This document shows, piece by piece, positions 1 to 64,000 of a stretch of 64,000 nucleotides of DNA. Source of the stretch: Roseococcus sp. SYP-B2431 (GTDB taxonomy: Bacteria; Pseudomonadota; Alphaproteobacteria; Acetobacterales; Acetobacteraceae); NCBI RefSeq assembly GCF_004336745.1, contig NZ_SJXD01000028.1, positions 1 to 64,000 on the forward strand, in the 5' to 3' direction. The notes under the pieces were generated by a model. It was not told the origin of the DNA, did no database searches, and worked only from the letters and a program-made list of their open reading frames with translations. The position numbers were made by a program, and so were the translations under genes. How positions within the stretch are numbered: the first letter of the stretch is position 1; each line of letters opens with the position of its first letter.

Positions 1-1
1 G

Positions 2-280
2 GAGGCCGCGGCCGGCGGCACGGCGCCGCTGCCGGACGCGCCGCGATCGGAGTCCCTGCCCGACCTCTCGCCCGCGCCCGAGGGCCCCACCGCGCAGGCG
101 CCGGCCCCGGCCGGACCCGACCCGGCGGGCAGCCCGGTGCCGGCCGCCGCCCCCGTCCCGGCCGAGCCGCTGCCGTCCCAGCCCGCCGCGAGCCCCGCGC
201 CCGCGACGCCGCTCGACGCCCCGCCGCCCGCCGTGCCGGCCGAGACGCTGGCCCCGATCGCCGGTCCGGCGATCCGCTGA
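2..280 (+). CDS. C-terminal end of an Ala/Pro-rich protein (truncated by window edge)
   Basis: An open frame enters from the left edge and stops with TGA at 278-280. The 92 visible residues are almost entirely Ala, Pro, Gly, Glu and Asp and end in GPAIR, the look of an unstructured low-complexity tail. No domain is visible, so the function is not recognised. It lies about 200 bases upstream of rpmI, where infC is usual in many bacteria, but this tail does not resemble IF-3. In such GC-rich DNA an open frame of this size can occur by chance, so the reading frame itself is only moderately certain. Confidence 0.45.
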
Positions 281-480
281 AGCCGCACGGAGACCCCTCC
301 GGGCGAATGCCTGCCATGCGGGCCGCCTTGTCGCGACAAGGCCCCTGGACTTGGCCGGATCACCCGTCTAAAGACCCGCCTCCCGTACCGAGGCCCTGGA
401 CAGCCCGGTCGGGGAAGCTCGCCTCCGTCGCATGGTGCGATCGCCAGGGGCAGCCCCAACCCACCGACAGGAGGGCCAGA

Positions 481-687
481 ATGTCCAAGATGAAGACGAC
501 CTCGAGCGCCAAGAAGCGCTTCAAGATCACGGGCACCGGCAAGGTCATGGCCGGCCCGGGCCGCAAGCGGCATATGCTCTCCAACCGCAGCCAGAAGGCC
601 AAGCGCCAGAACCGCGGCTCCCAGGTTCTCGAACCGCAGGACGCCAAGACGGTGATGAACTGGCTGCCCTACGGCCTGCCGCGCTAA
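481..687 (+). CDS. rpmI: 50S ribosomal protein L35
   Basis: A 68-residue basic protein starting [15 protein letters not shown], with the typical L35 core [19 protein letters not shown] and a C-terminal tail that is normal length for the family. It is a structural protein of the large ribosomal subunit. A longer in-frame start at 307 exists, but the ATG at 481 follows a strong ribosome-binding site (AGGAGGG, about 470-476) and gives the family N-terminus. It is followed 21 bases later by rplT, the universal L35-L20 pair. The 200 bases upstream hold no gene and could carry the operon promoter and an L20-type autoregulatory leader, although no such structure could be shown by eye. Confidence 0.97.
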
Positions 688-708
688 GACCCGGGAAGGA
701 GAAGACAA

Positions 709-1074
709 ATGGCTCGTGTCAAGCGCGGCGTTACCGCCCATGCCCGCCACAAGAAGGTCCTGGACCTCGCCAAGGGTTACGTCGGCCGGTCGTCCACGAC
801 CTACCGCGCGGCCCTGCAGCGCGTCGAGAAGGCGCTTCAGTACGCCTATCGCGACCGCCGCAACAAGAAGCGCGATTTCCGTGGCCTCTGGATCCAGCGC
901 ATCAACGCGGCCTGCCGTGAGCAGGGGATGACCTATTCCCAGTTCATCGCCGGCATCAAGGCCGCCGGGATCGAGATGGACCGCAAGGTCCTGGCCGCCC
1001 TGGCCTACGAGGAGCCCGCAGCCTTTGCGGCCGTCGTCGAGAAGGCCAAGGAAGCGCTCGCCCCCGCGGCGTAG
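709..1074 (+). CDS. rplT: 50S ribosomal protein L20
   Basis: A 121-residue protein beginning [18 protein letters not shown], followed by the arginine-rich helix region ([19 protein letters not shown]) and a globular C-terminal half; full length for L20. It is a large-subunit assembly protein that binds 23S rRNA and, in several bacteria, represses its own operon. The ribosome-binding site GGAAGGAG precedes the ATG. It lies immediately downstream of rpmI, so the two are co-transcribed. A hairpin terminator follows at 1098, separating it from pheS. Confidence 0.98.
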
Positions 1075-1097
1075 TCTCGCCGGGGACCGGGTTTTCG

Positions 1098-1133
1098 AAG
1101 GGCCGCTGCGCGCAAGCGTGGGCGGCCCTTTTC
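1098..1133 (+). terminator. Intrinsic terminator after rplT
   Basis: A 9-base-pair GC-rich stem (AAGGGCCGC at 1098-1106 with GCGGCCCTT at 1122-1130) is followed by a short T-run. It ends the rpmI-rplT transcript before pheS. Confidence 0.75.
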
Positions 1134-1198
1134 ATGTTTCGATTGTCGCGTGATTCGGCGCCTTCGCGCCTGCGACCATCACGCTTGGGGACGGATCG

Positions 1199-2275
1199 AT
1201 GACCGACGATCTTTCGGCGCTCGCCGCCAGCACCGAGGCCGAGCTCGCCGCCGCCGCCGACCTGCGCGCGCTGGATGCCATCCGGGTGGGCGTGCTGGGC
1301 AAGTCGGGCGCGCTGACCGCGCTGCTCAAGGGCCTGGGCGCCATTCCGGCCGAGCAGCGCAAGGAGCGCGGCGCGGCCGTGAACGCGCTGAAGACCCGGC
1401 TGGAGGCCGCCATCGAGGCCCGCCGCGCCGTGCTCGATGCCGCCGCGCTCGACGCCCGCCTCGCCGCCGAGAAGCTGGACATGACCCTGCCGCCGCGCCC
1501 TACGGCACCAGGCGGCACGGGCGGCATCCACCCGATCAACCGCACCATCGAGGAGCTGACGGCGATCTTCGGCGCCATGGGCTTCCGGGTCGTCGAAGGC
1601 CCGGACATCGAGGGCGACTGGTACAACTTCGCCGCGCTCAACATCCCCGACCATCACCCCGCCCGGCAGGACCAGGACACCTTCTACCTGCCCGGAATGG
1701 TGGATGGCCGCCGCACCGTCCTGCGCACCCAGACCTCGCCGCTGCAGATCCGCACCATGATCGGCCAGGAGCCGCCCATCCGCATCATCGCGCCCGGCCG
1801 CACCTACCGCTCGGACCATGACGCGACCCATTCGCCCATGTTCCACCAGGTGGAGGGGCTGGTGATCGACCGGGGCATCACCCTCGGCCATCTCAAGGGC
1901 TGCCTGACCGACTTCCTGCGCGCCTTCTTCGGCATCGCCACCCTGCCGGTGCGCTTCCGCTCCAGCTACTTCCCCTTCACCGAGCCCTCCATGGAGGTCG
2001 ATATCGGCTGGAACCGGAAGACGGGCGAGCTGGGCGCGGGCACCGACTGGCTGGAGATCCTGGGCAGCGGCATGGTGCATCCGCGCGTGCTGGCCAATTG
2101 CGGGCTGGACGCGCGCGAGTGGCAGGGCTTCGCCTTCGGGATGGGCATCGAGCGCATCACCATGCTGAAGCATGGCATGGCCGACCTGCGCCCCTTCTTC
2201 GAGGCCGATACGCGCTGGCTGAGCCATTACGGCACCAGCCCTCTTCAAACCCCTTCGCTGCACGAAGGGGTTTGA
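1199..2275 (+). CDS. pheS: Phenylalanine--tRNA ligase alpha subunit
   Basis: A 358-residue class II aminoacyl-tRNA synthetase catalytic subunit that charges tRNA-Phe as an alpha2-beta2 enzyme with PheT. Visible are the N-terminal coiled-coil arm (about residues 1-90), motif 2 around RTYRSDHDATHSPMFHQ with the conserved FHQVEG, and motif 3 near the C-terminus (GFAFGMGIERITMLKHG). Length is normal. The last codons and the stop lie inside a perfect 15-base-pair hairpin followed by a T-run, so part of the transcription probably ends before pheT. pheT follows after 142 bases occupied by a dispersed repeat element. Confidence 0.98.
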   Translation: MTDDLSALAASTEAELAAAADLRALDAIRVGVLGKSGALTALLKGLGAIPAEQRKERGAAVNALKTRLEAAIEARRAVLDAAALDARLAAEKLDMTLPPRPTAPGGTGGIHPINRTIEELTAIFGAMGFRVVEGPDIEGDWYNFAALNIPDHHPARQDQDTFYLPGMVDGRRTVLRTQTSPLQIRTMIGQEPPIRIIAPGRTYRSDHDATHSPMFHQVEGLVIDRGITLGHLKGCLTDFLRAFFGIATLPVRFRSSYFPFTEPSMEVDIGWNRKTGELGAGTDWLEILGSGMVHPRVLANCGLDAREWQGFAFGMGIERITMLKHGMADLRPFFEADTRWLSHYGTSPLQTPSLHEGV

Positions 2276-2286
2276 AGATGTTTTTT
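2243..2286 (+). terminator. Intrinsic terminator overlapping the pheS stop codon
   Basis: A perfect 15-base-pair inverted repeat (2243-2257 with 2263-2277, five-base loop CTGCA) is followed by ATG and six Ts at 2281-2286. The pheS TGA (2273-2275) lies in the 3' arm. It stands between two subunit genes that are normally co-transcribed, so it may act as a partial terminator or attenuator. Confidence 0.75.
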
Positions 2287-2400
2287 GCGCCCTCAGACGC
2301 CGGGCGGCCGCATCCGCGGCCTTGGCTTCGCCGCAGCATTGTCGCGCCGACGATCACGGTCGGTGGGGCGGCGGGCGCGCTGTTCGCGCGCCATTCTCTC
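2281..2400 (+). repeat. Dispersed two-hairpin element, copy A (pheS-pheT gap)
   Basis: First copy of a family that recurs at 17583, 17696, 24253 and 42732. It begins at the T-run and runs through CCCTCAGACGCCGGGCGGCC to a terminal CCATTCTCTC. Hairpin 1 is GGCCGC/GCGGCC at 2306-2321. Hairpin 2 is GGCGCGC/GCGCGCC at 2374-2392. The stem sequences differ from the other copies, but complementarity is kept. It fills almost the whole gap before pheT. Confidence 0.7.
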
Positions 2401-2417
2401 GAGGCTGGAGCAGGCCG

Positions 2418-4889
2418 ATGAAGTTTCAGTTGTCTTGGCTCAAGGAATATCTCGACACCGACGCTTCGGTCGATGAGATCGCCACGACGCTCAACGCCAT
2501 CGGCATCGAGGTCGAAGGCATCGAGAACGCGGCCGCCGCGCTCGCCTCCTTCCGCATCGCCCGCGTGATCGAGGCCGTGCAGCACCCCAATGCCGACCGC
2601 CTGCGCCAGCTGCGCGTCGATCTCGGCGACGGGCGTGAATATTCCGTGGTCTGCGGCGCGCCCAATGCGCGCACGGGCCTCGTCGGCGTGGCCGCCCTGC
2701 CCGGCGACTACATCCCCGGCACCGACGTCACGCTCAAGGTCGGCGAGATCCGCGGCGTGAAGTCCGAGGCCATGATGCTCTCCAAGCGGGAGATGGGCCT
2801 CGGCGACGACCATTCCGGCATCGTGGAGCTGCCGGAAGACGCGGCGATCGGCTCGCGCTACGTGGATTACGCTGGCCTCGACGATCCCATTCTCGAGATC
2901 AAGGTCACCCCCAACCGCGGCGACGCCCTGGCCATCCGCGGCGTGGCGCGCGACCTCGCCGCCGCCGGGCTCGGCACGCTGAAGCCCTGGTCCGCGCCCA
3001 AGATCGCTTCGGTCTATGAGACGCCGCTGCGCTGGCAGATCGAGGATCCGCGCGCCTGCACCTGGGTGGTCGGCCGCGCGATCCGGGGCGTGAAGAACGG
3101 CCCCTCGCCGCAATGGCTGCAGGACCGGCTGACGGGCATCGGCCTGCGCCCCATCTCCGCGCTGGTGGACGTGACCAACTGGTTCACCTTCGCCCTCGGC
3201 CGCCCGCTGCATGTCTTCGACGTGGCGAAGGTGAAGGGCTCGACGCTCTCCATGCGCATGGCGCGGGCGGGCGAGGAGCTGCACGGCCTCAACGGCAAGA
3301 CCTACGCCCTGACGGACGAGGACGGCATCATCGCCGACGCGGCCGGCCCCGAGGCGCTGGGCGGCATCCTCGGCGGCGAGCCCTCCGGCTGCGACGAGAC
3401 GACCACCGAGGTCTTCATCGAATGCGCCCTCTTCGACCCCGTGCGCATCGCGCTCAGCGGCCGGCGGCACAACATCTTCACCGACGCCCGCGCCCGCAAC
3501 GAGCGCGGCCTCGACCAGGCGATGCTGCCGGCGGCGCTGGACGCCGCCACGGCCATGATCGTCGAGCTCTGCGGGGGCGAGCCCTCCACCGTCAGCGAGG
3601 CCGGCTCCGAGCCGCTTTGGCGCCGTGAGGCCACGCTGCGCCTCCCCCGCCTCGCGGAGCTCGGCGGGCTGATGCTGCCGCCGCACGAGGCCGAGGGACG
3701 ACTGGAGCGTCTGGGCTTCACCGTCACCGCCCGCGGCGCCGATCGCCTGACCGTCGCCGTGCCGCCCTGGCGCAACGACATCGCCGCCCACATCGTGCTC
3801 GACCAGGATCCCAGGCTCGACCCCGAGCGCGCGCGCGTCGCCGCCGAAGGCTGTGCCGCCGTCGAGGCCGAATGCGACCTGATCGAGGAGGTGCTGCGCC
3901 TCGGCGGGCTGGACGCGGTGCCCTCGGTCTCGCTGCCGGTCGCCTCGCCCGTGCCCCTGCCCTCGCTGGAGCCGAAGCAGGTGCGCGCCGTGCTCGCGCG
4001 CCGGGTGCTGGCCGCGCGCGGAATGCAGGATTCCGTGACCTACGGCTTCCTGGAGACCCGCATCGCCGCGATGTTCGGCGAGACGCCCGAGGCGCTGCAT
4101 CTGGAAAATCCGATCGCCTCGGACCTCGACCAGATGCGGCCGACGCCGCTCGCCTCCCTCGCCATGGCCGCCGCGCGGAACGCCGCGCGCGGCTTCGCGG
4201 ATGTGGCGCTGTCCGAGGTCGGCGGCGGCTATCGCGACACCTCGCCGGCGGGGCAGCTGGCCATCGCCTGCGGGCTGCGCGCCGGCAGCTCGCCCGCGAA
4301 CTGGGCCTCGCCCGCGCGCCCCTTGGACGCGCTGGACGCCAAGGGCGACGTGCTCGCCGTGCTGGAGGCGCTGGGCGTGCCGATGGCCGCGCTCCAGGTC
4401 ACGGCCGACGCGCCGGGCCATTACCACCCTGGCCGCTCGGGCGTGCTGCGCCAGGGGCCGAAGGTGGTGCTGGCGCAGTTCGGCCAGCTGCATCCGGGCC
4501 TCTGCGCCGCGCTCGACGTGCCGGCCGGCGCGGTGGGCTTCGAGATCTTCCTCGACGCCATCCCCGAGCCCAAGCGCCGCAAGAAATCCGCGCCGGAACT
4601 CTCCGCCTTCCAGCCGGTGCGGCGCGACTTCGCCTTCCTCGTGGACGCCGACGCGCCGGCGGACAAGCTGCTGCGCGCCGTCTCCGCCGTGGAGCGCACG
4701 CTCATCACCGAGGTGGTCCTCTTCGACCGCTATGCCGGCGATCGCCTGCCGGAGGGCAAGGTCAGCCTCGCCGTCCAGGTGACGCTGCAGCCGCGCGACA
4801 AGACGCTGACGGATGCCGAGATCGAGGTCGTCGCGGCCAGGATCGTCGCGGCGGCGGCCAAGGCGGTGGGTGCCACGCTGCGCGGATAG
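2418..4889 (+). CDS. pheT: Phenylalanine--tRNA ligase beta subunit
   Basis: An 823-residue partner of PheS. Domains in order: an N-terminal segment starting MKFQLSWLKEYLDTD, an EMAP-II-like tRNA-binding domain (about residues 40-150, with the VVCGAPN motif), the B3/B4 editing region in the middle (including the RGDALAIRGVARDLAA segment), B5, a catalytic-like core, and the C-terminal FDX-ACB anticodon-binding domain (about the last 95 residues, FQPVRRDFAFLVD). The frame extends upstream to 2322, but the ATG at 2418 has a GGAG site and matches the family N-terminus. It lies downstream of repeat copy A. Confidence 0.97.
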   Translation: MKFQLSWLKEYLDTDASVDEIATTLNAIGIEVEGIENAAAALASFRIARVIEAVQHPNADRLRQLRVDLGDGREYSVVCGAPNARTGLVGVAALPGDYIPGTDVTLKVGEIRGVKSEAMMLSKREMGLGDDHSGIVELPEDAAIGSRYVDYAGLDDPILEIKVTPNRGDALAIRGVARDLAAAGLGTLKPWSAPKIASVYETPLRWQIEDPRACTWVVGRAIRGVKNGPSPQWLQDRLTGIGLRPISALVDVTNWFTFALGRPLHVFDVAKVKGSTLSMRMARAGEELHGLNGKTYALTDEDGIIADAAGPEALGGILGGEPSGCDETTTEVFIECALFDPVRIALSGRRHNIFTDARARNERGLDQAMLPAALDAATAMIVELCGGEPSTVSEAGSEPLWRREATLRLPRLAELGGLMLPPHEAEGRLERLGFTVTARGADRLTVAVPPWRNDIAAHIVLDQDPRLDPERARVAAEGCAAVEAECDLIEEVLRLGGLDAVPSVSLPVASPVPLPSLEPKQVRAVLARRVLAARGMQDSVTYGFLETRIAAMFGETPEALHLENPIASDLDQMRPTPLASLAMAAARNAARGFADVALSEVGGGYRDTSPAGQLAIACGLRAGSSPANWASPARPLDALDAKGDVLAVLEALGVPMAALQVTADAPGHYHPGRSGVLRQGPKVVLAQFGQLHPGLCAALDVPAGAVGFEIFLDAIPEPKRRKKSAPELSAFQPVRRDFAFLVDADAPADKLLRAVSAVERTLITEVVLFDRYAGDRLPEGKVSLAVQVTLQPRDKTLTDAEIEVVAARIVAAAAKAVGATLRG

Positions 4890-5068
4890 GCGGCGGCCTT
4901 CGAGATCGGGTCCGGGACAGGCGACGCTCACCTCATGCTGGAAATTCGTGCCGTTCCATGGGCAGCGGCCATGAGGCGGCGTGTCACCTCATGGGTGTCT
5001 TTCTGGAATGTCCCGGGCTGGACGAAGCGCGCCGCTTCGCACAGCCTGTGCTCCGGAGAAGAAGATCG

Positions 5069-5458
5069 ATGCGCCGCCTTGCCCTCCTCGCCGTCCTGAC
5101 GATCGGCGCGCCGCCGGCGCTGGCGCAGGGGCTGTCGCCGCCGCAGCAGCCCCCCCCGGCGGAGGTGGAATGCGTCGCGGCCGGCATCCTGTCCTTCGTC
5201 GGCATCGCCCGGGAGCTGACGGGCGCCCATGAAAGCGGGCGGCTGTCGATCACCGTGACGCTGCAGAACCGCACGCCGCGCTCGGCCGCCTTCGTCATGA
5301 ACTTCACGGCCCCCAACGTGCAGATGCCCGCCGTGAACCAGTGGCGCACGCTGGAGACGCAGGCGCGCGGCACCTATCTCGTCGGCACGCTGCCCCGCGG
5401 CACGCTGGTCACCGACGAGGAGCTGCGCGGCCACCTCCAGCTGCGCTGCGTGCGGTGA
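5069..5458 (+). CDS. Small secreted protein of unknown function
   Basis: A 129-residue protein with a clear signal peptide (MRRLALLAVLTIGAPPALAQ, cleavage expected after the first Ala-Gln region). The mature part has two cysteines (VECVAAG and LQLRCVR), which could form one disulfide, and a beta-rich stretch in the middle. The start was chosen at the ATG preceded by GGAGAAGAAG. The frame is open far upstream, but that part is the shadow of pheT. No family is recognised. The 179 bases between pheT and this gene contain no other gene or clear structure. Confidence 0.7.
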   Translation: MRRLALLAVLTIGAPPALAQGLSPPQQPPPAEVECVAAGILSFVGIARELTGAHESGRLSITVTLQNRTPRSAAFVMNFTAPNVQMPAVNQWRTLETQARGTYLVGTLPRGTLVTDEELRGHLQLRCVR

Positions 5459-5477
5459 AGGCCGCGCGCCGCGCGCC

Positions 5478-6359
5478 TCAGAATCCGTAGAACCTCGCCG
5501 GATTGTCGCGCAGGATCCGCCGGCGCAGCGCCTCCTCCGGCGCCCATTGGGCCAGCAGCCCCAGCACGTCGCCGTCATTCGGCATGACGCCCTGGAAGTG
5601 GCTCACATGCGGCCAGTCGCTGCCCCAGAGGACGCGGTCCGGCGCCGCCTCGATGACCGCCCGCGCCATCCCCGCCGTGTCCGCGTAGGGAAATTCCGGC
5701 TCGGCCGAGATGCGGGCGAGCCCCGTCAGCTTCACCCAGAGCAGCCCGTCGCGCAGCATCGCCAGGAACTCGCGGTAGCCGGGGTGGTCGATCCCGCCCT
5801 TGGCCACCTTGGTGTAGCCGATATGCCCAACCGAGATGGGCAGCCGCATGGTCTCCGCGAGCTTGCGGAGCTCGGCCGCCATCTCCTCCACATGCACCAG
5901 CAGCTCGACATGCCAGCCGAAGGGCCGCAGCACCTCCGCGACCTCGGCCAGCGCATCCAGCGAGCGGAAGGGCATGCCGCCGCGATCCACCAGGTTCACG
6001 CGGATGCCGCGCGCGCCCTTGGCGTGCATGGCGGCGATCTCGGCCTCGGTGACGCCCTCGGCGACGGCGACGATGGCGCGCAGACGGTCGGGATGGGCGG
6101 AGGCGGCGTCGAGCACGGCGCGGTTGTCGGTGCCGTGCACGCTCGCCTGGATCACCACGCCGCGCGAAAGGCCGAGCTGATCGTGCAGCGCCAGGGCCAC
6201 GCCGATGTCGTTGTCCGGCGGCGTGTAGCCCCGCGCGGCCTGGTAGGGATAACGGGCTGCGTCGAAAACGTGGAAATGCGTGTCGCAGGCGCCCTCCGGC
6301 AGGGCCATGGCGGGCTTGCGCGGATGGGGATCGGGGCCGGGGCAGTCGCGGATGTCCAT
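5478..6359 (-). CDS. Amidohydrolase of the 2-pyrone-4,6-dicarboxylate lactonase type
   Basis: A 293-residue amidohydrolase-2 family protein. Near the N-terminus lies the metal-site motif THFHVFD. Near the C-terminus lies WGSDWPH, the conserved catalytic Asp region, followed by NPARFYGF, the typical family ending. Relatives hydrolyse lactones or decarboxylate aromatic-derived acids such as 2-pyrone-4,6-dicarboxylate; the substrate here is unproven. The ATG at 6359 has an AGGGAG site five bases upstream; the slightly longer GTG start at 6365 would overlap that site. The gene sits downstream of a TAXI-type binding protein on the same strand, which suggests, but does not show, uptake of its substrate. 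Confidence 0.8.
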   Translation of the reverse strand: MDIRDCPGPDPHPRKPAMALPEGACDTHFHVFDAARYPYQAARGYTPPDNDIGVALALHDQLGLSRGVVIQASVHGTDNRAVLDAASAHPDRLRAIVAVAEGVTEAEIAAMHAKGARGIRVNLVDRGGMPFRSLDALAEVAEVLRPFGWHVELLVHVEEMAAELRKLAETMRLPISVGHIGYTKVAKGGIDHPGYREFLAMLRDGLLWVKLTGLARISAEPEFPYADTAGMARAVIEAAPDRVLWGSDWPHVSHFQGVMPNDGDVLGLLAQWAPEEALRRRILRDNPARFYGF

Positions 6360-6462
6360 GGACACTCCCTGTCATGCTTGGGGGCTTGGCCCCCAGGTCA
6401 ATCTATCGGCGCCCCGCTCGGGCTGACCAGTTCCCGCCAGCGCGAACGCCGCCCCTCCCTGC

Positions 6463-7413
6463 TCAGCCGGGCAGGCCCCGCTCGCGCACGAAGCGCCGGA
6501 CGCCCGGATGGATCAGCGCCGGATCGGCGACGGCCGCGGCCGTGTTCTCCGCCGTCGTCTCGGCGGCCTGGGCGAGCCGGGCCGCGAGGTCCGCGCGGGC
6601 CGCATGCAGCGCGCGGGCCACGCGAAAGCCGGCCTCCTCTTCCAGCCCCGGCCGCGCCAGCACGAGGCTCCAGGTCCCCACCGAGGCGATGGGCGCCGTC
6701 TGCCCCGGATAGCTTCCCGCCGGCAGCGACGTCGGCCGCAGCCGCGGATCGGCGGCGAGGATGCGCGCCCGCTCCGCCTCGTCCGGCGCGAGGAAGCGGC
6801 CGCCCTGCCCCGCCAGCGTCACGAAGCCGGGCCAGCCCGCGCCGCCGCCCCAGAGCGCGGCCACGCGCCCGTCCATGACCATCGCCGGCCCGTCCCCCGC
6901 GCGGTCGAGCAGGACGGCCGAGAAATCGCGCTCGATGTCGAGGCCGAGCCCGGCCATCACCTGCCGCGCCAGCACCACGAAGCCCGAGCCCCGCGCGCCC
7001 CAGGCGACCGGCTGGCCGCGCAGCTCGGCGATGGAGCGGATCGGGGAATCGCCCCGCAGGCCGAAAAGCCCCGGCTGCGCGTACATCGCGGCGAGCAGGG
7101 TCGTGCCGATGCCGGCGGCCAGGGCCTCGGTCGCCGTCTCGCCGGCCACCAGGCCGAGATCGACGGCCCCCTCGCGCAGCAGGCGCACATTCTCGAGGCT
7201 GCCTGCCGTGTTGCGGGGCTCGATGGCGATGGTGGGATCGGCCGCGGCGATGGCGGCCACGAAGGCCGCGCCATAGGCTGGAAAGCCGCCGCCCGGCGTG
7301 GCGGTGGCGAGCGTCAGCCGCAGCGGCGCCTGGGCCCGCCCCGTGTCGGACAAGCCGGTTCCTGCCAGCCCGGCGCCCGCCAGCGCCGTCCGGCGTGGGA
7401 ATGGATGTGACAT
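6463..7413 (-). CDS. TAXI-family TRAP transporter substrate-binding protein
   Basis: A 316-residue exported protein. The signal sequence MSHPFPRRTALAGAGLAGTGL has a twin-arginine-like pair. The mature part starts with LRLTLATATPGGGFPAYG, as in TAXI (TRAP-associated extracytoplasmic immunogenic) receptors, with NTAGSLENVRLLREGAVDLGLV further on. It would capture a small carboxylate in the periplasm and deliver it to a fused TRAP permease. No TRAP membrane gene lies next to it; the TRAP genes at 49.8-52.6 kb have their own DctP-type receptor. The amidohydrolase follows on the same strand after 103 bases. Confidence 0.8.
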   Translation of the reverse strand: MSHPFPRRTALAGAGLAGTGLSDTGRAQAPLRLTLATATPGGGFPAYGAAFVAAIAAADPTIAIEPRNTAGSLENVRLLREGAVDLGLVAGETATEALAAGIGTTLLAAMYAQPGLFGLRGDSPIRSIAELRGQPVAWGARGSGFVVLARQVMAGLGLDIERDFSAVLLDRAGDGPAMVMDGRVAALWGGGAGWPGFVTLAGQGGRFLAPDEAERARILAADPRLRPTSLPAGSYPGQTAPIASVGTWSLVLARPGLEEEAGFRVARALHAARADLAARLAQAAETTAENTAAAVADPALIHPGVRRFVRERGLPG

Positions 7414-7456
7414 GACGGCCTCCCTTGTTTGGGGGGAGCCTAGGCGGGAGGGACGG

Positions 7457-7927
7457 CTAAGTCTCCTCCTCCGGCTGATGCGCGACGGGCAGCAGCGCCG
7501 TCTCCTTCACCGAGGCCATGGCGACCTCGACGGCCAAGCGCTCGATGCCCGCCAGCGGCCGGATCTCCTCGGCGAGGATCGTGTCGAGCGCGCGGATATC
7601 GGCCACGCGCAGCTTCACGAGATAGGACCACTCGCCGGTGAGCTGGTGGCACTCCAGCACGGAATCCAGCTTGCGGATGGCGCGGCGGAAGGCGATCTCC
7701 TCCTTGCCGGGCCGCATCGCCACACGCAGGAAGGCCAGCAGCGGGCAGCCCACCTCGGCGGGGTCCAGCGCGGCGTGCCAGCCGCGGATCACCCCCCGCT
7801 CCTCCAGCCGCTTCACCCGCTCTGCCGTCGCGGAGACGGAGAGCCCCGAGACCTTGGCGAGGTCGGAGAGGCCCGCAGCGCCATCCTGCTGGACGGCGAT
7901 GGCGATCTTCCGGTCTATCTCGTCCAT
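7457..7927 (-). CDS. Lrp/AsnC-family transcriptional regulator
   Basis: A 156-residue regulator starting MDEIDRKIAIAVQQDGAAG. It has an N-terminal winged helix-turn-helix (LSDLAKVSGLSVSATAERVKRLEERGVI) and a C-terminal RAM ligand-binding domain from about residue 65. These proteins bind DNA as dimers or octamers and usually sense amino acids. The upstream-extended frame adds about 60 residues without family character, so the ATG at 7927 is preferred. It is divergent from dnaK; the 253-base gap includes an AT-rich patch (7935-7975) where autoregulation would be expected. The target genes are unknown. Confidence 0.92.
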   Translation of the reverse strand: MDEIDRKIAIAVQQDGAAGLSDLAKVSGLSVSATAERVKRLEERGVIRGWHAALDPAEVGCPLLAFLRVAMRPGKEEIAFRRAIRKLDSVLECHQLTGEWSYLVKLRVADIRALDTILAEEIRPLAGIERLAVEVAMASVKETALLPVAHQPEEET

Positions 7928-8053
7928 GACCGGATCATATGCGGAATACCTATATTTGTGAAGGAAAAAATTGGGCTCCCCTGCAGGCGCGCCGCGCGAT
8001 CGGAGGCTTGACGGCCACAGCGCGCCTTCTTCTGCGAAACTCGCTCGTCCCAT

Positions 8054-8082
8054 CTTGTCCAGGGCCCCGCTGCTCAATACAT
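8054..8082 (+). promoter_or_regulatory. Candidate heat-shock (sigma-32-type) promoter of dnaK
   Basis: CTTG at 8054-8057, then 17 bases, then CAATACAT at 8075-8082, upstream of the dnaK start at 8181. The -35 part fits the alphaproteobacterial heat-shock consensus, but the -10 part fits only loosely. Confidence 0.3.
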
Positions 8083-8180
8083 GGGCACGTAACGAAGGGC
8101 CGCGCATGGGGCGCGGGCTGCCAGGGGCTTTGCCCGGTGCCTGTCAGGGCCGGAATGAGCCGCCGCATAGGAGCAGGTGT

Positions 8181-10091
<1,911 letters not shown>

Positions 10092-10120
10092 GGTTGCACG
10101 GCAGCATCCTCCACATCTTC

Positions 10121-10148
10121 GCGCCCGGGCCAGCGATGGCCCGGGCGC
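10121..10148 (+). other. Hairpin between dnaK and dnaJ
   Basis: A perfect 11-base-pair GC-only stem (10121-10131 with 10138-10148, loop AGCGAT) with no T-run. It is more likely an mRNA processing or stability element that sets dnaK above dnaJ than a full terminator. Confidence 0.55.
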
Positions 10149-10174
10149 CACTTCGTTTCGGGTAGGGCGAGAAC

Positions 10175-11308
10175 ATGGCCAAGCGCGATTGTTACGAGGT
10201 GCTCGGCGTCGGCCGCGACGCGACCGAGGACGACCTCAAGAAGGCCTATCGCAAGCTTGCGATGCAGTACCATCCCGACCGCAACCACGGCGACGACAGG
10301 GCCGAGGCGCGGTTCAAGGAGGTCAGCGAGGCCTATGAGATCCTGAAGGACGGCGAGAAGCGGGCGGCCTATGACCGCTACGGCCACGCCGCCTTCGAGA
10401 ATGGCGGCGGGGGCGGCGGCAGCCCCTTCGGTCAGGGCGGCGGCTTCGAGGACATCTTCGAGGAGATGTTCGGCCGCTTCAGCGGCCGCAGCGGCGGGCG
10501 CCAGAACAGCGGCCGCGGCGCCGACCTGCGCCAGGAGATCGAGATCACGCTGGAGGAGGCCTTCGCCGGCGTGAAGAAGCCGATCCGCGTCCCCTCCTCC
10601 GTGCAATGCGAGGCCTGCACCGGCTCGGGGGCCGAGGGCGGCAGCGCCAGCGCCCAGACCTGCGGCACCTGCCGGGGCTCGGGGAAGGTGCGGGCGCAGC
10701 AGGGCTTCTTCCTGATCGAGCGCACCTGCCCGACCTGCTCGGGCTCGGGCAAGATCATCAAGAACCCGTGCAAGGTCTGCCATGGCGCGGGCCGCGTGCA
10801 GCGCGACCGCACGCTGAACGTCTCCATCCCCGCGGGCGTGGAGGACGGCAACCGCATTCGCCTCTCCGGCGAGGGCGAGGCCGGGCTGCGCGGAGCGCCG
10901 GCCGGCGATCTCTACGTCGATATCGGCGTGAAGCCGCACCCGATCTTCCAGCGCGAGGGACCCAACATCATGGTCCGCGTGCCGCTGCGCATGACGCAGG
11001 CGGCGCTCGGCGCCAGCGTGGAGGTGCCCTCCATCGACGGCGGCCGCTCGGCGGTGAAGATTCCGGCGGGCACGCAGACGGGCGACAACTTCCGCCTCCG
11101 CGGCAAGGGATTCTCCGTCCTGCGCAGCGCGGCGCGGGGCGACATGTATGTGCAGGTCGTGGTGGAGACGCCCCAGGCCCTGTCGGCCCGTCAGCGCGAG
11201 CTGCTGGAGGCCTTCGAGGCCGAGGCGGAGAAGGGCGGCAAGCATTCGCCCGAGAACGAGGGCTTCTTCGCCAAGGTGAAGGAATTCTGGGACGGGCTGG
11301 CGCGCTGA
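10175..11308 (+). CDS. dnaJ: Chaperone protein DnaJ (Hsp40, type I)
   Basis: A 377-residue co-chaperone that stimulates DnaK ATPase. It has a J-domain (residues 1-70, with HPD at 33-35), a Gly/Phe-rich linker with an unusual Gly run ([19 protein letters not shown]), and a zinc-binding region with four Cys-x-x-Cys-x-Gly-x-Gly-like repeats ([32 protein letters not shown]). Two C-terminal beta domains and a dimerisation end follow. All metal-binding cysteines are present. The gene follows dnaK, and a shared bidirectional terminator lies just after it. Confidence 0.98.
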
Positions 11309-11336
11309 AGCTTGATGGCCGATCGCAGCTGACGCG

Positions 11337-11366
11337 AAAACGGCCGGTTCCCGAAGGAACCGGCCG
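11337..11366. terminator. Bidirectional terminator between dnaJ and the PRC-barrel gene
   Basis: A perfect 11-base-pair stem CGGCCGGTTCC/GGAACCGGCCG (11341-11366, loop CGAA), flanked on the left by AAAA, which reads as a T-run on the minus strand. It should therefore stop the minus-strand PRC gene and help to stop dnaJ transcripts. Confidence 0.7.
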
Positions 11367-11392
11367 CCTCGCGTTCCGGAGAAGCCGGGGCG

Positions 11393-11761
11393 CTACATGC
11401 CCCAGTAGTTGTCGACCATGGTCCAGTCGCGGACGCCCACCGGCTCGTAGACCGGCGCATTGTCCAGCCGCGCCTTGGTGATGTTGTCCACGACAAAGCC
11501 TTCCAGCTGGTTGTCGTAGCGCAGCATGCGCCATGGCACGGCGTAGTGCTTGGACCCCAGGCCGAGGAAGCCGCCGAAATGCAGCACGCCGTATTCGACG
11601 GTGCCGGCGCGCTTGTCGATCATCAGATCCTCGATATGGCCGATGCGCTCGCGATCGGCGCCATAGACCGAGACGCCGTTCACCTTGCCGGCGGCGACGA
11701 GATAGCCGTCCGTGTCCTCGGTGAGGTCCGCGGTGGTCGGCTGATGGATGGTATCCACCAT
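11393..11761 (-). CDS. PRC-barrel domain protein
   Basis: A 122-residue cytosolic protein with one PRC-barrel (about residues 20-95: GYLVAAGKVNGVSVYGADRERIGHIEDLMID, then VEYGVLHFGGFLGLGSKHYAVPW). PRC-barrels are small beta-barrels found in photosynthetic reaction centre H subunits, RimM and stress-related proteins; this stand-alone form is common in Alphaproteobacteria and poorly characterised. The ATG at 11761 has an AGGAAGGGA site. It is divergent from dapB and convergent with dnaJ. Confidence 0.85.
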   Translation of the reverse strand: MVDTIHQPTTADLTEDTDGYLVAAGKVNGVSVYGADRERIGHIEDLMIDKRAGTVEYGVLHFGGFLGLGSKHYAVPWRMLRYDNQLEGFVVDNITKARLDNAPVYEPVGVRDWTMVDNYWGM

Positions 11762-11869
11762 GGTGTCATCCCTTCCTGTTTGCCTTGCCGGAAGAACGCC
11801 CGCGCGGAAGCGGGGTTGCCTTGGCGGGCCGGCCCGTTCCATGACGTTGCCATCGAGGAAGGAACGGGA

Positions 11870-12610
11870 ATGAGCCTCCGCATCGGCATCGCCGGCATCG
11901 CCGGCCGCATGGGTCAATTGCTCTCCGAGGAGGCCGCCGCCGCGGGCGCGACGCTGGCGGGCGGCACGCGGCGCGGCGACGATCCGCGCGCGCTGTTCCA
12001 GGACAGCGACGTGGTGATCGACTTCACCCACGCCCATGCCGCGCCGGTCCACGCCGCGCTGGCGGCGGAGCTGGGCAAGGGGCTGGTTCTGGGCTCCTCG
12101 GGGCTTTCCGCCGGGGAGGAGAAGGCGGTGGCCGAGGCCGCGCGGCGCGCTCCCATCGTCTATGCCGCGAATTTCGCGACCGGCGTGAACCTCGTGCTCG
12201 CCATGGCCGAGAAGCTGGCCGCCGCCCTGCCCGCCGCGCAGTACGACGCCGAGATCGTCGAGATGCATCACCGCCAGAAGGTGGACGCGCCCTCCGGCAC
12301 CGCCGTCGCCCTGGGCCGCGCCGTGGCCAAGGGTCGCGGCACCACGCTGGAGGAGGCCGGGCGCGAGAGCGGGCGGGACGGCCATACCGGCGCGCGCGGG
12401 ACCGGCACGATCGGCTTCGCCGCGCTGCGCGGCGGCCAGGTGGTGGGCGAGCACACGCTGCTCTTCGCCGCGGGCTCCGAGCACATCGCGCTCACCCATC
12501 GCAGCTTCGACCGGCGTGCCTATGCGACGGGCGCGGTGCGCGCCGCACTCTGGCTGCAAGGCCGGACGCCGGGGCTCTACGGCATGAACGACGTCCTGGG
12601 GCTGCGCTGA
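11870..12610 (+). CDS. dapB: 4-hydroxy-tetrahydrodipicolinate reductase
   Basis: A 246-residue NAD(P)H-dependent enzyme of lysine and diaminopimelate synthesis. The N-terminal Rossmann motif reads RIGIAGIAGRMG, which is GxxGRMG-like. The substrate-site signature is EIVEMHHRQKVDAPSGTA, with the catalytic His-His and the Lys of KVDAPSG. Further on lies HTGARGTGTIGFAALRGG. The length is slightly short but normal for alphaproteobacterial DapB. The ATG at 11870 has a GGAAGGAACGG site. It stands alone between the PRC gene and a small membrane-protein gene. Confidence 0.96.
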   Translation: MSLRIGIAGIAGRMGQLLSEEAAAAGATLAGGTRRGDDPRALFQDSDVVIDFTHAHAAPVHAALAAELGKGLVLGSSGLSAGEEKAVAEAARRAPIVYAANFATGVNLVLAMAEKLAAALPAAQYDAEIVEMHHRQKVDAPSGTAVALGRAVAKGRGTTLEEAGRESGRDGHTGARGTGTIGFAALRGGQVVGEHTLLFAAGSEHIALTHRSFDRRAYATGAVRAALWLQGRTPGLYGMNDVLGLR

Positions 12611-12614
12611 TCCG

Positions 12615-12806
12615 TCACAGGGGACGCGGGACGCGCGGCATGCGCCCGTTCACCGTCATCCAGGACGGCCAGCCGTAAAGCCGCTCGAAGGCGAAGACGA
12701 TCAGGCAGAGCGCGACCGCCACGCCCATGAGGATCAGCCTGCGCCGCGAGGGCGGGCGGCGCAGCCACTGGGACATGCGGAGGGTCCAGCGCAGCCATTG
12801 ATCCAT
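12615..12806 (-). CDS. Small single-span membrane protein
   Basis: A 63-residue protein, MDQWLRWTLRMSQWLRRPPSRRR, followed by a hydrophobic helix (LILMGVAVALCLIVFAF) and a short tail. The basic N-terminus suggests it faces the cytoplasm, with the C-terminus in the periplasm. No function is recognised. It ends four bases after dapB, convergent with it. The start is the ATG at 12806; a longer frame from 12926 is open but overlaps the acyl-CoA synthetase start region. Confidence 0.55.
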   Translation of the reverse strand: MDQWLRWTLRMSQWLRRPPSRRRLILMGVAVALCLIVFAFERLYGWPSWMTVNGRMPRVPRPL

Positions 12807-12906
12807 GGATGACAGGATAGCGCGATTCGCCGAGACGAAACGATCGCTTCCCGTCCGTCGCCGGATGGCGCACGATCCCCGAAAGAACAATCGGGAGACG
12901 CTCCGG

Positions 12907-14436
<1,530 letters not shown>

Positions 14437-14493
14437 CTTGAAGGGGAGACGAACGAGGGGCAGAGCCCTCGCACCCCAGGGCAGGAGAATCAC

Positions 14494-15471
14494 ATGCGCA
14501 TCTGCGTCTTCGGAGCCGGCGCCATCGGCGGCCTCATGGCGGCCCGCCTTGCCGCCGCGCAGTCGGCCGAGGTCACCATCATCGCGCGCGGGCCGCATCT
14601 GGCCGCGATGCAGGAGCGCGGCCTCAGGCTGATCAGCGACGGCGCGGAGACCGTCGTCCACCCGCGCTGCGTCGCCACCGCCGGGGAGGCGGGGCCGCAG
14701 GATGCGGTGATCGTCACGCTGAAGGCGCATGCCCTGCCCTCGGCGGCGGCGCAGATGCAGCCGCTGCTCGGGCCCGAGACGGCCGTCGTCTCGGCCGTGA
14801 ACGGCATTCCCTGGTGGTACTTCCACGGCATCGGGGGCGCGCATGAGGGCCGCCGGGTCGAAAGCGTGGATCCCGGCGGCGAGGTCTCGCGCCTGCTGCC
14901 GCCCGAGCGCGCCATCGGCTGCATCGTCTATCCGGCGGCCGAGGTCGTGGAGCCCGGGGTGATCGCGCACGGCTATGGCGACCGCTTCACCCTGGGCGAG
15001 CCGTCCGGGGTCCGCACGCCGCGCATCGAGGCCGTGGCCGCCTCGCTGATCGCCGCCGGGTTCAAGGCGCCGATCCGGCCCCGGATCCGCGACGAGATCT
15101 GGGTGAAGCTCTGGGGCAACCTGGCCTTCAACCCGATCAGCGCGCTCACCTCCAGCACGCTCGACGCGCTCACCGGCGACCCCGGCCAGCGCGGGGTGGC
15201 CCGGGACATGATGCTGGAGGCCCAGGCAATCGGCGAGGCGCTGGGCGTGCGCTTCGCCATCGACGTGGACAAGCGCATCGCCGGCGCCGCCGAGGTGGGC
15301 GCGCACCGCACCTCCATGCTGCAGGACCTGGAGCGCGGACGGCCCATGGAGATCGAGGCGTTGCTGGGCGTCATCCTGGAATTCGCCGGGCTAACCGGAC
15401 TTCCTGCGCCGACCTGCCGCGTGGTTCTGGCTCTGGTGCGCGCCCGGGCGCGGGCGGCGGGGTGCCTTTGA
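14494..15471 (+). CDS. 2-dehydropantoate 2-reductase (ketopantoate reductase-like)
   Basis: A 325-residue ApbA/PanE-family protein. The N-terminal NADP-binding motif is CVFGAGAIGG. The middle has VIVTLKAHALPSAAAQMQP and GCIVYPAA, and the C-terminal helical domain carries the conserved EIWVKLWGNLAFNPISALT, with the substrate-binding Lys and Asn. Many members outside the pantothenate pathway reduce other 2-oxo acids, so panE is not asserted. It is probably transcribed with the acyl-CoA synthetase upstream. Confidence 0.85.
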   Translation: MRICVFGAGAIGGLMAARLAAAQSAEVTIIARGPHLAAMQERGLRLISDGAETVVHPRCVATAGEAGPQDAVIVTLKAHALPSAAAQMQPLLGPETAVVSAVNGIPWWYFHGIGGAHEGRRVESVDPGGEVSRLLPPERAIGCIVYPAAEVVEPGVIAHGYGDRFTLGEPSGVRTPRIEAVAASLIAAGFKAPIRPRIRDEIWVKLWGNLAFNPISALTSSTLDALTGDPGQRGVARDMMLEAQAIGEALGVRFAIDVDKRIAGAAEVGAHRTSMLQDLERGRPMEIEALLGVILEFAGLTGLPAPTCRVVLALVRARARAAGCL

Positions 15472-15788
15472 CGCAGCCTCCAGCCATGGGAAGCCAGTGC
15501 GGTTCAGATTACCAAAAGGGGATATATTCCACGGCGACATGGCGAAATCGCAATCTGCCCTCGGGGCGAAGTCCTGTTTGGGCTCCCTCTGCGGGTTTTT
15601 CCGCCTCGTACCGGCCAGCTATTCTCGATTGCAGAATATCCCGTTACTAGAATAAATTACGGAAACTTCATTAATCGTTAAGTTGATCCGGCCCGGCCGG
15701 GACGGGCAGAAGGGAAAGAGCGACCTGGGCGCTCCGAGCGCGTCGAGGCGTGCATCACGGCCGAGTGGCCGCCAAGAAAGGGTTGGGA
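15472..15788. other. 317-base intergenic region before the MHS transporter
   Basis: No gene is visible. The stretch 15590-15690 is AT-rich compared with its surroundings and holds several TA-rich hexamers (TATATT near 15521, TAGAAT at 15648, TAAATT at 15653), so it probably carries the promoter of the transporter at 15789. No -35/-10 pair with good spacing was found. Confidence 0.4.
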
Positions 15789-17522
<1,734 letters not shown>

Positions 17523-17549
17523 TTCCCTCACACGCGATCGCGTGACGGG

Positions 17550-17582
17550 CGCCGGGGGGAAACCCCCGGCGTTCTTTTTTTA
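17550..17582 (+). terminator. Intrinsic terminator after the MHS transporter
   Basis: A nine-base-pair stem CGCCGGGGG/CCCCCGGCG (17550-17558 with 17563-17571) with a GAAA loop, followed by TTCTTTTTTT. Repeat copy B1 begins directly at this T-run. Confidence 0.88.
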
Positions 17583-17692
17583 TGCCCTCAAACGGCGGGC
17601 GGCGGCTCCGCCGCCTGGCCTTCGCCGCGCGAGAGTCCCGCAGATCGGGAAGGTCGGGTGGGCGGCGCCGGCCGCCTTGCGGCCGGAGGGTT
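17583..17692 (+). repeat. Dispersed two-hairpin element, copy B1
   Basis: Starts TGCCCTCAAACGGCGGGCGG directly after the T-run. Hairpin 1 at 17598-17615 is a seven-base-pair stem with loop GCTC. Hairpin 2 at 17668-17686 is CCGGCCGC/GCGGCCGG with loop CTT. The next copy repeats it about 110 bases later. Confidence 0.8.
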
Positions 17693-17695
17693 CCC

Positions 17696-17803
17696 ATCTC
17701 AAACGGCGGGCGGCGGCTCCGCCGCCTGGCCTTCGCCGCGCGAGAGTCCCGCAGCTCGGGAGGTGGAGCGGGCGGCGCCGGCCGCCTTGCGGCCGGAGGG
17801 TTA
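17696..17803 (+). repeat. Dispersed two-hairpin element, copy B2 (tandem duplicate of B1)
   Basis: Nearly identical to B1 with a period of 110-111 bases, differing mainly around the mid-region (GATCGGGAAGGTCGGGTG against GCTCGGGAGGTGGAGCG). Its end overlaps the TAA stop of the minus-strand MFS gene at 17801-17803. Confidence 0.8.
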
Positions 17804-19009
17804 CCGCGCCGCAGCCGCCACCCGGCCCGTCCCCCGCGCCCTCTGCCAGGCCAGCAGCGCCAGCGCCGCCACCAGCGGCGGGATCAGCGTCAGGTTCAGC
17901 ACGCTCCAGCCCAGGCGCGCATGCACGTAGCCCGAGAGGAAGGCCGTGCAGGCCACCGTCCCGAAGACGATGAAGTCGTTCGCCGCCTGCGCCTTCACCC
18001 GCTCCTGCGGCGCGTAGCTCGCCGCCTGCAGCGAGGTCGCGCCCACGAACATGAAGTTCCAGCCCAGCCCCAGCACCGCCTGTCCGACGGCGAAATGCGT
18101 GAAGGTCTCGCCGGAGAGCAGCACCACGACGCAGACGGCCGTGAGCAGCGCGCCCGCCACGATGACCGGCCGCACGCCGAAGCGCTGGATCAGCCGCCCC
18201 GTGAAGAAGCCGGGCGCGAACATCGCCAGCGCATGCAGCTGCACCACCGTCGAGGAATCGCTGATCGAGAAGCCGCAGAGCTGCATCTCCAGCGGCGTCG
18301 CCGTCATGGCGAGGTTCATCGTGCCATAGGCCACCATGCCGGCGACGACGGCGGTGACGAAGGTCGGGCGCCGGATGATGTCGCCGAGCGGCGTCGCAAC
18401 CTTGGCCCGGGCCGGCAGCGGCGGCAGCTTGAGCCCGCTCAGCAGCACGAGGGTCGCCAGCGGGACCAGCCCCATCACGATATAGGTGCCCAGGAAGACA
18501 TGCGGCAGGAAGGCCTGGTGCGTGTGCTTCACGATCTCCGGCCCGAAGAGGGCGGAGAGGACCGGCCCCGCCATGACGAGCGCGATGGCGCGCGGGCGAT
18601 AGGCCGGCGTCGCCGCCTCGGCCGCGGCGAAGCGGTAGTGCTGCGCCACGCCCCAGCTCAGCCCCGCGAGCGCCGCGCCCAGGCAATAGACCCAGAAATC
18701 CTGGTGATAGACGCCGAGCCCGAAGGCCACCGAGGCGAGGATCGAGACGCCGGCACCAGCGAGGAAGCCCGCCCGCCGCCCCCAGCGGGCGAAGACGTAG
18801 GAGGCCGGGATCGAGGCCGTCATGCTGCCGGCCATCTGGATGGCCATGGGCAGCGTCGCGAGCGCGATGTCGGAGGAGAGGCTGCGACCGATCAGGGCGC
18901 CCATGGTGGCCTGGCCGATCATCGTCAGGTTCATCAGCGCCTGGCAGAAGAACAGCCGCCAGACCGTGACGCGCATCGCGCGATCCCCGGAAGGATTCTC
19001 AACCGACAT
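17801..19009 (-). CDS. MFS transporter (drug/metabolite efflux type)
   Basis: A 402-residue membrane protein with about twelve hydrophobic helices. It starts MSVENPSGDRAMRVTVWRLFF, has a loop 2-3 basic motif FARWGRRAGFL, and a second one (RLIQRFGVRP) in the C-terminal half. The substrate is not recognisable. Its ATG follows the thiL stop with no gap (TGA then ATG), so it is translationally coupled to the end of the rib-nusB-thiL run. It converges on the MHS transporter, with the B repeat pair between them; its stop codon lies inside copy B2. Confidence 0.85.
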   Translation of the reverse strand: MSVENPSGDRAMRVTVWRLFFCQALMNLTMIGQATMGALIGRSLSSDIALATLPMAIQMAGSMTASIPASYVFARWGRRAGFLAGAGVSILASVAFGLGVYHQDFWVYCLGAALAGLSWGVAQHYRFAAAEAATPAYRPRAIALVMAGPVLSALFGPEIVKHTHQAFLPHVFLGTYIVMGLVPLATLVLLSGLKLPPLPARAKVATPLGDIIRRPTFVTAVVAGMVAYGTMNLAMTATPLEMQLCGFSISDSSTVVQLHALAMFAPGFFTGRLIQRFGVRPVIVAGALLTAVCVVVLLSGETFTHFAVGQAVLGLGWNFMFVGATSLQAASYAPQERVKAQAANDFIVFGTVACTAFLSGYVHARLGWSVLNLTLIPPLVAALALLAWQRARGTGRVAAAAR

Positions 19010-19969
19010 TCAGAAGTGGCTCCATCCCCCCCGCGGCAGGCTTATTTCGCGGCCGTTCGGGTCGAGCAGCTTCACATCCGTCGCGCCGGCCGTGAAGCGC
19101 CCGATGCGGGTGACGGCCGTGCGCGCGGCGCGGCCGGCCTCGGCCACGCGGGGGGCGTCCTCCGGGGCGGCGGCGAAGAGCAGCTCGTAGTCGTCGCCGC
19201 CAGTGAGGATCAGCGGCAGCAGCGCCGAGTCACCCGCCAGCGCGGCCCGCGCGCCGTCCGAGAGCGGCACCGCGGCGGCCTCGATCTCCGCGCCGCAATC
19301 CGCGAGGCGGCAGAGATGGCCGCAATCCTGGGCGAGGCCGTCCGACACGTCCAAGGCGGCCCGCGCGACGCCGCGCAGCGCCTGGCCGAGGGCGAGGCGC
19401 GGCCGGGGCAGCCGGTAGCGGCCGGCGAGGAAGCCGTCATCCGCCAGCCTGCCCCGGGCGGCGCGCAGCCCGAGCGCCCCATCGCCGATGGTCCCCGAGA
19501 CCCAGATCTCGTCGCCCGCCCGGGCGCCCCGGCGCAGCAGCGCCTGCCCCGGCGGCACGGTGCCCAGGATGGTGAGCGAGAGCGTGACCGGCCCCGGGGT
19601 GGAGACGGTGTCGCCACCCAGGACGGAAAGCCCGAATTCTGCCTGGTCGGCCGCCAGCCCGGCGGTGAAGCCTTCCAGCCACAACGGCGGCGTGCCCTTC
19701 GGCAGCGCCACGGTCATCAGATAGCCGAGCGGCGCCGCGCCCATGGCCGCGAGGTCGCTGAGGTTCACCCGCAGCAGCTTGCGGCCGATGGTCTCCGGCG
19801 GGTCGTCCGGCAGGAAATGGACGCCGGCCACCATCGCATCCGCCGCCAGGACCAGCTGGCCCGCAGGCGCGTCGAGCACGGCGGCGTCGTCGGAGAGCGC
19901 CAGGGCCCCCTCCGCCGCCAGCGGCAGGAAATGCCGCGCGATGAGGGAGAATTCCGGGGGCAGGCTCAC
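19010..19969 (-). CDS. thiL: Thiamine-monophosphate kinase
   Basis: A 319-residue enzyme that phosphorylates thiamine monophosphate to thiamine pyrophosphate. It starts MSLPPEFSLIARHFLPLAAEGALALSDD, with ATP/Mg motifs LVLAADAMVAGVHF and RKLLRVNLSDLAAMGA, then VLGGDTVSTPGPVTLSLT, and further on LDVSDGLAQD and LTGGDDYELLFAA. Length and order are normal for ThiL (PurM-like fold). It overlaps nusB by four bases (ATGA) and is followed without a gap by an MFS gene, the common alphaproteobacterial nusB-thiL order. Confidence 0.95.
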   Translation of the reverse strand: MSLPPEFSLIARHFLPLAAEGALALSDDAAVLDAPAGQLVLAADAMVAGVHFLPDDPPETIGRKLLRVNLSDLAAMGAAPLGYLMTVALPKGTPPLWLEGFTAGLAADQAEFGLSVLGGDTVSTPGPVTLSLTILGTVPPGQALLRRGARAGDEIWVSGTIGDGALGLRAARGRLADDGFLAGRYRLPRPRLALGQALRGVARAALDVSDGLAQDCGHLCRLADCGAEIEAAAVPLSDGARAALAGDSALLPLILTGGDDYELLFAAAPEDAPRVAEAGRAARTAVTRIGRFTAGATDVKLLDPNGREISLPRGGWSHF

Positions 19970-20481
19970 CCCCCGTTGAACTCCTCGGCCCGCAGCACGC
20001 GCGCCATCGCGTCCAGCACGCCGTTGCAGAAGCGCGGCTCCTCGCCGCCGAAGAAGCCATGGGCGATGTCCATGTACTCCTTGATGACGACGCGCGCCGG
20101 CGGCCCGCCCATGTCGCGCATCTCGCCGCCCGCCGCGCGCAGGATGGCGCGCAGCACCGGGTCCAGCCGCGTCATCGCCCAGCCGGCGGCGAGATGGGAG
20201 GCGATCACCTGGTCCAGATCCTCGGTGCCGGTGGCGGCGCCGCGCAGGATGCGCGCGAAGAGCGGCACGTCCGCCTCCTCCACGCGCCCGTCCTCGAAGC
20301 CCTCCTGGCCCGGAACGGCGCCGAGGCGATGGCGCACGAACTGGTCCAGCACCGTCTCGATGGGGTCGCCCGACTGCTCGGCCTGGAAGAGCGCCTGCAC
20401 CGCGGCCACGCGGGCGCCGGTGCGCGGGCGGCCCGGATTGGGCTTCGGAAGCTTCGTCACGGTCTTCACGCCATGCGCCAT
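19966..20481 (-). CDS. nusB: Transcription antitermination protein NusB
   Basis: A 171-residue all-helical RNA-binding protein that joins NusE (S10) on boxA during rRNA antitermination. It starts with a basic tail (MAHGVKTVTKLPKPNPGRPRTGARVAAVQALFQAEQS). The core includes DQVIASHLAAGWAMTRLDPVLRAILRAAG and VVIKEYMDIAHGFFGGEEPRFCNGVLD. The N-terminal arginine and GARVAAVQALF are family hallmarks. It overlaps the end of ribH by 16 bases. Confidence 0.95.
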   Translation of the reverse strand: MAHGVKTVTKLPKPNPGRPRTGARVAAVQALFQAEQSGDPIETVLDQFVRHRLGAVPGQEGFEDGRVEEADVPLFARILRGAATGTEDLDQVIASHLAAGWAMTRLDPVLRAILRAAGGEMRDMGGPPARVVIKEYMDIAHGFFGGEEPRFCNGVLDAMARVLRAEEFNGG

Positions 20482-20966
20482 TTGCGGCGCAGCGCGACCT
20501 GGAGCAGAGCGGCCTGGGCCGCCTCGGCGCCCTTGTTGTGCCCGTCGTCGCTGGAGCGCTCGATCGCCTGCTGCAAGGTGTGGACCGTCAGCAACCCGAA
20601 GCCGATGGCCGCCCCGGTCCCCACGGCCACGCTCATCACGCCCGAGCAGGCCTCGCGGCAGATGTGGTCGTAATGGTCCGTGTCGCCCTTCACCACGCAG
20701 CCCAGCAGCACGAAGCCGTCCCAGAGGGGCGGCTCCTCCGGGTGCTCCATGGCGTCCAGCGCCATGCGCAGCGCGGCCGGCAGCTCGAAGGCGCCCGCCA
20801 CGTCCACCACTTCCAGCACGCCGCCGGCCTCGGCGACGACGCGCTCGACGCCGCGGCGCATGCCGCCCACGACCTGATCGTAATAGGGCGCCTGGATCAG
20901 CAGGATCCGGGGCGCCGGCCCCTCGATGCGGACGGTGTCGCGCTTCGGTCCGTCGACGGTGCTCAC
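20466..20966 (-). CDS. ribH: 6,7-dimethyl-8-ribityllumazine synthase
   Basis: A 166-residue enzyme for the penultimate step of riboflavin synthesis. It has the substrate-binding VAGAFELPAALRMAL, GFVLLGCVVKGDTDHYDHI with the catalytic His, and GFGLLTVHTLQQAIER. It probably starts with GTG at 20966: this overlaps the ribB stop (GTGA) and has GGGAGAGAAGG upstream inside ribB. There is no other start in a sensible place. Tight coupling to ribB and nusB indicates one operon. Confidence 0.94.
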   Translation of the reverse strand: MSTVDGPKRDTVRIEGPAPRILLIQAPYYDQVVGGMRRGVERVVAEAGGVLEVVDVAGAFELPAALRMALDAMEHPEEPPLWDGFVLLGCVVKGDTDHYDHICREACSGVMSVAVGTGAAIGFGLLTVHTLQQAIERSSDDGHNKGAEAAQAALLQVALRRKWRMA

Positions 20967-22087
20967 GCCTTCTCTCCCACCACGGGCCGGGTCTCGACCA
21001 CGCGCAGACCCCAGCCCTCCAGCCCGACCACCGGGCGCGGGTTGTTGGAGAGCCGGATGATGTCCTTCAGCCCCAGATCCGCCAGGATATGCGCGCCGAT
21101 GCCGTAGTCGCGCAGCTGCGGCTGGGCCTTGCCGTTGCGGCGCTTGCGGATCTGCTGGCTGATGCCGTCGTGCCGCCAGTCGCGCAGCATGACGACCACG
21201 CCCCGCCCCTCGGCCGCGATCGCCTCCATGGCGCCGTGCAGCTCGCGGATGCCGCGGCCGCCGACCATGTCGTTGAGGATGCTCGCCGCGTGCATGCGCG
21301 TCAGCACGGGCTGCGGCCCGGTGATGTCGCCCTTGATGAGCGCGATGTGCTCGCCGCCCTCGACCGCGCCGGCATAGACGATGATGCGCCAGTCGCCGCC
21401 CACCGCATGGGCCACCTCGCCCTCCTCGACGCGGCGCACCAGCCGCTCGGTGCGGCGGCGATACCCGATGAGGTCGGCGATGGTGCCGAGCTTCAGCCCG
21501 TGCAGCTGGGCGAACTGCACCAGGTCCGGCAGGCGGGCCATGGTGCCGTCGTCGTTCATGATCTCGCAGATCACGCCGGCCGGGTTCAGCCCGGCGAGGC
21601 GGGCGAAGTCCACCGCCGCCTCGGTGTGGCCGGCGCGGACCAGCGTGCCGCCGTCGCGCGCCACCAGCGGGAAGACGTGGCCGGGCGTGACGATGTGCTC
21701 GCGCGAGAGCTCGGGGTTGATGGCCACGGCCACCGTGCGCGACCGGTCGGCGGCGCTGATGCCGGTGGTCACGCCGTCCCGCGCCTCGATGGAGACGGTG
21801 AAGGCCGTCTGGTGCCGCGTGCCGTTGCTCTGCGCCATCAGCGGCAGGCCGAGCTGCTCGACCCGCGGCCGCGTCATGGCGAGGCAGATCAGCCCGCGCG
21901 CGAAGCGGGCCATGAAGTTGATCGCGTCCGGTGTCGCGAATTGCGCGGGGATGACGAGGTCGCCCTCGTTCTCGCGGTCCTCGTCGTCGACCAGGATGAA
22001 CATCTTCCCCCGGCGCGCCTCCTCGAGGAGCTCCTCGGTGGGCGTGATGAAGTCGTGGAAGGTGGTGGTACGGGTGGCAAGGCTCAC
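20963..22087 (-). CDS. ribB: 3,4-dihydroxy-2-butanone-4-phosphate synthase with a degenerate GTP cyclohydrolase II-like domain
   Basis: 374 residues. The N-terminal half (about 1-205) is a complete DHBP synthase: LVDDEDRENEGDLVIPAQ with the acidic metal site, SREHIVTPGHVFPLVARDGG and RAGHTEAAVD. It makes the four-carbon unit of riboflavin from ribulose 5-phosphate. The C-terminal half is aligned with GTP cyclohydrolase II, but where that enzyme has its zinc-binding cysteines this protein reads EHIALIKGDITGPQPVLTRMHAA, with no cysteine. Cyclohydrolase activity is therefore unlikely, and a separate RibA must exist elsewhere. It overlaps ribE by four bases. Confidence 0.93.
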   Translation of the reverse strand: MSLATRTTTFHDFITPTEELLEEARRGKMFILVDDEDRENEGDLVIPAQFATPDAINFMARFARGLICLAMTRPRVEQLGLPLMAQSNGTRHQTAFTVSIEARDGVTTGISAADRSRTVAVAINPELSREHIVTPGHVFPLVARDGGTLVRAGHTEAAVDFARLAGLNPAGVICEIMNDDGTMARLPDLVQFAQLHGLKLGTIADLIGYRRRTERLVRRVEEGEVAHAVGGDWRIIVYAGAVEGGEHIALIKGDITGPQPVLTRMHAASILNDMVGGRGIRELHGAMEAIAAEGRGVVVMLRDWRHDGISQQIRKRRNGKAQPQLRDYGIGAHILADLGLKDIIRLSNNPRPVVGLEGWGLRVVETRPVVGEKA

Positions 22088-22686
22088 GCACGGAACTCCA
22101 GGAGCCGGGCGACATAGCGCGCCAGGGTGTCGATCTCGATGTTGACCCCGTCGCCCGGCTGCAGCGTGCCGAAGCTGGTCACGGCGGTGGTGTGGGGGAT
22201 GATGTTGACCCCGAAGCTCTCCCCGTCAACCTCGTTGACCGTGAGCGAGACCCCGTCCACCGCGATGCTGCCCTTCACGGCGATGAGCTTCGCGAGATCG
22301 GCGGGCACGCCGAAGCGCCAGCGGACCGAGGCGTTCTCCGGCAGGGCCGAGATCACCCTCCCCACCCCGTCCACATGGCCGGAGACGAGATGGCCGCCCA
22401 GCTCGTCGCCCAGCCTCAGGCTGCGCTCCAGGTTGACCCGGTCCCCGGCCTTCCAGCCGCCCATGGTGGTGCGGGAGAGGGTCTCGGCGCTGGCATCGAC
22501 GGCGAAGCTGTCGCCGTTCAGCTCCACGGCGGTCAGGCAGATGCCCGAGCAGGCGATGGAGCAGCCGAGCTCGGCGCCCGTCAGGAAGTCCGGCGAGACG
22601 CCGATGACCAGGCGCATGTCGTGGCCGCCGCCGACCGGCAGGACCTCGCGCAGCGTGCCGAGGGCGGTGATGATCCCGGTGAACAT
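22084..22686 (-). CDS. ribE: Riboflavin synthase alpha chain
   Basis: A 200-residue protein with the two-fold internal repeat typical of the family. Each half is a lumazine-binding barrel, the first beginning MFTGIITALGTLRE and the second near LGGHLVSGHVDGVGRV. It converts two 6,7-dimethyl-8-ribityllumazine molecules to riboflavin. The conserved N-terminal MFTGI and the SGHVDG motif are present. It lies between ribD (three bases upstream) and ribB (ATGA overlap), in pathway order. Confidence 0.96.
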   Translation of the reverse strand: MFTGIITALGTLREVLPVGGGHDMRLVIGVSPDFLTGAELGCSIACSGICLTAVELNGDSFAVDASAETLSRTTMGGWKAGDRVNLERSLRLGDELGGHLVSGHVDGVGRVISALPENASVRWRFGVPADLAKLIAVKGSIAVDGVSLTVNEVDGESFGVNIIPHTTAVTSFGTLQPGDGVNIEIDTLARYVARLLEFRA

Positions 22687-22689
22687 GCG

Positions 22690-23784
22690 CTATTCCTTCA
22701 CGTAATCGCTCATGATGTCGGCGCCCAGGCGCCGCGAGTCCAGCAGGCGGAAGCGCGGCATGGCCGCAAGCGGCCCGACTCCGAGGCTGCCGAGGCTTGC
22801 CAGCCCCTCCGCGCCCAGCGCGGCCGGGGCATGGAACCACACCAGCCGGTCCACCAGCCCCGCCTTGAGCAGCGAGGCCGCGAGGTTGGCGCCGCCCTCC
22901 ACCATCACCCGGGTCACGCCCCGGGCGCCCAGCGCCTGGAGCATGGCGCGCGGCTGGAGCCCGCCGCCGGCGGTGCGGCGGATCGTCACCACCTCGACGC
23001 CGGCCGCGATAAAGGGGGTCAGGCTAGCCGGGCGATGGCCGGCGCCGGTCAGCACCCAGGTCGGCTGGGACCGCGCGCCGGCGACCAGCTTCGAGCCCAG
23101 CGGCAGGCGCAGCCGGGCATCGGCCACCACACGCAGCATGGGCACGGGGTCCAGGCCGGGGATGCGGCAGTCGAGCTCGGGGTCGTCGGCGATGGCGGTG
23201 CCGCTGCCCACCATCACGGCGTCGTGCCTGGCCCGCAGGGCATGGACGGCGCGGCGGGCGCCCTCGCCCGTGATCCAGCGGCTCTCGCCCGAGGCCGTCG
23301 CGATGCGCCCGTCCAGAGTGGAGGCGAGCTTGAGGGTGACGATGGGCAGGCCCTGGGTGACACGGCGGATGAAGCCGGCGTTCAGCGCGGCGGCCTCCGC
23401 CCCCATCAGCCCCTCCTCGACCGCGATCCCGGCCGCGCGCAGGCGCGCGAGCCCGCGCCCGTCCACCCGGCCGTCCGGGTCGCGCAGCGCCACCACGACG
23501 CGGGAGACGCCGGCGCGGATCAGCGCGTCGCAGCAGGGCGGCGTGCGGCCGTGATGCGAGCAGGGCTCCAGCGTCACATAGGCGGTGGCGCCGCGCGCGG
23601 CCTCGCCCGCACGGGTGAGGGCCTCCACCTCGGCATGCGGCCGCCCGCCGGGCTGGGTCCAGCCGCGGGCGATCACCACGCCGTTCTTCACCAGCACGCA
23701 GCCCACCGAGGGATTCGGCCAGGTATTGCCGAGGCCCCGCGCCGCGACCTGGAGCGCGGCCCGCATATGGGCCTCGTCACTCAT
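22690..23784 (-). CDS. ribD: Bifunctional riboflavin deaminase/reductase
   Basis: 364 residues. The N-terminal deaminase domain (about 1-145) has the zinc motifs HAEVEAL and PCSHHGRTPPCCDAL. The C-terminal reductase domain holds FIRRVTQGLPIVTLKLASTLDGRIA and RVMVEGGANLAASLL. It performs steps two and three of riboflavin synthesis. The frame is open upstream to 23883, but that part overlaps nrdR; the ATG at 23784 gives the family start MSDEAHMRAALQVA. It begins 16 bases after nrdR. Confidence 0.95.
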   Translation of the reverse strand: MSDEAHMRAALQVAARGLGNTWPNPSVGCVLVKNGVVIARGWTQPGGRPHAEVEALTRAGEAARGATAYVTLEPCSHHGRTPPCCDALIRAGVSRVVVALRDPDGRVDGRGLARLRAAGIAVEEGLMGAEAAALNAGFIRRVTQGLPIVTLKLASTLDGRIATASGESRWITGEGARRAVHALRARHDAVMVGSGTAIADDPELDCRIPGLDPVPMLRVVADARLRLPLGSKLVAGARSQPTWVLTGAGHRPASLTPFIAAGVEVVTIRRTAGGGLQPRAMLQALGARGVTRVMVEGGANLAASLLKAGLVDRLVWFHAPAALGAEGLASLGSLGVGPLAAMPRFRLLDSRRLGADIMSDYVKE

Positions 23785-23800
23785 CAGGGCCCCGTCTTTG

Positions 23801-24253
23801 TCACGGAGTGTCCAGGCCGCCGAGGAAAGCCTGGAAGTCCTTGGCCTCGGAGAAGTTCTGGTAGACCGAGGCGAAGCGCACATAGGCCACCTGGTCCACG
23901 CCCTTCAGCGTGTCCATGACCATCTCGCCGATGCGGCGCGAGGAGATCTCGGCATCCGTCTCCATCTCGAGGCGGCGCTGGATGCCGTTGAGCAGGCGCT
24001 CGATCTGGTCGTCGCCGATGGGCCGCTTGCGGCAGGCGATGCGGATGGACTTGCCGAGCTTGTCGCGGTCGAAGGGGACGCGGCGGCCGTCGGTCTTGAG
24101 CACGGTGAGCTCGCGCAGCTGCACCCGCTCGAAGGTCGTGAAGCGATTGCCGCAGGCCGGGCAGAAGCGCCGCCGCCGGATGGAGGAGCCGTCGTCGGAA
24201 GGACGGCTGTCCTTCACCTGGGTCTCATCGTTACTGCAATAGGGACAACGCAT
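23801..24253 (-). CDS. nrdR: Transcriptional repressor NrdR
   Basis: A 150-residue regulator of ribonucleotide reductase genes. The N-terminal zinc ribbon is [17 protein letters not shown] with the second pair in [14 protein letters not shown]. The ATP-cone domain follows ([22 protein letters not shown]). The C-terminal part fits the family. Its start codon directly abuts repeat copy D, so that element lies in the leader region of the mRNA or between an upstream transcript and this gene. The order glyA-nrdR-ribD is the usual alphaproteobacterial one. Confidence 0.96.
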
Positions 24254-24372
24254 TTTACGCCCTCAAACGCCGGGCGCCGGCTCCGCCGGCTTGGCTTCGC
24301 GCCCTGTCATGGATCGCCAGCTCAGCGGTCGGTCGCGGCGCGCCGGCCGCACGTGCGGCCGGATTCTCTCAA
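24253..24372 (+). repeat. Dispersed two-hairpin element, copy D (glyA-nrdR gap)
   Basis: Reads TTTTACGCCCTCAAACGCCG to GGATTCTCTCAA. Hairpin 1 at 24276-24290 is GCCGG/CCGGC. Hairpin 2 at 24343-24362 is a perfect 20-base palindrome. It lies between two minus-strand genes, starts at the base complementary to the A of the nrdR ATG, and has no neighbouring terminator, unlike the other loci. Confidence 0.75.
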
Positions 24373-24405
24373 CCCGTGCTGATCCTAGCAGGAGATCGCG
24401 CGCCC

Positions 24406-25704
24406 TCAGTAGATGGGGAAGCGGGCACAAAGCGCCTTCACTTCCTCGGCCACCGACTTCTCCACCGCCGCATTGCCCTCGGCCGAATTCGCCGAGGCCA
24501 ACCCGTCCAGCACGCGGCCGATCAGCTTCGCCACCTGCTGGAACTCCGCCTCGCCGAAGCCGCGCGAGGTCGCGGCCGGCGAGCCCAGCCGCACGCCCGA
24601 GGTCACCATGGGCTTGGCCGGATCGAAGGGGATCGCGTTCTTGTTGCAGGTGAGATGCGCGCGGTTCAGCGCCGCCTCGGCATCCTTGCCGGTGAGGTTC
24701 TTCGGCCGCAGGTCCACCAGCATCAGGTGATTGTCCGTGCCGCCGGTCACGATGCCGAAGCCCTGGGCCTTCAGGCTGTCGGACAGCGTCGCGGCATTGG
24801 TGACCACCTGGCGCGCATAGGCGCGGAAGTCGGGGCGCAGCGCCTCCGCGAAGGCCACGGCCTTGCCGGCGATGACATGCATCAGCGGCCCGCCCTGGAG
24901 ACCGGGAAAGACGGCCGAGTTGATCTTCTTGGCGAGCGCCTCGTCATTGGTGAGGATCAGCCCCCCGCGCGGGCCGCGCAGCGTCTTGTGCGTGGTGCTG
25001 GTCGTGACATGCGCATGCGGCACCGGCGAGGGATGCGCGCCGCCGGCGACCAGGCCCGCGAAATGCGCCATGTCCACCATGAAATAGGCGCCCACCTCGT
25101 CCGCGATCTCGCGGAACCGGGCGAAGTCCCAGTGGCGGGCATAGGCCGAGCCGCCGGCGACGATGACCTTGGGGCGGGACTCGCGGGCGATGCGCGCGAC
25201 CTCGTCCATGTCGATCAGCTGGTCCTCGCGGCGCACGGTATAGGGCGCCACCTTGAACCACTTGCCCGACTGGTTGGCGGGCGAGCCATGCGTCAGATGC
25301 CCCCCGGCCGCGAGGTCGAGGCCCATGAAGGTGTCGCCGGGCTGCATCAGCGAGAAGAACACGGCCTGGTTGGCCTGGGCGCCGCTATGCGGCTGGACAT
25401 TGGCGAAGCCGGCGCCGAAGAGCTGCTTCACGCGCTCGATGGCCAGCGTCTCGGCCACGTCCACGAACTCGCAGCCGCCGTAGTAGCGGCGGCCGGGATA
25501 GCCCTCGGCATACTTGTTGGTGAGCACCGAGCCCTGCGCCTCCAGCACGGCGCGGCTGACGATGTTCTCCGAGGCGATGAGCTCGATGCCGTCCTGCTGG
25601 CGGACCAGCTCCTTGCCGATGGCATCGGCGATCTCGGGATCGGCTTCGGCGATTCCGGCCTGGAAGAAGCGGGCGGGGAGGAAACGGGCGGCAGCTTCGT
25701 TCAT
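24406..25704 (-). CDS. glyA: Serine hydroxymethyltransferase
   Basis: A 432-residue PLP enzyme that converts serine and tetrahydrofolate to glycine and 5,10-methylene-tetrahydrofolate. Visible are the N-terminal [32 protein letters not shown], the PLP-lysine region [16 protein letters not shown] and the C-terminal [18 protein letters not shown]. Length is normal. The ATG at 25704 gives the family N-terminus; the longer frame to 25743 does not. Its product feeds one-carbon units next to the riboflavin and nucleotide-regulator genes. Confidence 0.97.
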
Positions 25705-25807
25705 CGCGGACGGTCCTTCGGCGTGTCCCGCGGGGCATATCACAGGCCGCGCGGGGCGGGATACCGGGGGCGCCTCGGGCCAGGCCGGTCCCGACGGCGT
25801 GACGGGC

Positions 25808-26251
25808 TCAGGCGAGCGCGGATTCGGCGCTCAGCTTGTCGATCCGGCGCTGGTGCCGGCCGCCCTCGAACTCCGTCGCGAGGAAGGCCGCCAGCGCGTC
25901 CAGCGCCACCTCCGCGCCCAGGGTGCGCGCGCCGAAGCAGGCGACGTTGGCGTCGTTGTGCTGGCGGGTCAGCCGCGCCTCGGTGGAGTTGTGCAGGTTC
26001 ACCGCGCGGATCGCCGCATGCCGGTTCGCCGCGATGCACATGCCGATGCCCGAGCCGCAGACCAGCACGCCGAAGCGCGCCTCGCCGGAGGCGACCTTGG
26101 CCGAGACCTGATGGGCATAATCCGGATAATCGACGCTCGCCTCGTCGAAGGCGCCGGCGTCGAGCACCTGATGGCCGCCGGCCTCGAGCGCGGCGAGAAG
26201 GGCCCGCTTCAGCGGCAGGCCGGCATGGTCGGATCCGATGGCGATGATCAT
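25808..26251 (-). CDS. rpiB: Ribose-5-phosphate isomerase B
   Basis: A 147-residue LacAB/RpiB-family sugar-phosphate isomerase: [18 protein letters not shown], then [20 protein letters not shown], the active-site [23 protein letters not shown] and the C-terminal [19 protein letters not shown]. It interconverts ribose 5-phosphate and ribulose 5-phosphate, the latter being a substrate of RibB. An ATG four codons upstream (26263) is equally possible. It lies 103 bases upstream of glyA, so the operon may begin here. Confidence 0.94.
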
Positions 26252-26407
26252 GGCGCGGCGCATAGCACGGTGGTCCGGCCCCTCGCCTCGCGATCTCGTC
26301 ATGGCCGCCCGGCGTGGGCCTCCAGGAAGGCGGCGGCGCCGCGAGAATTTCCTAGGCGGCCTGGCGTCGCCGATTCTAGGCTCCGCCCCCGTCCGGAGGA
26401 TGAGCCG

Positions 26408-26803
26408 ATGCGCCTTGCCGTGCCGCTCTTCGTCGCCTCGGCCGCCATGGCGCCCGCCGGGGAGCAGGCGCCGGCCCAGCCGGAGCTGCTGCTGCGCGAG
26501 ACCATCGCGGGCATGCCGCGCGGCGAGCGGCAGGAGGTGCAGGTGCTCGCCGCCACCATCGCGCCGGGGCAGAGCACCATCTTCCACACGCACAGCTTCC
26601 CCGTGACGGTCGTCGTGCTGGAAGGCACCTTCACGCTGGACCTGCAGGGCCGCGGGACCGTGACCGTCCCCGCCGGCCGTTCGATGATCGAGCCGCCGAA
26701 CGTGCCGATGACCGGCCACAACCGCAGCGCCACGGAGCCGGCCCGGGTGATCATCTTCTACGTGGCCGATCCGGGCACGCCCTTCCTGCACCCGCTGCCC
26801 TAG
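26408..26803 (+). CDS. Exported cupin-domain protein
   Basis: A 131-residue protein with a signal peptide (MRLAVPLFVASAAMAPAGEQ) and a single cupin barrel: motif 1 has GQSTIFHTHSFPVTVVVLEG (metal-binding histidines) and motif 2 is around PAGRSMIEPPNVPMTGHN. Cupin proteins are diverse, so no reaction is proposed. The start is chosen at the ATG after GGAGGATGAGCC. Its last four bases overlap the end of the convergent dihydroxyacetone kinase gene. Confidence 0.8.
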   Translation: MRLAVPLFVASAAMAPAGEQAPAQPELLLRETIAGMPRGERQEVQVLAATIAPGQSTIFHTHSFPVTVVVLEGTFTLDLQGRGTVTVPAGRSMIEPPNVPMTGHNRSATEPARVIIFYVADPGTPFLHPLP

Positions 26804-28461
26804 CCGCCCGGCCCGGCCAGGGCGCGCAGCCAGATCGCCACGGCCGCCGCGCCCGCATCGGGGGCGCCCACCGCGCGGGCGCCGAGATAGCTGGCCCGGC
26901 CGACGCGCGGCAGCATGGCGGCCGTCGCGGCCGCGCCCTCCTCGGCGGCCAGCGCCGCGGCCTGGAGGCCGCCCGCGGCGAAGGCCTCCGCCGCCGGGTG
27001 CAGGGCATCCAGCATGGTGCGGTCCCCCGGCTTCGCGCCGCCCAGCTCGCCGACCGAGGCGACGGCCAGGCGGAAGGCCTCGGCCCAGTCGCCCGGCTCC
27101 GGCGAGGCCGGCAGCGCGCGGGCGGCGCGCAGCAGCGCCGTCGCGTAGAAGGGACCGGAGCTGCCGGCCAGGGCGCGGCGCAGCGTGCCTGCCATCGCCT
27201 CGAAGGCCGTCGGCGGATCGGCCCAGGCGCCCTCCGGCAGGGCGCGCAGGGCCTGGGCGCCGCGCCGCATGCTGATGCCGAGGTCGCCGTCGCCGGCCCG
27301 GCTGTCGAGGTCGGTCAGATGCGCCTCGGCCGCCTCCAGCGCGGCGGCCACGGCCAGCGCGCCACGCTTCAGCGCGGGCGCCAGCAGGCCGGCCGGCATG
27401 GGCGGCGCGGGCAGCGGCGCGGGCGCGGCGGCGAGCATGTGGCGCGAGGGCTCGACGCGGCCGGGGCCGGGCCAGGCCGGCGCCTCGGCATGGCCGTCCA
27501 GCAGCGCGAGGCGTGGGCTGTCCACCCGCAGCACCGAGAGCGAGACGCCTGGCATCTCCAGCGCCGAAAGAAAGACGCCGGCCCAGGCGCGCTCGACGAT
27601 GATGCCCCTCCCCCGCAGCACGGCGAGCGCCCGTCGCGCCACGATCGCCAGCTCCATCGGCGGCGTGCCGCCCAACCCATTGACCATCAGCACCACATGC
27701 TCGCCCGAGCGCAGGCCGCGATCCTCGACGATGGTGGCGAGGATGCGGTCCACCAGCGCATCCGCCGGCTGCAGCGGCCCGCGCTCCACGCCCTGCTCGC
27801 CATGGATGCCGAGGCCCAGCTCGATCTCCGCCTCGCCGATCTCGAAGCCCGGGCGACCGGCGGCCGGGACCGTGCAGGCGCCGAGCGCCACGCCCATGGT
27901 GCCGAGGTTCGCGGCGGCGGCGCGGGCCAGCGCGGCGACCTCCGCGACCGGCTTGCCCGCCGCCGCGGCGGCGCCCGCCACCTTGTGGATCAGCACCGTG
28001 CCGGCGATGCCGCGGCGGCGGTCGGGGGGTACGGTGTCCCGCAGGGCCACGTCGTCGGCGACGACCACGATCTCGGTGGGAATGCCCTCGGCGCGGGCCA
28101 GCTCGGCGGCGAGGCCGAAGTTCAGCCGGTCGCCGGTGTAGTTCTTCACGATCAGCACGGCGCCGGCCGGGCCCGCGGCGCCGCGGATGGCGGCGAGCAC
28201 GGCGTCCACGCTGGGCGAGGTGAAGACGTCGCCGGCGATGGCCGCCGTCAGCAGGCCGGGGCCGACATAGCCCGCATGGGCCGGCTCATGCCCCGAGCCG
28301 CCGCCGGAGAGCAGCGCCACGTGCCGGTCGGCCGGCACCGGCAGCCCGGCGCGGACGACGACATCCTCGTCCGGCAGCAGCGCGAGCCCGGGGTGAAGAT
28401 CGCAGATGCCCTCGAGCATCTCGCGCACGACGTGGCGCGGATCGTTGACCAGCTTCTTCAT
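26800..28461 (-). CDS. Dihydroxyacetone kinase, DhaK-DhaL fusion (ATP-type)
   Basis: 553 residues. The N-terminal DhaK domain (about 1-330) has the substrate loop GGGSGHEPAHAGYVG at about 53-67, and the GIHGEQGVER segment with the His that covalently binds dihydroxyacetone. The C-terminal DhaL nucleotide domain (about 355-553) has DSRAGDGDLGISMRRGA. One-chain enzymes of this kind use ATP rather than the PTS. Some relatives act on other trioses or on erythrulose, so the substrate is inferred. It begins at the ATG at 28461 near a GGATCC-AGG stretch and stands alone. Confidence 0.9.
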   Translation of the reverse strand: MKKLVNDPRHVVREMLEGICDLHPGLALLPDEDVVVRAGLPVPADRHVALLSGGGSGHEPAHAGYVGPGLLTAAIAGDVFTSPSVDAVLAAIRGAAGPAGAVLIVKNYTGDRLNFGLAAELARAEGIPTEIVVVADDVALRDTVPPDRRRGIAGTVLIHKVAGAAAAAGKPVAEVAALARAAAANLGTMGVALGACTVPAAGRPGFEIGEAEIELGLGIHGEQGVERGPLQPADALVDRILATIVEDRGLRSGEHVVLMVNGLGGTPPMELAIVARRALAVLRGRGIIVERAWAGVFLSALEMPGVSLSVLRVDSPRLALLDGHAEAPAWPGPGRVEPSRHMLAAAPAPLPAPPMPAGLLAPALKRGALAVAAALEAAEAHLTDLDSRAGDGDLGISMRRGAQALRALPEGAWADPPTAFEAMAGTLRRALAGSSGPFYATALLRAARALPASPEPGDWAEAFRLAVASVGELGGAKPGDRTMLDALHPAAEAFAAGGLQAAALAAEEGAAATAAMLPRVGRASYLGARAVGAPDAGAAAVAIWLRALAGPGG

Positions 28462-28518
28462 GGTGGATCCTCCGGGTCGGCACGCAGGTTGGCCCATGCG
28501 CCGCGATTGGGGGAGAGC

Positions 28519-29076
28519 CTACATCTCCTCGCCTTCCGCCTTGCGCAGCAGCTCGCGCAGGCGCTCGTGGCCGCCGGCGAGGCGGGGATGCATGGCGAGC
28601 ACCGTTTCGTGGCTGAGCAGGGCACCGCGCAGGTCGCCGGCCTCCTCCTGGAGGCGAGAGAGGCTGATCAGCGCCGGGAAGTGCCGCGGGTCGAGGCGCA
28701 GGCACTCGCGCAAGTCGGCCGCGGCGGCCACGCGGTCGCCCGCCTGGGCATGGGCCTGGGCGCGCCAGTGCCAGGCATCCGCGAGGCCGGGCGCCAGGGT
28801 GATGGTGGCGTCGAAATCCTCCAGCGCGTCGTCGGCCTGGTTGGCGCGGAGGTTGCGGACGCCCCGGTTGAGCAGCAGGCCCACGGCCGCCGTGGCCTGC
28901 CGCCCCCAGATCTGACGGATGGCGGCCTCGGCCAACTGGGCCCCGCGATCGTCCGGCGCGTCGCGCAACGCCTCGAAGGCGCGCTCCAGGTCGCGCTGGG
29001 CCTGCGCCACGCCGGGAGCGGGCTGGGCGAAGGCGGCGGGGGCGAACAGGAGCAGGGCGAGCAGAGCGCGACGCAT
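28519..29076 (-). CDS. Secreted TPR-repeat protein
   Basis: A 185-residue protein with a signal peptide (MRRALLALLLFAPAAFAQP) and tetratricopeptide-like helices: LLLNRGVRNLRANQADDALEDFDATITLAPGLADAW, AQAGDRVAAAADLRECLRLDPRHFPAL and LSRLQEEAGDLRGALLSHETVLAMHPR, about three repeats. It probably acts in the periplasm in protein-protein contacts; the partner is unknown. It lies 57 bases upstream of the dihydroxyacetone kinase gene on the same strand. Divergent from the gene at 29239, with 162 bases between them that contain TTGACA (29170) but no clear -10. Confidence 0.8.
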   Translation of the reverse strand: MRRALLALLLFAPAAFAQPAPGVAQAQRDLERAFEALRDAPDDRGAQLAEAAIRQIWGRQATAAVGLLLNRGVRNLRANQADDALEDFDATITLAPGLADAWHWRAQAHAQAGDRVAAAADLRECLRLDPRHFPALISLSRLQEEAGDLRGALLSHETVLAMHPRLAGGHERLRELLRKAEGEEM

Positions 29077-29238
29077 CGGCGGATGTTCGGCCCGCGCGCA
29101 TCCGGAAGCAAGGGAAGTGGGGCGGCAGTCGCCCGGACGCCCCGGCAACGGCGCGATGAATCGGGATCCTTGACAGTCCTCCGCGAGAAGCTTGGGGCGG
29201 AACCCGGACGGCAGTATGGCTCGGCCGAGGGGAAAACC

Positions 29239-29841
29239 ATGTCCCAGCGCGACGACAGTCTCAGCCAGTACATGCTCGGAACCATGGGCGGCGGGAATGG
29301 CGGCCTGGACGCCGCCTATGGCCAGATGCACGCCATGATGGCCGCGGAAGACCGCCGCCAGGCGGAGTGGATGAAGAGGCAATTCCCCGAGCGGCCGAGA
29401 CCGCCCCTCACCCCGCAGGAGGTCGCGCGCAACCGGAAGGTCCTGGGCTGGCTGGTCATCTATGTCATCGTGATGACGGCCGCCGTCCATCACTTCGGCT
29501 TCCGCCCCCTCTGGGGCTATTGCGCGATGCTGGTCATCGAGACCGCCCTCTGGATCGGCATCGAGGCTGGGTCCGTCTGGCGGTGGGGACGATGGGCAGG
29601 CCTGCTCCTGCTCGCATTGGCCGGCGGCCTCGCGACATCCGCGGTCGTCGGCACGATCCGCTGGGCATGGCGGGCCGCGAAGATGGGCATGAGGATGGCC
29701 CTCAAAGCGCTCCTTCGCGCCCTGCACTGGCTCGGGCGAGGTCTCGCGCGCGGCGGGCGTTCGGTCTGCAGGCGGCTGGTCCGGTCGCCCCGCTTCAGTT
29801 CCGGCCCATCCGCAGCCCCGTCTCGCGCACGATCGACCTGA
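29239..29841 (+). CDS. Hypothetical membrane protein
   Basis: A 200-residue protein with a polar, Met- and Gly-rich N-terminal part (MSQRDDSLSQYMLGTMGGG), three hydrophobic helices between about residues 70 and 140 (VLGWLVIYVIVMTAAVHHFGF, LWGYCAMLVIETALWIGIEAG and WAGLLLLALAGGLATSAVVG), and a strongly basic C-terminal tail. No family is recognised. The start codon follows GAGGGG. Its last 47 bases overlap the 3' end of the convergent Bug-type gene, so the basic tail may be an extension. Confidence 0.55.
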   Translation: MSQRDDSLSQYMLGTMGGGNGGLDAAYGQMHAMMAAEDRRQAEWMKRQFPERPRPPLTPQEVARNRKVLGWLVIYVIVMTAAVHHFGFRPLWGYCAMLVIETALWIGIEAGSVWRWGRWAGLLLLALAGGLATSAVVGTIRWAWRAAKMGMRMALKALLRALHWLGRGLARGGRSVCRRLVRSPRFSSGPSAAPSRARST

Positions 29842-30775
29842 ACTTCTCCAGCTCCGAGGCCGCGAAGGCGCGCGTGCTCTCCGGCGTCGAGGGACCGGCC
29901 GGGTCCACGCCGGCCTCCGCCAGCCGGCGCCGCAGCGTGGGCTCGGCCAGCGCGTCCATCGCCGCCCTGTTGAGGCGCGCGAGCAGGGGCTCCGGGATGC
30001 CCTTGGGCCCCTGCACCACGTTCCAGGTCACGATGTCGAAGCCGTCGAAGCCGCTTTCCTGCATGGTCGGCACGTTCGGCAGCAGCGGGTGGCGCGCCAG
30101 CGAGGTCACGGCGAGCGGGCGCGAGCTGCCGTCGCGGACATGCGGGTAGGCCGAGGCCAGCACCTCGGCCGAGAACTCGACCTCGCTTTTGCGCATGGCC
30201 TCCAGCACCGCCGAGCCGCCGCGATAGGGCACGTATTCGCCCCGGAACCCGGCGCGATGAGCGAAGAGCGAGCCGGTCAGATGGCCGATGCCGCCCGTGC
30301 CGGAGCTCGCCCAGAGCGGCGGTGCCGAGCCGGACTTCGCCGCGCTCACCAGCCCGGCCAGGCTGCGATGCGGGCTGGCCCCCGGCACGATGAGGAGCAT
30401 CGGCCCGCCGCCGAGGATGGCGATATGGGTGAAGTCCTCCACCGCGTCGTAGCGCACCGTGTCCGGCAGCGCCGCGGGATTGGTGCCCTGGCTGGAGGCG
30501 GACTGCACGGCCAGCGTGTAGCCGTCGGGCGCCTGCCGCGCGACGAATTCCGCGCCGATCGAGCCGCCGGCCCCGGCCCGGTTGTCGATGATCATGCGCG
30601 CATGGGGCGCGAGGTGCGGCGCCATGCGATCGATGAGCAGCCGCGCGGCGATGTCCGTGGAGCCGCCGGCGAGGAAGCCGACGACGACGTTGATCGGGCG
30701 TTCGGGATAGCTCGACTGCGCGCGCGCCGGCGCCGCCAGGAGGGCGGGCGCGGCCAGCAGTGTTCTGCGCTTCAT
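29795..30775 (-). CDS. Tripartite tricarboxylate transporter (Bug/TctC-type) substrate-binding protein
   Basis: A 326-residue periplasmic receptor with a signal peptide (MKRRTLLAAPALLAAPARAQ), then YPERPINVVVGFLAGGSTDIAARL, NRAGAGGSIGAEFVARQAPDGYTL and FRGEYVPYRGGSAVLEAMRKSEVE, all TctC hallmarks. Such receptors bind organic acids. It follows glcF by 41 bases on the same strand, so it is likely co-transcribed with the glycolate oxidase genes and may supply a hydroxy-acid substrate; this is inferred. No TctA or TctB membrane genes are in the window. Confidence 0.88.
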   Translation of the reverse strand: MKRRTLLAAPALLAAPARAQSSYPERPINVVVGFLAGGSTDIAARLLIDRMAPHLAPHARMIIDNRAGAGGSIGAEFVARQAPDGYTLAVQSASSQGTNPAALPDTVRYDAVEDFTHIAILGGGPMLLIVPGASPHRSLAGLVSAAKSGSAPPLWASSGTGGIGHLTGSLFAHRAGFRGEYVPYRGGSAVLEAMRKSEVEFSAEVLASAYPHVRDGSSRPLAVTSLARHPLLPNVPTMQESGFDGFDIVTWNVVQGPKGIPEPLLARLNRAAMDALAEPTLRRRLAEAGVDPAGPSTPESTRAFAASELEKFRSIVRETGLRMGRN

Positions 30776-30816
30776 CGTCGTTCGCTCCCGAGGCGTTGTT
30801 CGGAAGCTAGAACGAT

Positions 30817-32124
30817 TCAGGAGAGAGCGTCGAGGGAGGCGGGCTTCGGCCCGCCCGCCATCCAGTCGAGAAGCTGCACCGTGTGGACGACCGGCATCAC
30901 GTCGCCCGCGAGCTGCGTCATGCAGCCGATATTGCCCGCGGCGATGACGTCCGCCTCCGTGCGGCGGAGGTTCTCCAGCTTGCGCGACCGCAGCTGCCCG
31001 GCGATGGCCGGCTGCAGGATGTTGTAGGTGCCCGCGCTGCCGCAGCAGATATGGCCCTCGGCGGGCTCCTTCACCTTGAAACCCGCCCGGGCGAGCAGTT
31101 GCTTCGGCAGCGCCGTGATCTTCTGGCCGTGCTGCAGCGAGCAGGCGGAATGGTAGGCGACCGTCACGGCCGCCGGCTCCCGCGAGGGCGCATAGACGAA
31201 TTTCTCCAGCACCTCGGTGATGTCCATGGCCAGCGCGGACACGCGCGCGGCGTCCTCGGCATCCGGCTCCTCGCGGAACATGAAGCCGTAATCCTTGAGC
31301 GTGGTGCCGCAGCCCGAGGCGTTCACCACGATCGCATCCAGCCCCTGCCCCGCGATCTCCGCGCTCCAGGCGTGGATATTCGCGCGCGCGGCCGACATGG
31401 CGCGTTCGTGATGGCCCATGTGGTGCGTCAGCGCGCCGCAGCAGCCCTGGCCGGGCGTGATGACGACCTCGATGCCCATGCGCGTCAGCAGGCGGATGGT
31501 GGCCGCGTTGATCTCCGGGTCCAGCACCTTCTGGGCACAGCCCGTGAGCAGGCCGACGCGCCCGCGCCGCTCGCCCTCGGCGCGATGGATCTGCGGCTCC
31601 TGCACGGGGCTCGGCGCGGGCAGCGACTTCGGCGCAAGCGCCAGCATGCCGCGCAGGCGCTGCGCGAGCATCGACTGGCCGGGGATCAGCGCCTCCAGCG
31701 GACGCGCGAGCGCGGCGGCCTTCAGCGACATCCGGAACAGCTTCGGGTCGGGCAGCACGCGCGCGAGCACGGCGCGCAGCATCCGCTCTGGCCAGGGGCG
31801 CCTGTAGGTCTCCTCGATATAGGCCCGCGCATGGTCGACCAGATGCATGTAGTTCACGCCGGACGGGCAGGTCGTCATGCAGGAGAGGCAGGAGAGGCAG
31901 CGGTCCACATGCCGCACCTCCAGCTCCGAGGCGGGCCGGCCGCTCTCCAGCATGTCCTTGATGAGGTAGATGCGGCCGCGCGGGGAATCGAGCTCGTCGC
32001 CCAGCAGCAGGAAGGTCGGGCAGGTCGCGGTGCACATGCCGCAATGCACGCAGGTGCGGAGGATCTTGTTGCTCTCCGCGGTATCGGGGTCGCGGAGCTG
32101 CTCGGCGGTGAAACTGGTCTGCAT
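30817..32124 (-). CDS. glcF: Glycolate oxidase iron-sulfur subunit
   Basis: A 435-residue protein with two N-terminal 4Fe-4S binding sets (CVHCGMCTATCPT and CLSCLSCMTTCPS) and two C-terminal CCG domains (CCGALTHHMGHHERA and CCGSAGTYNILQP). It passes electrons from the GlcD flavin towards the quinone pool. It begins three bases after glcE stops, and completes the glcD-glcE-glcF order. The complex converts glycolate to glyoxylate at the inner membrane. Confidence 0.95.
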   Translation of the reverse strand: MQTSFTAEQLRDPDTAESNKILRTCVHCGMCTATCPTFLLLGDELDSPRGRIYLIKDMLESGRPASELEVRHVDRCLSCLSCMTTCPSGVNYMHLVDHARAYIEETYRRPWPERMLRAVLARVLPDPKLFRMSLKAAALARPLEALIPGQSMLAQRLRGMLALAPKSLPAPSPVQEPQIHRAEGERRGRVGLLTGCAQKVLDPEINAATIRLLTRMGIEVVITPGQGCCGALTHHMGHHERAMSAARANIHAWSAEIAGQGLDAIVVNASGCGTTLKDYGFMFREEPDAEDAARVSALAMDITEVLEKFVYAPSREPAAVTVAYHSACSLQHGQKITALPKQLLARAGFKVKEPAEGHICCGSAGTYNILQPAIAGQLRSRKLENLRRTEADVIAAGNIGCMTQLAGDVMPVVHTVQLLDWMAGGPKPASLDALS

Positions 32125-32127
32125 CGT

Positions 32128-33309
32128 CTAGGCCCACATACGTCCAGGATTGAGCACGCCGGCCGGGTCCAGCACGGCCTTCACGCGCCGCGCGATGGCG
32201 GCGAGCGGCAGCGGCTCCTCTGGCAGGACCGGCACGCTGGCGGCCAGCGAGGGCGGGGCGCGGAAGAGGGTGAAGGTGCCGGCGGCCGCGGCGGCGGCCT
32301 GCATCACGGCGCCATGCGCCTGCTCCGTCGCCGGGCCGGCCACCCAGATCAACCCGCCGCCCCAGTCGAGCAGCAGCTTCTCGGCGAAGGCGGCGCGCAG
32401 CGAAGCCACCGCCGCCGGGGCCCGGGAGGGCGCGACGGAGAGGCGCCAGACGGCCTCCTCCGGCGCGGCGTTCAAGGGCTTGGCGTCGCGGATGGCGCGC
32501 CAGAGAGCGCGCGGATCCTCGACCACGGAGATGTCGCCGTGCGCGGCCAGGTCCTCGCGCAGCCGGCCCATGCGATAGGCCACGCTCTCGGCGAAATCCT
32601 CCAGTCGCGCCAAAGCGGAAATGCCCTCGGCGCCGATCGTCAGCGCCGCGCCACTCACGCCATAGGGCGAGCCCAGCGCGGCGCTCAGCGCGGCCACGCC
32701 TGCCGCCACGTCGGGCACGCGGATGGAGAGCGTCCCGGTGGCCTCGGGCGCCGGCAGCACCTTCAGCGCGATCTCCGTGATCACGCCGAGCGTGCCATGC
32801 GCCCCGCTCAGCAGCTTGCAGAGATCGAGGCCGGTGACGTTCTTCAGCACCCGCCCGCCGGAGCGGAAGATCTCGCCATCGCCGGTGACGGCGCTGATGC
32901 CGAGCACATGGTCGCGCATGGCGCCCCACATGATGCGGCGGGGCCCGGAGAGGTTGGTGGAGACGACGCCGCCCAGCGTCGCCGGCTCCTCCGTGTCGAA
33001 GAGGGCGCGCAGGTCCGGCGGCTCGGCGATGATCTGCTGGTTGTGTTCGGCCAGCGCGGCCTCGATCTCGGGAATCGGCGTGCCGGCGCGCGCGCGGATC
33101 ATCAGCTCCGTCGGCCGGTAGAGCGTGATGCCGGTGAGGTTGCGGGTGGAGAGCGTGCTGCCCACCTTCCCCCAGAGGTCGTGCAGGGGGCGGAGCATGG
33201 CGCGCTTGGTGCCGTGGCCCTCGATGACCAGCGGCTCGCGCGCCGCATGGGCGCGCGCGACGACGCGGGCCAGCGCTTCCTCCGTCTCGGGGCAGATGAT
33301 GTTCTTCAC
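32128..33309 (-). CDS. glcE: Glycolate oxidase FAD-binding subunit GlcE
   Basis: A 393-residue FAD-binding-4 domain protein, shorter than GlcD and typical of GlcE. It has an N-terminal VIEGHGTKRAM loop, PATLGGVVSTNLSGPRRI, RDHVLGISAVTGDGEIFRSGGRVLKNVTGLDL, and C-terminal VKAVLDPAGVLNPGRMWA. It appears to start with GTG at 33309, which overlaps the glcD stop (GTGA); the upstream-extended frame is the shadow of glcD. It associates with GlcD and GlcF. Confidence 0.93.
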   Translation of the reverse strand: MKNIICPETEEALARVVARAHAAREPLVIEGHGTKRAMLRPLHDLWGKVGSTLSTRNLTGITLYRPTELMIRARAGTPIPEIEAALAEHNQQIIAEPPDLRALFDTEEPATLGGVVSTNLSGPRRIMWGAMRDHVLGISAVTGDGEIFRSGGRVLKNVTGLDLCKLLSGAHGTLGVITEIALKVLPAPEATGTLSIRVPDVAAGVAALSAALGSPYGVSGAALTIGAEGISALARLEDFAESVAYRMGRLREDLAAHGDISVVEDPRALWRAIRDAKPLNAAPEEAVWRLSVAPSRAPAAVASLRAAFAEKLLLDWGGGLIWVAGPATEQAHGAVMQAAAAAAGTFTLFRAPPSLAASVPVLPEEPLPLAAIARRVKAVLDPAGVLNPGRMWA

Positions 33310-34745
33310 GCGGCGAGCTTCGGGTTGTCGTCGATGGGGAAGACCTTGGCCGTGTTCAGCAGCCAGTCGGGATCGAAGGCGGACTTGATGGCGCGCTGGA
33401 GGTCGAGTTCGCTGCGCGTGAACTGCGTGGTCATGAGGTCGCGCTTCTCGACGCCGACGCCGTGCTCGCCGGTCAGGCATCCGCCCACCTCCACGCAGAG
33501 CTTGAGAATCTCGGCGCCGAAGGCCTCGGCGCGGCGGAAGCTGTCCGCGTCGTTGGCGTCGAACATGATGAGCGGATGCAGGTTGCCGTCGCCGGCGTGG
33601 AAGACATTGGCGACGCCGAGCCCGTATTGCACCGACATCTCGCCGATGCGCCTGAGCACATGCGGCAGCTCGCCGGTGGGGATGGTGCCGTCCATGCAGA
33701 GGTAGTCGGGCGAGATGCGCCCCACCGCCCCGAAGGCGCCCTTGCGGCCCTTCCAGATGGCGGCCGACTGCTCGGCGCTCTCCGCGACTTTCATGCTGAT
33801 GGGGTCGAAGCGCGCGCAGATGCCGCGGATGCGGTCCAGCAGCATCTCCTGCTCGGCGATGCTGCCCTCGACCTCGATGATGAGCATGGCCTCGGCGTCC
33901 AGCGGATAGCCGGCATGGGCGAAGGCCTCGCAGGCATGGATGCAGGGGCGGTCCATGAATTCCAGCGCCACGGGGATGATGCCCGAGCCGATGATGGCGT
34001 CCACCGCGGCGCCGGCGATCTCCACGCTGGAGAAGGCCGCCAGCATGGCGCGCGCGCCCTCGGGGCCGCGCAGGATGCGGACGGTGACCTCGGTCACCAG
34101 GCCGAGCTGGCCCTCGCTGCCGGTGATGAGGCCGAGCCAGTCATAGCCCGCCGCGTCGAGATGCCGGCCGCCGATCTCGATGACCTCGCCCTCGATGGTG
34201 ACGAAGGTCAGGCCCAGCAGGTTGTTCGCCGTCACGCCGTATTTCAGGCAATGCGCGCCGCCGGAATTCATCATGACGTTGCCGCCGATCATGCAGGCGA
34301 GCTGGCTGGACGGGTCGGGCGCGTAGAAGAAGCCGTTGCCGGCGACGGCGTTGGTGATGCCGATATTGGTGACGCCGGCGCCCACGACGGCGTAGCGGTC
34401 CTCGCAATTGATCTCGCGGATCACGTTCATGCGCATGAGGCCGATCACCACCGCATCCGCCAGCGGCAGCGCGCCGCCCGAGAGCGAGGTGCCGGCGCCG
34501 CGCGGCACCACGCGGATGCCGTTGGCATGGCAGTAGCGCAGGACGGCGGCGACCTCGGCGGTGGTGCGCGGCAGGACCACGGCGAGCGGGATCTGCCGGT
34601 AGGCGGCGAGGCCGTCCGTCTCGTAGGGGCGCAGGCGCAGGGGCTCGCCGATCACGGCGTCGGCGGGGAGCAGGCGGGCCAGGTCGGTGAGGATGGCGTC
34701 GCGGCGGGCAAGGATGTCGGGCTTGGGGGCCGGGAGCGAGATCAT
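33306..34745 (-). CDS. glcD: Glycolate oxidase FAD-linked subunit GlcD
   Basis: A 479-residue flavoprotein with the FAD-binding-4 fold: VVPRGAGTSLSGGALP, DPSSQLACMIGGNVMMNSGGAHCLKYG and LGLITGSEGQLGLVTEVTV. The C-terminal substrate domain has the metal/flavin motif NVFHAGDGNLHPLIMFD and CLTGEHGVGVEKRDLM. It oxidises glycolate or related 2-hydroxy acids. The start MISLPAPKPDIL at 34745 is the family N-terminus. It is the first gene of glcDEF; the promoter must lie in 34746-34886, a gap shared with a divergent secreted-protein gene. Confidence 0.95.
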   Translation of the reverse strand: MISLPAPKPDILARRDAILTDLARLLPADAVIGEPLRLRPYETDGLAAYRQIPLAVVLPRTTAEVAAVLRYCHANGIRVVPRGAGTSLSGGALPLADAVVIGLMRMNVIREINCEDRYAVVGAGVTNIGITNAVAGNGFFYAPDPSSQLACMIGGNVMMNSGGAHCLKYGVTANNLLGLTFVTIEGEVIEIGGRHLDAAGYDWLGLITGSEGQLGLVTEVTVRILRGPEGARAMLAAFSSVEIAGAAVDAIIGSGIIPVALEFMDRPCIHACEAFAHAGYPLDAEAMLIIEVEGSIAEQEMLLDRIRGICARFDPISMKVAESAEQSAAIWKGRKGAFGAVGRISPDYLCMDGTIPTGELPHVLRRIGEMSVQYGLGVANVFHAGDGNLHPLIMFDANDADSFRRAEAFGAEILKLCVEVGGCLTGEHGVGVEKRDLMTTQFTRSELDLQRAIKSAFDPDWLLNTAKVFPIDDNPKLAA

Positions 34746-34886
34746 GGCGATAGGGGTCCGGACGTCTTGACGATGAAGATGTCGCTCACCCCGCCCGGCT
34801 GCAAGCCATGACGCCCAGGGGGCGCTTGCAAGGGCGGCCCCGGGGCGATGAACATGCGGCCGCAAGAACCAGGAGGAGACACGCCC

Positions 34887-35240
34887 ATGCTGCGCATCGC
34901 CCTGACGGCCCTGTGCCTCGCCACCGCCGCCCTGCCCGCCGCGGCCCAGCGCGCCGGGGCCTATGCCGTGGAGGGCCGCGCGGCCGATGGCTCCGTCTAT
35001 GCCGGCGCGGTCAACCTGGTGCCGACGGGCCCGCAGACCTGGCGGGTCACCTGGCGCGTGGGCGGCGAGACGGCCCGCGGCGTCGGCATGATGGTGCGGA
35101 ACCTGCTGGTGGTCGGCTATGTGCTGAGCGGCGAGACGGGGGTCGCCGCCTATGAGCAGCAGGCGGACGGGCGCCTCGTCGGCCGCTGGACCCAGGGGCG
35201 CGAGGGCGGGCTGGGCACCGAGACTTGGCTGCCGCGGTAG
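34887..35240 (+). CDS. Small secreted protein of unknown function
   Basis: A 117-residue protein. The signal peptide MLRIALTALCLATAALPAAAQ is followed by a beta-rich mature part (AYAVEGRAADGSVYAGAVNLVPTGPQTWRVTWRVGG and GTETWLPR at the end). It is preceded by a very strong ribosome-binding site (AGGAGGAG). The fold looks like a small lipocalin-like or fibronectin-binding-like beta sheet, but no family was identified. It is divergent from glcD and followed by a hairpin pair. Confidence 0.72.
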   Translation: MLRIALTALCLATAALPAAAQRAGAYAVEGRAADGSVYAGAVNLVPTGPQTWRVTWRVGGETARGVGMMVRNLLVVGYVLSGETGVAAYEQQADGRLVGRWTQGREGGLGTETWLPR

Positions 35241-35256
35241 CCCCAGAGACGAAGAC

Positions 35257-35302
35257 GGGGGGCTTTCGCCCCCCTGAGACCCCCAAACCGGCTGAAAGCC
35301 GG
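35257..35302. terminator. Tandem hairpins between the secreted-protein gene and rpmJ
   Basis: GGGGGGC/GCCCCCC at 35257-35274 and CCGGCT/AGCCGG at 35288-35302, between convergent genes. No long T-run follows either stem, so the terminator call is from position and stem strength. The text CCCCCAAACCGGCTGAAAGCCGGCTTCGCC (given here as 35281-35310) loosely resembles the left half of the dispersed element. Confidence 0.45.
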
Positions 35303-35315
35303 CTTCGCCCGCTGT

Positions 35316-35441
35316 TCAGCCCTGGCGCGCCTTGAAGCGGGGGTTCTTCTTGTTCAGCACGTAGAGACGGCCGCGGCGGCGGACCACCACGCAGTTCTTG
35401 TCGCGCGTCTTGGCGGATTTGAGGCTGTTGCGGATCTTCAT
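35316..35441 (-). CDS. rpmJ: 50S ribosomal protein L36
   Basis: A 41-residue, very basic protein: [41 protein letters not shown]. It has only one cysteine, so it is the zinc-free form of L36. It is too short for most ORF scans but matches the family from end to end. It is a single-gene unit in the gap between the convergent secreted-protein gene and the lipoprotein. Confidence 0.95.
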
Positions 35442-35542
35442 GACGCGGACTCACAAAACGCGAAAAGGGTTGCGGGGCAAACGGCGCCTGCCCCGAGAAG
35501 GCAGCGAAATAGGCGGAGCCTTCCGCCGAGTCAACCTGCCGC

Positions 35543-35800
35543 TCACGGCGCCGCCGGCAGCGCGGGCAGCACCGCGCCGGGATTGGCGCGCAGATACTCC
35601 TCCCGCCCGGCGGGCGTGGAGAGGTATTCCTGCAGGGCCCGCGTCCGCTCCTGCGCCAAGGCGCGGTCCTCGGCCGTGGGCGCGGGATAGACGCGCGGAT
35701 AGGTGATCGCCGAGCGCGGGCCCGGCGGCCGCGGCGGGCCCACGCGGCCGCAGGCGGCGAGCAGGAGGCTCGCGGCCAGCAGGGCCAGGAGCGCCCTCAT
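35543..35800 (-). CDS. Small lipoprotein (LptM/YifL-like)
   Basis: An 85-residue protein: [28 protein letters not shown], a lipoprotein signal with the lipobox LAAC, then the short CGxxGPPxPPG motif shared with LptM/YifL, small outer-membrane lipoproteins found beside argH, lysA or dapF. LptM helps mature the LptDE lipopolysaccharide translocon in Escherichia coli; whether this relative does so is inference. The C-terminal extension with Arg- and Ala-rich helix is longer than in LptM. Its ATG overlaps the argH stop (ATGA), so it is co-translated with argH. Confidence 0.78.
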
Positions 35801-37197
35801 GCCAGCCGCCCCTTCCACTCCGCCACCATCGCGCGGACGTTCTCGGGCGCCGTGCCGCCATGGGAGCGGCGCGAGGCCACCGAGGCCGCCGGCGTCAGCA
35901 CGCCGAAGACGCTGTCGTCGATCCGGGGCTCCACCTCGCGCATCTCGGCGAGGCTGAGGCCCGGGAGGTCCACGCCCATGCCCTCGGCCTTGGCCACCAG
36001 ACGGCCGGTGACGTGATGGGCGTCGCGGAAGGGCAGCTTCAGCTCGCGCACCAGCCAGTCGGCGAGGTCGGTCGCGGTGGAGAAGCCCTCGCCGGCGGCG
36101 GCGGCCATCCGGGCGACGTTGGGCTGCATGTCGCGCACCATGGCGGCCGTGGCGGCGAGGCAGAGGGTCAGGTTCTCGGCGGAGTCGAAGACGCCTTCCT
36201 TGTCCTCCTGCAGGTCCTTCGCATAGGTCAGCGCCAGGCCCTTCACGACGGTCAGCAGGCCCACGAGGTTCCCGGTCATGCGGCCCGTCTTGCCGCGGAC
36301 GAGCTCCGCCGCGTCGGGGTTGCGCTTCTGCGGCATGATGGAGCTGCCGGTGGTCAGCCCGTCGCTCAGCTTCACGAAGCCGAAGGCCGGGTTGGTCCAG
36401 ATCACGATCTCCTCGGCGAGGCGGGAGAGATGCGTGGCGCAGATGGCGCAGGCGGCCAGGAACTCCATGGCGAAGTCGCGGCTGCCGACGCCGTCGAGGC
36501 TGTTGCGCGTGGGGCCGTCGAAGCCCAGCGCCTTCGCCGTCCCGTGGCGGTCGATCGGGAAGCCGGTGCCGCACATGGCGGCCGAGCCGAGCGGGCATTC
36601 GTTCAGCCGGGCGCGGGCGTCGAGCATGCGGCCGCGGTCGCGCCAGAGCATCTCGGCATAGGCCAGCATGTGGTGGCCGAAGGTGGTGGGCTGCGCGGGC
36701 TGGAGGTGGGTGTAGCCGGGCATGATGGTGCCGGCATGCTCCTCGGCGCGGGCGACGAAGGCGCGCACGCAATCGAGCATCTGGGCGGCGAGGCCGTCCA
36801 TGGCGTCGCGGGTCCAGAGGCGGAAGTCGGTCGCCACCTGGTCGTTGCGGCTGCGGGCGGTGTGCAGGCGCTTGCCGGCCTCGCCGATGCGCTCGGTCAG
36901 GCGGGCCTCGATGTTCATGTGGACGTCTTCCAGCGCCTCGGACCATTCGAAGCGGCCGGCCTCGATCTCCTGGCCGATCTCGGCCAGGCCCTGGCGGATG
37001 GCGGCCTCGTCATCGGCGGAGATGATCCCCACATGCGCCAGCATCGCCGCATGGGCGAGGCTGCCGCGGATGTCCTGCCGCCACATCTTGGCATCGAAGC
37101 CGATCGAGGCATTGATGGCCTGCATGATGGCCCAGGGGCCCTCGGCGAAGCGGCCGCCCCATTGCTGGTTGGTGTTGCTGTCGTTGGGGATGGACAA
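35797..37197 (-). CDS. argH: Argininosuccinate lyase
   Basis: A 466-residue fumarase-superfamily enzyme and the last step of arginine synthesis. Visible are [38 protein letters not shown] with the catalytic His, the signature [23 protein letters not shown], and C-terminal [13 protein letters not shown]. There is no ATG or GTG in frame near the expected N-terminus. The frame runs on far upstream, but the family start region ([12 protein letters not shown]) is preceded by TTG at 37197, which I take as the start (giving [16 protein letters not shown]). The lipoprotein gene overlaps its stop. Confidence 0.93.
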
Positions 37198-37218
37198 GGG
37201 AGTACCGCTTCCGTGCTG

Positions 37219-37746
37219 ATGTCGCGACGCCGGCTGATCCAGGCTGGCACGGTCGTAGCCCCCGCCTTGCTGGGCGCGCAAGCCGCGCGCGCGGCCGCCG
37301 GCCCGGAGCGGCTGCGGGAGGACACGCGCCCCCTGCCCGGCTTCACCTTCCTGGACGCGGAGGGGAAGGAAAAGACGGCGGCGGATTTCGCCGGTCAGGG
37401 GCTGGTGGTGAACCTCTGGGCGACCTGGTGCGCGCCCTGCGTGGCGGAGATGCCGGCGCTGGAGCGGCTGGCGGCGGCGCTGGCGGGCGAGCGGGTGGCG
37501 GTGCTGCCGCTCTCCTCCGACCGGGGCGGGAAATCGGCCGTGGAGGGGTTCTATCAGCGCACGGGGATCACGGGGCTGGGCGTCTGGCTGGACCCGCGCG
37601 GCGCCGCGGCCCGGGCGCTGGGCGCGCGCGGGCTGCCGACGACGGTCGTCGTGGACCGGACGGGACAGGAGCGCGCCCGGCTGGAGGGCGACGCGGCCTG
37701 GGACCGGCCGGACATGGTGGCGGCGGTGCGGCGGCTGGTGGGGTAG
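37219..37746 (+). CDS. TlpA-like thioredoxin-fold protein
   Basis: A 175-residue exported protein. The N-terminus [25 protein letters not shown] has a possible twin-arginine signal. The mature part is a TlpA/ResA domain with the redox motif [10 protein letters not shown] and the cis-proline loop [14 protein letters not shown]. It probably reduces or isomerises disulfides in the periplasm, for instance for cytochrome maturation or for protection of copper-site proteins; the partner is unknown. It is divergent from argH with only 21 bases between the starts, so the two promoters overlap the neighbouring coding regions. Confidence 0.88.
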
Positions 37747-37754
37747 GATTTTGG

Positions 37755-38345
37755 TCATGGCCAGCACGCCTTGAGGGCGCGCGGGATGTATCTGCGGCCG
37801 GCGACCACGGTAAGGCACTTCCGCATGGCGCGGAGCCAGGTGAAGGCGCGCTGCTTCGGCCAGCCTCTGATGGTGGGAAGCCGCGCCAATTGCAGGTCGA
37901 AGAGCTTTTCGGACAAATCCGGATCGGGGCACATCCAGGGCGGCCCGGGCAAGGCGCGCTTCAGCTCGAGCCGGCGGGCCAGGAGGATGATGCGGAAGCC
38001 GCGCAGGCGGATGGCCCGGCGCGCCGCGCGGCAGATGGGGCCGAGGAGGTTTTTCAGCGGGTGGCCCTTGGGGGCGGCGGCCAGGGCGAGGAGAAGGTGT
38101 TCCCAGAGCCCCTGATGGGTGAGGCGCCGAAAGTAGCGGGAGACAGTGTCGGGCTTGCCGTGGCTCTCGGGGAGCTCGTGCCAGGGACCGTCGGTGGCGG
38201 CGACGCGGAAGATGGCGTCGAAGCGGGCGCGGTGGTCGCAGGGGCGGCCGCGAGAGCCGCGCGAGGCGCGGAGGACGTAGGGGGAGAGGGCGGCCCATTC
38301 GGCATCGGAGAGGAGGGTGTGGGGGATGCGGAGGGGAGCGGGCAT
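37755..38345 (-). CDS. IS5-type N-terminal (DUF4096-like) protein without a DDE domain
   Basis: 196 residues. The N-terminal part ([18 protein letters not shown] through [22 protein letters not shown]) is the helix-turn-helix-like DUF4096 region found at the start of IS5/IS1182-type transposases. The second half ([29 protein letters not shown] and further) shows no recognisable DDE catalytic residues and keeps the basic, high-GC style of the host. It may be a truncated transposase or a domesticated stand-alone protein. The start [12 protein letters not shown] (38345) is preferred over the longer frame to 38402. A near-consensus promoter lies only six bases upstream. Confidence 0.7.
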
Positions 38346-38351
38346 CTCGGA

Positions 38352-38380
38352 ATTATAGGAAAATAACCATAAAATTACAA
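38352..38380 (-). promoter_or_regulatory. Near-consensus sigma-70 promoter for the DUF4096-like gene
   Basis: On the minus strand TTGTAA (38375-38380), a 17-base spacer (38358-38374) and TATAAT (38352-38357). The -10 box ends six bases before the ATG at 38345, which implies a leaderless or nearly leaderless mRNA. The region (38346-38400) is strongly AT-rich in a 70 % GC chromosome. Confidence 0.65.
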
Positions 38381-38509
38381 GAAAAATCGTTATCCTGCGC
38401 ATCTATGAGGGCCTTACGCCGTCCATGCTGCTTATATCCGTTAGAATCAAACACAGAACAGCCGTTCTCTGCTGCGCAATTAGTACTGGCCGCTCAAAAC
38501 CTGAGGCGG

Positions 38510-39007
38510 CTACATGCTCGCCTCCCAGCCTGTATAAAAGTTGAGGTTGGCAATGAAGGTCACGGGATTCATCCAGCTCACCCCGCAATCGCTACAGACG
38601 TCGGGGACATGACGCCTAGCCCCAGTACGCTTCGGCTTTGAGACCTCGGCGGTGACCACCCGGCGGTCAATATGGCCGAGCGCGGCAGCTATAAGAAATG
38701 GGTCCTGCCCAATTGTGATTAGATCGGCTTCTGTAAGTGAATCGCCGTAAAGGCTGAGCACCCTCTGAACAGCGGAGGGTTCGCTCGTCTCTCCTAAGAG
38801 CAACGCCTTCTTGGTCGCCGTATCGCGCATCCAACGGGCAAGTTCGTCGGTCCCGCTTTCAACCTCTGCATAAATTTCAGCGGGCAGCTTCACCGTCCCG
38901 GCTTCGCCGTGGTGGAGCAGCCACCGCCAAAACTCCGGAACACGCCGATGCCCATACCATGTGTTCTGCGCCGTGATGAGCGCGTTTGCATCAAGCAGGT
39001 AGAGCAT
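38510..39007 (-). CDS. PIN-domain protein (DUF4411-type), probable toxin
   Basis: A 165-residue small nuclease-like protein. It starts MLYLLDANALITAQNTWYGH (first PIN acidic residue in LLDAN). The middle has VPEFWRWLLHHGEAGTVKLPAEIYAEVESG, the DUF4411 style, then LITIGQDPFLIAAALGH and VVTAEVSKPK. PIN toxins of type II systems cleave RNA. The start codon overlaps the stop of the HTH/metallopeptidase gene upstream by one base (TAATG), so the two are translated together. G+C is lower than the core, pointing to transfer. Confidence 0.78.
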   Translation of the reverse strand: MLYLLDANALITAQNTWYGHRRVPEFWRWLLHHGEAGTVKLPAEIYAEVESGTDELARWMRDTATKKALLLGETSEPSAVQRVLSLYGDSLTEADLITIGQDPFLIAAALGHIDRRVVTAEVSKPKRTGARRHVPDVCSDCGVSWMNPVTFIANLNFYTGWEASM

Positions 39008-40236
39008 TAGGTCGAGGCCCGCCGCGGCTCATTTAGTAGCGGGTAGACGTTCATCGGCTTGACGCCGAGCATCCTTGCCGCCCTGGTCGGCGTAAGAGAT
39101 CCATCGGCCATACCTTGGCGGGCAACGGCAAGAATGGCAGCGCCAAGACGATGTCGCCTGACGACGTACCAATTTGGCCCGCCATCTTCGCTCCGGCTCT
39201 TTTCCCGATTCAGCGCTTTCTGAGCGCGCCACTGTCCCTGAAACGCATCCCGCAACGCCTCCCAACGAGCTTCGGCGATCATTCCAGTGCGGAACAGCTG
39301 GTAAGCAACCATAGATCGGCTAATGCGTGCCTGATTTGCCAGCGCATCAATAGCGTCGACATCGCCTTCACCGCCGTCCAGCAGCGGCCCAATACTGGTG
39401 ATCTCTGTCAGATCCACGAGCACCGCGGCCGCTGCGTCGTTGCAAAGTTGCTCCACGCGACCATGCGGCGCGCCGCCGCTAACGCCCGTTTCACCCAACA
39501 GCAAGTGCGCCAATTCATGAAGCAGCGTGAAGGCCCACGCGGACTTAGCGTCCTGGTCGTTCACAACGATGAAGGGAGCCAGTTTGTCCGCAATGGCGAA
39601 GCCGCGGAAGACGTTTGCCTCGATAGCCGTAGACCAATGCCCGCAATCCCCAGCCAGCAAGACAAATACGCCCTTGCCTTCAACCAACCCTCGAAGGTAG
39701 GCGAATGCATCCTCATTTCTTGCGTGGGCGCGGTACGTTTGGCGGTTGAATTCAATTGCCGCGACGATCCTCTCCGCCAGCGCCTCGGGATTTCGTATGG
39801 TGACGGCCGAGCCCACCAATTCTACCTCGGCCACATCTTCGTCGTCCTCAAGGACCTCCCTCACCAACGCCTGCCTCGCCTTCACATCCCGGAGTAGAGA
39901 AGCCAGCAACACGTTGGAGGGCTCACCTTGATCCGGTAGCGTCCTGAAGTCGTGACCAAGGTCTGCCGGCGTGGGCACTTTCGGTAGGTAAAATGTAAGC
40001 AGTGGGCGATGATACTGCGCCGCCATGCGTCGCAACAGTGGTGCCGTGGGGGGTACCTGGCCGGTCTCCAAGGCCGCTAACCGGTCTTCACCCGCCACTC
40101 CTCGAGCGGCCTTCAGGTCGATCTTGCGGGCAGCCGTTTCCCTATCGAGACCCGCAGTCTCTCGCGCCCAGATCAGGATCTCGGGGTTCAAGCCTGCCAC
40201 CTCCTCACCATGCACATAAGGAGACCGTTGCGCCAT
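39007..40236 (-). CDS. HTH/ImmA-IrrE family metallopeptidase, probable antitoxin
   Basis: 409 residues. The N-terminal region (about 15-85) is an Xre-like helix-turn-helix (LIWARETAGLDRETAARKI, LAALETGQVPPTAPLLRRMA). The middle holds the zinc-peptidase motif HELAH at 240-244 (ImmA/IrrE family) with the following acidic region. The C-terminal part ends in a short helix-turn-helix-like motif (TPTRAARMLGVKPMNVYPLLN). Relatives pair with DUF4411 PIN proteins as type II toxin-antitoxin operons; the peptidase may control the DNA-binding activity. The start is the ATG at 40236; the upstream 110 bases hold the presumed promoter and a hairpin-like stretch at 40318. Confidence 0.75.
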   Translation of the reverse strand: MAQRSPYVHGEEVAGLNPEILIWARETAGLDRETAARKIDLKAARGVAGEDRLAALETGQVPPTAPLLRRMAAQYHRPLLTFYLPKVPTPADLGHDFRTLPDQGEPSNVLLASLLRDVKARQALVREVLEDDEDVAEVELVGSAVTIRNPEALAERIVAAIEFNRQTYRAHARNEDAFAYLRGLVEGKGVFVLLAGDCGHWSTAIEANVFRGFAIADKLAPFIVVNDQDAKSAWAFTLLHELAHLLLGETGVSGGAPHGRVEQLCNDAAAAVLVDLTEITSIGPLLDGGEGDVDAIDALANQARISRSMVAYQLFRTGMIAEARWEALRDAFQGQWRAQKALNREKSRSEDGGPNWYVVRRHRLGAAILAVARQGMADGSLTPTRAARMLGVKPMNVYPLLNEPRRAST

Positions 40237-40346
40237 GGGGCAAGCGGATCGCCGGAATCGCAGGCTGAACCAGAGCGAGTTCAGGCGAAACCCAGGCAGC
40301 CTACATATCTAAGGTACTCCGGTCACGGAGCTAACTATGGAGGCCC

Positions 40347-41444
40347 TTACAACAAAGCCAGCTGCCGATCATCCACCCGCCCATTGAACTGCGAGCAGTC
40401 CAGCGCCTTCGCCCACATCCGCTCCCCGATCCCCGCGCGCTTCACCGCCAGCTGGAACCGCTGCCCCAGCACCCCGGCATAGGCCCCGTTCCCGCTCTGC
40501 CGCTGCCCGAAGGTGGGGTCGTATAGCTTCCCGCCCCGCGTCTGCCGGATCAGCGCCAGCACCTTCGCCGCGCGGTCCGGAAAGTGCTGGTTCAGCCAGT
40601 CCTCGAAGATCTGCTTCAGCTCCAGCGGCAGGCGCAGCAGCACGTAGCCCGCGCTGTCCGCCCCGGCCCGGGCGCTGGCCTCCACGATCTTCTCCATCTC
40701 GGCATCGTTGATGCCGGGGATCATCGGCGCCGCCAGCACCGCCACGGGGATGCCGGCCGCCGAAAGCTGGCGCACCGCCTCCAGCCGCCGCACCGGGCTC
40801 GCCGCGCGGGGCTCCATGATGCGCGCCAGCCGGGCGTCGAGCGTGGTGATCGAGACGCAGACGCGCACCAGGTTCTTCTTCGCCATGCGCGCGAGGATGT
40901 CGATGTCGCGGATCACGCCCGCGCCCTTGGTCACGATGCTCAGCGGGTGGTTGAAGCGGTCCAGCACCTCGAGGATACGGCGCGTCAGGCCCTGGTGGCG
41001 CTCGATGGGCTGGTAGGGGTCGGTGTTGGCGCCCAGCGTCACCGGCTTCGGCGTGTAGCCGGGGCGGGAGAGCTCGCGCGCCAGGATCTCCGGCATGTCG
41101 GGCTTGAAGAGGATCTTGGTCTCGAAATCGAGGCCGGGGGAGAGGCCGACATAGGCGTGGCTCGGCCGGGCGAAGCAATAGACGCAGCCGTGCTCGCAGC
41201 CCCGGTAGGGGTTGAGCGAGCGGTCGAAGCCGATGTCCGGGCTGTCATTGTAGGTGAGCGCCGACTTCGCCGCCTCGCGCGTCAGCGTGGTGCGCAGCGG
41301 CGCGATGTCCTCGACCAGGGAGCCCCAGCCGTCGTCGAAGGCCTCGGCGACCTGCGTCTCGTAGCGCACATGCGGGTTGGAAACCGCGCCGCGGCCCTTT
41401 TGGTACCCGCTGGGGGCGAGAGGATAATGAGCACCGTCCGGCAT
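40347..41444 (-). CDS. PA0069-family radical SAM protein (SplB-like)
   Basis: A 365-residue radical S-adenosylmethionine enzyme with the cluster motif in YRGCEHGCVYCFARPS (Cys-x3-Cys-x2-Cys), then KPVTLGANTDPYQPIE and LSIVTKGAGVIRDIDILARMA. The family is related to spore photoproduct lyase but its reaction is unknown. A perfect GTTC-N7-GTTC SOS box lies seven bases upstream of the start codon, so it is probably repressed by LexA and induced by DNA damage; this supports a DNA-repair role but does not prove it. The start is the ATG at 41444. Confidence 0.85.
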   Translation of the reverse strand: MPDGAHYPLAPSGYQKGRGAVSNPHVRYETQVAEAFDDGWGSLVEDIAPLRTTLTREAAKSALTYNDSPDIGFDRSLNPYRGCEHGCVYCFARPSHAYVGLSPGLDFETKILFKPDMPEILARELSRPGYTPKPVTLGANTDPYQPIERHQGLTRRILEVLDRFNHPLSIVTKGAGVIRDIDILARMAKKNLVRVCVSITTLDARLARIMEPRAASPVRRLEAVRQLSAAGIPVAVLAAPMIPGINDAEMEKIVEASARAGADSAGYVLLRLPLELKQIFEDWLNQHFPDRAAKVLALIRQTRGGKLYDPTFGQRQSGNGAYAGVLGQRFQLAVKRAGIGERMWAKALDCSQFNGRVDDRQLALL

Positions 41445-41450
41445 GACCGT

Positions 41451-41465
41451 GTTCTCTTCTTGTTC
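41451..41465. promoter_or_regulatory. LexA/SOS box upstream of the radical SAM gene
   Basis: GTTC (41451-41454), seven bases, GTTC (41462-41465), the alphaproteobacterial LexA motif, read GAAC-N7-GAAC in the direction of the gene. A second, one-mismatch copy (GAAC-N7-GAAT) lies at 41503-41517. Confidence 0.65.
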
Positions 41466-41520
41466 CTAAGCGGAAGGTGGCGAAGGCCGGCCCGTCCGTC
41501 AAGAACAAAAAGAGAATGAA

Positions 41521-42132
41521 TCAGGCGTGGCCGGCCTCGGCGGAGAGGAGCGTGGGGTCGATGTTCAGCTTGGCGAGGGCGCGGCGCCAGCGCGTCGCAT
41601 CGTCGCCGCCGAAGAGCAGGTCCTCGTCGGCGGGGACGGAGAGCCAGTCGTTGCGGGCGATCTCGGCCTCCAGCTGGCCGGCGCCCCAGCCGGCATAGCC
41701 GAGCGCGAGCAGGCCCTGGCGCGGGCCGCCGCCGGAGGCGATGGCCTTCAGGATGTCGAGGCTGGCGGTGAGCGCGTAGCCGCCCTCGACGGGGAGCGAG
41801 CCCTCGGCCTTCCACTCGCCGCTGTGCAGCACGAAGCCGCGGCCTTCCTCGACGGGGCCGCCATTCACCAGGCGGATGCTGCGCTGGGGCGGCAGCGGCT
41901 CCACGCCCGCCTGCTTCAGCAGCTCCTCGAAGGAGAGCTTGGGGATGGGCTGGTTGAGGATGAGCCCCATCGCGCCGCCGGCGGAATGCGCGCAGAGGAC
42001 GATCACGCTGCCGGCGAAGTTGGGGTCCCGCATATTGGGCATGGCGACCAGCAGCTGCCCCGCCAGCGGCGTGCCGGCCTCCTCGAGCGGCTTGGGGGCC
42101 CCGAAGGCCGATTTCCAGTCATGTCTTGCCAT
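41521..42132 (-). CDS. YqgE/AlgH family protein
   Basis: A 203-residue protein: PLAGQLLVAMPNMRDPNFAGSVIVLCAHSAGGAMGLILNQP is the family hallmark, followed by LVNGGPVEEGRGFVLHS and ALGYAGWGAGQLEAEIARNDWL. The family (UPF0301) is widespread; its biochemical role is not settled, with links to alginate regulation and general gene regulation. The ATG at 42132 is used; the longer frame to 42168 adds no family sequence. It lies just upstream of the radical SAM gene and is divergent from the peroxiredoxin. Confidence 0.92.
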   Translation of the reverse strand: MARHDWKSAFGAPKPLEEAGTPLAGQLLVAMPNMRDPNFAGSVIVLCAHSAGGAMGLILNQPIPKLSFEELLKQAGVEPLPPQRSIRLVNGGPVEEGRGFVLHSGEWKAEGSLPVEGGYALTASLDILKAIASGGGPRQGLLALGYAGWGAGQLEAEIARNDWLSVPADEDLLFGGDDATRWRRALAKLNIDPTLLSAEAGHA

Positions 42133-42231
42133 GGGGACGAATGTGAGGATGCGCCATCGCCTCCGCAAGCGTGACAGGATTCTTCCCAGGGCCTAAACCT
42201 TCCCCCACTTTCCCCTCGGAGGAACACCAGG

Positions 42232-42714
42232 ATGACGATCAAGGCCGGCGACAATATCCCCTCGGCGAAGCTCATGCAGGCCACGGCGGAGGGGCCGGTG
42301 GAGGTCTCCACGGACGACCTCTTCGCCGGCAAGACGGTCGTGCTCTTCGGCGTGCCGGGCGCCTTCACGCCGACCTGCTCGGCCAAGCACCTGCCGGGCT
42401 TCGTGACCCAGGCGGCCGCGTTCCAGGCCAAGGGCGTGGACACGGTGGCCTGCATCGCGGTGAACGACGCCTTCGTGATGGGCGCCTGGCGCAAGGACCA
42501 GTCGATCGGCGACGAGGTGGTGATGCTGGCGGATGGCAGCGCGGCCTTCACCAAGGCGATGGGGCTGGAGTTCGACCTGACGGCGCGCGGCCTCGGCGTG
42601 CGGAGCCAGCGCTTCGCGCTCGTGGCGAAGAACGGCGTGGTGACGCATGTGGCCGTGGAGGCGCCGGGCGCCTTCGAGGTGAGCAAGGCTGAGACGGTTT
42701 TGGCTGCGCTTTAG
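42232..42714 (+). CDS. Peroxiredoxin (Prx5 type)
   Basis: A 160-residue thiol peroxidase that reduces hydrogen peroxide and alkyl hydroperoxides. The peroxidatic cysteine is Cys49 in PGAFTPTCSAKHLPG, with the conserved Thr and Pro; AVNDAFVMGAW and RSQRFALVAKNGVV follow the Prx5 pattern. No second cysteine is present, so a 1-Cys mechanism with an external reductant is likely. The ribosome-binding site is GGAGGAAC. The stop codon lies in the loop of the terminator hairpin. Confidence 0.94.
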   Translation: MTIKAGDNIPSAKLMQATAEGPVEVSTDDLFAGKTVVLFGVPGAFTPTCSAKHLPGFVTQAAAFQAKGVDTVACIAVNDAFVMGAWRKDQSIGDEVVMLADGSAAFTKAMGLEFDLTARGLGVRSQRFALVAKNGVVTHVAVEAPGAFEVSKAETVLAAL

Positions 42715-42736
42715 CGCAACCAAAACCTCGATTTTT
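42696..42736 (+). terminator. Terminator built from the end of the peroxiredoxin gene
   Basis: The arms GGTTTTGGcTGCGC (42696-42709) and GCGCAaCCAAAACC (42714-42727) pair over 13 base pairs with one mismatch (loop TTTA). TTTTT at 42732-42736 follows. The TAG stop (42712-42714) lies in the loop. Repeat copy E starts at this T-run. Confidence 0.82.
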
Positions 42737-42842
42737 ATGCTCTCAAACGCCGGGCGGCGGCTCCGCCGCCTTGGCTTCGCGCCAAGACTGGCACGCGGGA
42801 TGTGAGGGTAGCCTGGGCGCGCCGGCCGCCGTGCGGCCGGAT
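42732..42842 (+). repeat. Dispersed two-hairpin element, copy E
   Basis: TTTTTATGCTCTCAAACGCCG to GTGCGGCCGGAT (ends at 42842). Hairpin 1 at 42753-42770 is a seven-base-pair stem with loop GCTC. Hairpin 2 at 42822-42840 is CCGGCCGC/GCGGCCGG with loop CGT. It lies between the convergent peroxiredoxin and M20-amidase genes. Confidence 0.8.
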
Positions 42843-42869
42843 GCCCGGATGGCCCACCGATCCTGTGAG

Positions 42870-44111
42870 CTACCGGTTCGCCCGGGCCACCACCGCCTCG
42901 AACAGCACCTGGCAGCCGGCCTCCGCCTCCTCAGGCAGAATGCTCTCCGCCTCGTTGTGGCTGAGGCCGTCCTTGCAGGGGGTGAAGATCATTGCCGTGG
43001 GGATCAGGCGCGCGACATAGACCGCGTCGTGGCCGGCGCCGGAGATGATCTCGCGGGCGGGGTAGCCGAGGCGGGCGGCGGCCTGGCGGACGAGGTCCAC
43101 GCAGTCCGCGTCGAAGGGCTGGGCGGGGATGACGAAGAGCTCCTTGAGCTCCAGCTGGCAGCCGCCTTCCTCCACCAGCGCCTTCGCCTCGGCGGGGAAG
43201 GATTTGGCGATGGCGTCGATCTCGGCGCCGTCGGGGTGGCGGAACTCGATGCTGCAACGCACCTCGCCGGGGACGACGTTGCAGCTGTTGGGGAAGACCT
43301 GCAGGCGGCCCACCGTGCCGCGGCCGTCGTCGCCGCGGGCGCGCATCATCTCGTCCACGCGGGCGATCAGGCGGGCGGCGGCGACCAGCGCGTCCTTGCG
43401 GGTGGAGGGCGGCGTGGTGCCGGCATGGGCGTCCTGGCCGATGATGACGGCGTCGTACCAGACCTGGGCCTGGGCGCCGGTGACGATGCCGATCTGGCGG
43501 CCCTCGCGCTCCAGGAAGGGGCCCTGCTCGATGTGCAGCTCGAAGTAGGAATCGGCGGGGAAGGGCTTTGCCGGGTGCTCGCCCTTGTAGCCGATGGCGT
43601 CCAGCGCATCGCCGACGGTGACGCCGTCGGTGTCGGTCAGGGCATAGACCTTGTCCTGGGGATAGACGCCGGCCCAGACGCCGCTGCCCATGAGGGAATG
43701 GCCGAAGCGGCTGCCCTCCTCGTCGGTCCAGTTCACCAGCTCGATGGGGGCCTCGGTGGTGATGCCGAGGTCGTTCAGCGTGCGCAGGACCTCGAGGCCG
43801 GCGATCACGCCCAGCGCGCCGTCGAACTTGCCGCCGGTGGGCTGGCTGTCGAGATGGCTGCCGAGGAGGACCGGCTTGCGCGCGGGGTCGCGGCCCTCGC
43901 GGCGGGCGAACATGTTGCCGATGGCGTCGACGCGCACGGTGAGGCCGATGGCCTCGCACCAATCGGTGAAACGCTGGCGGCCGGCCTTGTCGACCTCGGT
44001 GAGGGTGAGGCGCTTCACGCCGCCCTTGGGGGTGGCGCCGATCTCGGCCATGGCCATGAGGGTGGACCAGAGGCGGGGGGCGTTGATGCGCTGGTTGGTG
44101 GTGGGGTTCAT
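42870..44111 (-). CDS. M20-family hydantoinase/carbamoylase-type amidase
   Basis: A 413-residue Zn- or Mn-dependent amidase. It starts MNPTTNQRINAPRLWSTLMAMAEIG, then LLGSHLDSQPTGGKFDGALGVIAGLEVL with the metal ligands, VNWTDEEGSRFGHSLMGSGVWAG with the catalytic Glu, and IIGQDAHAGTTPP in the dimer domain. Members hydrolyse N-carbamoyl-amino acids, allantoate or ureidoglycine; the substrate is not defined here. It lies downstream of, and on the same strand as, the SIR2 gene with 45 bases between them, so its native promoter was probably displaced by the insertion. Confidence 0.88.
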   Translation of the reverse strand: MNPTTNQRINAPRLWSTLMAMAEIGATPKGGVKRLTLTEVDKAGRQRFTDWCEAIGLTVRVDAIGNMFARREGRDPARKPVLLGSHLDSQPTGGKFDGALGVIAGLEVLRTLNDLGITTEAPIELVNWTDEEGSRFGHSLMGSGVWAGVYPQDKVYALTDTDGVTVGDALDAIGYKGEHPAKPFPADSYFELHIEQGPFLEREGRQIGIVTGAQAQVWYDAVIIGQDAHAGTTPPSTRKDALVAAARLIARVDEMMRARGDDGRGTVGRLQVFPNSCNVVPGEVRCSIEFRHPDGAEIDAIAKSFPAEAKALVEEGGCQLELKELFVIPAQPFDADCVDLVRQAAARLGYPAREIISGAGHDAVYVARLIPTAMIFTPCKDGLSHNEAESILPEEAEAGCQVLFEAVVARANR

Positions 44112-44156
44112 GGGGTGGGTTTTAGGGGAGGATGGGTGGGGGTGGAATTGGGTGCG

Positions 44157-47100
44157 CTATGTTCGGGCGATACGCCGCCTAAGTTCAGATAGGCGTCGAT
44201 CGTTCGTCAGGGATGGCATCGCTGCGAGCTTCGCGACAATCTGCGCCATACCCCAGGGCCAAGTTTGTGCATCCTTCGGCAACAGAGCGTAGAACAGTGC
44301 AAGATGTTCCGCTGGAAACATTGATATTCGATCATCCTCAATGTGATGAAGGTGCGGGACAGAGTCGATTGGCTCAGCCGCACTCTCTAGTATTGACAAT
44401 ACTGCGACAGTAACTTCGGGCATCCTATCTCCGGCGCGAAGGGCGATCTCTGCGAGAGCAGAAGATGCAGCTGGACTCCGCGCAGCGAGCTGGCGTGGCC
44501 AGACCCAGCCAAGGAATTCGGTCAGCTGCTCAGCGCATTCCTCCGATTCTTCGGACCAATTTGCAACGACATGCAATGTGTGGAGCCGCTGCTCCTCGCT
44601 CGTAGTGAGCAACGCCTCTCGTAAATCGATTGATGTAATCAATCGACCACCTTCTGGCTGTTTTCGAAACCAACCAGAAAGTACAATTTCCAAAAGATTT
44701 TCATGCCGCCGGGGTGACGATTTTCTTTCTTTCAAAAGTGAAATAAGTAATGGTTTTACCGCCAAAAACAGATCATTTGGCAAAAAGCTCGACTGTTGAA
44801 GAAATCCGGATAAGGCAGCATCCGATACCGATTTCTCATCATCTTCATTTTCAATAATCGCAAGTATATGTGCTTCCGTCCAATCACGATCGTGCATGAA
44901 AAGCCAATTACATTGTCTAGCAAATATGGCTGCGGAATACGCACGAGGTTCTGGCGATAACCTGAGCAGCTTTGTGGCCCGATCCTTAAACACAACATCA
45001 ATCGCTTGAGGATCGTCAGACCAGCCGAGTTCATCAAATATGAGGTCAGCAAGACGTCCGCTGGGCGAATTGATCGCCTCAGTGATCCAGTCCTGCTGGC
45101 CGCGCGTCAGGACCGCAGAACTGGCTGCGGTCGGATGATGGTAAATCGTGTCGACGAGCAGGTTCCAGGTGGCGAGATACAAATCCCTGTCATCTTCCCA
45201 AATTGGGCGCGAATGGCTCGTAAACCATTGGGCCGCTGCCTGGAGGTTCGTGGACAGGATGGCGTCTGGCAACTCTGCAATACGCCGAGCCAGAAGGCAG
45301 CGAAAGCGGCGCTTGTCACTTCCGCGGGCCTCTGACCAGAACAGGTCATTCCAAGCCCAGTTCCATGTCTCACCACGATCCGCTGCTTGGCGAAGTGCGG
45401 CCAACGCCCTCACCGGCCTTGTCTCTACTAGACCACGGAAAGGTCGTGTTTCCGTTAGGAAGTCTCTACCTCGCCCCCTAGCGGCCTCGGCCTCAAGCAA
45501 AAGATTATCTAACGGAACGTCGAGCAACAGGGCATGGCTTTTGTCCGTCGCGACCCACCCGCCCCTCGACGGGCTTCGATCAAGTTGTTCGGCTGCATCC
45601 TGCGCATTCCATGTAGGAAGTTGCCGCTTGAGACGATCAAGCTTTTTGGGGAGATCGAAAGAGACCTTTATCCCCTCCCGCTCCATCCAAAATAGACGAC
45701 CCAATACAGCGCGGATGCGATATGGCTCAAATTCCACAGCGTCGGCGTCCCGCCACGGCTGGGGGCCCGCAAGCGTGATAGCCTCAATACGCTTCCTCGA
45801 GCCTCTGGGCAGTTCGGACCAGCGTGCCTTTATCGCGGTGAGAAAATCACGCTCAAGTCTACCGTCCCACACGCCTCCTTCAAGGGAAAGAAGGATAAGA
45901 GCCGCCTCTTTTGGATTGGTGAGCCTCGCCTCACTCGCGGCCCAAACCCGCAGGTTCCGAAAGGGAATGCCCTGTTCATTACGCCAGTTCCTGACCTGCG
46001 CGATCGCGAGATCCGGCGCGGTCTCAAGTAGGTGGCGAACGAGCGCAGCGAGGTGAGCTATCAGCGAAGATAGATCCGGTGATCTCGTGTTGAACTCGTT
46101 AGGTTCGCGCTTGAAAGCGTTTAATGGCCTCAGATTCGTGAAGGCAAAACTGCCAACTTCCTCTTCTAATCTTGTCGCGATGATCAGATTGCGGTGAGTT
46201 CCATCTACATAGTCCATCAAATAATCTGCTGGTACTTTCAAATTGGAATCACGACCCGGATACAAAACGGTCGCGTCGATATACCGAAGCTGCCCTAATT
46301 GCCCCGAGATCGGAGATGTCATGGGACGTTTGGTGGTCAGTCTAGGCCGCTCGACTTCCACCAGCTCCAGTATATTTAATCGTGACCATCCTTCGGCTTT
46401 AATTACGCGCCGAAGCTCAAATCGATCGCGCTCATATTGACTTTGTTCGTCGAGCGACACCAGGAGTAAGCGCCATGCCGTCCGAATGTCCGATGGCACT
46501 TCACCCCTCAGCAGAGCATCACGAGCGAAGAACACTAGATCCGAATGTAGTGCCTTCTCTCCCGAAGCCCACCAGAGAGCCACGGGGTCACTCACGACAC
46601 GGCCAAACCATCGCGCAAGGCGCCAGAGGCGCACCGATAGCCGAGGCGGCAGTCGCGAAGCAGGCCCGCGCAGAGATGGGGAGACGGGGCGTCCTGCCGG
46701 ACTCTCACTGGCTACCGATTCAAACGCAGACCAGCTTCCTGGCGGGGGTGTGATCGGCTCAGGACGATCCTCGTCACGGAGCGGCGGTGTCTCCCCGTCG
46801 AGTCCGTAGCTTTCAAAGGGATTAAAGTGATCTGGCTCCGGATCACGCCAAGCTACCGGTCGGCATCTATCGTATCGAACATTTGCATCAAATACACAGA
46901 GCCACTCGGCGGGCGGCGCTGGTTCGTGTTCTGAAAAAATACCCGCACCAATCGGAGAGGACACGAGATGAGCGACTTGCCCTCGTTGATAGGGAAGCAG
47001 TTCCCTAGGACCGGTCACCGCCATGGTTGCAATCATTTTACGCCAGCGTTCTGGATCGGTGGCCCGCTCCGCCCAGGCGGCAAGCGTTCTCCATAGCGTT

Positions 47101-47924
47101 GAAAAGCCATCGAAAGGGATCGCCGTGACGCCCTTGTGCCTCCAGAGACCCGACGCGTACGATGCGTCGCCTTCCTGAAGCGCATACAACCGCCCAGATC
47201 CCACCTTGGCCTGAAGCGCCTCCAGAAGGTACTGCATCGGAGGATCGTCGGCGGAATACCCTACGAACACGATTCGATATCGGTCCATCAGGGCACGCAT
47301 GAATGTGGTGGCCCATCCGTCAGCTAGATAGGCCCGTCCGAAGTCCGCTGATGACAACACAAACTCTGGCCCCTCCGACCTCTTATAGTCCAGCGAGACT
47401 TTGCCATGGAGATGGATGATCCCATTCAACGATCCTGGCCGGGCGGGGTCTGGAAGCGCCGGCGGGATGATAGGCTCAAGCGACGGATCAGCCTGCTCGA
47501 AGACGCGGTCGAAGTTGGTTGTAACGAGCCTCACGGCCCCATCAGGTGCTCTCGACAGATTGATTAGCGACTGATGCGGACCTAGTCCTGCGTCTGGCTT
47601 TGGACGGAGCGACCTTGCTACCGCGCCACGCACGTCCGCGACGGGGAACTCCTGCTCAAGCAGCGCAAAGATCCGATCTGCCGAGGGTATGCCGCCGACA
47701 CCCGGAACCGGCGCGATCTTGTCCGATAGGGCGAGAAGCTGTCGGGCCGGGCTAGTCTGGGAGGACCCCAGTTCGGTTACGACGCGATCAGCCAACTCAC
47801 GGAAGCTGGGTCCGCCAGCCTCCGCGCGTGAGACGCCAGCGCCGCAGAAGAATATAACCTGTCCCTCATCCCGAGCGTCGAGCAAATCACCCGGCAGATC
47901 GGGCCCTTCAGCGATGAATCTCAT
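44157..47924 (-). CDS. Large SIR2-domain protein, probable anti-phage defence effector
   Basis: 1255 residues. The N-terminal 240 residues form a SIR2-like NAD-binding domain: FFCGAGVS at 25-32, VTTNFD at 134-139, the His of HLHG at 171-174 and VGYSADDP at 221-228. This arrangement is the SIR2_2/Defense-associated sirtuin type, whose members degrade NAD+ upon phage infection. The remaining 1000 residues are helical, consistent with a DUF4020-like or HEAT-like sensor region, with no other motif. G+C and codon choice are much lower than the neighbours. ATG at 47924 is used (GAGGAGG upstream); a GTG eight codons earlier is possible. No partner gene is visible. Defence is inferred from the family. 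Confidence 0.8.
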   Translation of the reverse strand: MRFIAEGPDLPGDLLDARDEGQVIFFCGAGVSRAEAGGPSFRELADRVVTELGSSQTSPARQLLALSDKIAPVPGVGGIPSADRIFALLEQEFPVADVRGAVARSLRPKPDAGLGPHQSLINLSRAPDGAVRLVTTNFDRVFEQADPSLEPIIPPALPDPARPGSLNGIIHLHGKVSLDYKRSEGPEFVLSSADFGRAYLADGWATTFMRALMDRYRIVFVGYSADDPPMQYLLEALQAKVGSGRLYALQEGDASYASGLWRHKGVTAIPFDGFSTLWRTLAAWAERATDPERWRKMIATMAVTGPRELLPYQRGQVAHLVSSPIGAGIFSEHEPAPPAEWLCVFDANVRYDRCRPVAWRDPEPDHFNPFESYGLDGETPPLRDEDRPEPITPPPGSWSAFESVASESPAGRPVSPSLRGPASRLPPRLSVRLWRLARWFGRVVSDPVALWWASGEKALHSDLVFFARDALLRGEVPSDIRTAWRLLLVSLDEQSQYERDRFELRRVIKAEGWSRLNILELVEVERPRLTTKRPMTSPISGQLGQLRYIDATVLYPGRDSNLKVPADYLMDYVDGTHRNLIIATRLEEEVGSFAFTNLRPLNAFKREPNEFNTRSPDLSSLIAHLAALVRHLLETAPDLAIAQVRNWRNEQGIPFRNLRVWAASEARLTNPKEAALILLSLEGGVWDGRLERDFLTAIKARWSELPRGSRKRIEAITLAGPQPWRDADAVEFEPYRIRAVLGRLFWMEREGIKVSFDLPKKLDRLKRQLPTWNAQDAAEQLDRSPSRGGWVATDKSHALLLDVPLDNLLLEAEAARGRGRDFLTETRPFRGLVETRPVRALAALRQAADRGETWNWAWNDLFWSEARGSDKRRFRCLLARRIAELPDAILSTNLQAAAQWFTSHSRPIWEDDRDLYLATWNLLVDTIYHHPTAASSAVLTRGQQDWITEAINSPSGRLADLIFDELGWSDDPQAIDVVFKDRATKLLRLSPEPRAYSAAIFARQCNWLFMHDRDWTEAHILAIIENEDDEKSVSDAALSGFLQQSSFLPNDLFLAVKPLLISLLKERKSSPRRHENLLEIVLSGWFRKQPEGGRLITSIDLREALLTTSEEQRLHTLHVVANWSEESEECAEQLTEFLGWVWPRQLAARSPAASSALAEIALRAGDRMPEVTVAVLSILESAAEPIDSVPHLHHIEDDRISMFPAEHLALFYALLPKDAQTWPWGMAQIVAKLAAMPSLTNDRRLSELRRRIART

Positions 47925-48051
47925 GTCTGATCGCCAAAGCCTCCTCACGCTGGGTATTTTAAGTTCGGACTATTCCAACATCACAGCGTGTGGATTCGGC
48001 ACAACCAGCGCTTTTCCGATTGTGTCTGCGAAGCGGATCGCGATCCACCCA

Positions 48052-48821
48052 CTAAGCCTTCAACCGATACCCCGTCCGGAACATCCACCACAGCACCGCC
48101 AAGCACAGCACCATGAATCCCGCCGTGAACCCCAGGCTCGCGGCCACGCTCACATCCCCTGCCCCATGGAAGCTCCACCGGAACCCGCTCACCAGGTACA
48201 CCACCGGATTGAACAGGCTGATCGTCCGCCACGGCTCCGGCAGCATGTCGATCGAGTAAAACGCCCCGCCGAGAAAGGTCAGCGGCGTCACCACCAGCGA
48301 GGGGATGATCGCCAGCTGCTCGAAGTTCCGCGCCCAGATCCCGATGATGAAGCCGAAGAGGCTGAAGGTGACGCAGGTCAGCAGCAGGAAGGCGACCATC
48401 CAGACGGGATGCTGGATCTCGAGCCGCACGAAGAAGGTCGCCGTCACCAGGATGATCAGCCCGATGCCGACCGACTTGGTCGCGGCCGCGCCCACATAGG
48501 CCACCACCGCCTCGAAGGCGGAAAGCGGCGCGGAGAGGATCTCGAAGATGGTGCCGGTGAATTTCGGGAAGTAGATCGCGATCGAGGCGTTGGAGATGCT
48601 CTGCGTGAGGATCGTCAGCATGATCAGCCCCGGGACGATGAAGGCCCCGTAGTCGACGCCGCCGACCTGCTGCATGTGCGAGCCGATCGCCCCGCCGAAG
48701 ACGACGAAGTAGAGCGCGGTCGTGATGACGGGCGTGACGATGCTCTGCCACATGGTGCGCAGGGCGCGCGCCATCTCGGTGCGGTAGACCGCCCAGACGC
48801 CGTGACGGTTGATGAGGGGCA

Positions 48822-48822
<1 letters not shown>
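48052..48822 (-). CDS. ABC-2 type transporter permease
   Basis: A 256-residue membrane protein with six predicted helices: [47 protein letters not shown], then [19 protein letters not shown] and [29 protein letters not shown], typical of ABC-2 permeases of the YadH kind. It partners with the ATPase gene upstream, which overlaps its start codon by one base. The substrate is unknown; such pairs export polysaccharides, lipids or drugs. The SIR2 gene is inserted directly downstream. Confidence 0.88.
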
Positions 48823-49745
<923 letters not shown>

Positions 49746-49811
49746 TCGTGAATCCGTGGCTGCCGGGGGGAGATGGCCCCGGCAGGACGGGCGGCAACCC
49801 GTGGCGGCAGG

Positions 49812-51083
49812 CTATCGGGGCTGCAGCAGCAGGGCGAAGCCGGGGATGTAGGTCGTCAGCATCAGCACCACCAACATCACCAAGATCTGCGGCCAGATCG
49901 CCCGCGAGATCCTGGCCAGCGACAACCCACTGATCGCCATCCCCACGAACAGGCAATAGCCGATCGGCGGCGCCGCCATGCCGATCGACACGTTCGTCAC
50001 GATGATGGCGCCGAAATGCACCGGGTCCACCCCGAAGCGGTTCGCGATGGCGATCAGCATCGGCCCCAGCACCACCATGATGGCGATCTCGTCCATCACC
50101 GCCGCCAGCAGGAAGAAGGCCAGGTTCAGCGAGGCCAGCGCCAGCCACTTCGTGCCCAGGCTGTCCGCCATCCAGGCCGCGAAATCCACCGCGATCCGCT
50201 CCTGCGCCACCAGCACGCCGAAGCCCACCGAGACGGCGATGATCGAGGTGATCATGGCGCTCGTCCGCGCCGAGCGCAGGAAGAGCTCCGGCAGCACGCG
50301 CAGCTTCAGCGTCCCGCCCAGCAGCCCCACCACCAGCGCATAGACGCAGGACATGGCGGCCGCCTCGGTCGGCGTGAAGATGCCGCCATAGATGCCACCC
50401 AGCACGAAGACCGGCGAGAGCAGCGCCCATTTCCCGTCGTTCACCGCGCGGCCGACCTCGGCCCAGCTCGCCGGCGCCTGCTTCGGCACATTGTGGCGGC
50501 GCGCATGGAACCAGCAGACGCCCAGCAGGCCGATCGCGATGGCGAGGCCGGGGACGATGCCCGAGAGGAAGAGCCGGCCGATCGACTGCTCGGCCACGAT
50601 GCCCCAGATGACGAAGGCGATGGAGGGCGGGATCAGCGGCCCCAGCACGCCGGCCGAGACGGCGATGGAGGCGGCGAAGGCCTTGTCGTAGCCCGCCTTG
50701 GCCATGGCCGGGATCATGATGCCGCCGATGGCCGCCGTCGTCGCCGGCGCCGAGCCGGAGATGGCCGCGAAGACCATGGCCGCCAGCACCGTCACCATGG
50801 CCAGCCCGCCCGTGCGATGGCGCACCAGCGTGGAGGCGACCTCGACCAGGCGCTGCGAAAGCCCGCCGGCCGACATGATCTCGCCCGCCAGCATGAAGAG
50901 CGGAATGGCCAGCAGGCTGAAGGATTGCGAGCCGGCGATGAACTGCTGCGCCAGGAAGGCGGGCTCGATGTCGGCCGCGAGGAGCGAGCCCATGGTCACC
51001 GTCGCGATGGCGATGGCGAAGGGCACGGCGCAGATCACGAGCGTGGCGAAGCCGGCCGTGAGGAGGACGGGGATCCCGATCAT
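49812..51083 (-). CDS. TRAP transporter large permease (DctM type)
   Basis: A 423-residue membrane protein of about 12 helices: FAIAIATVTMGSLLAADI, LFMLAGEIMSAGGLSQRLV, FAAISGSAPATTAAIGGIMIPAM and GVLGPLIPPSIAFVIWG, then GIFTPTEAAAMSCVYALVVG and AIIVTNVSIGMAAPPIGYCLFVG near the end. It carries a carboxylate or sugar acid with Na+. The ATG at 51083 overlaps the end of the small permease gene (ATGA). With 51080 and 51594 it forms a complete DctPQM set. Confidence 0.92.
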   Translation of the reverse strand: MIGIPVLLTAGFATLVICAVPFAIAIATVTMGSLLAADIEPAFLAQQFIAGSQSFSLLAIPLFMLAGEIMSAGGLSQRLVEVASTLVRHRTGGLAMVTVLAAMVFAAISGSAPATTAAIGGIMIPAMAKAGYDKAFAASIAVSAGVLGPLIPPSIAFVIWGIVAEQSIGRLFLSGIVPGLAIAIGLLGVCWFHARRHNVPKQAPASWAEVGRAVNDGKWALLSPVFVLGGIYGGIFTPTEAAAMSCVYALVVGLLGGTLKLRVLPELFLRSARTSAMITSIIAVSVGFGVLVAQERIAVDFAAWMADSLGTKWLALASLNLAFFLLAAVMDEIAIMVVLGPMLIAIANRFGVDPVHFGAIIVTNVSIGMAAPPIGYCLFVGMAISGLSLARISRAIWPQILVMLVVLMLTTYIPGFALLLQPR

Positions 51084-51571
51084 GCGTCGGCGGTCTCGAC
51101 GGGCGGCGGGGGCGGCAGGATCACGCGGCCGAGCGCGAAGAGGCAGACCAGCGCGCCGGCGATGGGCGCCATGCCGTTCAGCAGCTCGATCGGATATTCC
51201 ATCGCGGCCGAGGTGCTGCCCTCGGTGAATTCCAGGAAGCGCAGGCCGGACCAGAGGAAATAGGCGCCGAGGCCGGCCGTCAGCAGGTTGATCCCCGCCT
51301 CCCAGGCCACGGCGGCGCGCGGAGGCAGGCGGTCGCTCAGCAGGGTGAGGCGCACATGAAAGCCCTCGCGCACGCCGAGCGCGAGGCCGCCCATGGTGGC
51401 CCAGGAGAAGGCGAGGAGCGCGAGCTCCTCCGACCACGGCGGCGTGTGCGAGAAGACGTAGCGCATCACCACCTGGACGAAGATGAGCACGAGCATGGCG
51501 AGCGTCGCCAGAATCAGGCTCCAGCGCAGCAGCGCGGCGAGGCCGGCGAGGCCCGCGGCGGCCAGCTTCAT
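51080..51571 (-). CDS. TRAP transporter small permease (DctQ type)
   Basis: A 163-residue four-helix protein: LLRWSLILATLAMLVLIFVQVVMRYVFSHTPPWSEELALLAFSWATMGG is the DctQ motif, with MRYVF and the WSEEL loop, and VREGFHVRLTLLSDRLP follows. It pairs with DctM (four-base overlap) and the receptor gene 22 bases upstream. The C-terminal tail is Pro-rich. Confidence 0.9.
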   Translation of the reverse strand: MKLAAAGLAGLAALLRWSLILATLAMLVLIFVQVVMRYVFSHTPPWSEELALLAFSWATMGGLALGVREGFHVRLTLLSDRLPPRAAVAWEAGINLLTAGLGAYFLWSGLRFLEFTEGSTSAAMEYPIELLNGMAPIAGALVCLFALGRVILPPPPPVETADA

Positions 51572-51593
51572 CGCTCCCCTTCCCCCCAGGCGG

Positions 51594-52583
51594 TCAGCGC
51601 GAGGCCGCGAGCGCCTGCTGGACGATCTCCGCGCCGATGGCGCCGCGGAAGCTCTCGTACATGGGCAGGACGGCCTGGCGGAACTCGGCGGCATCGGCCA
51701 CCGGGTTCACGGCCATGCCCTTGCCGCGCAGCGACTCCACGATCAGCCGCGCATTGGCGAGCGAGGCGGCGCGCTGCTTCGCGGTGGCCGCGGTGCCAGC
51801 GGCGCGGACGATGTCGCGCAGGTCGGCCGGCAGGCGCTCGAGGTTGCGCTTGCCGATGAGCAGCGCGTTCATCGAGTAGATGTGGTTGGTCAGCGAGAGG
51901 TACTTCGTGACCTCGTTGTAGCGATTGGCGTCGATGACCGCGAGCGGGATCTCCAGCCCGTCGATCGTCCCCTGCTGGACGGCGGTGAAGGTCTCGCCCC
52001 AGGCCATCGGCACGGCGGTGCCGCCCAGCGCGTTGTACATGCCGATGAAGATCGGGCTCTGCAGCACGCGGAACTTCACGCCGCGGACGTCGGCCGGGCG
52101 GGCGATCGGGCGGACGTTGTTGATCATCTGCCGGAAGCCGCCCTCCATGTAGCCGAGGGGGACGACGCCGCGCGCGTCGAGCCGCTGGGCGAGGCTGCGG
52201 CCCATCGCGCCGTCAAGGCCGCGCTGGGCGGTCGCCTCGTCGGGGAAGAGGAAGGGCATGTCGTTGATCTGGAAGGACGGCTCGATCTGCGCGATCACGG
52301 CATTGGTGATGACCGCCATGTCGACCGTGCCGAGGCGCATCCCGTCCAGCATCGGGCGTTCGTCGCCCAGGGCGCGGTTGGGGAAGAGCTGCACGTCCAG
52401 CCGGTTGTTGGAGAGCTTCTCGGCCTCTTCCTTGAAGGCGCGGGCGCCCGAGGCATAGGGGTCCTGCGGGCCGTCGCTGGTGGTCCAGCCGATGCGGAGG
52501 ACGGTGCGCGCCTGGGCCTGCGCGCGGCCGATGACGGCGAAGCCGGCGCCGGCGAGCAGGGCGCGGCGATGCGTATTGGGCAT
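51594..52583 (-). CDS. TRAP transporter substrate-binding protein (DctP type)
   Basis: A 329-residue periplasmic receptor. It starts MPNTHRRALLAGAGFAVIGRAQAQ with a twin-arginine-like signal, then LRIGWTTSDGPQDPYASGARAFKEEAEKLSNNRLDVQLFPN and PFLFPDEATAQRGLDG, and the substrate-arginine region VRGVKFRVLQSPIFIGMYNALGG and VQQGTIDGLEIPLAV. The ATG at 52583 is preferred because GGGGGA lies about seven bases upstream; the ATG at 52598 is possible. The neighbouring aldolase, transcribed away from it, may act on the transported sugar acid. Confidence 0.9.
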   Translation of the reverse strand: MPNTHRRALLAGAGFAVIGRAQAQARTVLRIGWTTSDGPQDPYASGARAFKEEAEKLSNNRLDVQLFPNRALGDERPMLDGMRLGTVDMAVITNAVIAQIEPSFQINDMPFLFPDEATAQRGLDGAMGRSLAQRLDARGVVPLGYMEGGFRQMINNVRPIARPADVRGVKFRVLQSPIFIGMYNALGGTAVPMAWGETFTAVQQGTIDGLEIPLAVIDANRYNEVTKYLSLTNHIYSMNALLIGKRNLERLPADLRDIVRAAGTAATAKQRAASLANARLIVESLRGKGMAVNPVADAAEFRQAVLPMYESFRGAIGAEIVQQALAASR

Positions 52584-52706
52584 GTATTTTTCCCCCATGG
52601 CGTTTCGCCTTCGCACCTAAAGGCGGGAGGCCGGCGCGTCAAACCCGCCGGGAAACCCCTTGGCCCCGTCTTGCCCCGGGCCGGGGGTGGCCGGCATTCT
52701 GGGGCC

Positions 52707-53492
52707 ATGGCCCATGCCCTCGACACCGCCGCCCCCGCCCTTCTCCGCAACGCCGCGCTCGATGCGCCCGGGATCCGCCAGGCGCGCATCGACCTCGCCG
52801 CCTGCTTCCGCATGGCCGCGAAGCTCGGGCTGCAGGAGGGGATCTGCAATCACTTCAGCCTCGTCGTGCCCGGGCATGACGAGCTGATGCTGGTGAACCC
52901 CTATGGCTATGCCTTCGCGGAGGTCACCGCCTCGAACCTGGTGATCTGCGACTTCCAGGGCCGCGTGGTGGCCGGCAAGGGCGTGCCGGAGGCGACGGCC
53001 TTCTACATCCACGCCCGCCTCCACATGAGGCATGCGCGCGCCAAGGCGGCCTTCCACACGCATATGCCCAACGCCACGGCGCTCTCGATGCTGGAGGGGC
53101 CGCCGCTGGTCTGGGCCGGGCAGACGGCGCTGAAGTTCTACGGCCGCACGCTGGTGGACGAGGACTACAACGGCCTCGCGCTCGACGAGCGGGAGGGCGA
53201 CCGGATCGCGGATTCCCTGGGCGATGCAGATGTCGTCTTCATGAAGAACCACGGCGTGATGGTGGTGGGCGCGAGCTGCGCCGAGGCCTGGGACGACCTC
53301 TACTACCTGGAGCGCGCGGCCGAGGTGCAGCGGCTGGCGATGGCGACCGGCCGCGCCCTGAAGCCAGTGCCGGAGGCGGTCGCGAAAGCCACCTACGCGC
53401 AGATGCGCGAGGGCGACCGGGAGAGCGCCGTCCTGCATCTGGAGAGCATCAAGCGGCAGCTCATGAAGGAGCAGCCGGACTTCGCGGATTGA
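52707..53492 (+). CDS. Class II aldolase/adducin-family protein
   Basis: A 261-residue Zn-dependent enzyme: LGLQEGICNHFSLVVPGHDELMLVNPYGYAFAEVTASNLVICD, the zinc ligand motif AAFHTHMPNATALS, and VVFMKNHGVMVVG with the third His. The family includes fuculose-phosphate aldolase, ribulose-phosphate epimerase and decarboxylases; the exact reaction is unproven. It is divergent from the TRAP genes, with a 123-base gap that must hold both promoters. The pairing suggests a shared hydroxy-acid or sugar-acid pathway. Confidence 0.85.
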   Translation: MAHALDTAAPALLRNAALDAPGIRQARIDLAACFRMAAKLGLQEGICNHFSLVVPGHDELMLVNPYGYAFAEVTASNLVICDFQGRVVAGKGVPEATAFYIHARLHMRHARAKAAFHTHMPNATALSMLEGPPLVWAGQTALKFYGRTLVDEDYNGLALDEREGDRIADSLGDADVVFMKNHGVMVVGASCAEAWDDLYYLERAAEVQRLAMATGRALKPVPEAVAKATYAQMREGDRESAVLHLESIKRQLMKEQPDFAD

Positions 53493-53508
53493 GGCGGGCG
53501 CGGGCCGA

Positions 53509-53832
53509 TCAGCGGCAGGTCTGCCCGCCCATCCCGTTCGCGGTGCAGCTGAAGGGCCGCCCGCCGACCGTTCCGCGGGTGTTTCCGAGCGCGTCCCGCT
53601 GGCCGATCACCGGCGCATCGCCAATGCGCCCGGTGGTGTTGCCGAAGCGGTCGGTCTGCACCTGGAAGCCCCGCTCCCCGATGCGGCCCGTGGTCATGCC
53701 GTTCCGCGTGAGGCCCTGCACGGGCGCGCCGCCGATCCGTCCGGTGGTGGTGCCGAAACGGTCGGTCTGGAGCTGAGCCGTCGCCAGGCCGGGCCCGGCC
53801 AGCAGCAGCGTCAGGGCGAGCAGGAGGAGCAT
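53509..53832 (-). CDS. Small secreted protein with internal repeats
   Basis: A 107-residue protein: signal peptide MLLLLALTLLLAGPGLATAQ, then about four imperfect repeats of 17-20 residues with the pattern TDRFGxTTGRIGxxPVxG (TDRFGTTTGRIGGAPVQG, TRNGMTTGRIGERGFQV, TDRFGNTTGRIGDAPVIG, QRDALGNTRGTVGGRPFS), and a Cys-rich end (SCTANGMGGQTCR). No known family. The beta-strand repeats could form a small solenoid or a surface coat. Its 5' end overlaps the extended 3' end of the broken ParE gene by 22 bases. Confidence 0.75.
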   Translation of the reverse strand: MLLLLALTLLLAGPGLATAQLQTDRFGTTTGRIGGAPVQGLTRNGMTTGRIGERGFQVQTDRFGNTTGRIGDAPVIGQRDALGNTRGTVGGRPFSCTANGMGGQTCR

Positions 53833-54190
53833 GGTGCCCCGCTGAACGCCAGGTTTGCGGCACAGTTGCGCAAGTCAGTCCAGCCTTCGTCACGCTCGCG
53901 ATAAGCCGCCTCGTAATCCTGCCCACCGTGAAAGACGCCTTCGATCAGCACAAGGTCTTCGGTCGCGACAAAGGCGATCGCGAAGCGCCGCTCGAAGCCG
54001 ATGATCCGCAGTCCGGGGACGATGTCGTCGCGCCGCATGCCGCGCTTCGGAAAGACCTCGAGGCCCAGACAGTAGGGGGTGAGACGGTTCACGACGGCAT
54101 CCGCCCTCCCCTCGCCCGCGATCTGCGTCAAATGCCCGTGCAGCCTGTCGACCTGGCGCTCGGCCAGCGGGGCGTGAAGACGACCCGCAC
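53811..54190 (-). pseudogene. parE: ParE/RelE-family toxin, frameshifted near the N-terminus
   Basis: Reading from GTG at 54190 gives VRVVFTP, the normal ParE beginning. The rest of the family pattern (LAERQVDRLHGHL, FPKRGMRRDDIVPGLRIIGFERR, VLIEGVFHGGQDYEA) continues in another frame from about 54169. The DNA reads ACGCCCCGCTGGCC where ACGCCGCTGGCC would keep the frame, so two extra bases (or one missing) lie near 54166-54172. After the usual family end the frame runs about 25 residues further (to 53811). The toxin is probably inactive unless a sequencing error or programmed frameshift is involved. parD lies just upstream. Confidence 0.65.
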
Positions 54191-54196
54191 GGTCCT

Positions 54197-54472
54197 TCAG
54201 CGGCTTCGGACGGCCGCGCGGCGCGCCTTGATGCGGTCCAGAATCTGTTCGGCCGGAACTCCCTTTGAGGGGTCGGCAAGGTATTCGGCGTGCCCCGCTG
54301 TCACCTCCTCCCGCAGCCATCTCTCCACCGCCGCGTCGCGCTCCTGCAGCGCCCGCAGCCCGGCGCGAACCACCTCGCTCGCCGTGGCATAGGTGCCCGA
54401 GGCGACGAGGCCGTCGATGTAGCTGGCCTGCTCCGCGGGCAGGCTCACCGTGCGCTTCTCGACCGATGCCAT
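54197..54472 (-). CDS. parD: ParD-type antitoxin (ribbon-helix-helix)
   Basis: A 91-residue protein: MASVEKRTVSLPAEQASYIDGLVASGTYATASEVVRAGLRALQE is the CopG/ParD ribbon-helix-helix fold, and the C-terminal RLREEV-like helix wraps the toxin. ParD represses its own operon and neutralises ParE. The pair stands between the secreted repeat protein and a NUDIX gene. The toxin is frameshifted, so the antitoxin may persist as a free regulator. Confidence 0.85.
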   Translation of the reverse strand: MASVEKRTVSLPAEQASYIDGLVASGTYATASEVVRAGLRALQERDAAVERWLREEVTAGHAEYLADPSKGVPAEQILDRIKARRAAVRSR

Positions 54473-54487
54473 GATCCGCTCCCACTT

Positions 54488-54508
54488 CGGTAGGAAGAAA
54501 TCATACCG
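54488..54508. promoter_or_regulatory. Candidate parD operator and -10 box
   Basis: Inverted repeat CGGTA (54488-54492) and TACCG (54504-54508), 16 bases upstream of the parD ATG, overlapping TATGAT on the minus strand (54500-54505). Position and symmetry fit autorepression; no clear -35 is seen. Confidence 0.35.
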
Positions 54509-54512
54509 ATGC

Positions 54513-55370
54513 TCAGGGCCCCTGGTCCAGTCCCGCGCGCAGCGCCTGCCCTTCCGCGCCGGCCGGATCGACCAGACCCTCGCGCAGGAAGAGGTCGATC
54601 AGCACGAGGTTCACGTTGAACTTCACCTCCTCCGTCTCGCGCACCACCTCCAGCAGCCGCGCCACGGGCCAGAGCTCGAAGCGCTCCACCTCGTCGTCGT
54701 TGGGCCTGGGCACGAAGCTCTCGGGCAGCTCCAGGTCGAAAACGTGCAGCACGTCGCGCCGCAGCCCCTCGTTGTTCGAGAGGATATAGGAGAGCCGCCC
54801 CACGCGCCGCGCCGCCACCGCCAGCTCCGGCGGCAGCGAGGCCTCCTCCCCCGCCTCCTTCAGCAGCGTCTCCTCGGGCGTCATGCCGGCCGGGATGCCG
54901 CCGGCGACCAGATTGTCCACCTGCCCGGGCGCCACCGCCTTGTCCTTCGCGCGGATGCCGACCCAGACGTGCAGCCCGTCCGCCCGCCGGACCAGCCCGT
55001 TCAGATGCGCCCCCTGCCCGATGACGCCGAATTGCGGGATCAGCCCCCGGTCCAGCGTGCCCAGCACCGGGCCGTTCGCCTCGGCCCGGATGTCGAAGAG
55101 CTCGCCGCGGATCCGGCCGAAGCCCTGCTTCGCCAGCTCGCGCGCGGTGGCCGCCAGGGCATCGCTGCGCATCCCCGGCGTGCGCAGCCGCCCGGCCATG
55201 GAGACGCCGCGCCCCTCGAAGTGGAAGTCGCGCGGGAAGAAGGTCAGCGCACGGGCCAACTCGGCCGAGACCCAGCCCACCTGCTCGGCGCCGAAACGGA
55301 AGGGCAGCAGATGGCTCGGCGAGGGCGTGTTGTTGCAGGCTTCGATGTGGCGGAAGAGGGAGGAGCTCAT
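54513..55370 (-). CDS. NUDIX hydrolase with an N-terminal DUF4743-like region
   Basis: A 285-residue protein. The N-terminal 120 residues match the DUF4743 region seen in the NUDIX part of fungal Tnr3 and related proteins. The NUDIX box at about 157-179 reads GGIPAGMTPEETLLKEAGEEASL (the REUXEE core here is KEAGEE, so the Arg is replaced by Lys). Such proteins clean oxidised or phosphorylated thiamine-pyrophosphate derivatives in some fungi; whether that applies here is unknown. The start is the ATG at 55370; a shadow frame runs further upstream. Transcribed away from the Atm1-like gene. Confidence 0.82.
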   Translation of the reverse strand: MSSSLFRHIEACNNTPSPSHLLPFRFGAEQVGWVSAELARALTFFPRDFHFEGRGVSMAGRLRTPGMRSDALAATARELAKQGFGRIRGELFDIRAEANGPVLGTLDRGLIPQFGVIGQGAHLNGLVRRADGLHVWVGIRAKDKAVAPGQVDNLVAGGIPAGMTPEETLLKEAGEEASLPPELAVAARRVGRLSYILSNNEGLRRDVLHVFDLELPESFVPRPNDDEVERFELWPVARLLEVVRETEEVKFNVNLVLIDLFLREGLVDPAGAEGQALRAGLDQGP

Positions 55371-55465
55371 CCCGTCATGTAGGGCGCGTTGGCCGGTGGA
55401 GCAAAACCCTGCCCTGCTGCCGCCGCCGGTTCCCAAACCCCCGGCCCCGCGCCACATGGGAGGCC

Positions 55466-57334
55466 ATGAGCGCGAAGAACGACAATCACGGCCGGGCCCT
55501 GCTGGCCATCCTGCCCTATCTCTGGCCCCGGGGGGAGCTCGGGCTGAAGGTGCGGGTCGTGCTCGCGGTGGTCAGCCTCGTCGCGGCCAAGGCGGCCAAT
55601 GTGCTGGTGCCGATCGCCTATGCCCGCGCCGTGGACGCGCTGACGCCGAAGGAGGGCATGGGCCTCGTCGTCGCGCTGCCCGTCGCGCTGGTGCTCGGCT
55701 ACGGCCTGCTGCGCCTCACCGCCGCCGCGCTGAACGAGCTGCGCAACGCCGTCTTCGCCAAGGTCCAGGCCCGCGCCGGCCGCCGCGTGGCGCTGGAGGT
55801 GTTCGGGCACCTGCACGCGCTCTCCATGCGCTTCCACATGGACCGCTCGACGGGCGGGCTCTCCCGCGTCATCGAGCGCGGCACGCGCGGCATCGCGACG
55901 GCGCTGAACTTCCTGCTCTTCAACATCATCCCGACCATCTTCGAGATCGTCCTGGTCGCCGGGATCCTGTGGTGGATGTTCGGCGTCTCCTTCGCGCTGA
56001 CGATCCTGGTGACGATCGGCGGCTACGTCGCCTTCACGCTGCTCTTCACCAATTGGCGCCTCGCCTTCCGCCGCGCCATGAACGACACCGACCAGGAGGC
56101 GAACACCAAGGCGGTGGACAGCCTGCTCAACTACGAGACGGTGAAGTACTTCAACAACGAGGCGCACGAGGCCCGCCGCTACGACGAGAGCCTGAGCCGC
56201 TACGAGACCGCCTATGCCCGCTCCGAGATCTCGCTCAACGCGCTGAATGCCGGCCAGGCGCTGATCATGGCCCTGGGCCTCACGGTGGTGATGCTGCTGG
56301 CCGGGAACGGCATCGTCGGCGGCACCATGACCGTCGGCGACTTCGTGATGGTCAATTCCTACCTCATTCAGCTCTACCTGCCGCTGAACTTCCTCGGCTT
56401 CGCCTATCGCGAGATCAAGCAGGGCCTCACCGACATGGAGGCCATGTTCCAGCTCCTCGACGTCCCGCAGGAGATCGCGGACGCGCCCGGCGCCCCTCCC
56501 CTCGCCGTCGCCGACGGCGCCATCGCCTTCCGCGACGTGCGCTTCGCCTACCGGCCGGACCGCGAGATCCTGAAGGGCGTCAGCTTCGAGGTGCCGCCGG
56601 GGAGGATGCTCGCCATCGTGGGCCCGACCGGCGCGGGCAAATCCACCCTCTCCCGCCTGCTCTTCCGCTTCTACGACGTGACCGGCGGCGCCGTGCTGGT
56701 CGACGGGCAGGACGTGCGCGCGGTGACGCAGGACAGCCTGCGCCGCGCCATCGGCGTGGTCCCGCAGGACACGGTGCTGTTCAACGACACCATCCGCTAC
56801 AACATCGCCTATGGCCGCCCCGGCGCCTCGGACGAGGAGGTGGAGCAGGCCGCCCGCCTCGCCCAGGTGCACGACTTCGTGCTGAAGCTGCCGGAAGGCT
56901 ACCGCACCCGCGTCGGCGAGCGCGGCCTGAAGCTCTCCGGCGGCGAGAAGCAGCGCGTCGCCATCGCGCGCACCATCCTGAAGGACCCGCGCATCCTGAT
57001 CCTGGACGAGGCGACCAGCGCGCTGGACACCCGCACCGAGCAGGAGATCCAGGCCGCCCTGCGCGACGTCTCGCGCGGGCGGACGACGCTGGTCATCGCG
57101 CACCGGCTCTCCACCGTGGTGGAGGCCGACGAGATCATCGTGCTGGAGGACGGCCGCATCGCCGAGCGCGGCACCCATGGCGGGCTGATCGCCCAGGACG
57201 GTCTCTATGCCGAGATGTGGCGCCGCCAGTCCGAGGCCGTCGCGGCGGCCGAGGCGGCCGCCATCGCCCAGGCCCAGGCCCAGTTCGGCAGCGGCGTCAG
57301 CGCGCGGTCGGCGGAAGAGATGACGAAGGCGTAA
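55466..57334 (+). CDS. Atm1-like ABC exporter (ABCB type, fused permease and ATPase)
   Basis: A 622-residue half-transporter that works as a dimer. The membrane domain covers about residues 20-330. The nucleotide-binding domain has Walker A PTGAGKST, Q-loop VVPQDTVLFNDT, signature LSGGEKQRVAIAR, Walker B ILILDEATSALD and the switch His. The NTKAVDSLLNYETVKYFNNE region is typical of the Atm1/ABCB7 group, which exports glutathione-linked iron-sulfur or heavy-metal species. Substrate assignment is by family. The coding end flows into an alanine-rich tail (about 30 residues) before TAA. Confidence 0.93.
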   Translation: MSAKNDNHGRALLAILPYLWPRGELGLKVRVVLAVVSLVAAKAANVLVPIAYARAVDALTPKEGMGLVVALPVALVLGYGLLRLTAAALNELRNAVFAKVQARAGRRVALEVFGHLHALSMRFHMDRSTGGLSRVIERGTRGIATALNFLLFNIIPTIFEIVLVAGILWWMFGVSFALTILVTIGGYVAFTLLFTNWRLAFRRAMNDTDQEANTKAVDSLLNYETVKYFNNEAHEARRYDESLSRYETAYARSEISLNALNAGQALIMALGLTVVMLLAGNGIVGGTMTVGDFVMVNSYLIQLYLPLNFLGFAYREIKQGLTDMEAMFQLLDVPQEIADAPGAPPLAVADGAIAFRDVRFAYRPDREILKGVSFEVPPGRMLAIVGPTGAGKSTLSRLLFRFYDVTGGAVLVDGQDVRAVTQDSLRRAIGVVPQDTVLFNDTIRYNIAYGRPGASDEEVEQAARLAQVHDFVLKLPEGYRTRVGERGLKLSGGEKQRVAIARTILKDPRILILDEATSALDTRTEQEIQAALRDVSRGRTTLVIAHRLSTVVEADEIIVLEDGRIAERGTHGGLIAQDGLYAEMWRRQSEAVAAAEAAAIAQAQAQFGSGVSARSAEEMTKA

Positions 57335-57407
57335 TGCGGAAGGGGGCCGGCGGGGCTTTCCTCGGGAATGTTTCCGTCCCATTTCGGGCGTGACTGGAGA
57401 TCAGCTG

Positions 57408-57647
57408 ATGGATGACGAAGCCCCCGAGGATCTGAGCCACGCCGGCTCGGTCGTGGACAAGGCCATCGAGTACATGATGGAGCAGCAGATCGCCCCCGTC
57501 TCGGCCGCCTCGGCCCTGCTGGGCGGCGCGCTGGGCCTGCTCTCGCGCAGCATGGACGACCGCGCCATCGCCGGCGTGCTGCGCCAGGCGCTGGCCAGCG
57601 TCGAGGCCGGCGAGCTGCGGCAGCTGCCCAGCCTTCCCAAGCGCTGA
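57408..57647 (+). CDS. Small hypothetical protein
   Basis: A 79-residue acidic protein, MDDEAPEDLSHAGSVVDKAIEYMMEQQIAPVSAASALLGGALGLLSRSM, followed by helices ending RQLPSLPKR. It is predicted to be all-helical, with no membrane span. No family is recognised. The start ATG lies after GGAGA; GTG at 57390 would add MTGDQL. It follows the Atm1-like gene by 73 bases and may be co-transcribed. Confidence 0.6.
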   Translation: MDDEAPEDLSHAGSVVDKAIEYMMEQQIAPVSAASALLGGALGLLSRSMDDRAIAGVLRQALASVEAGELRQLPSLPKR

Positions 57648-57739
57648 CTTGACTCCCCGGCCGGGCTGCCGCATACGCCCGGCTCCGTTTTCCACCGGCC
57701 GCGGAGACCTGCGCGCGGCCCGACTGCAGGATGTAGATC

Positions 57740-58042
57740 ATGGCTCGCCGCTGCGGCATCACTGGCAAGGGCGTTCAGTCCGGCAACAACGTCAGCCACG
57801 CGAACAACAAGACGCGCCGGCGCTTCCTGCCGAACCTGCAGGAGACCTCGTTCTTCTCGGACATCCTCGCCGCCTCGATCCAGCTTCGCCTGACGACGAA
57901 CGGCATCCGCACGATCGAGCACAATGGCGGGCTGGACTCGTTCCTTCTCGGCACCAAGACGCGCAACCTGCCGCCCGAGGCGCTGGTCCTGAAGCGCCGC
58001 ATCCTGCGCGCCCAGGCCAAGAAGGCCGCCGCGGCCGCCTGA
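57740..58042 (+). CDS. rpmB: 50S ribosomal protein L28
   Basis: A 100-residue ribosomal protein: [34 protein letters not shown] is the family N-terminus, and [21 protein letters not shown] the core. The alanine-rich end (KKAAAAA) is normal for alphaproteobacterial L28. A 16-base-pair perfect terminator follows, so it is a monocistronic unit. Confidence 0.97.
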
Positions 58043-58063
58043 CCTTCCGGCAGCGACATGGTG

Positions 58064-58098
58064 AAAAGGGCCCGGTTCCGGTGGAACCGGGCCCTTTT
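58064..58098 (+). terminator. Terminator after rpmB
   Basis: A perfect 16-base-pair stem AAAAGGGCCCGGTTCC/GGAACCGGGCCCTTTT (58064-58079 with 58083-58098) with loop GGT. The TTTT is part of the 3' arm, and AAAA in the 5' arm makes it active on both strands. Confidence 0.9.
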
Positions 58099-58162
58099 GG
58101 CATGCGCCCGCTCGCATGGGGCCGTTAGCCCGGCATTAACCTGTCCCCGGCATGCTCCGGGC

Positions 58163-58951
58163 ATGACGCTGGATCTCCTGCACGCTTTCCTGGCCGTCCT
58201 GGCGCTGGGCGGCGCCCTCGCCGCCGTCGGCTCCTCGACGCACGCCGCCCGGCTTTCGGCCGAGCTCGCCACGCATCGCGGCCTGGCCGAGAGCCGGGCC
58301 CGCAGCTTCGCCCTGATCGCGCGCGACATGAACGGCATCGGCCTGGCCCTGCTCGGCCGGGCCCAGCATCTCGGCCAGGAGGCGGGCCTGGCCTTCGAGG
58401 GCGACGCGCGCCAACTCCTCGCCCTGGCCGATGCCGCCGCCGAGGAGGGCGCGGGGGCCGCGCCGGCCCGGAACCTCGTGGAGGAGCGCTTCGCCCTCGC
58501 GCCCGTCCTGCAGGAGGCCGTGGCCATCGCCGGCGCCCAGCTCGGGCCCGGAACCCGGCATTGGCGGATCACCCCGAATCTCGAAGGGCTGAGCGTGACG
58601 GCCGACCGGCGCGCGCTGCGCGGGGCGGTCGTGCAGGTGCTGGGCCGCGCCGCCCGCGCGACCATGGAGGGCGACTTCATCGACATCCGCGCCGATCTCC
58701 GGCCGCATGCCGCCTCCATCATCGTGGAGGATGAGGGGGTGGGCGTGGCCGTCGAGGAGCTGTCGCCGGCCCTGCATGACGGCGCGCCGGAGCGCACGCG
58801 GGGGCTGGGCTTCGGCCTCTCGCTGGCGCGCTCGCTGCTGCGCGCGCATGGCGGCGAGCTGGTGATCGAGGCCGCGCCGGGGATCGGCGCGCGCGCCTTC
58901 CTGTCGCTGCCGCCGGAGCGCATGGCGGCGATGGATCAGGCGATGGCGTAG
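58163..58951 (+). CDS. Degenerate sensor histidine kinase-like protein
   Basis: 262 residues. The N-terminal helix MTLDLLHAFLAVLALGGALAAVGS is a membrane span, then a coiled region and a C-terminal HATPase-like domain (about 145-255): DEGVGV (G1 motif), RGLGFGLSLARSLLRAHGG (G2 motif) and ARAFLSLP. The N-box that normally reads NLLxNAxKYT is VVQVLGRAARAT, losing the Mg-binding Asn, and no phospho-accepting His of the HELRTP kind is visible. It is probably a regulator or an ATP-binding relic rather than an active kinase. Its end overlaps the phytase-like gene by 16 bases (convergent). Confidence 0.7.
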   Translation: MTLDLLHAFLAVLALGGALAAVGSSTHAARLSAELATHRGLAESRARSFALIARDMNGIGLALLGRAQHLGQEAGLAFEGDARQLLALADAAAEEGAGAAPARNLVEERFALAPVLQEAVAIAGAQLGPGTRHWRITPNLEGLSVTADRRALRGAVVQVLGRAARATMEGDFIDIRADLRPHAASIIVEDEGVGVAVEELSPALHDGAPERTRGLGFGLSLARSLLRAHGGELVIEAAPGIGARAFLSLPPERMAAMDQAMA

Positions 58952-59877
58952 AGCAGCAGCAGGGTCCGCTGGAAGGGGCTCTGGTTGTCGTCGGAGACGA
59001 GGGCCACCAGGCCGCGGCCCTGATGCTGCGTGGTGGCGACGCCTTCCCAGTTCTCGGCGGGGGCATCGGGCGGCAGTTCGAGCCAGGTCTCGCCGGCGAG
59101 CGGGGCCGTGCCGCGCAGGGCGGCGGCGGGCAGATGCGCGAGCCGCGCGGAAAAGCCGCCGAAGAGCGAGAAGCGCCGCTCCAGCACCAGCGCCCCGCCA
59201 TCGGGCAGGCCCGCGGCGTCGGTGGGATCGAGGCCGGGGGCCGGGCGGTACTCGCTGCGGCGCCAGGCGAGGCGCGGGCCCTGGAAGGTGCCGATCCAGG
59301 CGGCGCGGCTTTCGGAATCGCCGCCCGCCAGCTGCTCCGCGACGGCCAGGAGGCGCCCGTCGGCCAGCACGGTCAGCGCCTCCAGCCCGCCGTTGCGCGG
59401 CGCCCCCTCCAGCCCGGGCGGCGCCTCGAAGGCTTGCGCGGCCCCCGCGAGGTCGCGGTAGCGCAGGATGCGGTGCCATCGCTCGAAGCCAACCAGCCAG
59501 TCGCCGTTGGGAAGCCGCGCCAGGCTCTCGGAATCCGCATTGGCGCTTTGCCCCAGGGCGGCGCCCGCCGCATCGCGCAGCGGGCCGTGGGCGGCTTCGC
59601 CGAGGCCGGCGAGCCGTCCCGCGCTGAGCCGCAGCGGGGCCCGCCACCAGCGGCCTCGATCGCTGACCGCGGTGAGCGTGAGGTCGGGCGCGAGGTGGAG
59701 GGCCGAGAGCCCGCCGAAGCCCCAGGCGGAGGTGCTCAGCTCCAACCCGCCGAGCGGCAGCAGCCGGCCGCCGCGTGGGGCGGGAAGGGCCAGGGGCGTC
59801 GAGGCCGGGCCGGTCGCCCCGGCCGAGCCGACGGACAGCAGGGAAAGCCCCGCGAAGAGGTGGCGGCGACGGATCAA
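58936..59877 (-). CDS. Esterase-like activity of phytase family protein
   Basis: A 313-residue secreted protein. The signal MIRRRHLFAGLSLLSVGSAGATG contains a twin-arginine-like pair. The phytase-esterase-like beta-propeller follows: LSALHLAPDLTLTAVSDRGRWWRAPLRL, ADSESLARLPNGDWLVGFERWHRI, GLEALTVLADGRLLAVAE and ENWEGVATTQHQGRGLVALVSDDN. The family is found in many Alphaproteobacteria; the activity is not firmly established for this branch. It stands between cobT and the histidine-kinase-like gene. Confidence 0.85.
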   Translation of the reverse strand: MIRRRHLFAGLSLLSVGSAGATGPASTPLALPAPRGGRLLPLGGLELSTSAWGFGGLSALHLAPDLTLTAVSDRGRWWRAPLRLSAGRLAGLGEAAHGPLRDAAGAALGQSANADSESLARLPNGDWLVGFERWHRILRYRDLAGAAQAFEAPPGLEGAPRNGGLEALTVLADGRLLAVAEQLAGGDSESRAAWIGTFQGPRLAWRRSEYRPAPGLDPTDAAGLPDGGALVLERRFSLFGGFSARLAHLPAAALRGTAPLAGETWLELPPDAPAENWEGVATTQHQGRGLVALVSDDNQSPFQRTLLLLYAIA

Positions 59878-59963
59878 GCCAGGATCATCCGGAGGTGAGC
59901 GGGGGCCTGTGCCAGCCCATCAAGGCGAAACGAGAAACCCTGCGTGCGGAGCGTCCCGGAACC

Positions 59964-61832
59964 TCAGGCCACCAGCGGCGCGCGCTCCGCGGCGGCGCGA
60001 TGCCACGCCTCGGCCGCATCCTCGTCGAAGAGCTCGGCCAGCTTCTTCATCATGGTGCCGCCCAGCTCCTCGGCATCCACGATCGTCACCGCGCGGCGGT
60101 AGTAGCGCGTCACGTCGTGGCCGATGCCGATGGCGATGAGCTCCACCGCGCTGCGGCCCTCGATCTCCTTGATGACCTCGCGCAGGTGCCGCTCCAGGTA
60201 GTTGCCCGGATTGACCGAGAGCGTGCTGTCGTCCACCGGCGCGCCGTCGCTGATGACCATCAGGATGCGGCGATGCTCGGAGCGCGAGAGCAGCCGGCGA
60301 TAGGCCCAGTTCAGCGCCTCGCCGTCGATGTTCTCCTTCAGCAGCCCCTCGCGCAGCATGAGCCCGATGGCCCGGCGCGAGCGTCGCATCGGCGCATCGG
60401 CCGACTTGTAGACGATGTGCCGCAGGTCGTTCAGGCGGCCCGGATTGCGCGGCTTGCCCTCCTGCACCCATTTCTCGCGCGACTGGCCGCCCTTCCAGGC
60501 GCGGGTGGTGAAGCCCAGGATCTCGGTCTTCACCGCGCAGCGCTCCAGCGTGCGGGCCAGGATATCGGCGCACATGGCGGCGACGGTGATCGGCCGCCCG
60601 CGCATGGAGCCGGAATTGTCGATGAGCAGCGTGACCACGGTGTCGCGGAAATCCGCGTCGCGCTCGCGCTTGTAGGAGAGCGAGAGCGTGGGATTGGCCA
60701 CCACGCGCGCGAGGCGCGCGACGTCGAGCAGGCCCTCCTCCAGGTCGAACTCCCAGGCGCGCTGCTGCTGCGCCATGAGGCGGCGCTGCAGACGGTTGGC
60801 GAGCTTCGAGACGACGCCCTGCAGGTGCTGCAGCTGCTGGTCGAGCTGCTGGCGCAGGCGCGTCAGCTCCTCTGGATCGCAGAGATCCTCGGCCTCGACC
60901 ACCTCGTCAAACTGGGTGGAAAAGGGCTTGTAGCGCGAGCTGTCGTCGGTCTGCGGGACTTCCTTGCGGGCCTGCGGGCCGCCGGGCTTCTCGTCGCCCT
61001 CGGCGGCGGCGCCCTCCTCCTCGCTCTCCTCGGCCTCCTCGTCGGCGGCCTCGCCCTCCATGCTCTCGGGCTCGGCGCCCTGCATGGATTCCTGTTCCTG
61101 GGACTGGGCCTCGCCGGCGCTGGACTGCTCCTGCTGGGAGGACTGGTCGCCGCCCTCGTCGCCCTCCTCGTCCTGGTCGGCCTCGCTGTCGACCTCGGCC
61201 TCGGCCAGGTCGAGCGCGGTCAGCAGCTTGCGGGCGGCGCGGGCATAGGCCTCCTGGTCGTTCGTCGCCGTATGGGCGAGATCGTCCATGGCGGCGCTGG
61301 CCTTCTCGTCCAGGCTCTCGCGCCACATGTCGAGCACCCGCTGGGCGGCGGCCGGCACGGCCTCGCCCGAGATGCGCTCGCGCGCCATCAGGGACAGCGC
61401 CGTGTGCATCGGCAGCTGGTCCTTCCGCGTCATGCGGTCGTAGCCCTCGGCCTCGCATTCCTCGGAGAGGCGGGCGCGGAGATTGGCGGCAACGCCGGCC
61501 ATGTGGCGGCTGCCGACCGCCTGGACGCGCACATCCTCCAGCGCGTCGAAGACCTCGCGCGCCTCCTTGCGCGAGGGCGAGCGGGCGGCGTGCGCGGCCT
61601 CGTCATGGTGGCGCAGCTTGAGCGCGACGGCGTCGGCCGCGCCGCGCAGCTTCGCCATCTCGGCGGGCGGGAGGGAGCGCGTGGGCAGCGGCAGGCGCGC
61701 GCGCTTGCCGGAGACGCCGGCCGGCCCTGGCTGGAAGGCGACCTGCACCTCCGTCTGCTGGGCGATGGCGCGGACGGCGCCGGCGGTCGCGCGCTTGAAC
61801 TCTTCCTGCCGCGTGAGGTCCTGCTTCGACAT
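59964..61832 (-). CDS. cobT: Cobaltochelatase subunit CobT
   Basis: A 622-residue subunit of the aerobic cobaltochelatase. It has an N-terminal helical part ([26 protein letters not shown]), a long acidic low-complexity segment (about residues 200-285) rich in Glu, Gln and Ser, and a C-terminal von Willebrand factor A-like domain with the metal site LLIDNSGSM (about 415). It works with CobS (97 bases upstream, same strand) and CobN to insert cobalt into hydrogenobyrinate a,c-diamide; cobN is not in the window. The start is the ATG at 61832. Confidence 0.94.
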
Positions 61833-61929
61833 CTTCTCTCAGCTCGTCAGATCGAGGCGGCGTTCGGGCCGCTCCAAGTCAGGCACCGGGGGCGGGCCAG
61901 GGCGCGACGGCCCTGCCCCGATCCCATCT

Positions 61930-62934
61930 CTAGCTCGCCTTCTTGTAGAGCCCGGTCGAGATCTCGGCGTTGAAGCAGCGCTGGTAGTATTCCGCCACCG
62001 TCGAGCGCTCGGCCTCGTCGCACTTGTTCAGGAAGGTCAGCCGGAAGGCGAAGCCCACATCGCCGAAGATGCGCGTGTTGTCGGCCCAGGTGATGACGGT
62101 GCGCGGCGACATGACGGTGGAGATGTCGCCGGCGATGAAGCCCGCGCGCGTGAGGTCGGCCAGCGCCACCATCGACTCCACCTGCTTCTTCATCTTCGCG
62201 TCGCCCGAGGCGCCCAGCTTGGCCAGCACGATCTCGGTCTCCTGCGCATGCGGCAGGTAGTTCAGCGTCGCGACGATGTTCCAGCGGTCCATCTGGCCCT
62301 GGTTGATCTGCTGCGTGCCGTGATAGAGGCCCGTCGTGTCGCCGAGGCCGACCGTGTTCGCCGTGGAGAAGAGGCGGAACTGCGGGTGCGGGCGGATCAC
62401 GCGGTTCTGGTCGAGCAGCGTCAGCTTGCCCTCGACCTCGAGCACGCGCTGGATCACGAACATCACGTCCGGACGGCCCGCGTCATACTCGTCGAAGACG
62501 AGCGCGCAGGGATGCTGCAGCGCCCAGGGGAGAATGCCCTCGCGGAACTCGGTGATCTGCTTGCCGTCCTTGAGGACGATGGCGTCCTTGCCGATCAGGT
62601 CGATGCGCGAGATGTGGCTGTCGAGGTTGACGCGGATGCAGGGCCAGTTGAGGCGCGCCGCGACCTGCTCGATATGCGTGGACTTGCCCGTGCCGTGATA
62701 GCCCTGGACCATCACCCGCCGGTTGAAGGCGAAGCCGGCGAGGATCGCGAGCGTCGTCTCCTTGTCGAAGCGATAGGAGGTGTCGAGCTCGGGGACGTGC
62801 TCGGTGCGAGTCGAATAGGCCGGCACCTGCATGTCGATGTCCACGCCGAAGACCTCGCGGGCATTCACGGTGATATCGGGCAAATTGATCGCCGAGGTCG
62901 GGCTCACATCGCCAAGTTGGGCCAGCTTCGTCAT
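61930..62934 (-). CDS. cobS: Cobaltochelatase subunit CobS (AAA+)
   Basis: A 334-residue AAA+ ATPase. Walker A is GYHGTGKST at about 78-86, Walker [10 protein letters not shown], the sensor [10 protein letters not shown], and the arginine finger in the C-terminal part. It forms the hexameric motor of the CobNST complex with CobT. The longer frame to 63066 adds 44 residues with no family likeness; ATG at 62934 has GGAAG upstream and starts [18 protein letters not shown]. It precedes cobT and follows the J-domain gene, a conserved order in this group. Confidence 0.95.
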
Positions 62935-63037
62935 CACGCTTCCGCTTCGTTGCATTTGGGTGTGGAGGGATGTTAGGGCAGCCCGCGTCCCGCGGCTACC
63001 CGGCTCGGGGCCGAAGCCGGCCGGATGTCCGGCGCAC

Positions 63038-63634
63038 TCAACCCGCGTGGGCAGGCTGGGCGGCATCCGCCGCCCGCCCCACGCGCTGGCGCAGGAGCGA
63101 ATAGGCCCGGTTGATGTCCTTCAGCTTCTCTTCGGTGCTGCGGTCGCCGCCATTCGCATCCGGATGGTAGCGCTTGGCGAGCTCCTTGTAGCGCATCTTC
63201 AGCGTCGCCGGGTCGAGCGGCCATTCCAGCTCGAGCAGGCCGAGGGCCGCGCGCAGCTCGGGCGGCGCCTCGTGCCGGGGCGGCTGTCGGCGCTTCTCGT
63301 GCAGCGCCGTGTCGCGCAGGATGCCCAGCGGATCGGCGATCAGCTCGGGATCGATGTAGGAGGCGCCGCCAAGGCGGCCCAGCGGCCAGGTCGGCCGCTG
63401 CCAGCCCGTGTCGGAGCGGATGGCGGTCTCGATCGCGGCCTCGCCCATGCCCCGGTAGAAGTCCCAGCCGGCATTGTACTGGCGCACATGGTCCAGGCAG
63501 AACCAGAGGTATTCGCGCAGGGCGCGGTCCTTGGGGGCGCGGAACTCGCCATGCTTGCCGCAGCCGGGCGAGGCGCAGTCGCGGGGCGGCGCCTTGGGGT
63601 CGGTCTGGGGCTGGAAACTCGCGCGGCGCGCCAT
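63038..63634 (-). CDS. J-domain (DnaJ-like) protein with an N-terminal cysteine motif
   Basis: 198 residues. The N-terminal part has [44 protein letters not shown], a conserved alphaproteobacterial motif with Cys-x4-Cys and a later Cys-x2-His that may bind metal. The C-terminal 70 residues form a J-domain ([20 protein letters not shown], with HPD, and SYSLLRQRV). It probably recruits an Hsp70 partner to the CobS/CobT or BolA system, which is only inferred from gene order. Start ATG at 63634 is preferred; an ATG at 63700 would overlap bolA's start codon. Confidence 0.85.
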
Positions 63635-63698
63635 CCGGACTTTATGGGTGGGCGGCACGGGCTTGGCAACGTCGGCTTCGCGGGCGAAAGCTTGTGTC

Positions 63699-63974
63699 AT
63701 GGACAATCGGGCCGATCGGATCCGATCCGTGCTGGCGGCGCAATTCGCCCCGGCGCGGATCGAGGTGGTGGACGACAGCGCGAAGCATGCGGGGCATGCC
63801 GGCGCGCGACCTGGCGGGCAGACGCATTACAGCGTCCTGCTGGTGAGCGACGCCTTCACGGGCATGAACCGCGTGGCGCGCTCGCGCGCCGTGCATGCGG
63901 CGCTGGAAGCCGAATTCTCCGGCGGGCTGCACGCGCTGGCGCTGACGCTGCGGGCCCCCTCAGAGGTCAGCTGA
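63699..63974 (+). CDS. bolA: BolA/IbaG-family protein
   Basis: A 91-residue protein. It starts MDNRADRIRSVLAAQFAPARIEVVDDSAKHAGHAG, with the BolA motif SAKHAGH containing the conserved His, then HYSVLLVSDAFTGMNRVARSRAVHAALEAE and a C-terminal beta strand. BolA proteins join monothiol glutaredoxins in iron-sulfur trafficking and also act as regulators. It is divergent from the J-domain gene, overlapping or nearly overlapping starts. Confidence 0.93.
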   Translation: MDNRADRIRSVLAAQFAPARIEVVDDSAKHAGHAGARPGGQTHYSVLLVSDAFTGMNRVARSRAVHAALEAEFSGGLHALALTLRAPSEVS

Positions 63975-64000
63975 GCCGGGCCGGACGGAGAGCACGGTCA

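What the first reader, a model, noticed from the sequence alone, without database searches (positions are those of the whole stretch)
2281..42842. Family of about 110-120-base two-hairpin elements: five copies at four loci, same orientation
Copies at 2281-2400, 17583-17692, 17696-17803, 24253-24372 and 42732-42842 share a left end (TGCCCTCAAACGCCGGGCGG-like), a first hairpin, TTGGCTTCGC, a variable middle of about 45 bases, and a second hairpin with GGCCGG at its base. The stems differ (hairpin 2: CCGGCCGC in B, D and E, GGCGCGC in A), but both arms change together, so structure seems to be selected or mechanistically constrained. All five lie on the plus strand as written, outside genes. They are too long for classic REP units and carry no gene, so they look like a small non-autonomous mobile element or a structured RNA module. 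I do not recognise it as a described family.
Basis: partly seen in the sequence, partly recalled or inferred. Interest (0 to 1): 0.75.

Follow-up and report, generated by a model that had tools for sequence, protein, structure and literature searches.

The report
Operon-tolerant mobile hairpin element family
A 120-140-base DNA element with paired hairpins has spread through the genomes of Roseomonas-like bacteria and often sits exactly where one gene ends and the next begins, apparently without breaking the hand-over of ribosomes between the two genes.

Summary
The five copies are real and belong to a large family. A covariance model finds at least 69 full or partial copies in this genome, on both strands, and matches in 21 of 21 genus genomes and 13 of 102 sampled genera of the family. 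Four stems covary: 18 of 23 pairs change on both sides among 103 matches, mostly as G-C/C-G swaps, without preference for G-U. Co-directional own copies run with the genes (28) as often as against them (26), so a strand-specific RNA role is unlikely. Empty sites show insertion: pheS-pheT is filled in 6 and empty in 13 of 19 genomes. At two further junctions bare genomes show an overlapping stop/start codon (ATGA), and 6 of 9 filled ones have DTGA on both sides, in both orientations. Among 100 co-directional copies, 23 carry an ORF from the upstream stop codon to the downstream start codon; frame shifts of 1-2 nt leave 4-5. It works like mycobacterial MIRUs but inserts both ways. No mobilising enzyme was found. 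Verdict: new variant of a known kind, a non-autonomous, operon-tolerant mobile element.

The parts
2281..2416 (+). Copy A, between pheS (ends 2275) and pheT (starts 2418); T-run 2281-2286, core 2289-2394 (model match), right tail to 2416; GATG at 2277-2280 and 2417-2420 is a candidate 4-bp duplication
   Evidence: C28:2289-2394, E 8.0e-11; genes; empty sites in 13 of 19 genomes; coordinates
2272..2421 (+). Reading frame through copy A: from TTG 2272 (overlapping the pheS stop by 4 nt) or ATG 2278, through the element, to TGA 2419-2421, which overlaps the pheT ATG by 4 nt
   Evidence: openness of such frames is expected at this G+C
17575..17692 (+). Copy B; T-run 17575-17581 directly follows a terminator-like hairpin; core 17584-17688
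17693..17800 (+). Copy C, in tandem behind B (core start to core start 111 bp); core 17695-17798; ends against the convergent MFS gene 17801-19009
24254..24387 (+). Copy D, between glyA (SHMT, 24406-25743 minus) and nrdR (starts at 24253, minus); runs against the operon; the complement of its left end reads GAGGGCGTAAA-ATG, Shine-Dalgarno-like sequence in front of the nrdR ATG; core 24259-24364; right limit approximate
   Evidence: also filled at the orthologous place in G012 (locus 18)
42732..42866 (+). Copy E, between a plus-strand gene that ends at 42714 (ORF 42232-42714, not scanned for families) and a convergent M20 peptidase gene (42870-44111 minus); core 42739-42842; right limit approximate
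42739..42749 (+). Conserved left terminus GCYCTCARACG (copy E as example); complement reads TGAGRGC. Its first four bases could pair with GGGC at 42752-42755, but those columns do not covary
42749..42775 (+). Stem P1 (42749-42751 with 42773-42775) enclosing GGGC and hairpin P2 (42756-42761 with 42765-42770, loop TCC)
   Evidence: covariation; coordinates
42778..42821 (+). Stem P3 (42778-42783 with 42816-42821), enclosing the variable middle; two main states CGCCGC/GCGGCG and CGCGCC/GGCGCG
42822..42840 (+). Stem P4 (42822-42829 with 42833-42840), followed by AT and a tail of family consensus about TCTCGGAGGGC

Best explanation
It is a family of non-autonomous mobile DNA elements (about 120-140 bp, palindromic, REPIN/MITE-like in build) that accumulates at gene borders of Roseomonas-group bacteria. 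Shown: many copies, covarying stems, insertion into formerly tight or overlapping gene junctions, both orientations, re-use of the same junction, DTGA on both sides of the element in 6 of 9 filled genomes at two junctions whose bare form is ATGA, a candidate GATG duplication at a third, and an excess of copies whose reading frame links the upstream stop codon to the downstream start codon. Inferred: an enzyme acting in trans recognises the hairpins, probably as single-stranded DNA or extruded hairpins, and inserts the unit with a duplication of about 4 bp. Insertions survive best where that duplication keeps both the upstream stop and the downstream start, and where ribosomes can re-initiate into the element and hand over again to the next gene, or where the element's ends (GAGGGC on the outgoing strand) serve as a ribosome-binding site. 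The element is thus 'transparent' to the operon, as proposed for mycobacterial MIRUs.
For: 69 own copies at E <= 7.4e-5; 21 of 21 genus genomes carry matches. Covariation: 18 of 23 pairs, 300 cells, score 0.346 against a shuffle mean of 0.077. Empty sites: pheS-pheT filled in 6 and empty in 13 of 19 genomes, G002 in the opposite orientation, G010 with a second partial reverse copy. Junction 2 (C31:3821): 2 of 17 genomes filled (G000, G012, both ATGA...ATGA), 9 of 17 with a bare 4-nt overlap of the same length, 6 unfilled with other spacers. Junction 1 (C1:1326238): 7 of 18 filled, three one way and four the other. Coupled ORF: 23 of 100 co-directional copies; 3.7-5 after shifts of 1 or 2 nt; 22.9-23 after shifts of 3; 18 of the 23 have a 4-nt DTGA overlap at both ends. 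DTGA at both borders 31 of 100 copies against 43 of 393 control gaps (p = 3e-6), upstream alone 51 of 100 against 101 of 393 (p = 3e-6). No own copy (0 of 69) lies wholly inside a called gene. Divergent gaps hold 2 of 69 copies against 50 of 371 control gaps. A start codon 5-11 nt after the element's left end in 12 of 23 copies that run against the adjacent gene.
Against: No mobilising enzyme found: Y1 transposase (PF01797) in 1 of 21 genus genomes and not in this one; reverse transcriptase (PF00078) in 7 of 21 and not in this one; other transposase families were not searched. No longer autonomous version among 157 left modules in the DNA held. At junction 1 three of seven filled genomes (G015, G005, G014) have ATGT, not DTGA, at the downstream start. 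Downstream DTGA alone is not significantly enriched (46 of 100 against 139 of 393, p = 0.06). A permutation test for a shared DTGA in the two flanks is significant only for copies against the genes (13 of 47, mean 7.6, p = 0.002), not for copies with them (7 of 66, mean 4.7, p = 0.16) or convergent ones (0 of 37); no general shared k-mer marks the borders. Open frames through the element are no more frequent than in shuffled sequence (3.59 of six against 3.66 and 4.34). The right border is variable. My gene caller is home-made and start codons are uncertain. The two extra junctions were chosen because this genome's copy showed the coupled frame. Copies and genomes are related, and some cases in the 100 are orthologous (for example L156 and L310), so p values are rough.
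Confidence: 0.7

Rival explanations
1. Cis-acting structured RNA (3'-UTR or intercistronic regulator, processing or stability element) conserved by selection on the RNA fold.
For: Strong covariation; many copies lie between co-directional genes and would be transcribed; 9 of 37 same-orientation copies lie just behind a stop-codon hairpin plus T-run that looks like an intrinsic terminator.
Against: Orientation relative to co-directional genes is even, 28 with and 26 against; G-U pairs are no commoner than A-C mismatches, 9 against 30 cells, part of the latter possibly from aligning variant P4 stems; presence/absence varies between congeners at the same junction; no Rfam match.
Confidence: 0.12
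2. REPIN moved by a RAYT/TnpA-REP single-strand transposase (Y1 HUH).
For: Two hairpin-bearing ends with similar outer sequence (GCCCTC...CCGG) in inverted orientation around a variable spacer; extragenic and high copy; tandem runs occur, as reported for REPINs (passages of PMC3116915).
Against: PF01797 not found in this genome nor in 19 of the 20 other genus genomes that carry the elements; hairpin foot is GGGC, not GTAG; a 4-bp duplication is not expected from Y1 chemistry (recalled).
Confidence: 0.1
3. Retroposed small RNA (SINE-like): read on the other strand the unit ends in an A-rich tail at its precise end, has a variable other end and a short target duplication.
For: T-rich left terminus of variable length next to the junction; distance from the core's right end to the junction varies from about 13 to 60 nt in the 23 coupled copies.
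Against: No reverse transcriptase in this genome and none detected in 14 of 21 genus genomes.
Confidence: 0.08
4. Covariation is neutral: arms are kept complementary by template-switch correction of quasi-palindromes or by conversion between copies, not by selection for structure.
For: Changes are mostly clean G-C/C-G swaps; different P2 arms at the same junction in different genomes (loci 6 and 11); fresh inverted copies of gene ends arise next to the elements.
Against: Loop (TCC) and linkers (TTGGCTTCGC, GGGC) are conserved as well, which correction alone would not keep.
Confidence: 0.25

Closest known systems
MIRU (mycobacterial interspersed repetitive units)
   Same: Mobile-looking intercistronic repeats; insertion at start codons so that an ORF inside the repeat is coupled to the gene with -4 nt spacing, probably with little effect on its expression (review passage in PMC12548453; the original, Supply 1997, was not seen).
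   Different: Strong covarying hairpins; both orientations relative to the operon; hosts are Acetobacterales. Sequences were not compared. That MIRUs lack dyad symmetry and keep one polarity is recalled.
REPINs / REP sequences with RAYT transposases
   Same: Extragenic, high copy, two inverted ends with a spacer that fold into hairpins, non-autonomous (abstract and passages of PMC3116915).
   Different: Four stems; no GTAG tag; PF01797 found in only 1 of 21 carrier genomes.
CGTC-tagged REPs of Alphaproteobacteria
   Same: Palindromic, mainly alphaproteobacterial, without an associated transposase, between unidirectional or convergent ORFs (abstract and passages of PMC3733652).
   Different: Those are REPs of 20-40 bp with 8-9 bp stems that begin with A-T pairs, and CCA tails; here stems are almost pure G-C and the unit is about 135 bp.
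MITEs and small pneumococcal repeats (BOX, RUP, SPRITE)
   Same: Small, structured, non-autonomous, target duplications for BOX and RUP; SPRITE has AAAA/TTTT ends and lies near CDS 3' ends (passages of PMC3049150).
   Different: No partner IS known; only about 6 bp of similar outer sequence at the two ends; GC-rich; ATGA junctions.

Membership tests
MIRU | Insertion at start codons / overlapping stop-start codons | tested here: met
   Junctions 1 and 2: bare ATGA; DTGA on both sides in 6 of 9 filled genomes; 31 of 100 copies against 43 of 393 control gaps. A subset of copies only.
MIRU | ORF inside the repeat coupled to the neighbouring gene by a 4-nt overlap | tested here: met
   23 of 100 against 3.7-5 in frame-shift controls; 18 of 23 with 4-nt overlaps at both ends. 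A subset only; translation not shown.
MIRU | Fixed polarity relative to the operon (recalled) | tested here: not met
   28 with, 26 against
MIRU | Mycobacterial repeat sequence | not tested
   No sequence comparison was made; hosts are Acetobacterales. Not filed as a MIRU.
REPIN/RAYT | Cognate Y1 transposase in the genome | tested here: not met
   1 of 21 genus genomes; 0 in own
REPIN/RAYT | Inverted hairpin-bearing ends around a spacer | tested here: met
   similarity of the outer ends is short (GCCCTC)
GTAG/CGTC REP | GTAG or CGTC tag at the hairpin, 20-40 bp unit | tested here: not met
   P2 foot GGGC, unit about 135 bp. The complement of the left end often contains CGTC (as in GGCGTCTGAGGG), but outside P1 and without A-T stem starts.
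MITE | Terminal inverted repeats shared with an IS in the genome | not tested
   No search of IS ends; only the Y1 and RT families were searched
MITE | Target-site duplication | tested here: inconclusive
   DTGA at two junctions and candidate GATG at pheST, but no duplication detected in convergent copies
Known Rfam RNA | Match to a family model | tested here: not met
   0 at gathering over the window; best E 1.2 around copy E

The most novel reading that the evidence does not exclude
A previously undescribed mobile-element system whose unknown enzyme moves a four-stem palindromic unit preferentially into translational-coupling sites. The unit is operon-neutral in either orientation (duplicated ATGA, frame-keeping spacer, outgoing ribosome-binding sites) and is an independent counterpart, in Alphaproteobacteria, of the mycobacterial MIRU strategy.
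Probability: 0.35. Interest if true: 0.8.

Novelty: new variant of a known kind. Interest (0 to 1): 0.62.

Why it matters
It would be a second, unrelated case of mobile DNA living inside operons by preserving stop/start coupling, which makes the idea of an operon-neutral parasite testable across phyla. The repeated insertions at known junctions are natural experiments on what happens when a 4-nt gene overlap is replaced by a 130-nt coupled spacer. The mobilising enzyme is unknown and may be new.

Tried and rejected
Rejected or negative: RAYT origin; reverse-transcriptase origin not supported; known RNA family; plasmid copies (no match in PLSDB with copy E, distant mode); pseudoknot GCCC/GGGC (columns nearly invariant, no covariation); special freedom from stop codons (not above shuffles); a general target duplication found by shared k-mers (not found); an autonomous long version (of 157 left modules 11 lacked a perfect right hairpin of 6 bp or more within 150 nt; most of these 11 still show a mismatched one, and none was followed into longer DNA). 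A first version of that scan used a wrong pattern and was redone.

Literature: searches (listings and abstract starts only) showed no description of this family; most subscription journals are not in that library. In RepRanger (PMC12306157, passages) the words Roseomonas, Roseococcus and Acetobacter do not occur in the main text, but it lists Lichenicola cladoniae (recalled as Acetobacteraceae) with 1,369 REPs, which I did not compare.

Not done: orientation against replication direction (draft contigs); within-species polymorphism; a search of IS terminal repeats.

Rows dropped: context analysis used 69 of 80 matches (E <= 7.4e-5). The coupled-frame test used 100 co-directional copies out of 185 (69 own, 103 named, 13 of the 15 matches in G012); dropped were copies without a called neighbour or with one beyond 250 bp, convergent and divergent copies, and spacers over 260 bp. 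Comparison with G012 found orthologous flanks for 36 of 69 copies, using 1.6 Mb of that genome. At pheS-pheT 19 of 21 genomes could be aligned, at junction 1 18 and at junction 2 17. In a first reading I counted 20 DTGA pairs; the recount gives 18.
Full report
What is there. A blastn search with copy E finds 44 matches in this 4.7-Mb genome (first-look candidates 181, 40 scored). A covariance model built from 31 own copies finds 80 at E <= 0.1, of which I used the 69 at E <= 7.4e-5; they lie on both strands (150 of 18,023 candidates scored). In a 60-genome sample 21 of 21 genomes of the genus have matches; outside it G031 and G035 (same family) and G046 (another family) have 32, 23 and 21, and G036 and G042 one and two weak ones. 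In 120 genomes spread over the family, 17 genomes in 13 of 102 genera match at E <= 1e-4.

Structure. Consensus: T-rich end, GCCCTCARACG, stem P1 (3 bp) around GGGC and hairpin P2 (6 bp, loop TCC), TTGGCTTCGC, stem P3 (6 bp) enclosing about 30-35 variable bases, hairpin P4 (8 bp), AT, and a tail of about TCTCGGAGGGC that fades out some 24 bases on. In the 31 copies 98.3% of cells pair and 8 of 27 pairs change on both sides. In 103 matches from 100 named loci searched, 18 of 23 pairs do, 300 cells, covariation score 0.346 against a shuffle mean of 0.077 (that alignment was fitted to the model, so it leans towards the structure). Swaps are mostly G-C to C-G; G-U cells number 9 and A-C cells 30, which does not look like RNA selected on this strand. 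The outer sequences of the two ends, GCCCTC...CCGG, are similar in inverted orientation. The GCCC/GGGC pairing (a possible pseudoknot) hardly varies and so stays untested. Folding energies are ordinary.

Placement. With a simple codon-usage gene caller, 0 of 69 own copies lie wholly inside a gene. Flanks are co-directional in 54 (28 with, 26 against the genes), convergent in 13 and divergent in 2; control gaps without elements are 266/55/50 (chi-square p = 0.04, or 0.0009 against control gaps of at least 20 bp). In 40 of 69 copies the left end is within 13 nt of the neighbouring gene, either its stop codon or, for a gene on the other strand, its start codon. Where it faces a start codon its complement reads TGAGGGC, and in 12 of 23 such copies a start codon follows 5-11 nt later, a plausible Shine-Dalgarno spacing (in three of the 12 the GAGGGC itself is altered); in four the start codon is directly adjacent, and in seven it is further away or not found. 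Copy D does this for nrdR.

Insertion. At pheS-pheT (copy A) the two genes overlap or nearly touch in 13 of 19 genomes, while 6 carry an element: five in the same orientation, one reversed, and G010 with an extra partial reversed copy. I then took two junctions chosen because this genome's copy carried the coupled frame. Junction 2: G000 and G012 of 17 genomes are filled, both ATGA...ATGA; nine show the bare 4-nt overlap at the same length, and six are unfilled with other spacers. Junction 1: 7 of 18 genomes carry recognisable elements, three one way (G000, G016, G011) and four the other way (G001, G015, G005, G014), some degenerate; four of these seven have DTGA on both sides, while G015, G005 and G014 have ATGT downstream. 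Of the 11 unfilled, four show the bare ATGA, three a TGATG overlap and four other spacers. That is mobility with re-use of a junction. Of 69 copies, 36 had orthologous flanks in the 1.6 Mb of G012 fetched; these include clean empty sites, sites filled in both, remnants and unrelated spacers (the printout was cut).

Coupling. In copy A the frame opened at the former junction runs through the element and stops on the pheT start codon. To test whether this is chance I took 100 co-directional copies (45 own, 46 from named loci, 9 from G012). An ORF starting on the upstream stop codon and ending on the downstream start codon exists in 23. After deleting or inserting 1 or 2 nt it exists in 3.7-5, and after 3 nt in 22.9-23. 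Eighteen of the 23 have 4-nt DTGA overlaps at both ends; the other five have a 1-nt overlap at one end. A looser definition gives 32 against 5.6-17; a first test on 43 own copies gave 16 against 7.6, sd 2.3. DTGA at both borders occurs in 31 of 100 copies and 43 of 393 control gaps; the upstream border alone is enriched (51 against 101 of 393), the downstream one not significantly (46 against 139 of 393, p = 0.06). Against over-reading: open frames are not commoner than in shuffled sequence, so the signal is in the frame and the borders, not in special coding capacity. In a permutation test shared DTGA words exceed chance only in copies that run against the genes, and convergent copies show none (0 of 37), so I attribute the ATGA pattern mainly to survival of insertions there, possibly plus targeting. 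Some of the 100 cases are orthologous and so not independent.

How it works. Best reading: a non-autonomous palindromic element moved in trans, with about 4-bp duplication, that is tolerated inside operons because both genes keep their stop and start codons and translation can pass through or restart at its ends. Presence/absence, orientation freedom and duplicated DTGA at junctions are shown; the enzyme, single-strand recognition and actual translation are inferred.

Comparison. The nearest in behaviour are MIRUs, which a 2025 review describes as inserting at start codons with an internal ORF coupled at -4 nt (passage in PMC12548453). The nearest in build are REPINs, but their transposase family is found in only 1 of 21 carrier genomes, and the CGTC REPs of Alphaproteobacteria, which also lack a known transposase (PMC3733652, abstract and passages). 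I file it in none of these; it is a new variant of small interspersed mobile repeats. Eight text searches (listed in Tried and rejected) showed no description of it.

Noticed in passing
Own copies C12:578838, C12:102729, C1:718101, C2:73371, C26:91960, C30:95823, C12:509546, C12:128232, C2:95282 (loci L188, L170, L173, L164, L176, L174, L159, L168, L179): Around the stop codon in front of the element's T-run lies a perfect inverted repeat (7-18 bp) whose left arm is the gene's own 3' end, making a terminator-like hairpin plus T-run: 9 of 37 same-orientation copies against 1.8% of draws from 385 control gene ends. In C12:102729 and C30:95823 the G012 orthologue has the element without the inverted copy, so it probably arose after insertion.
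   Followed up: partly
C12:87116, C2:88190, C2:45980 (loci L199, L196, L194): P2 is replaced or enlarged by another hairpin of the type GGTTGGGGC...GCCCCAACC, apparently a nested insertion or stem swap.
   Followed up: no
G008 and G015 matches; own C12:221703-222082 (L189): Tandem runs of the element with about 116-119-bp periods in relatives and 138 bp in this genome.
   Followed up: no
Loci such as L055, L056, L068, L110, L112 (Roseomonas, Falsiroseomonas and related MAGs): A second architecture: same left module, but P3 closes a very short loop and two further hairpins follow, the first often with a CATTCG-type loop.
   Followed up: no
G012 orthologues of copies E (C28:42739) and C12:426791: Mostly a left piece survives, with P1 and P2 fused into one long perfect hairpin (for example CGCCAGGCGCGC...GCGCGCCTGGCG), as if stems are perfected during decay.
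   Followed up: no
window 17548-17582: Terminator-like hairpin (GCGCCGGGGG...CCCCCGGCG) ending in the T-run that starts copy B.
   Followed up: no
pheS-pheT junction in G004, G003, G014, G010 and named loci L046, L115: Copies share a P4 variant (GCGGCCGC-type) and a similar tail ending in GATCC/CATCC before the pheT start, suggesting one old insertion inherited across genera, while P2 differs between them.
   Followed up: partly
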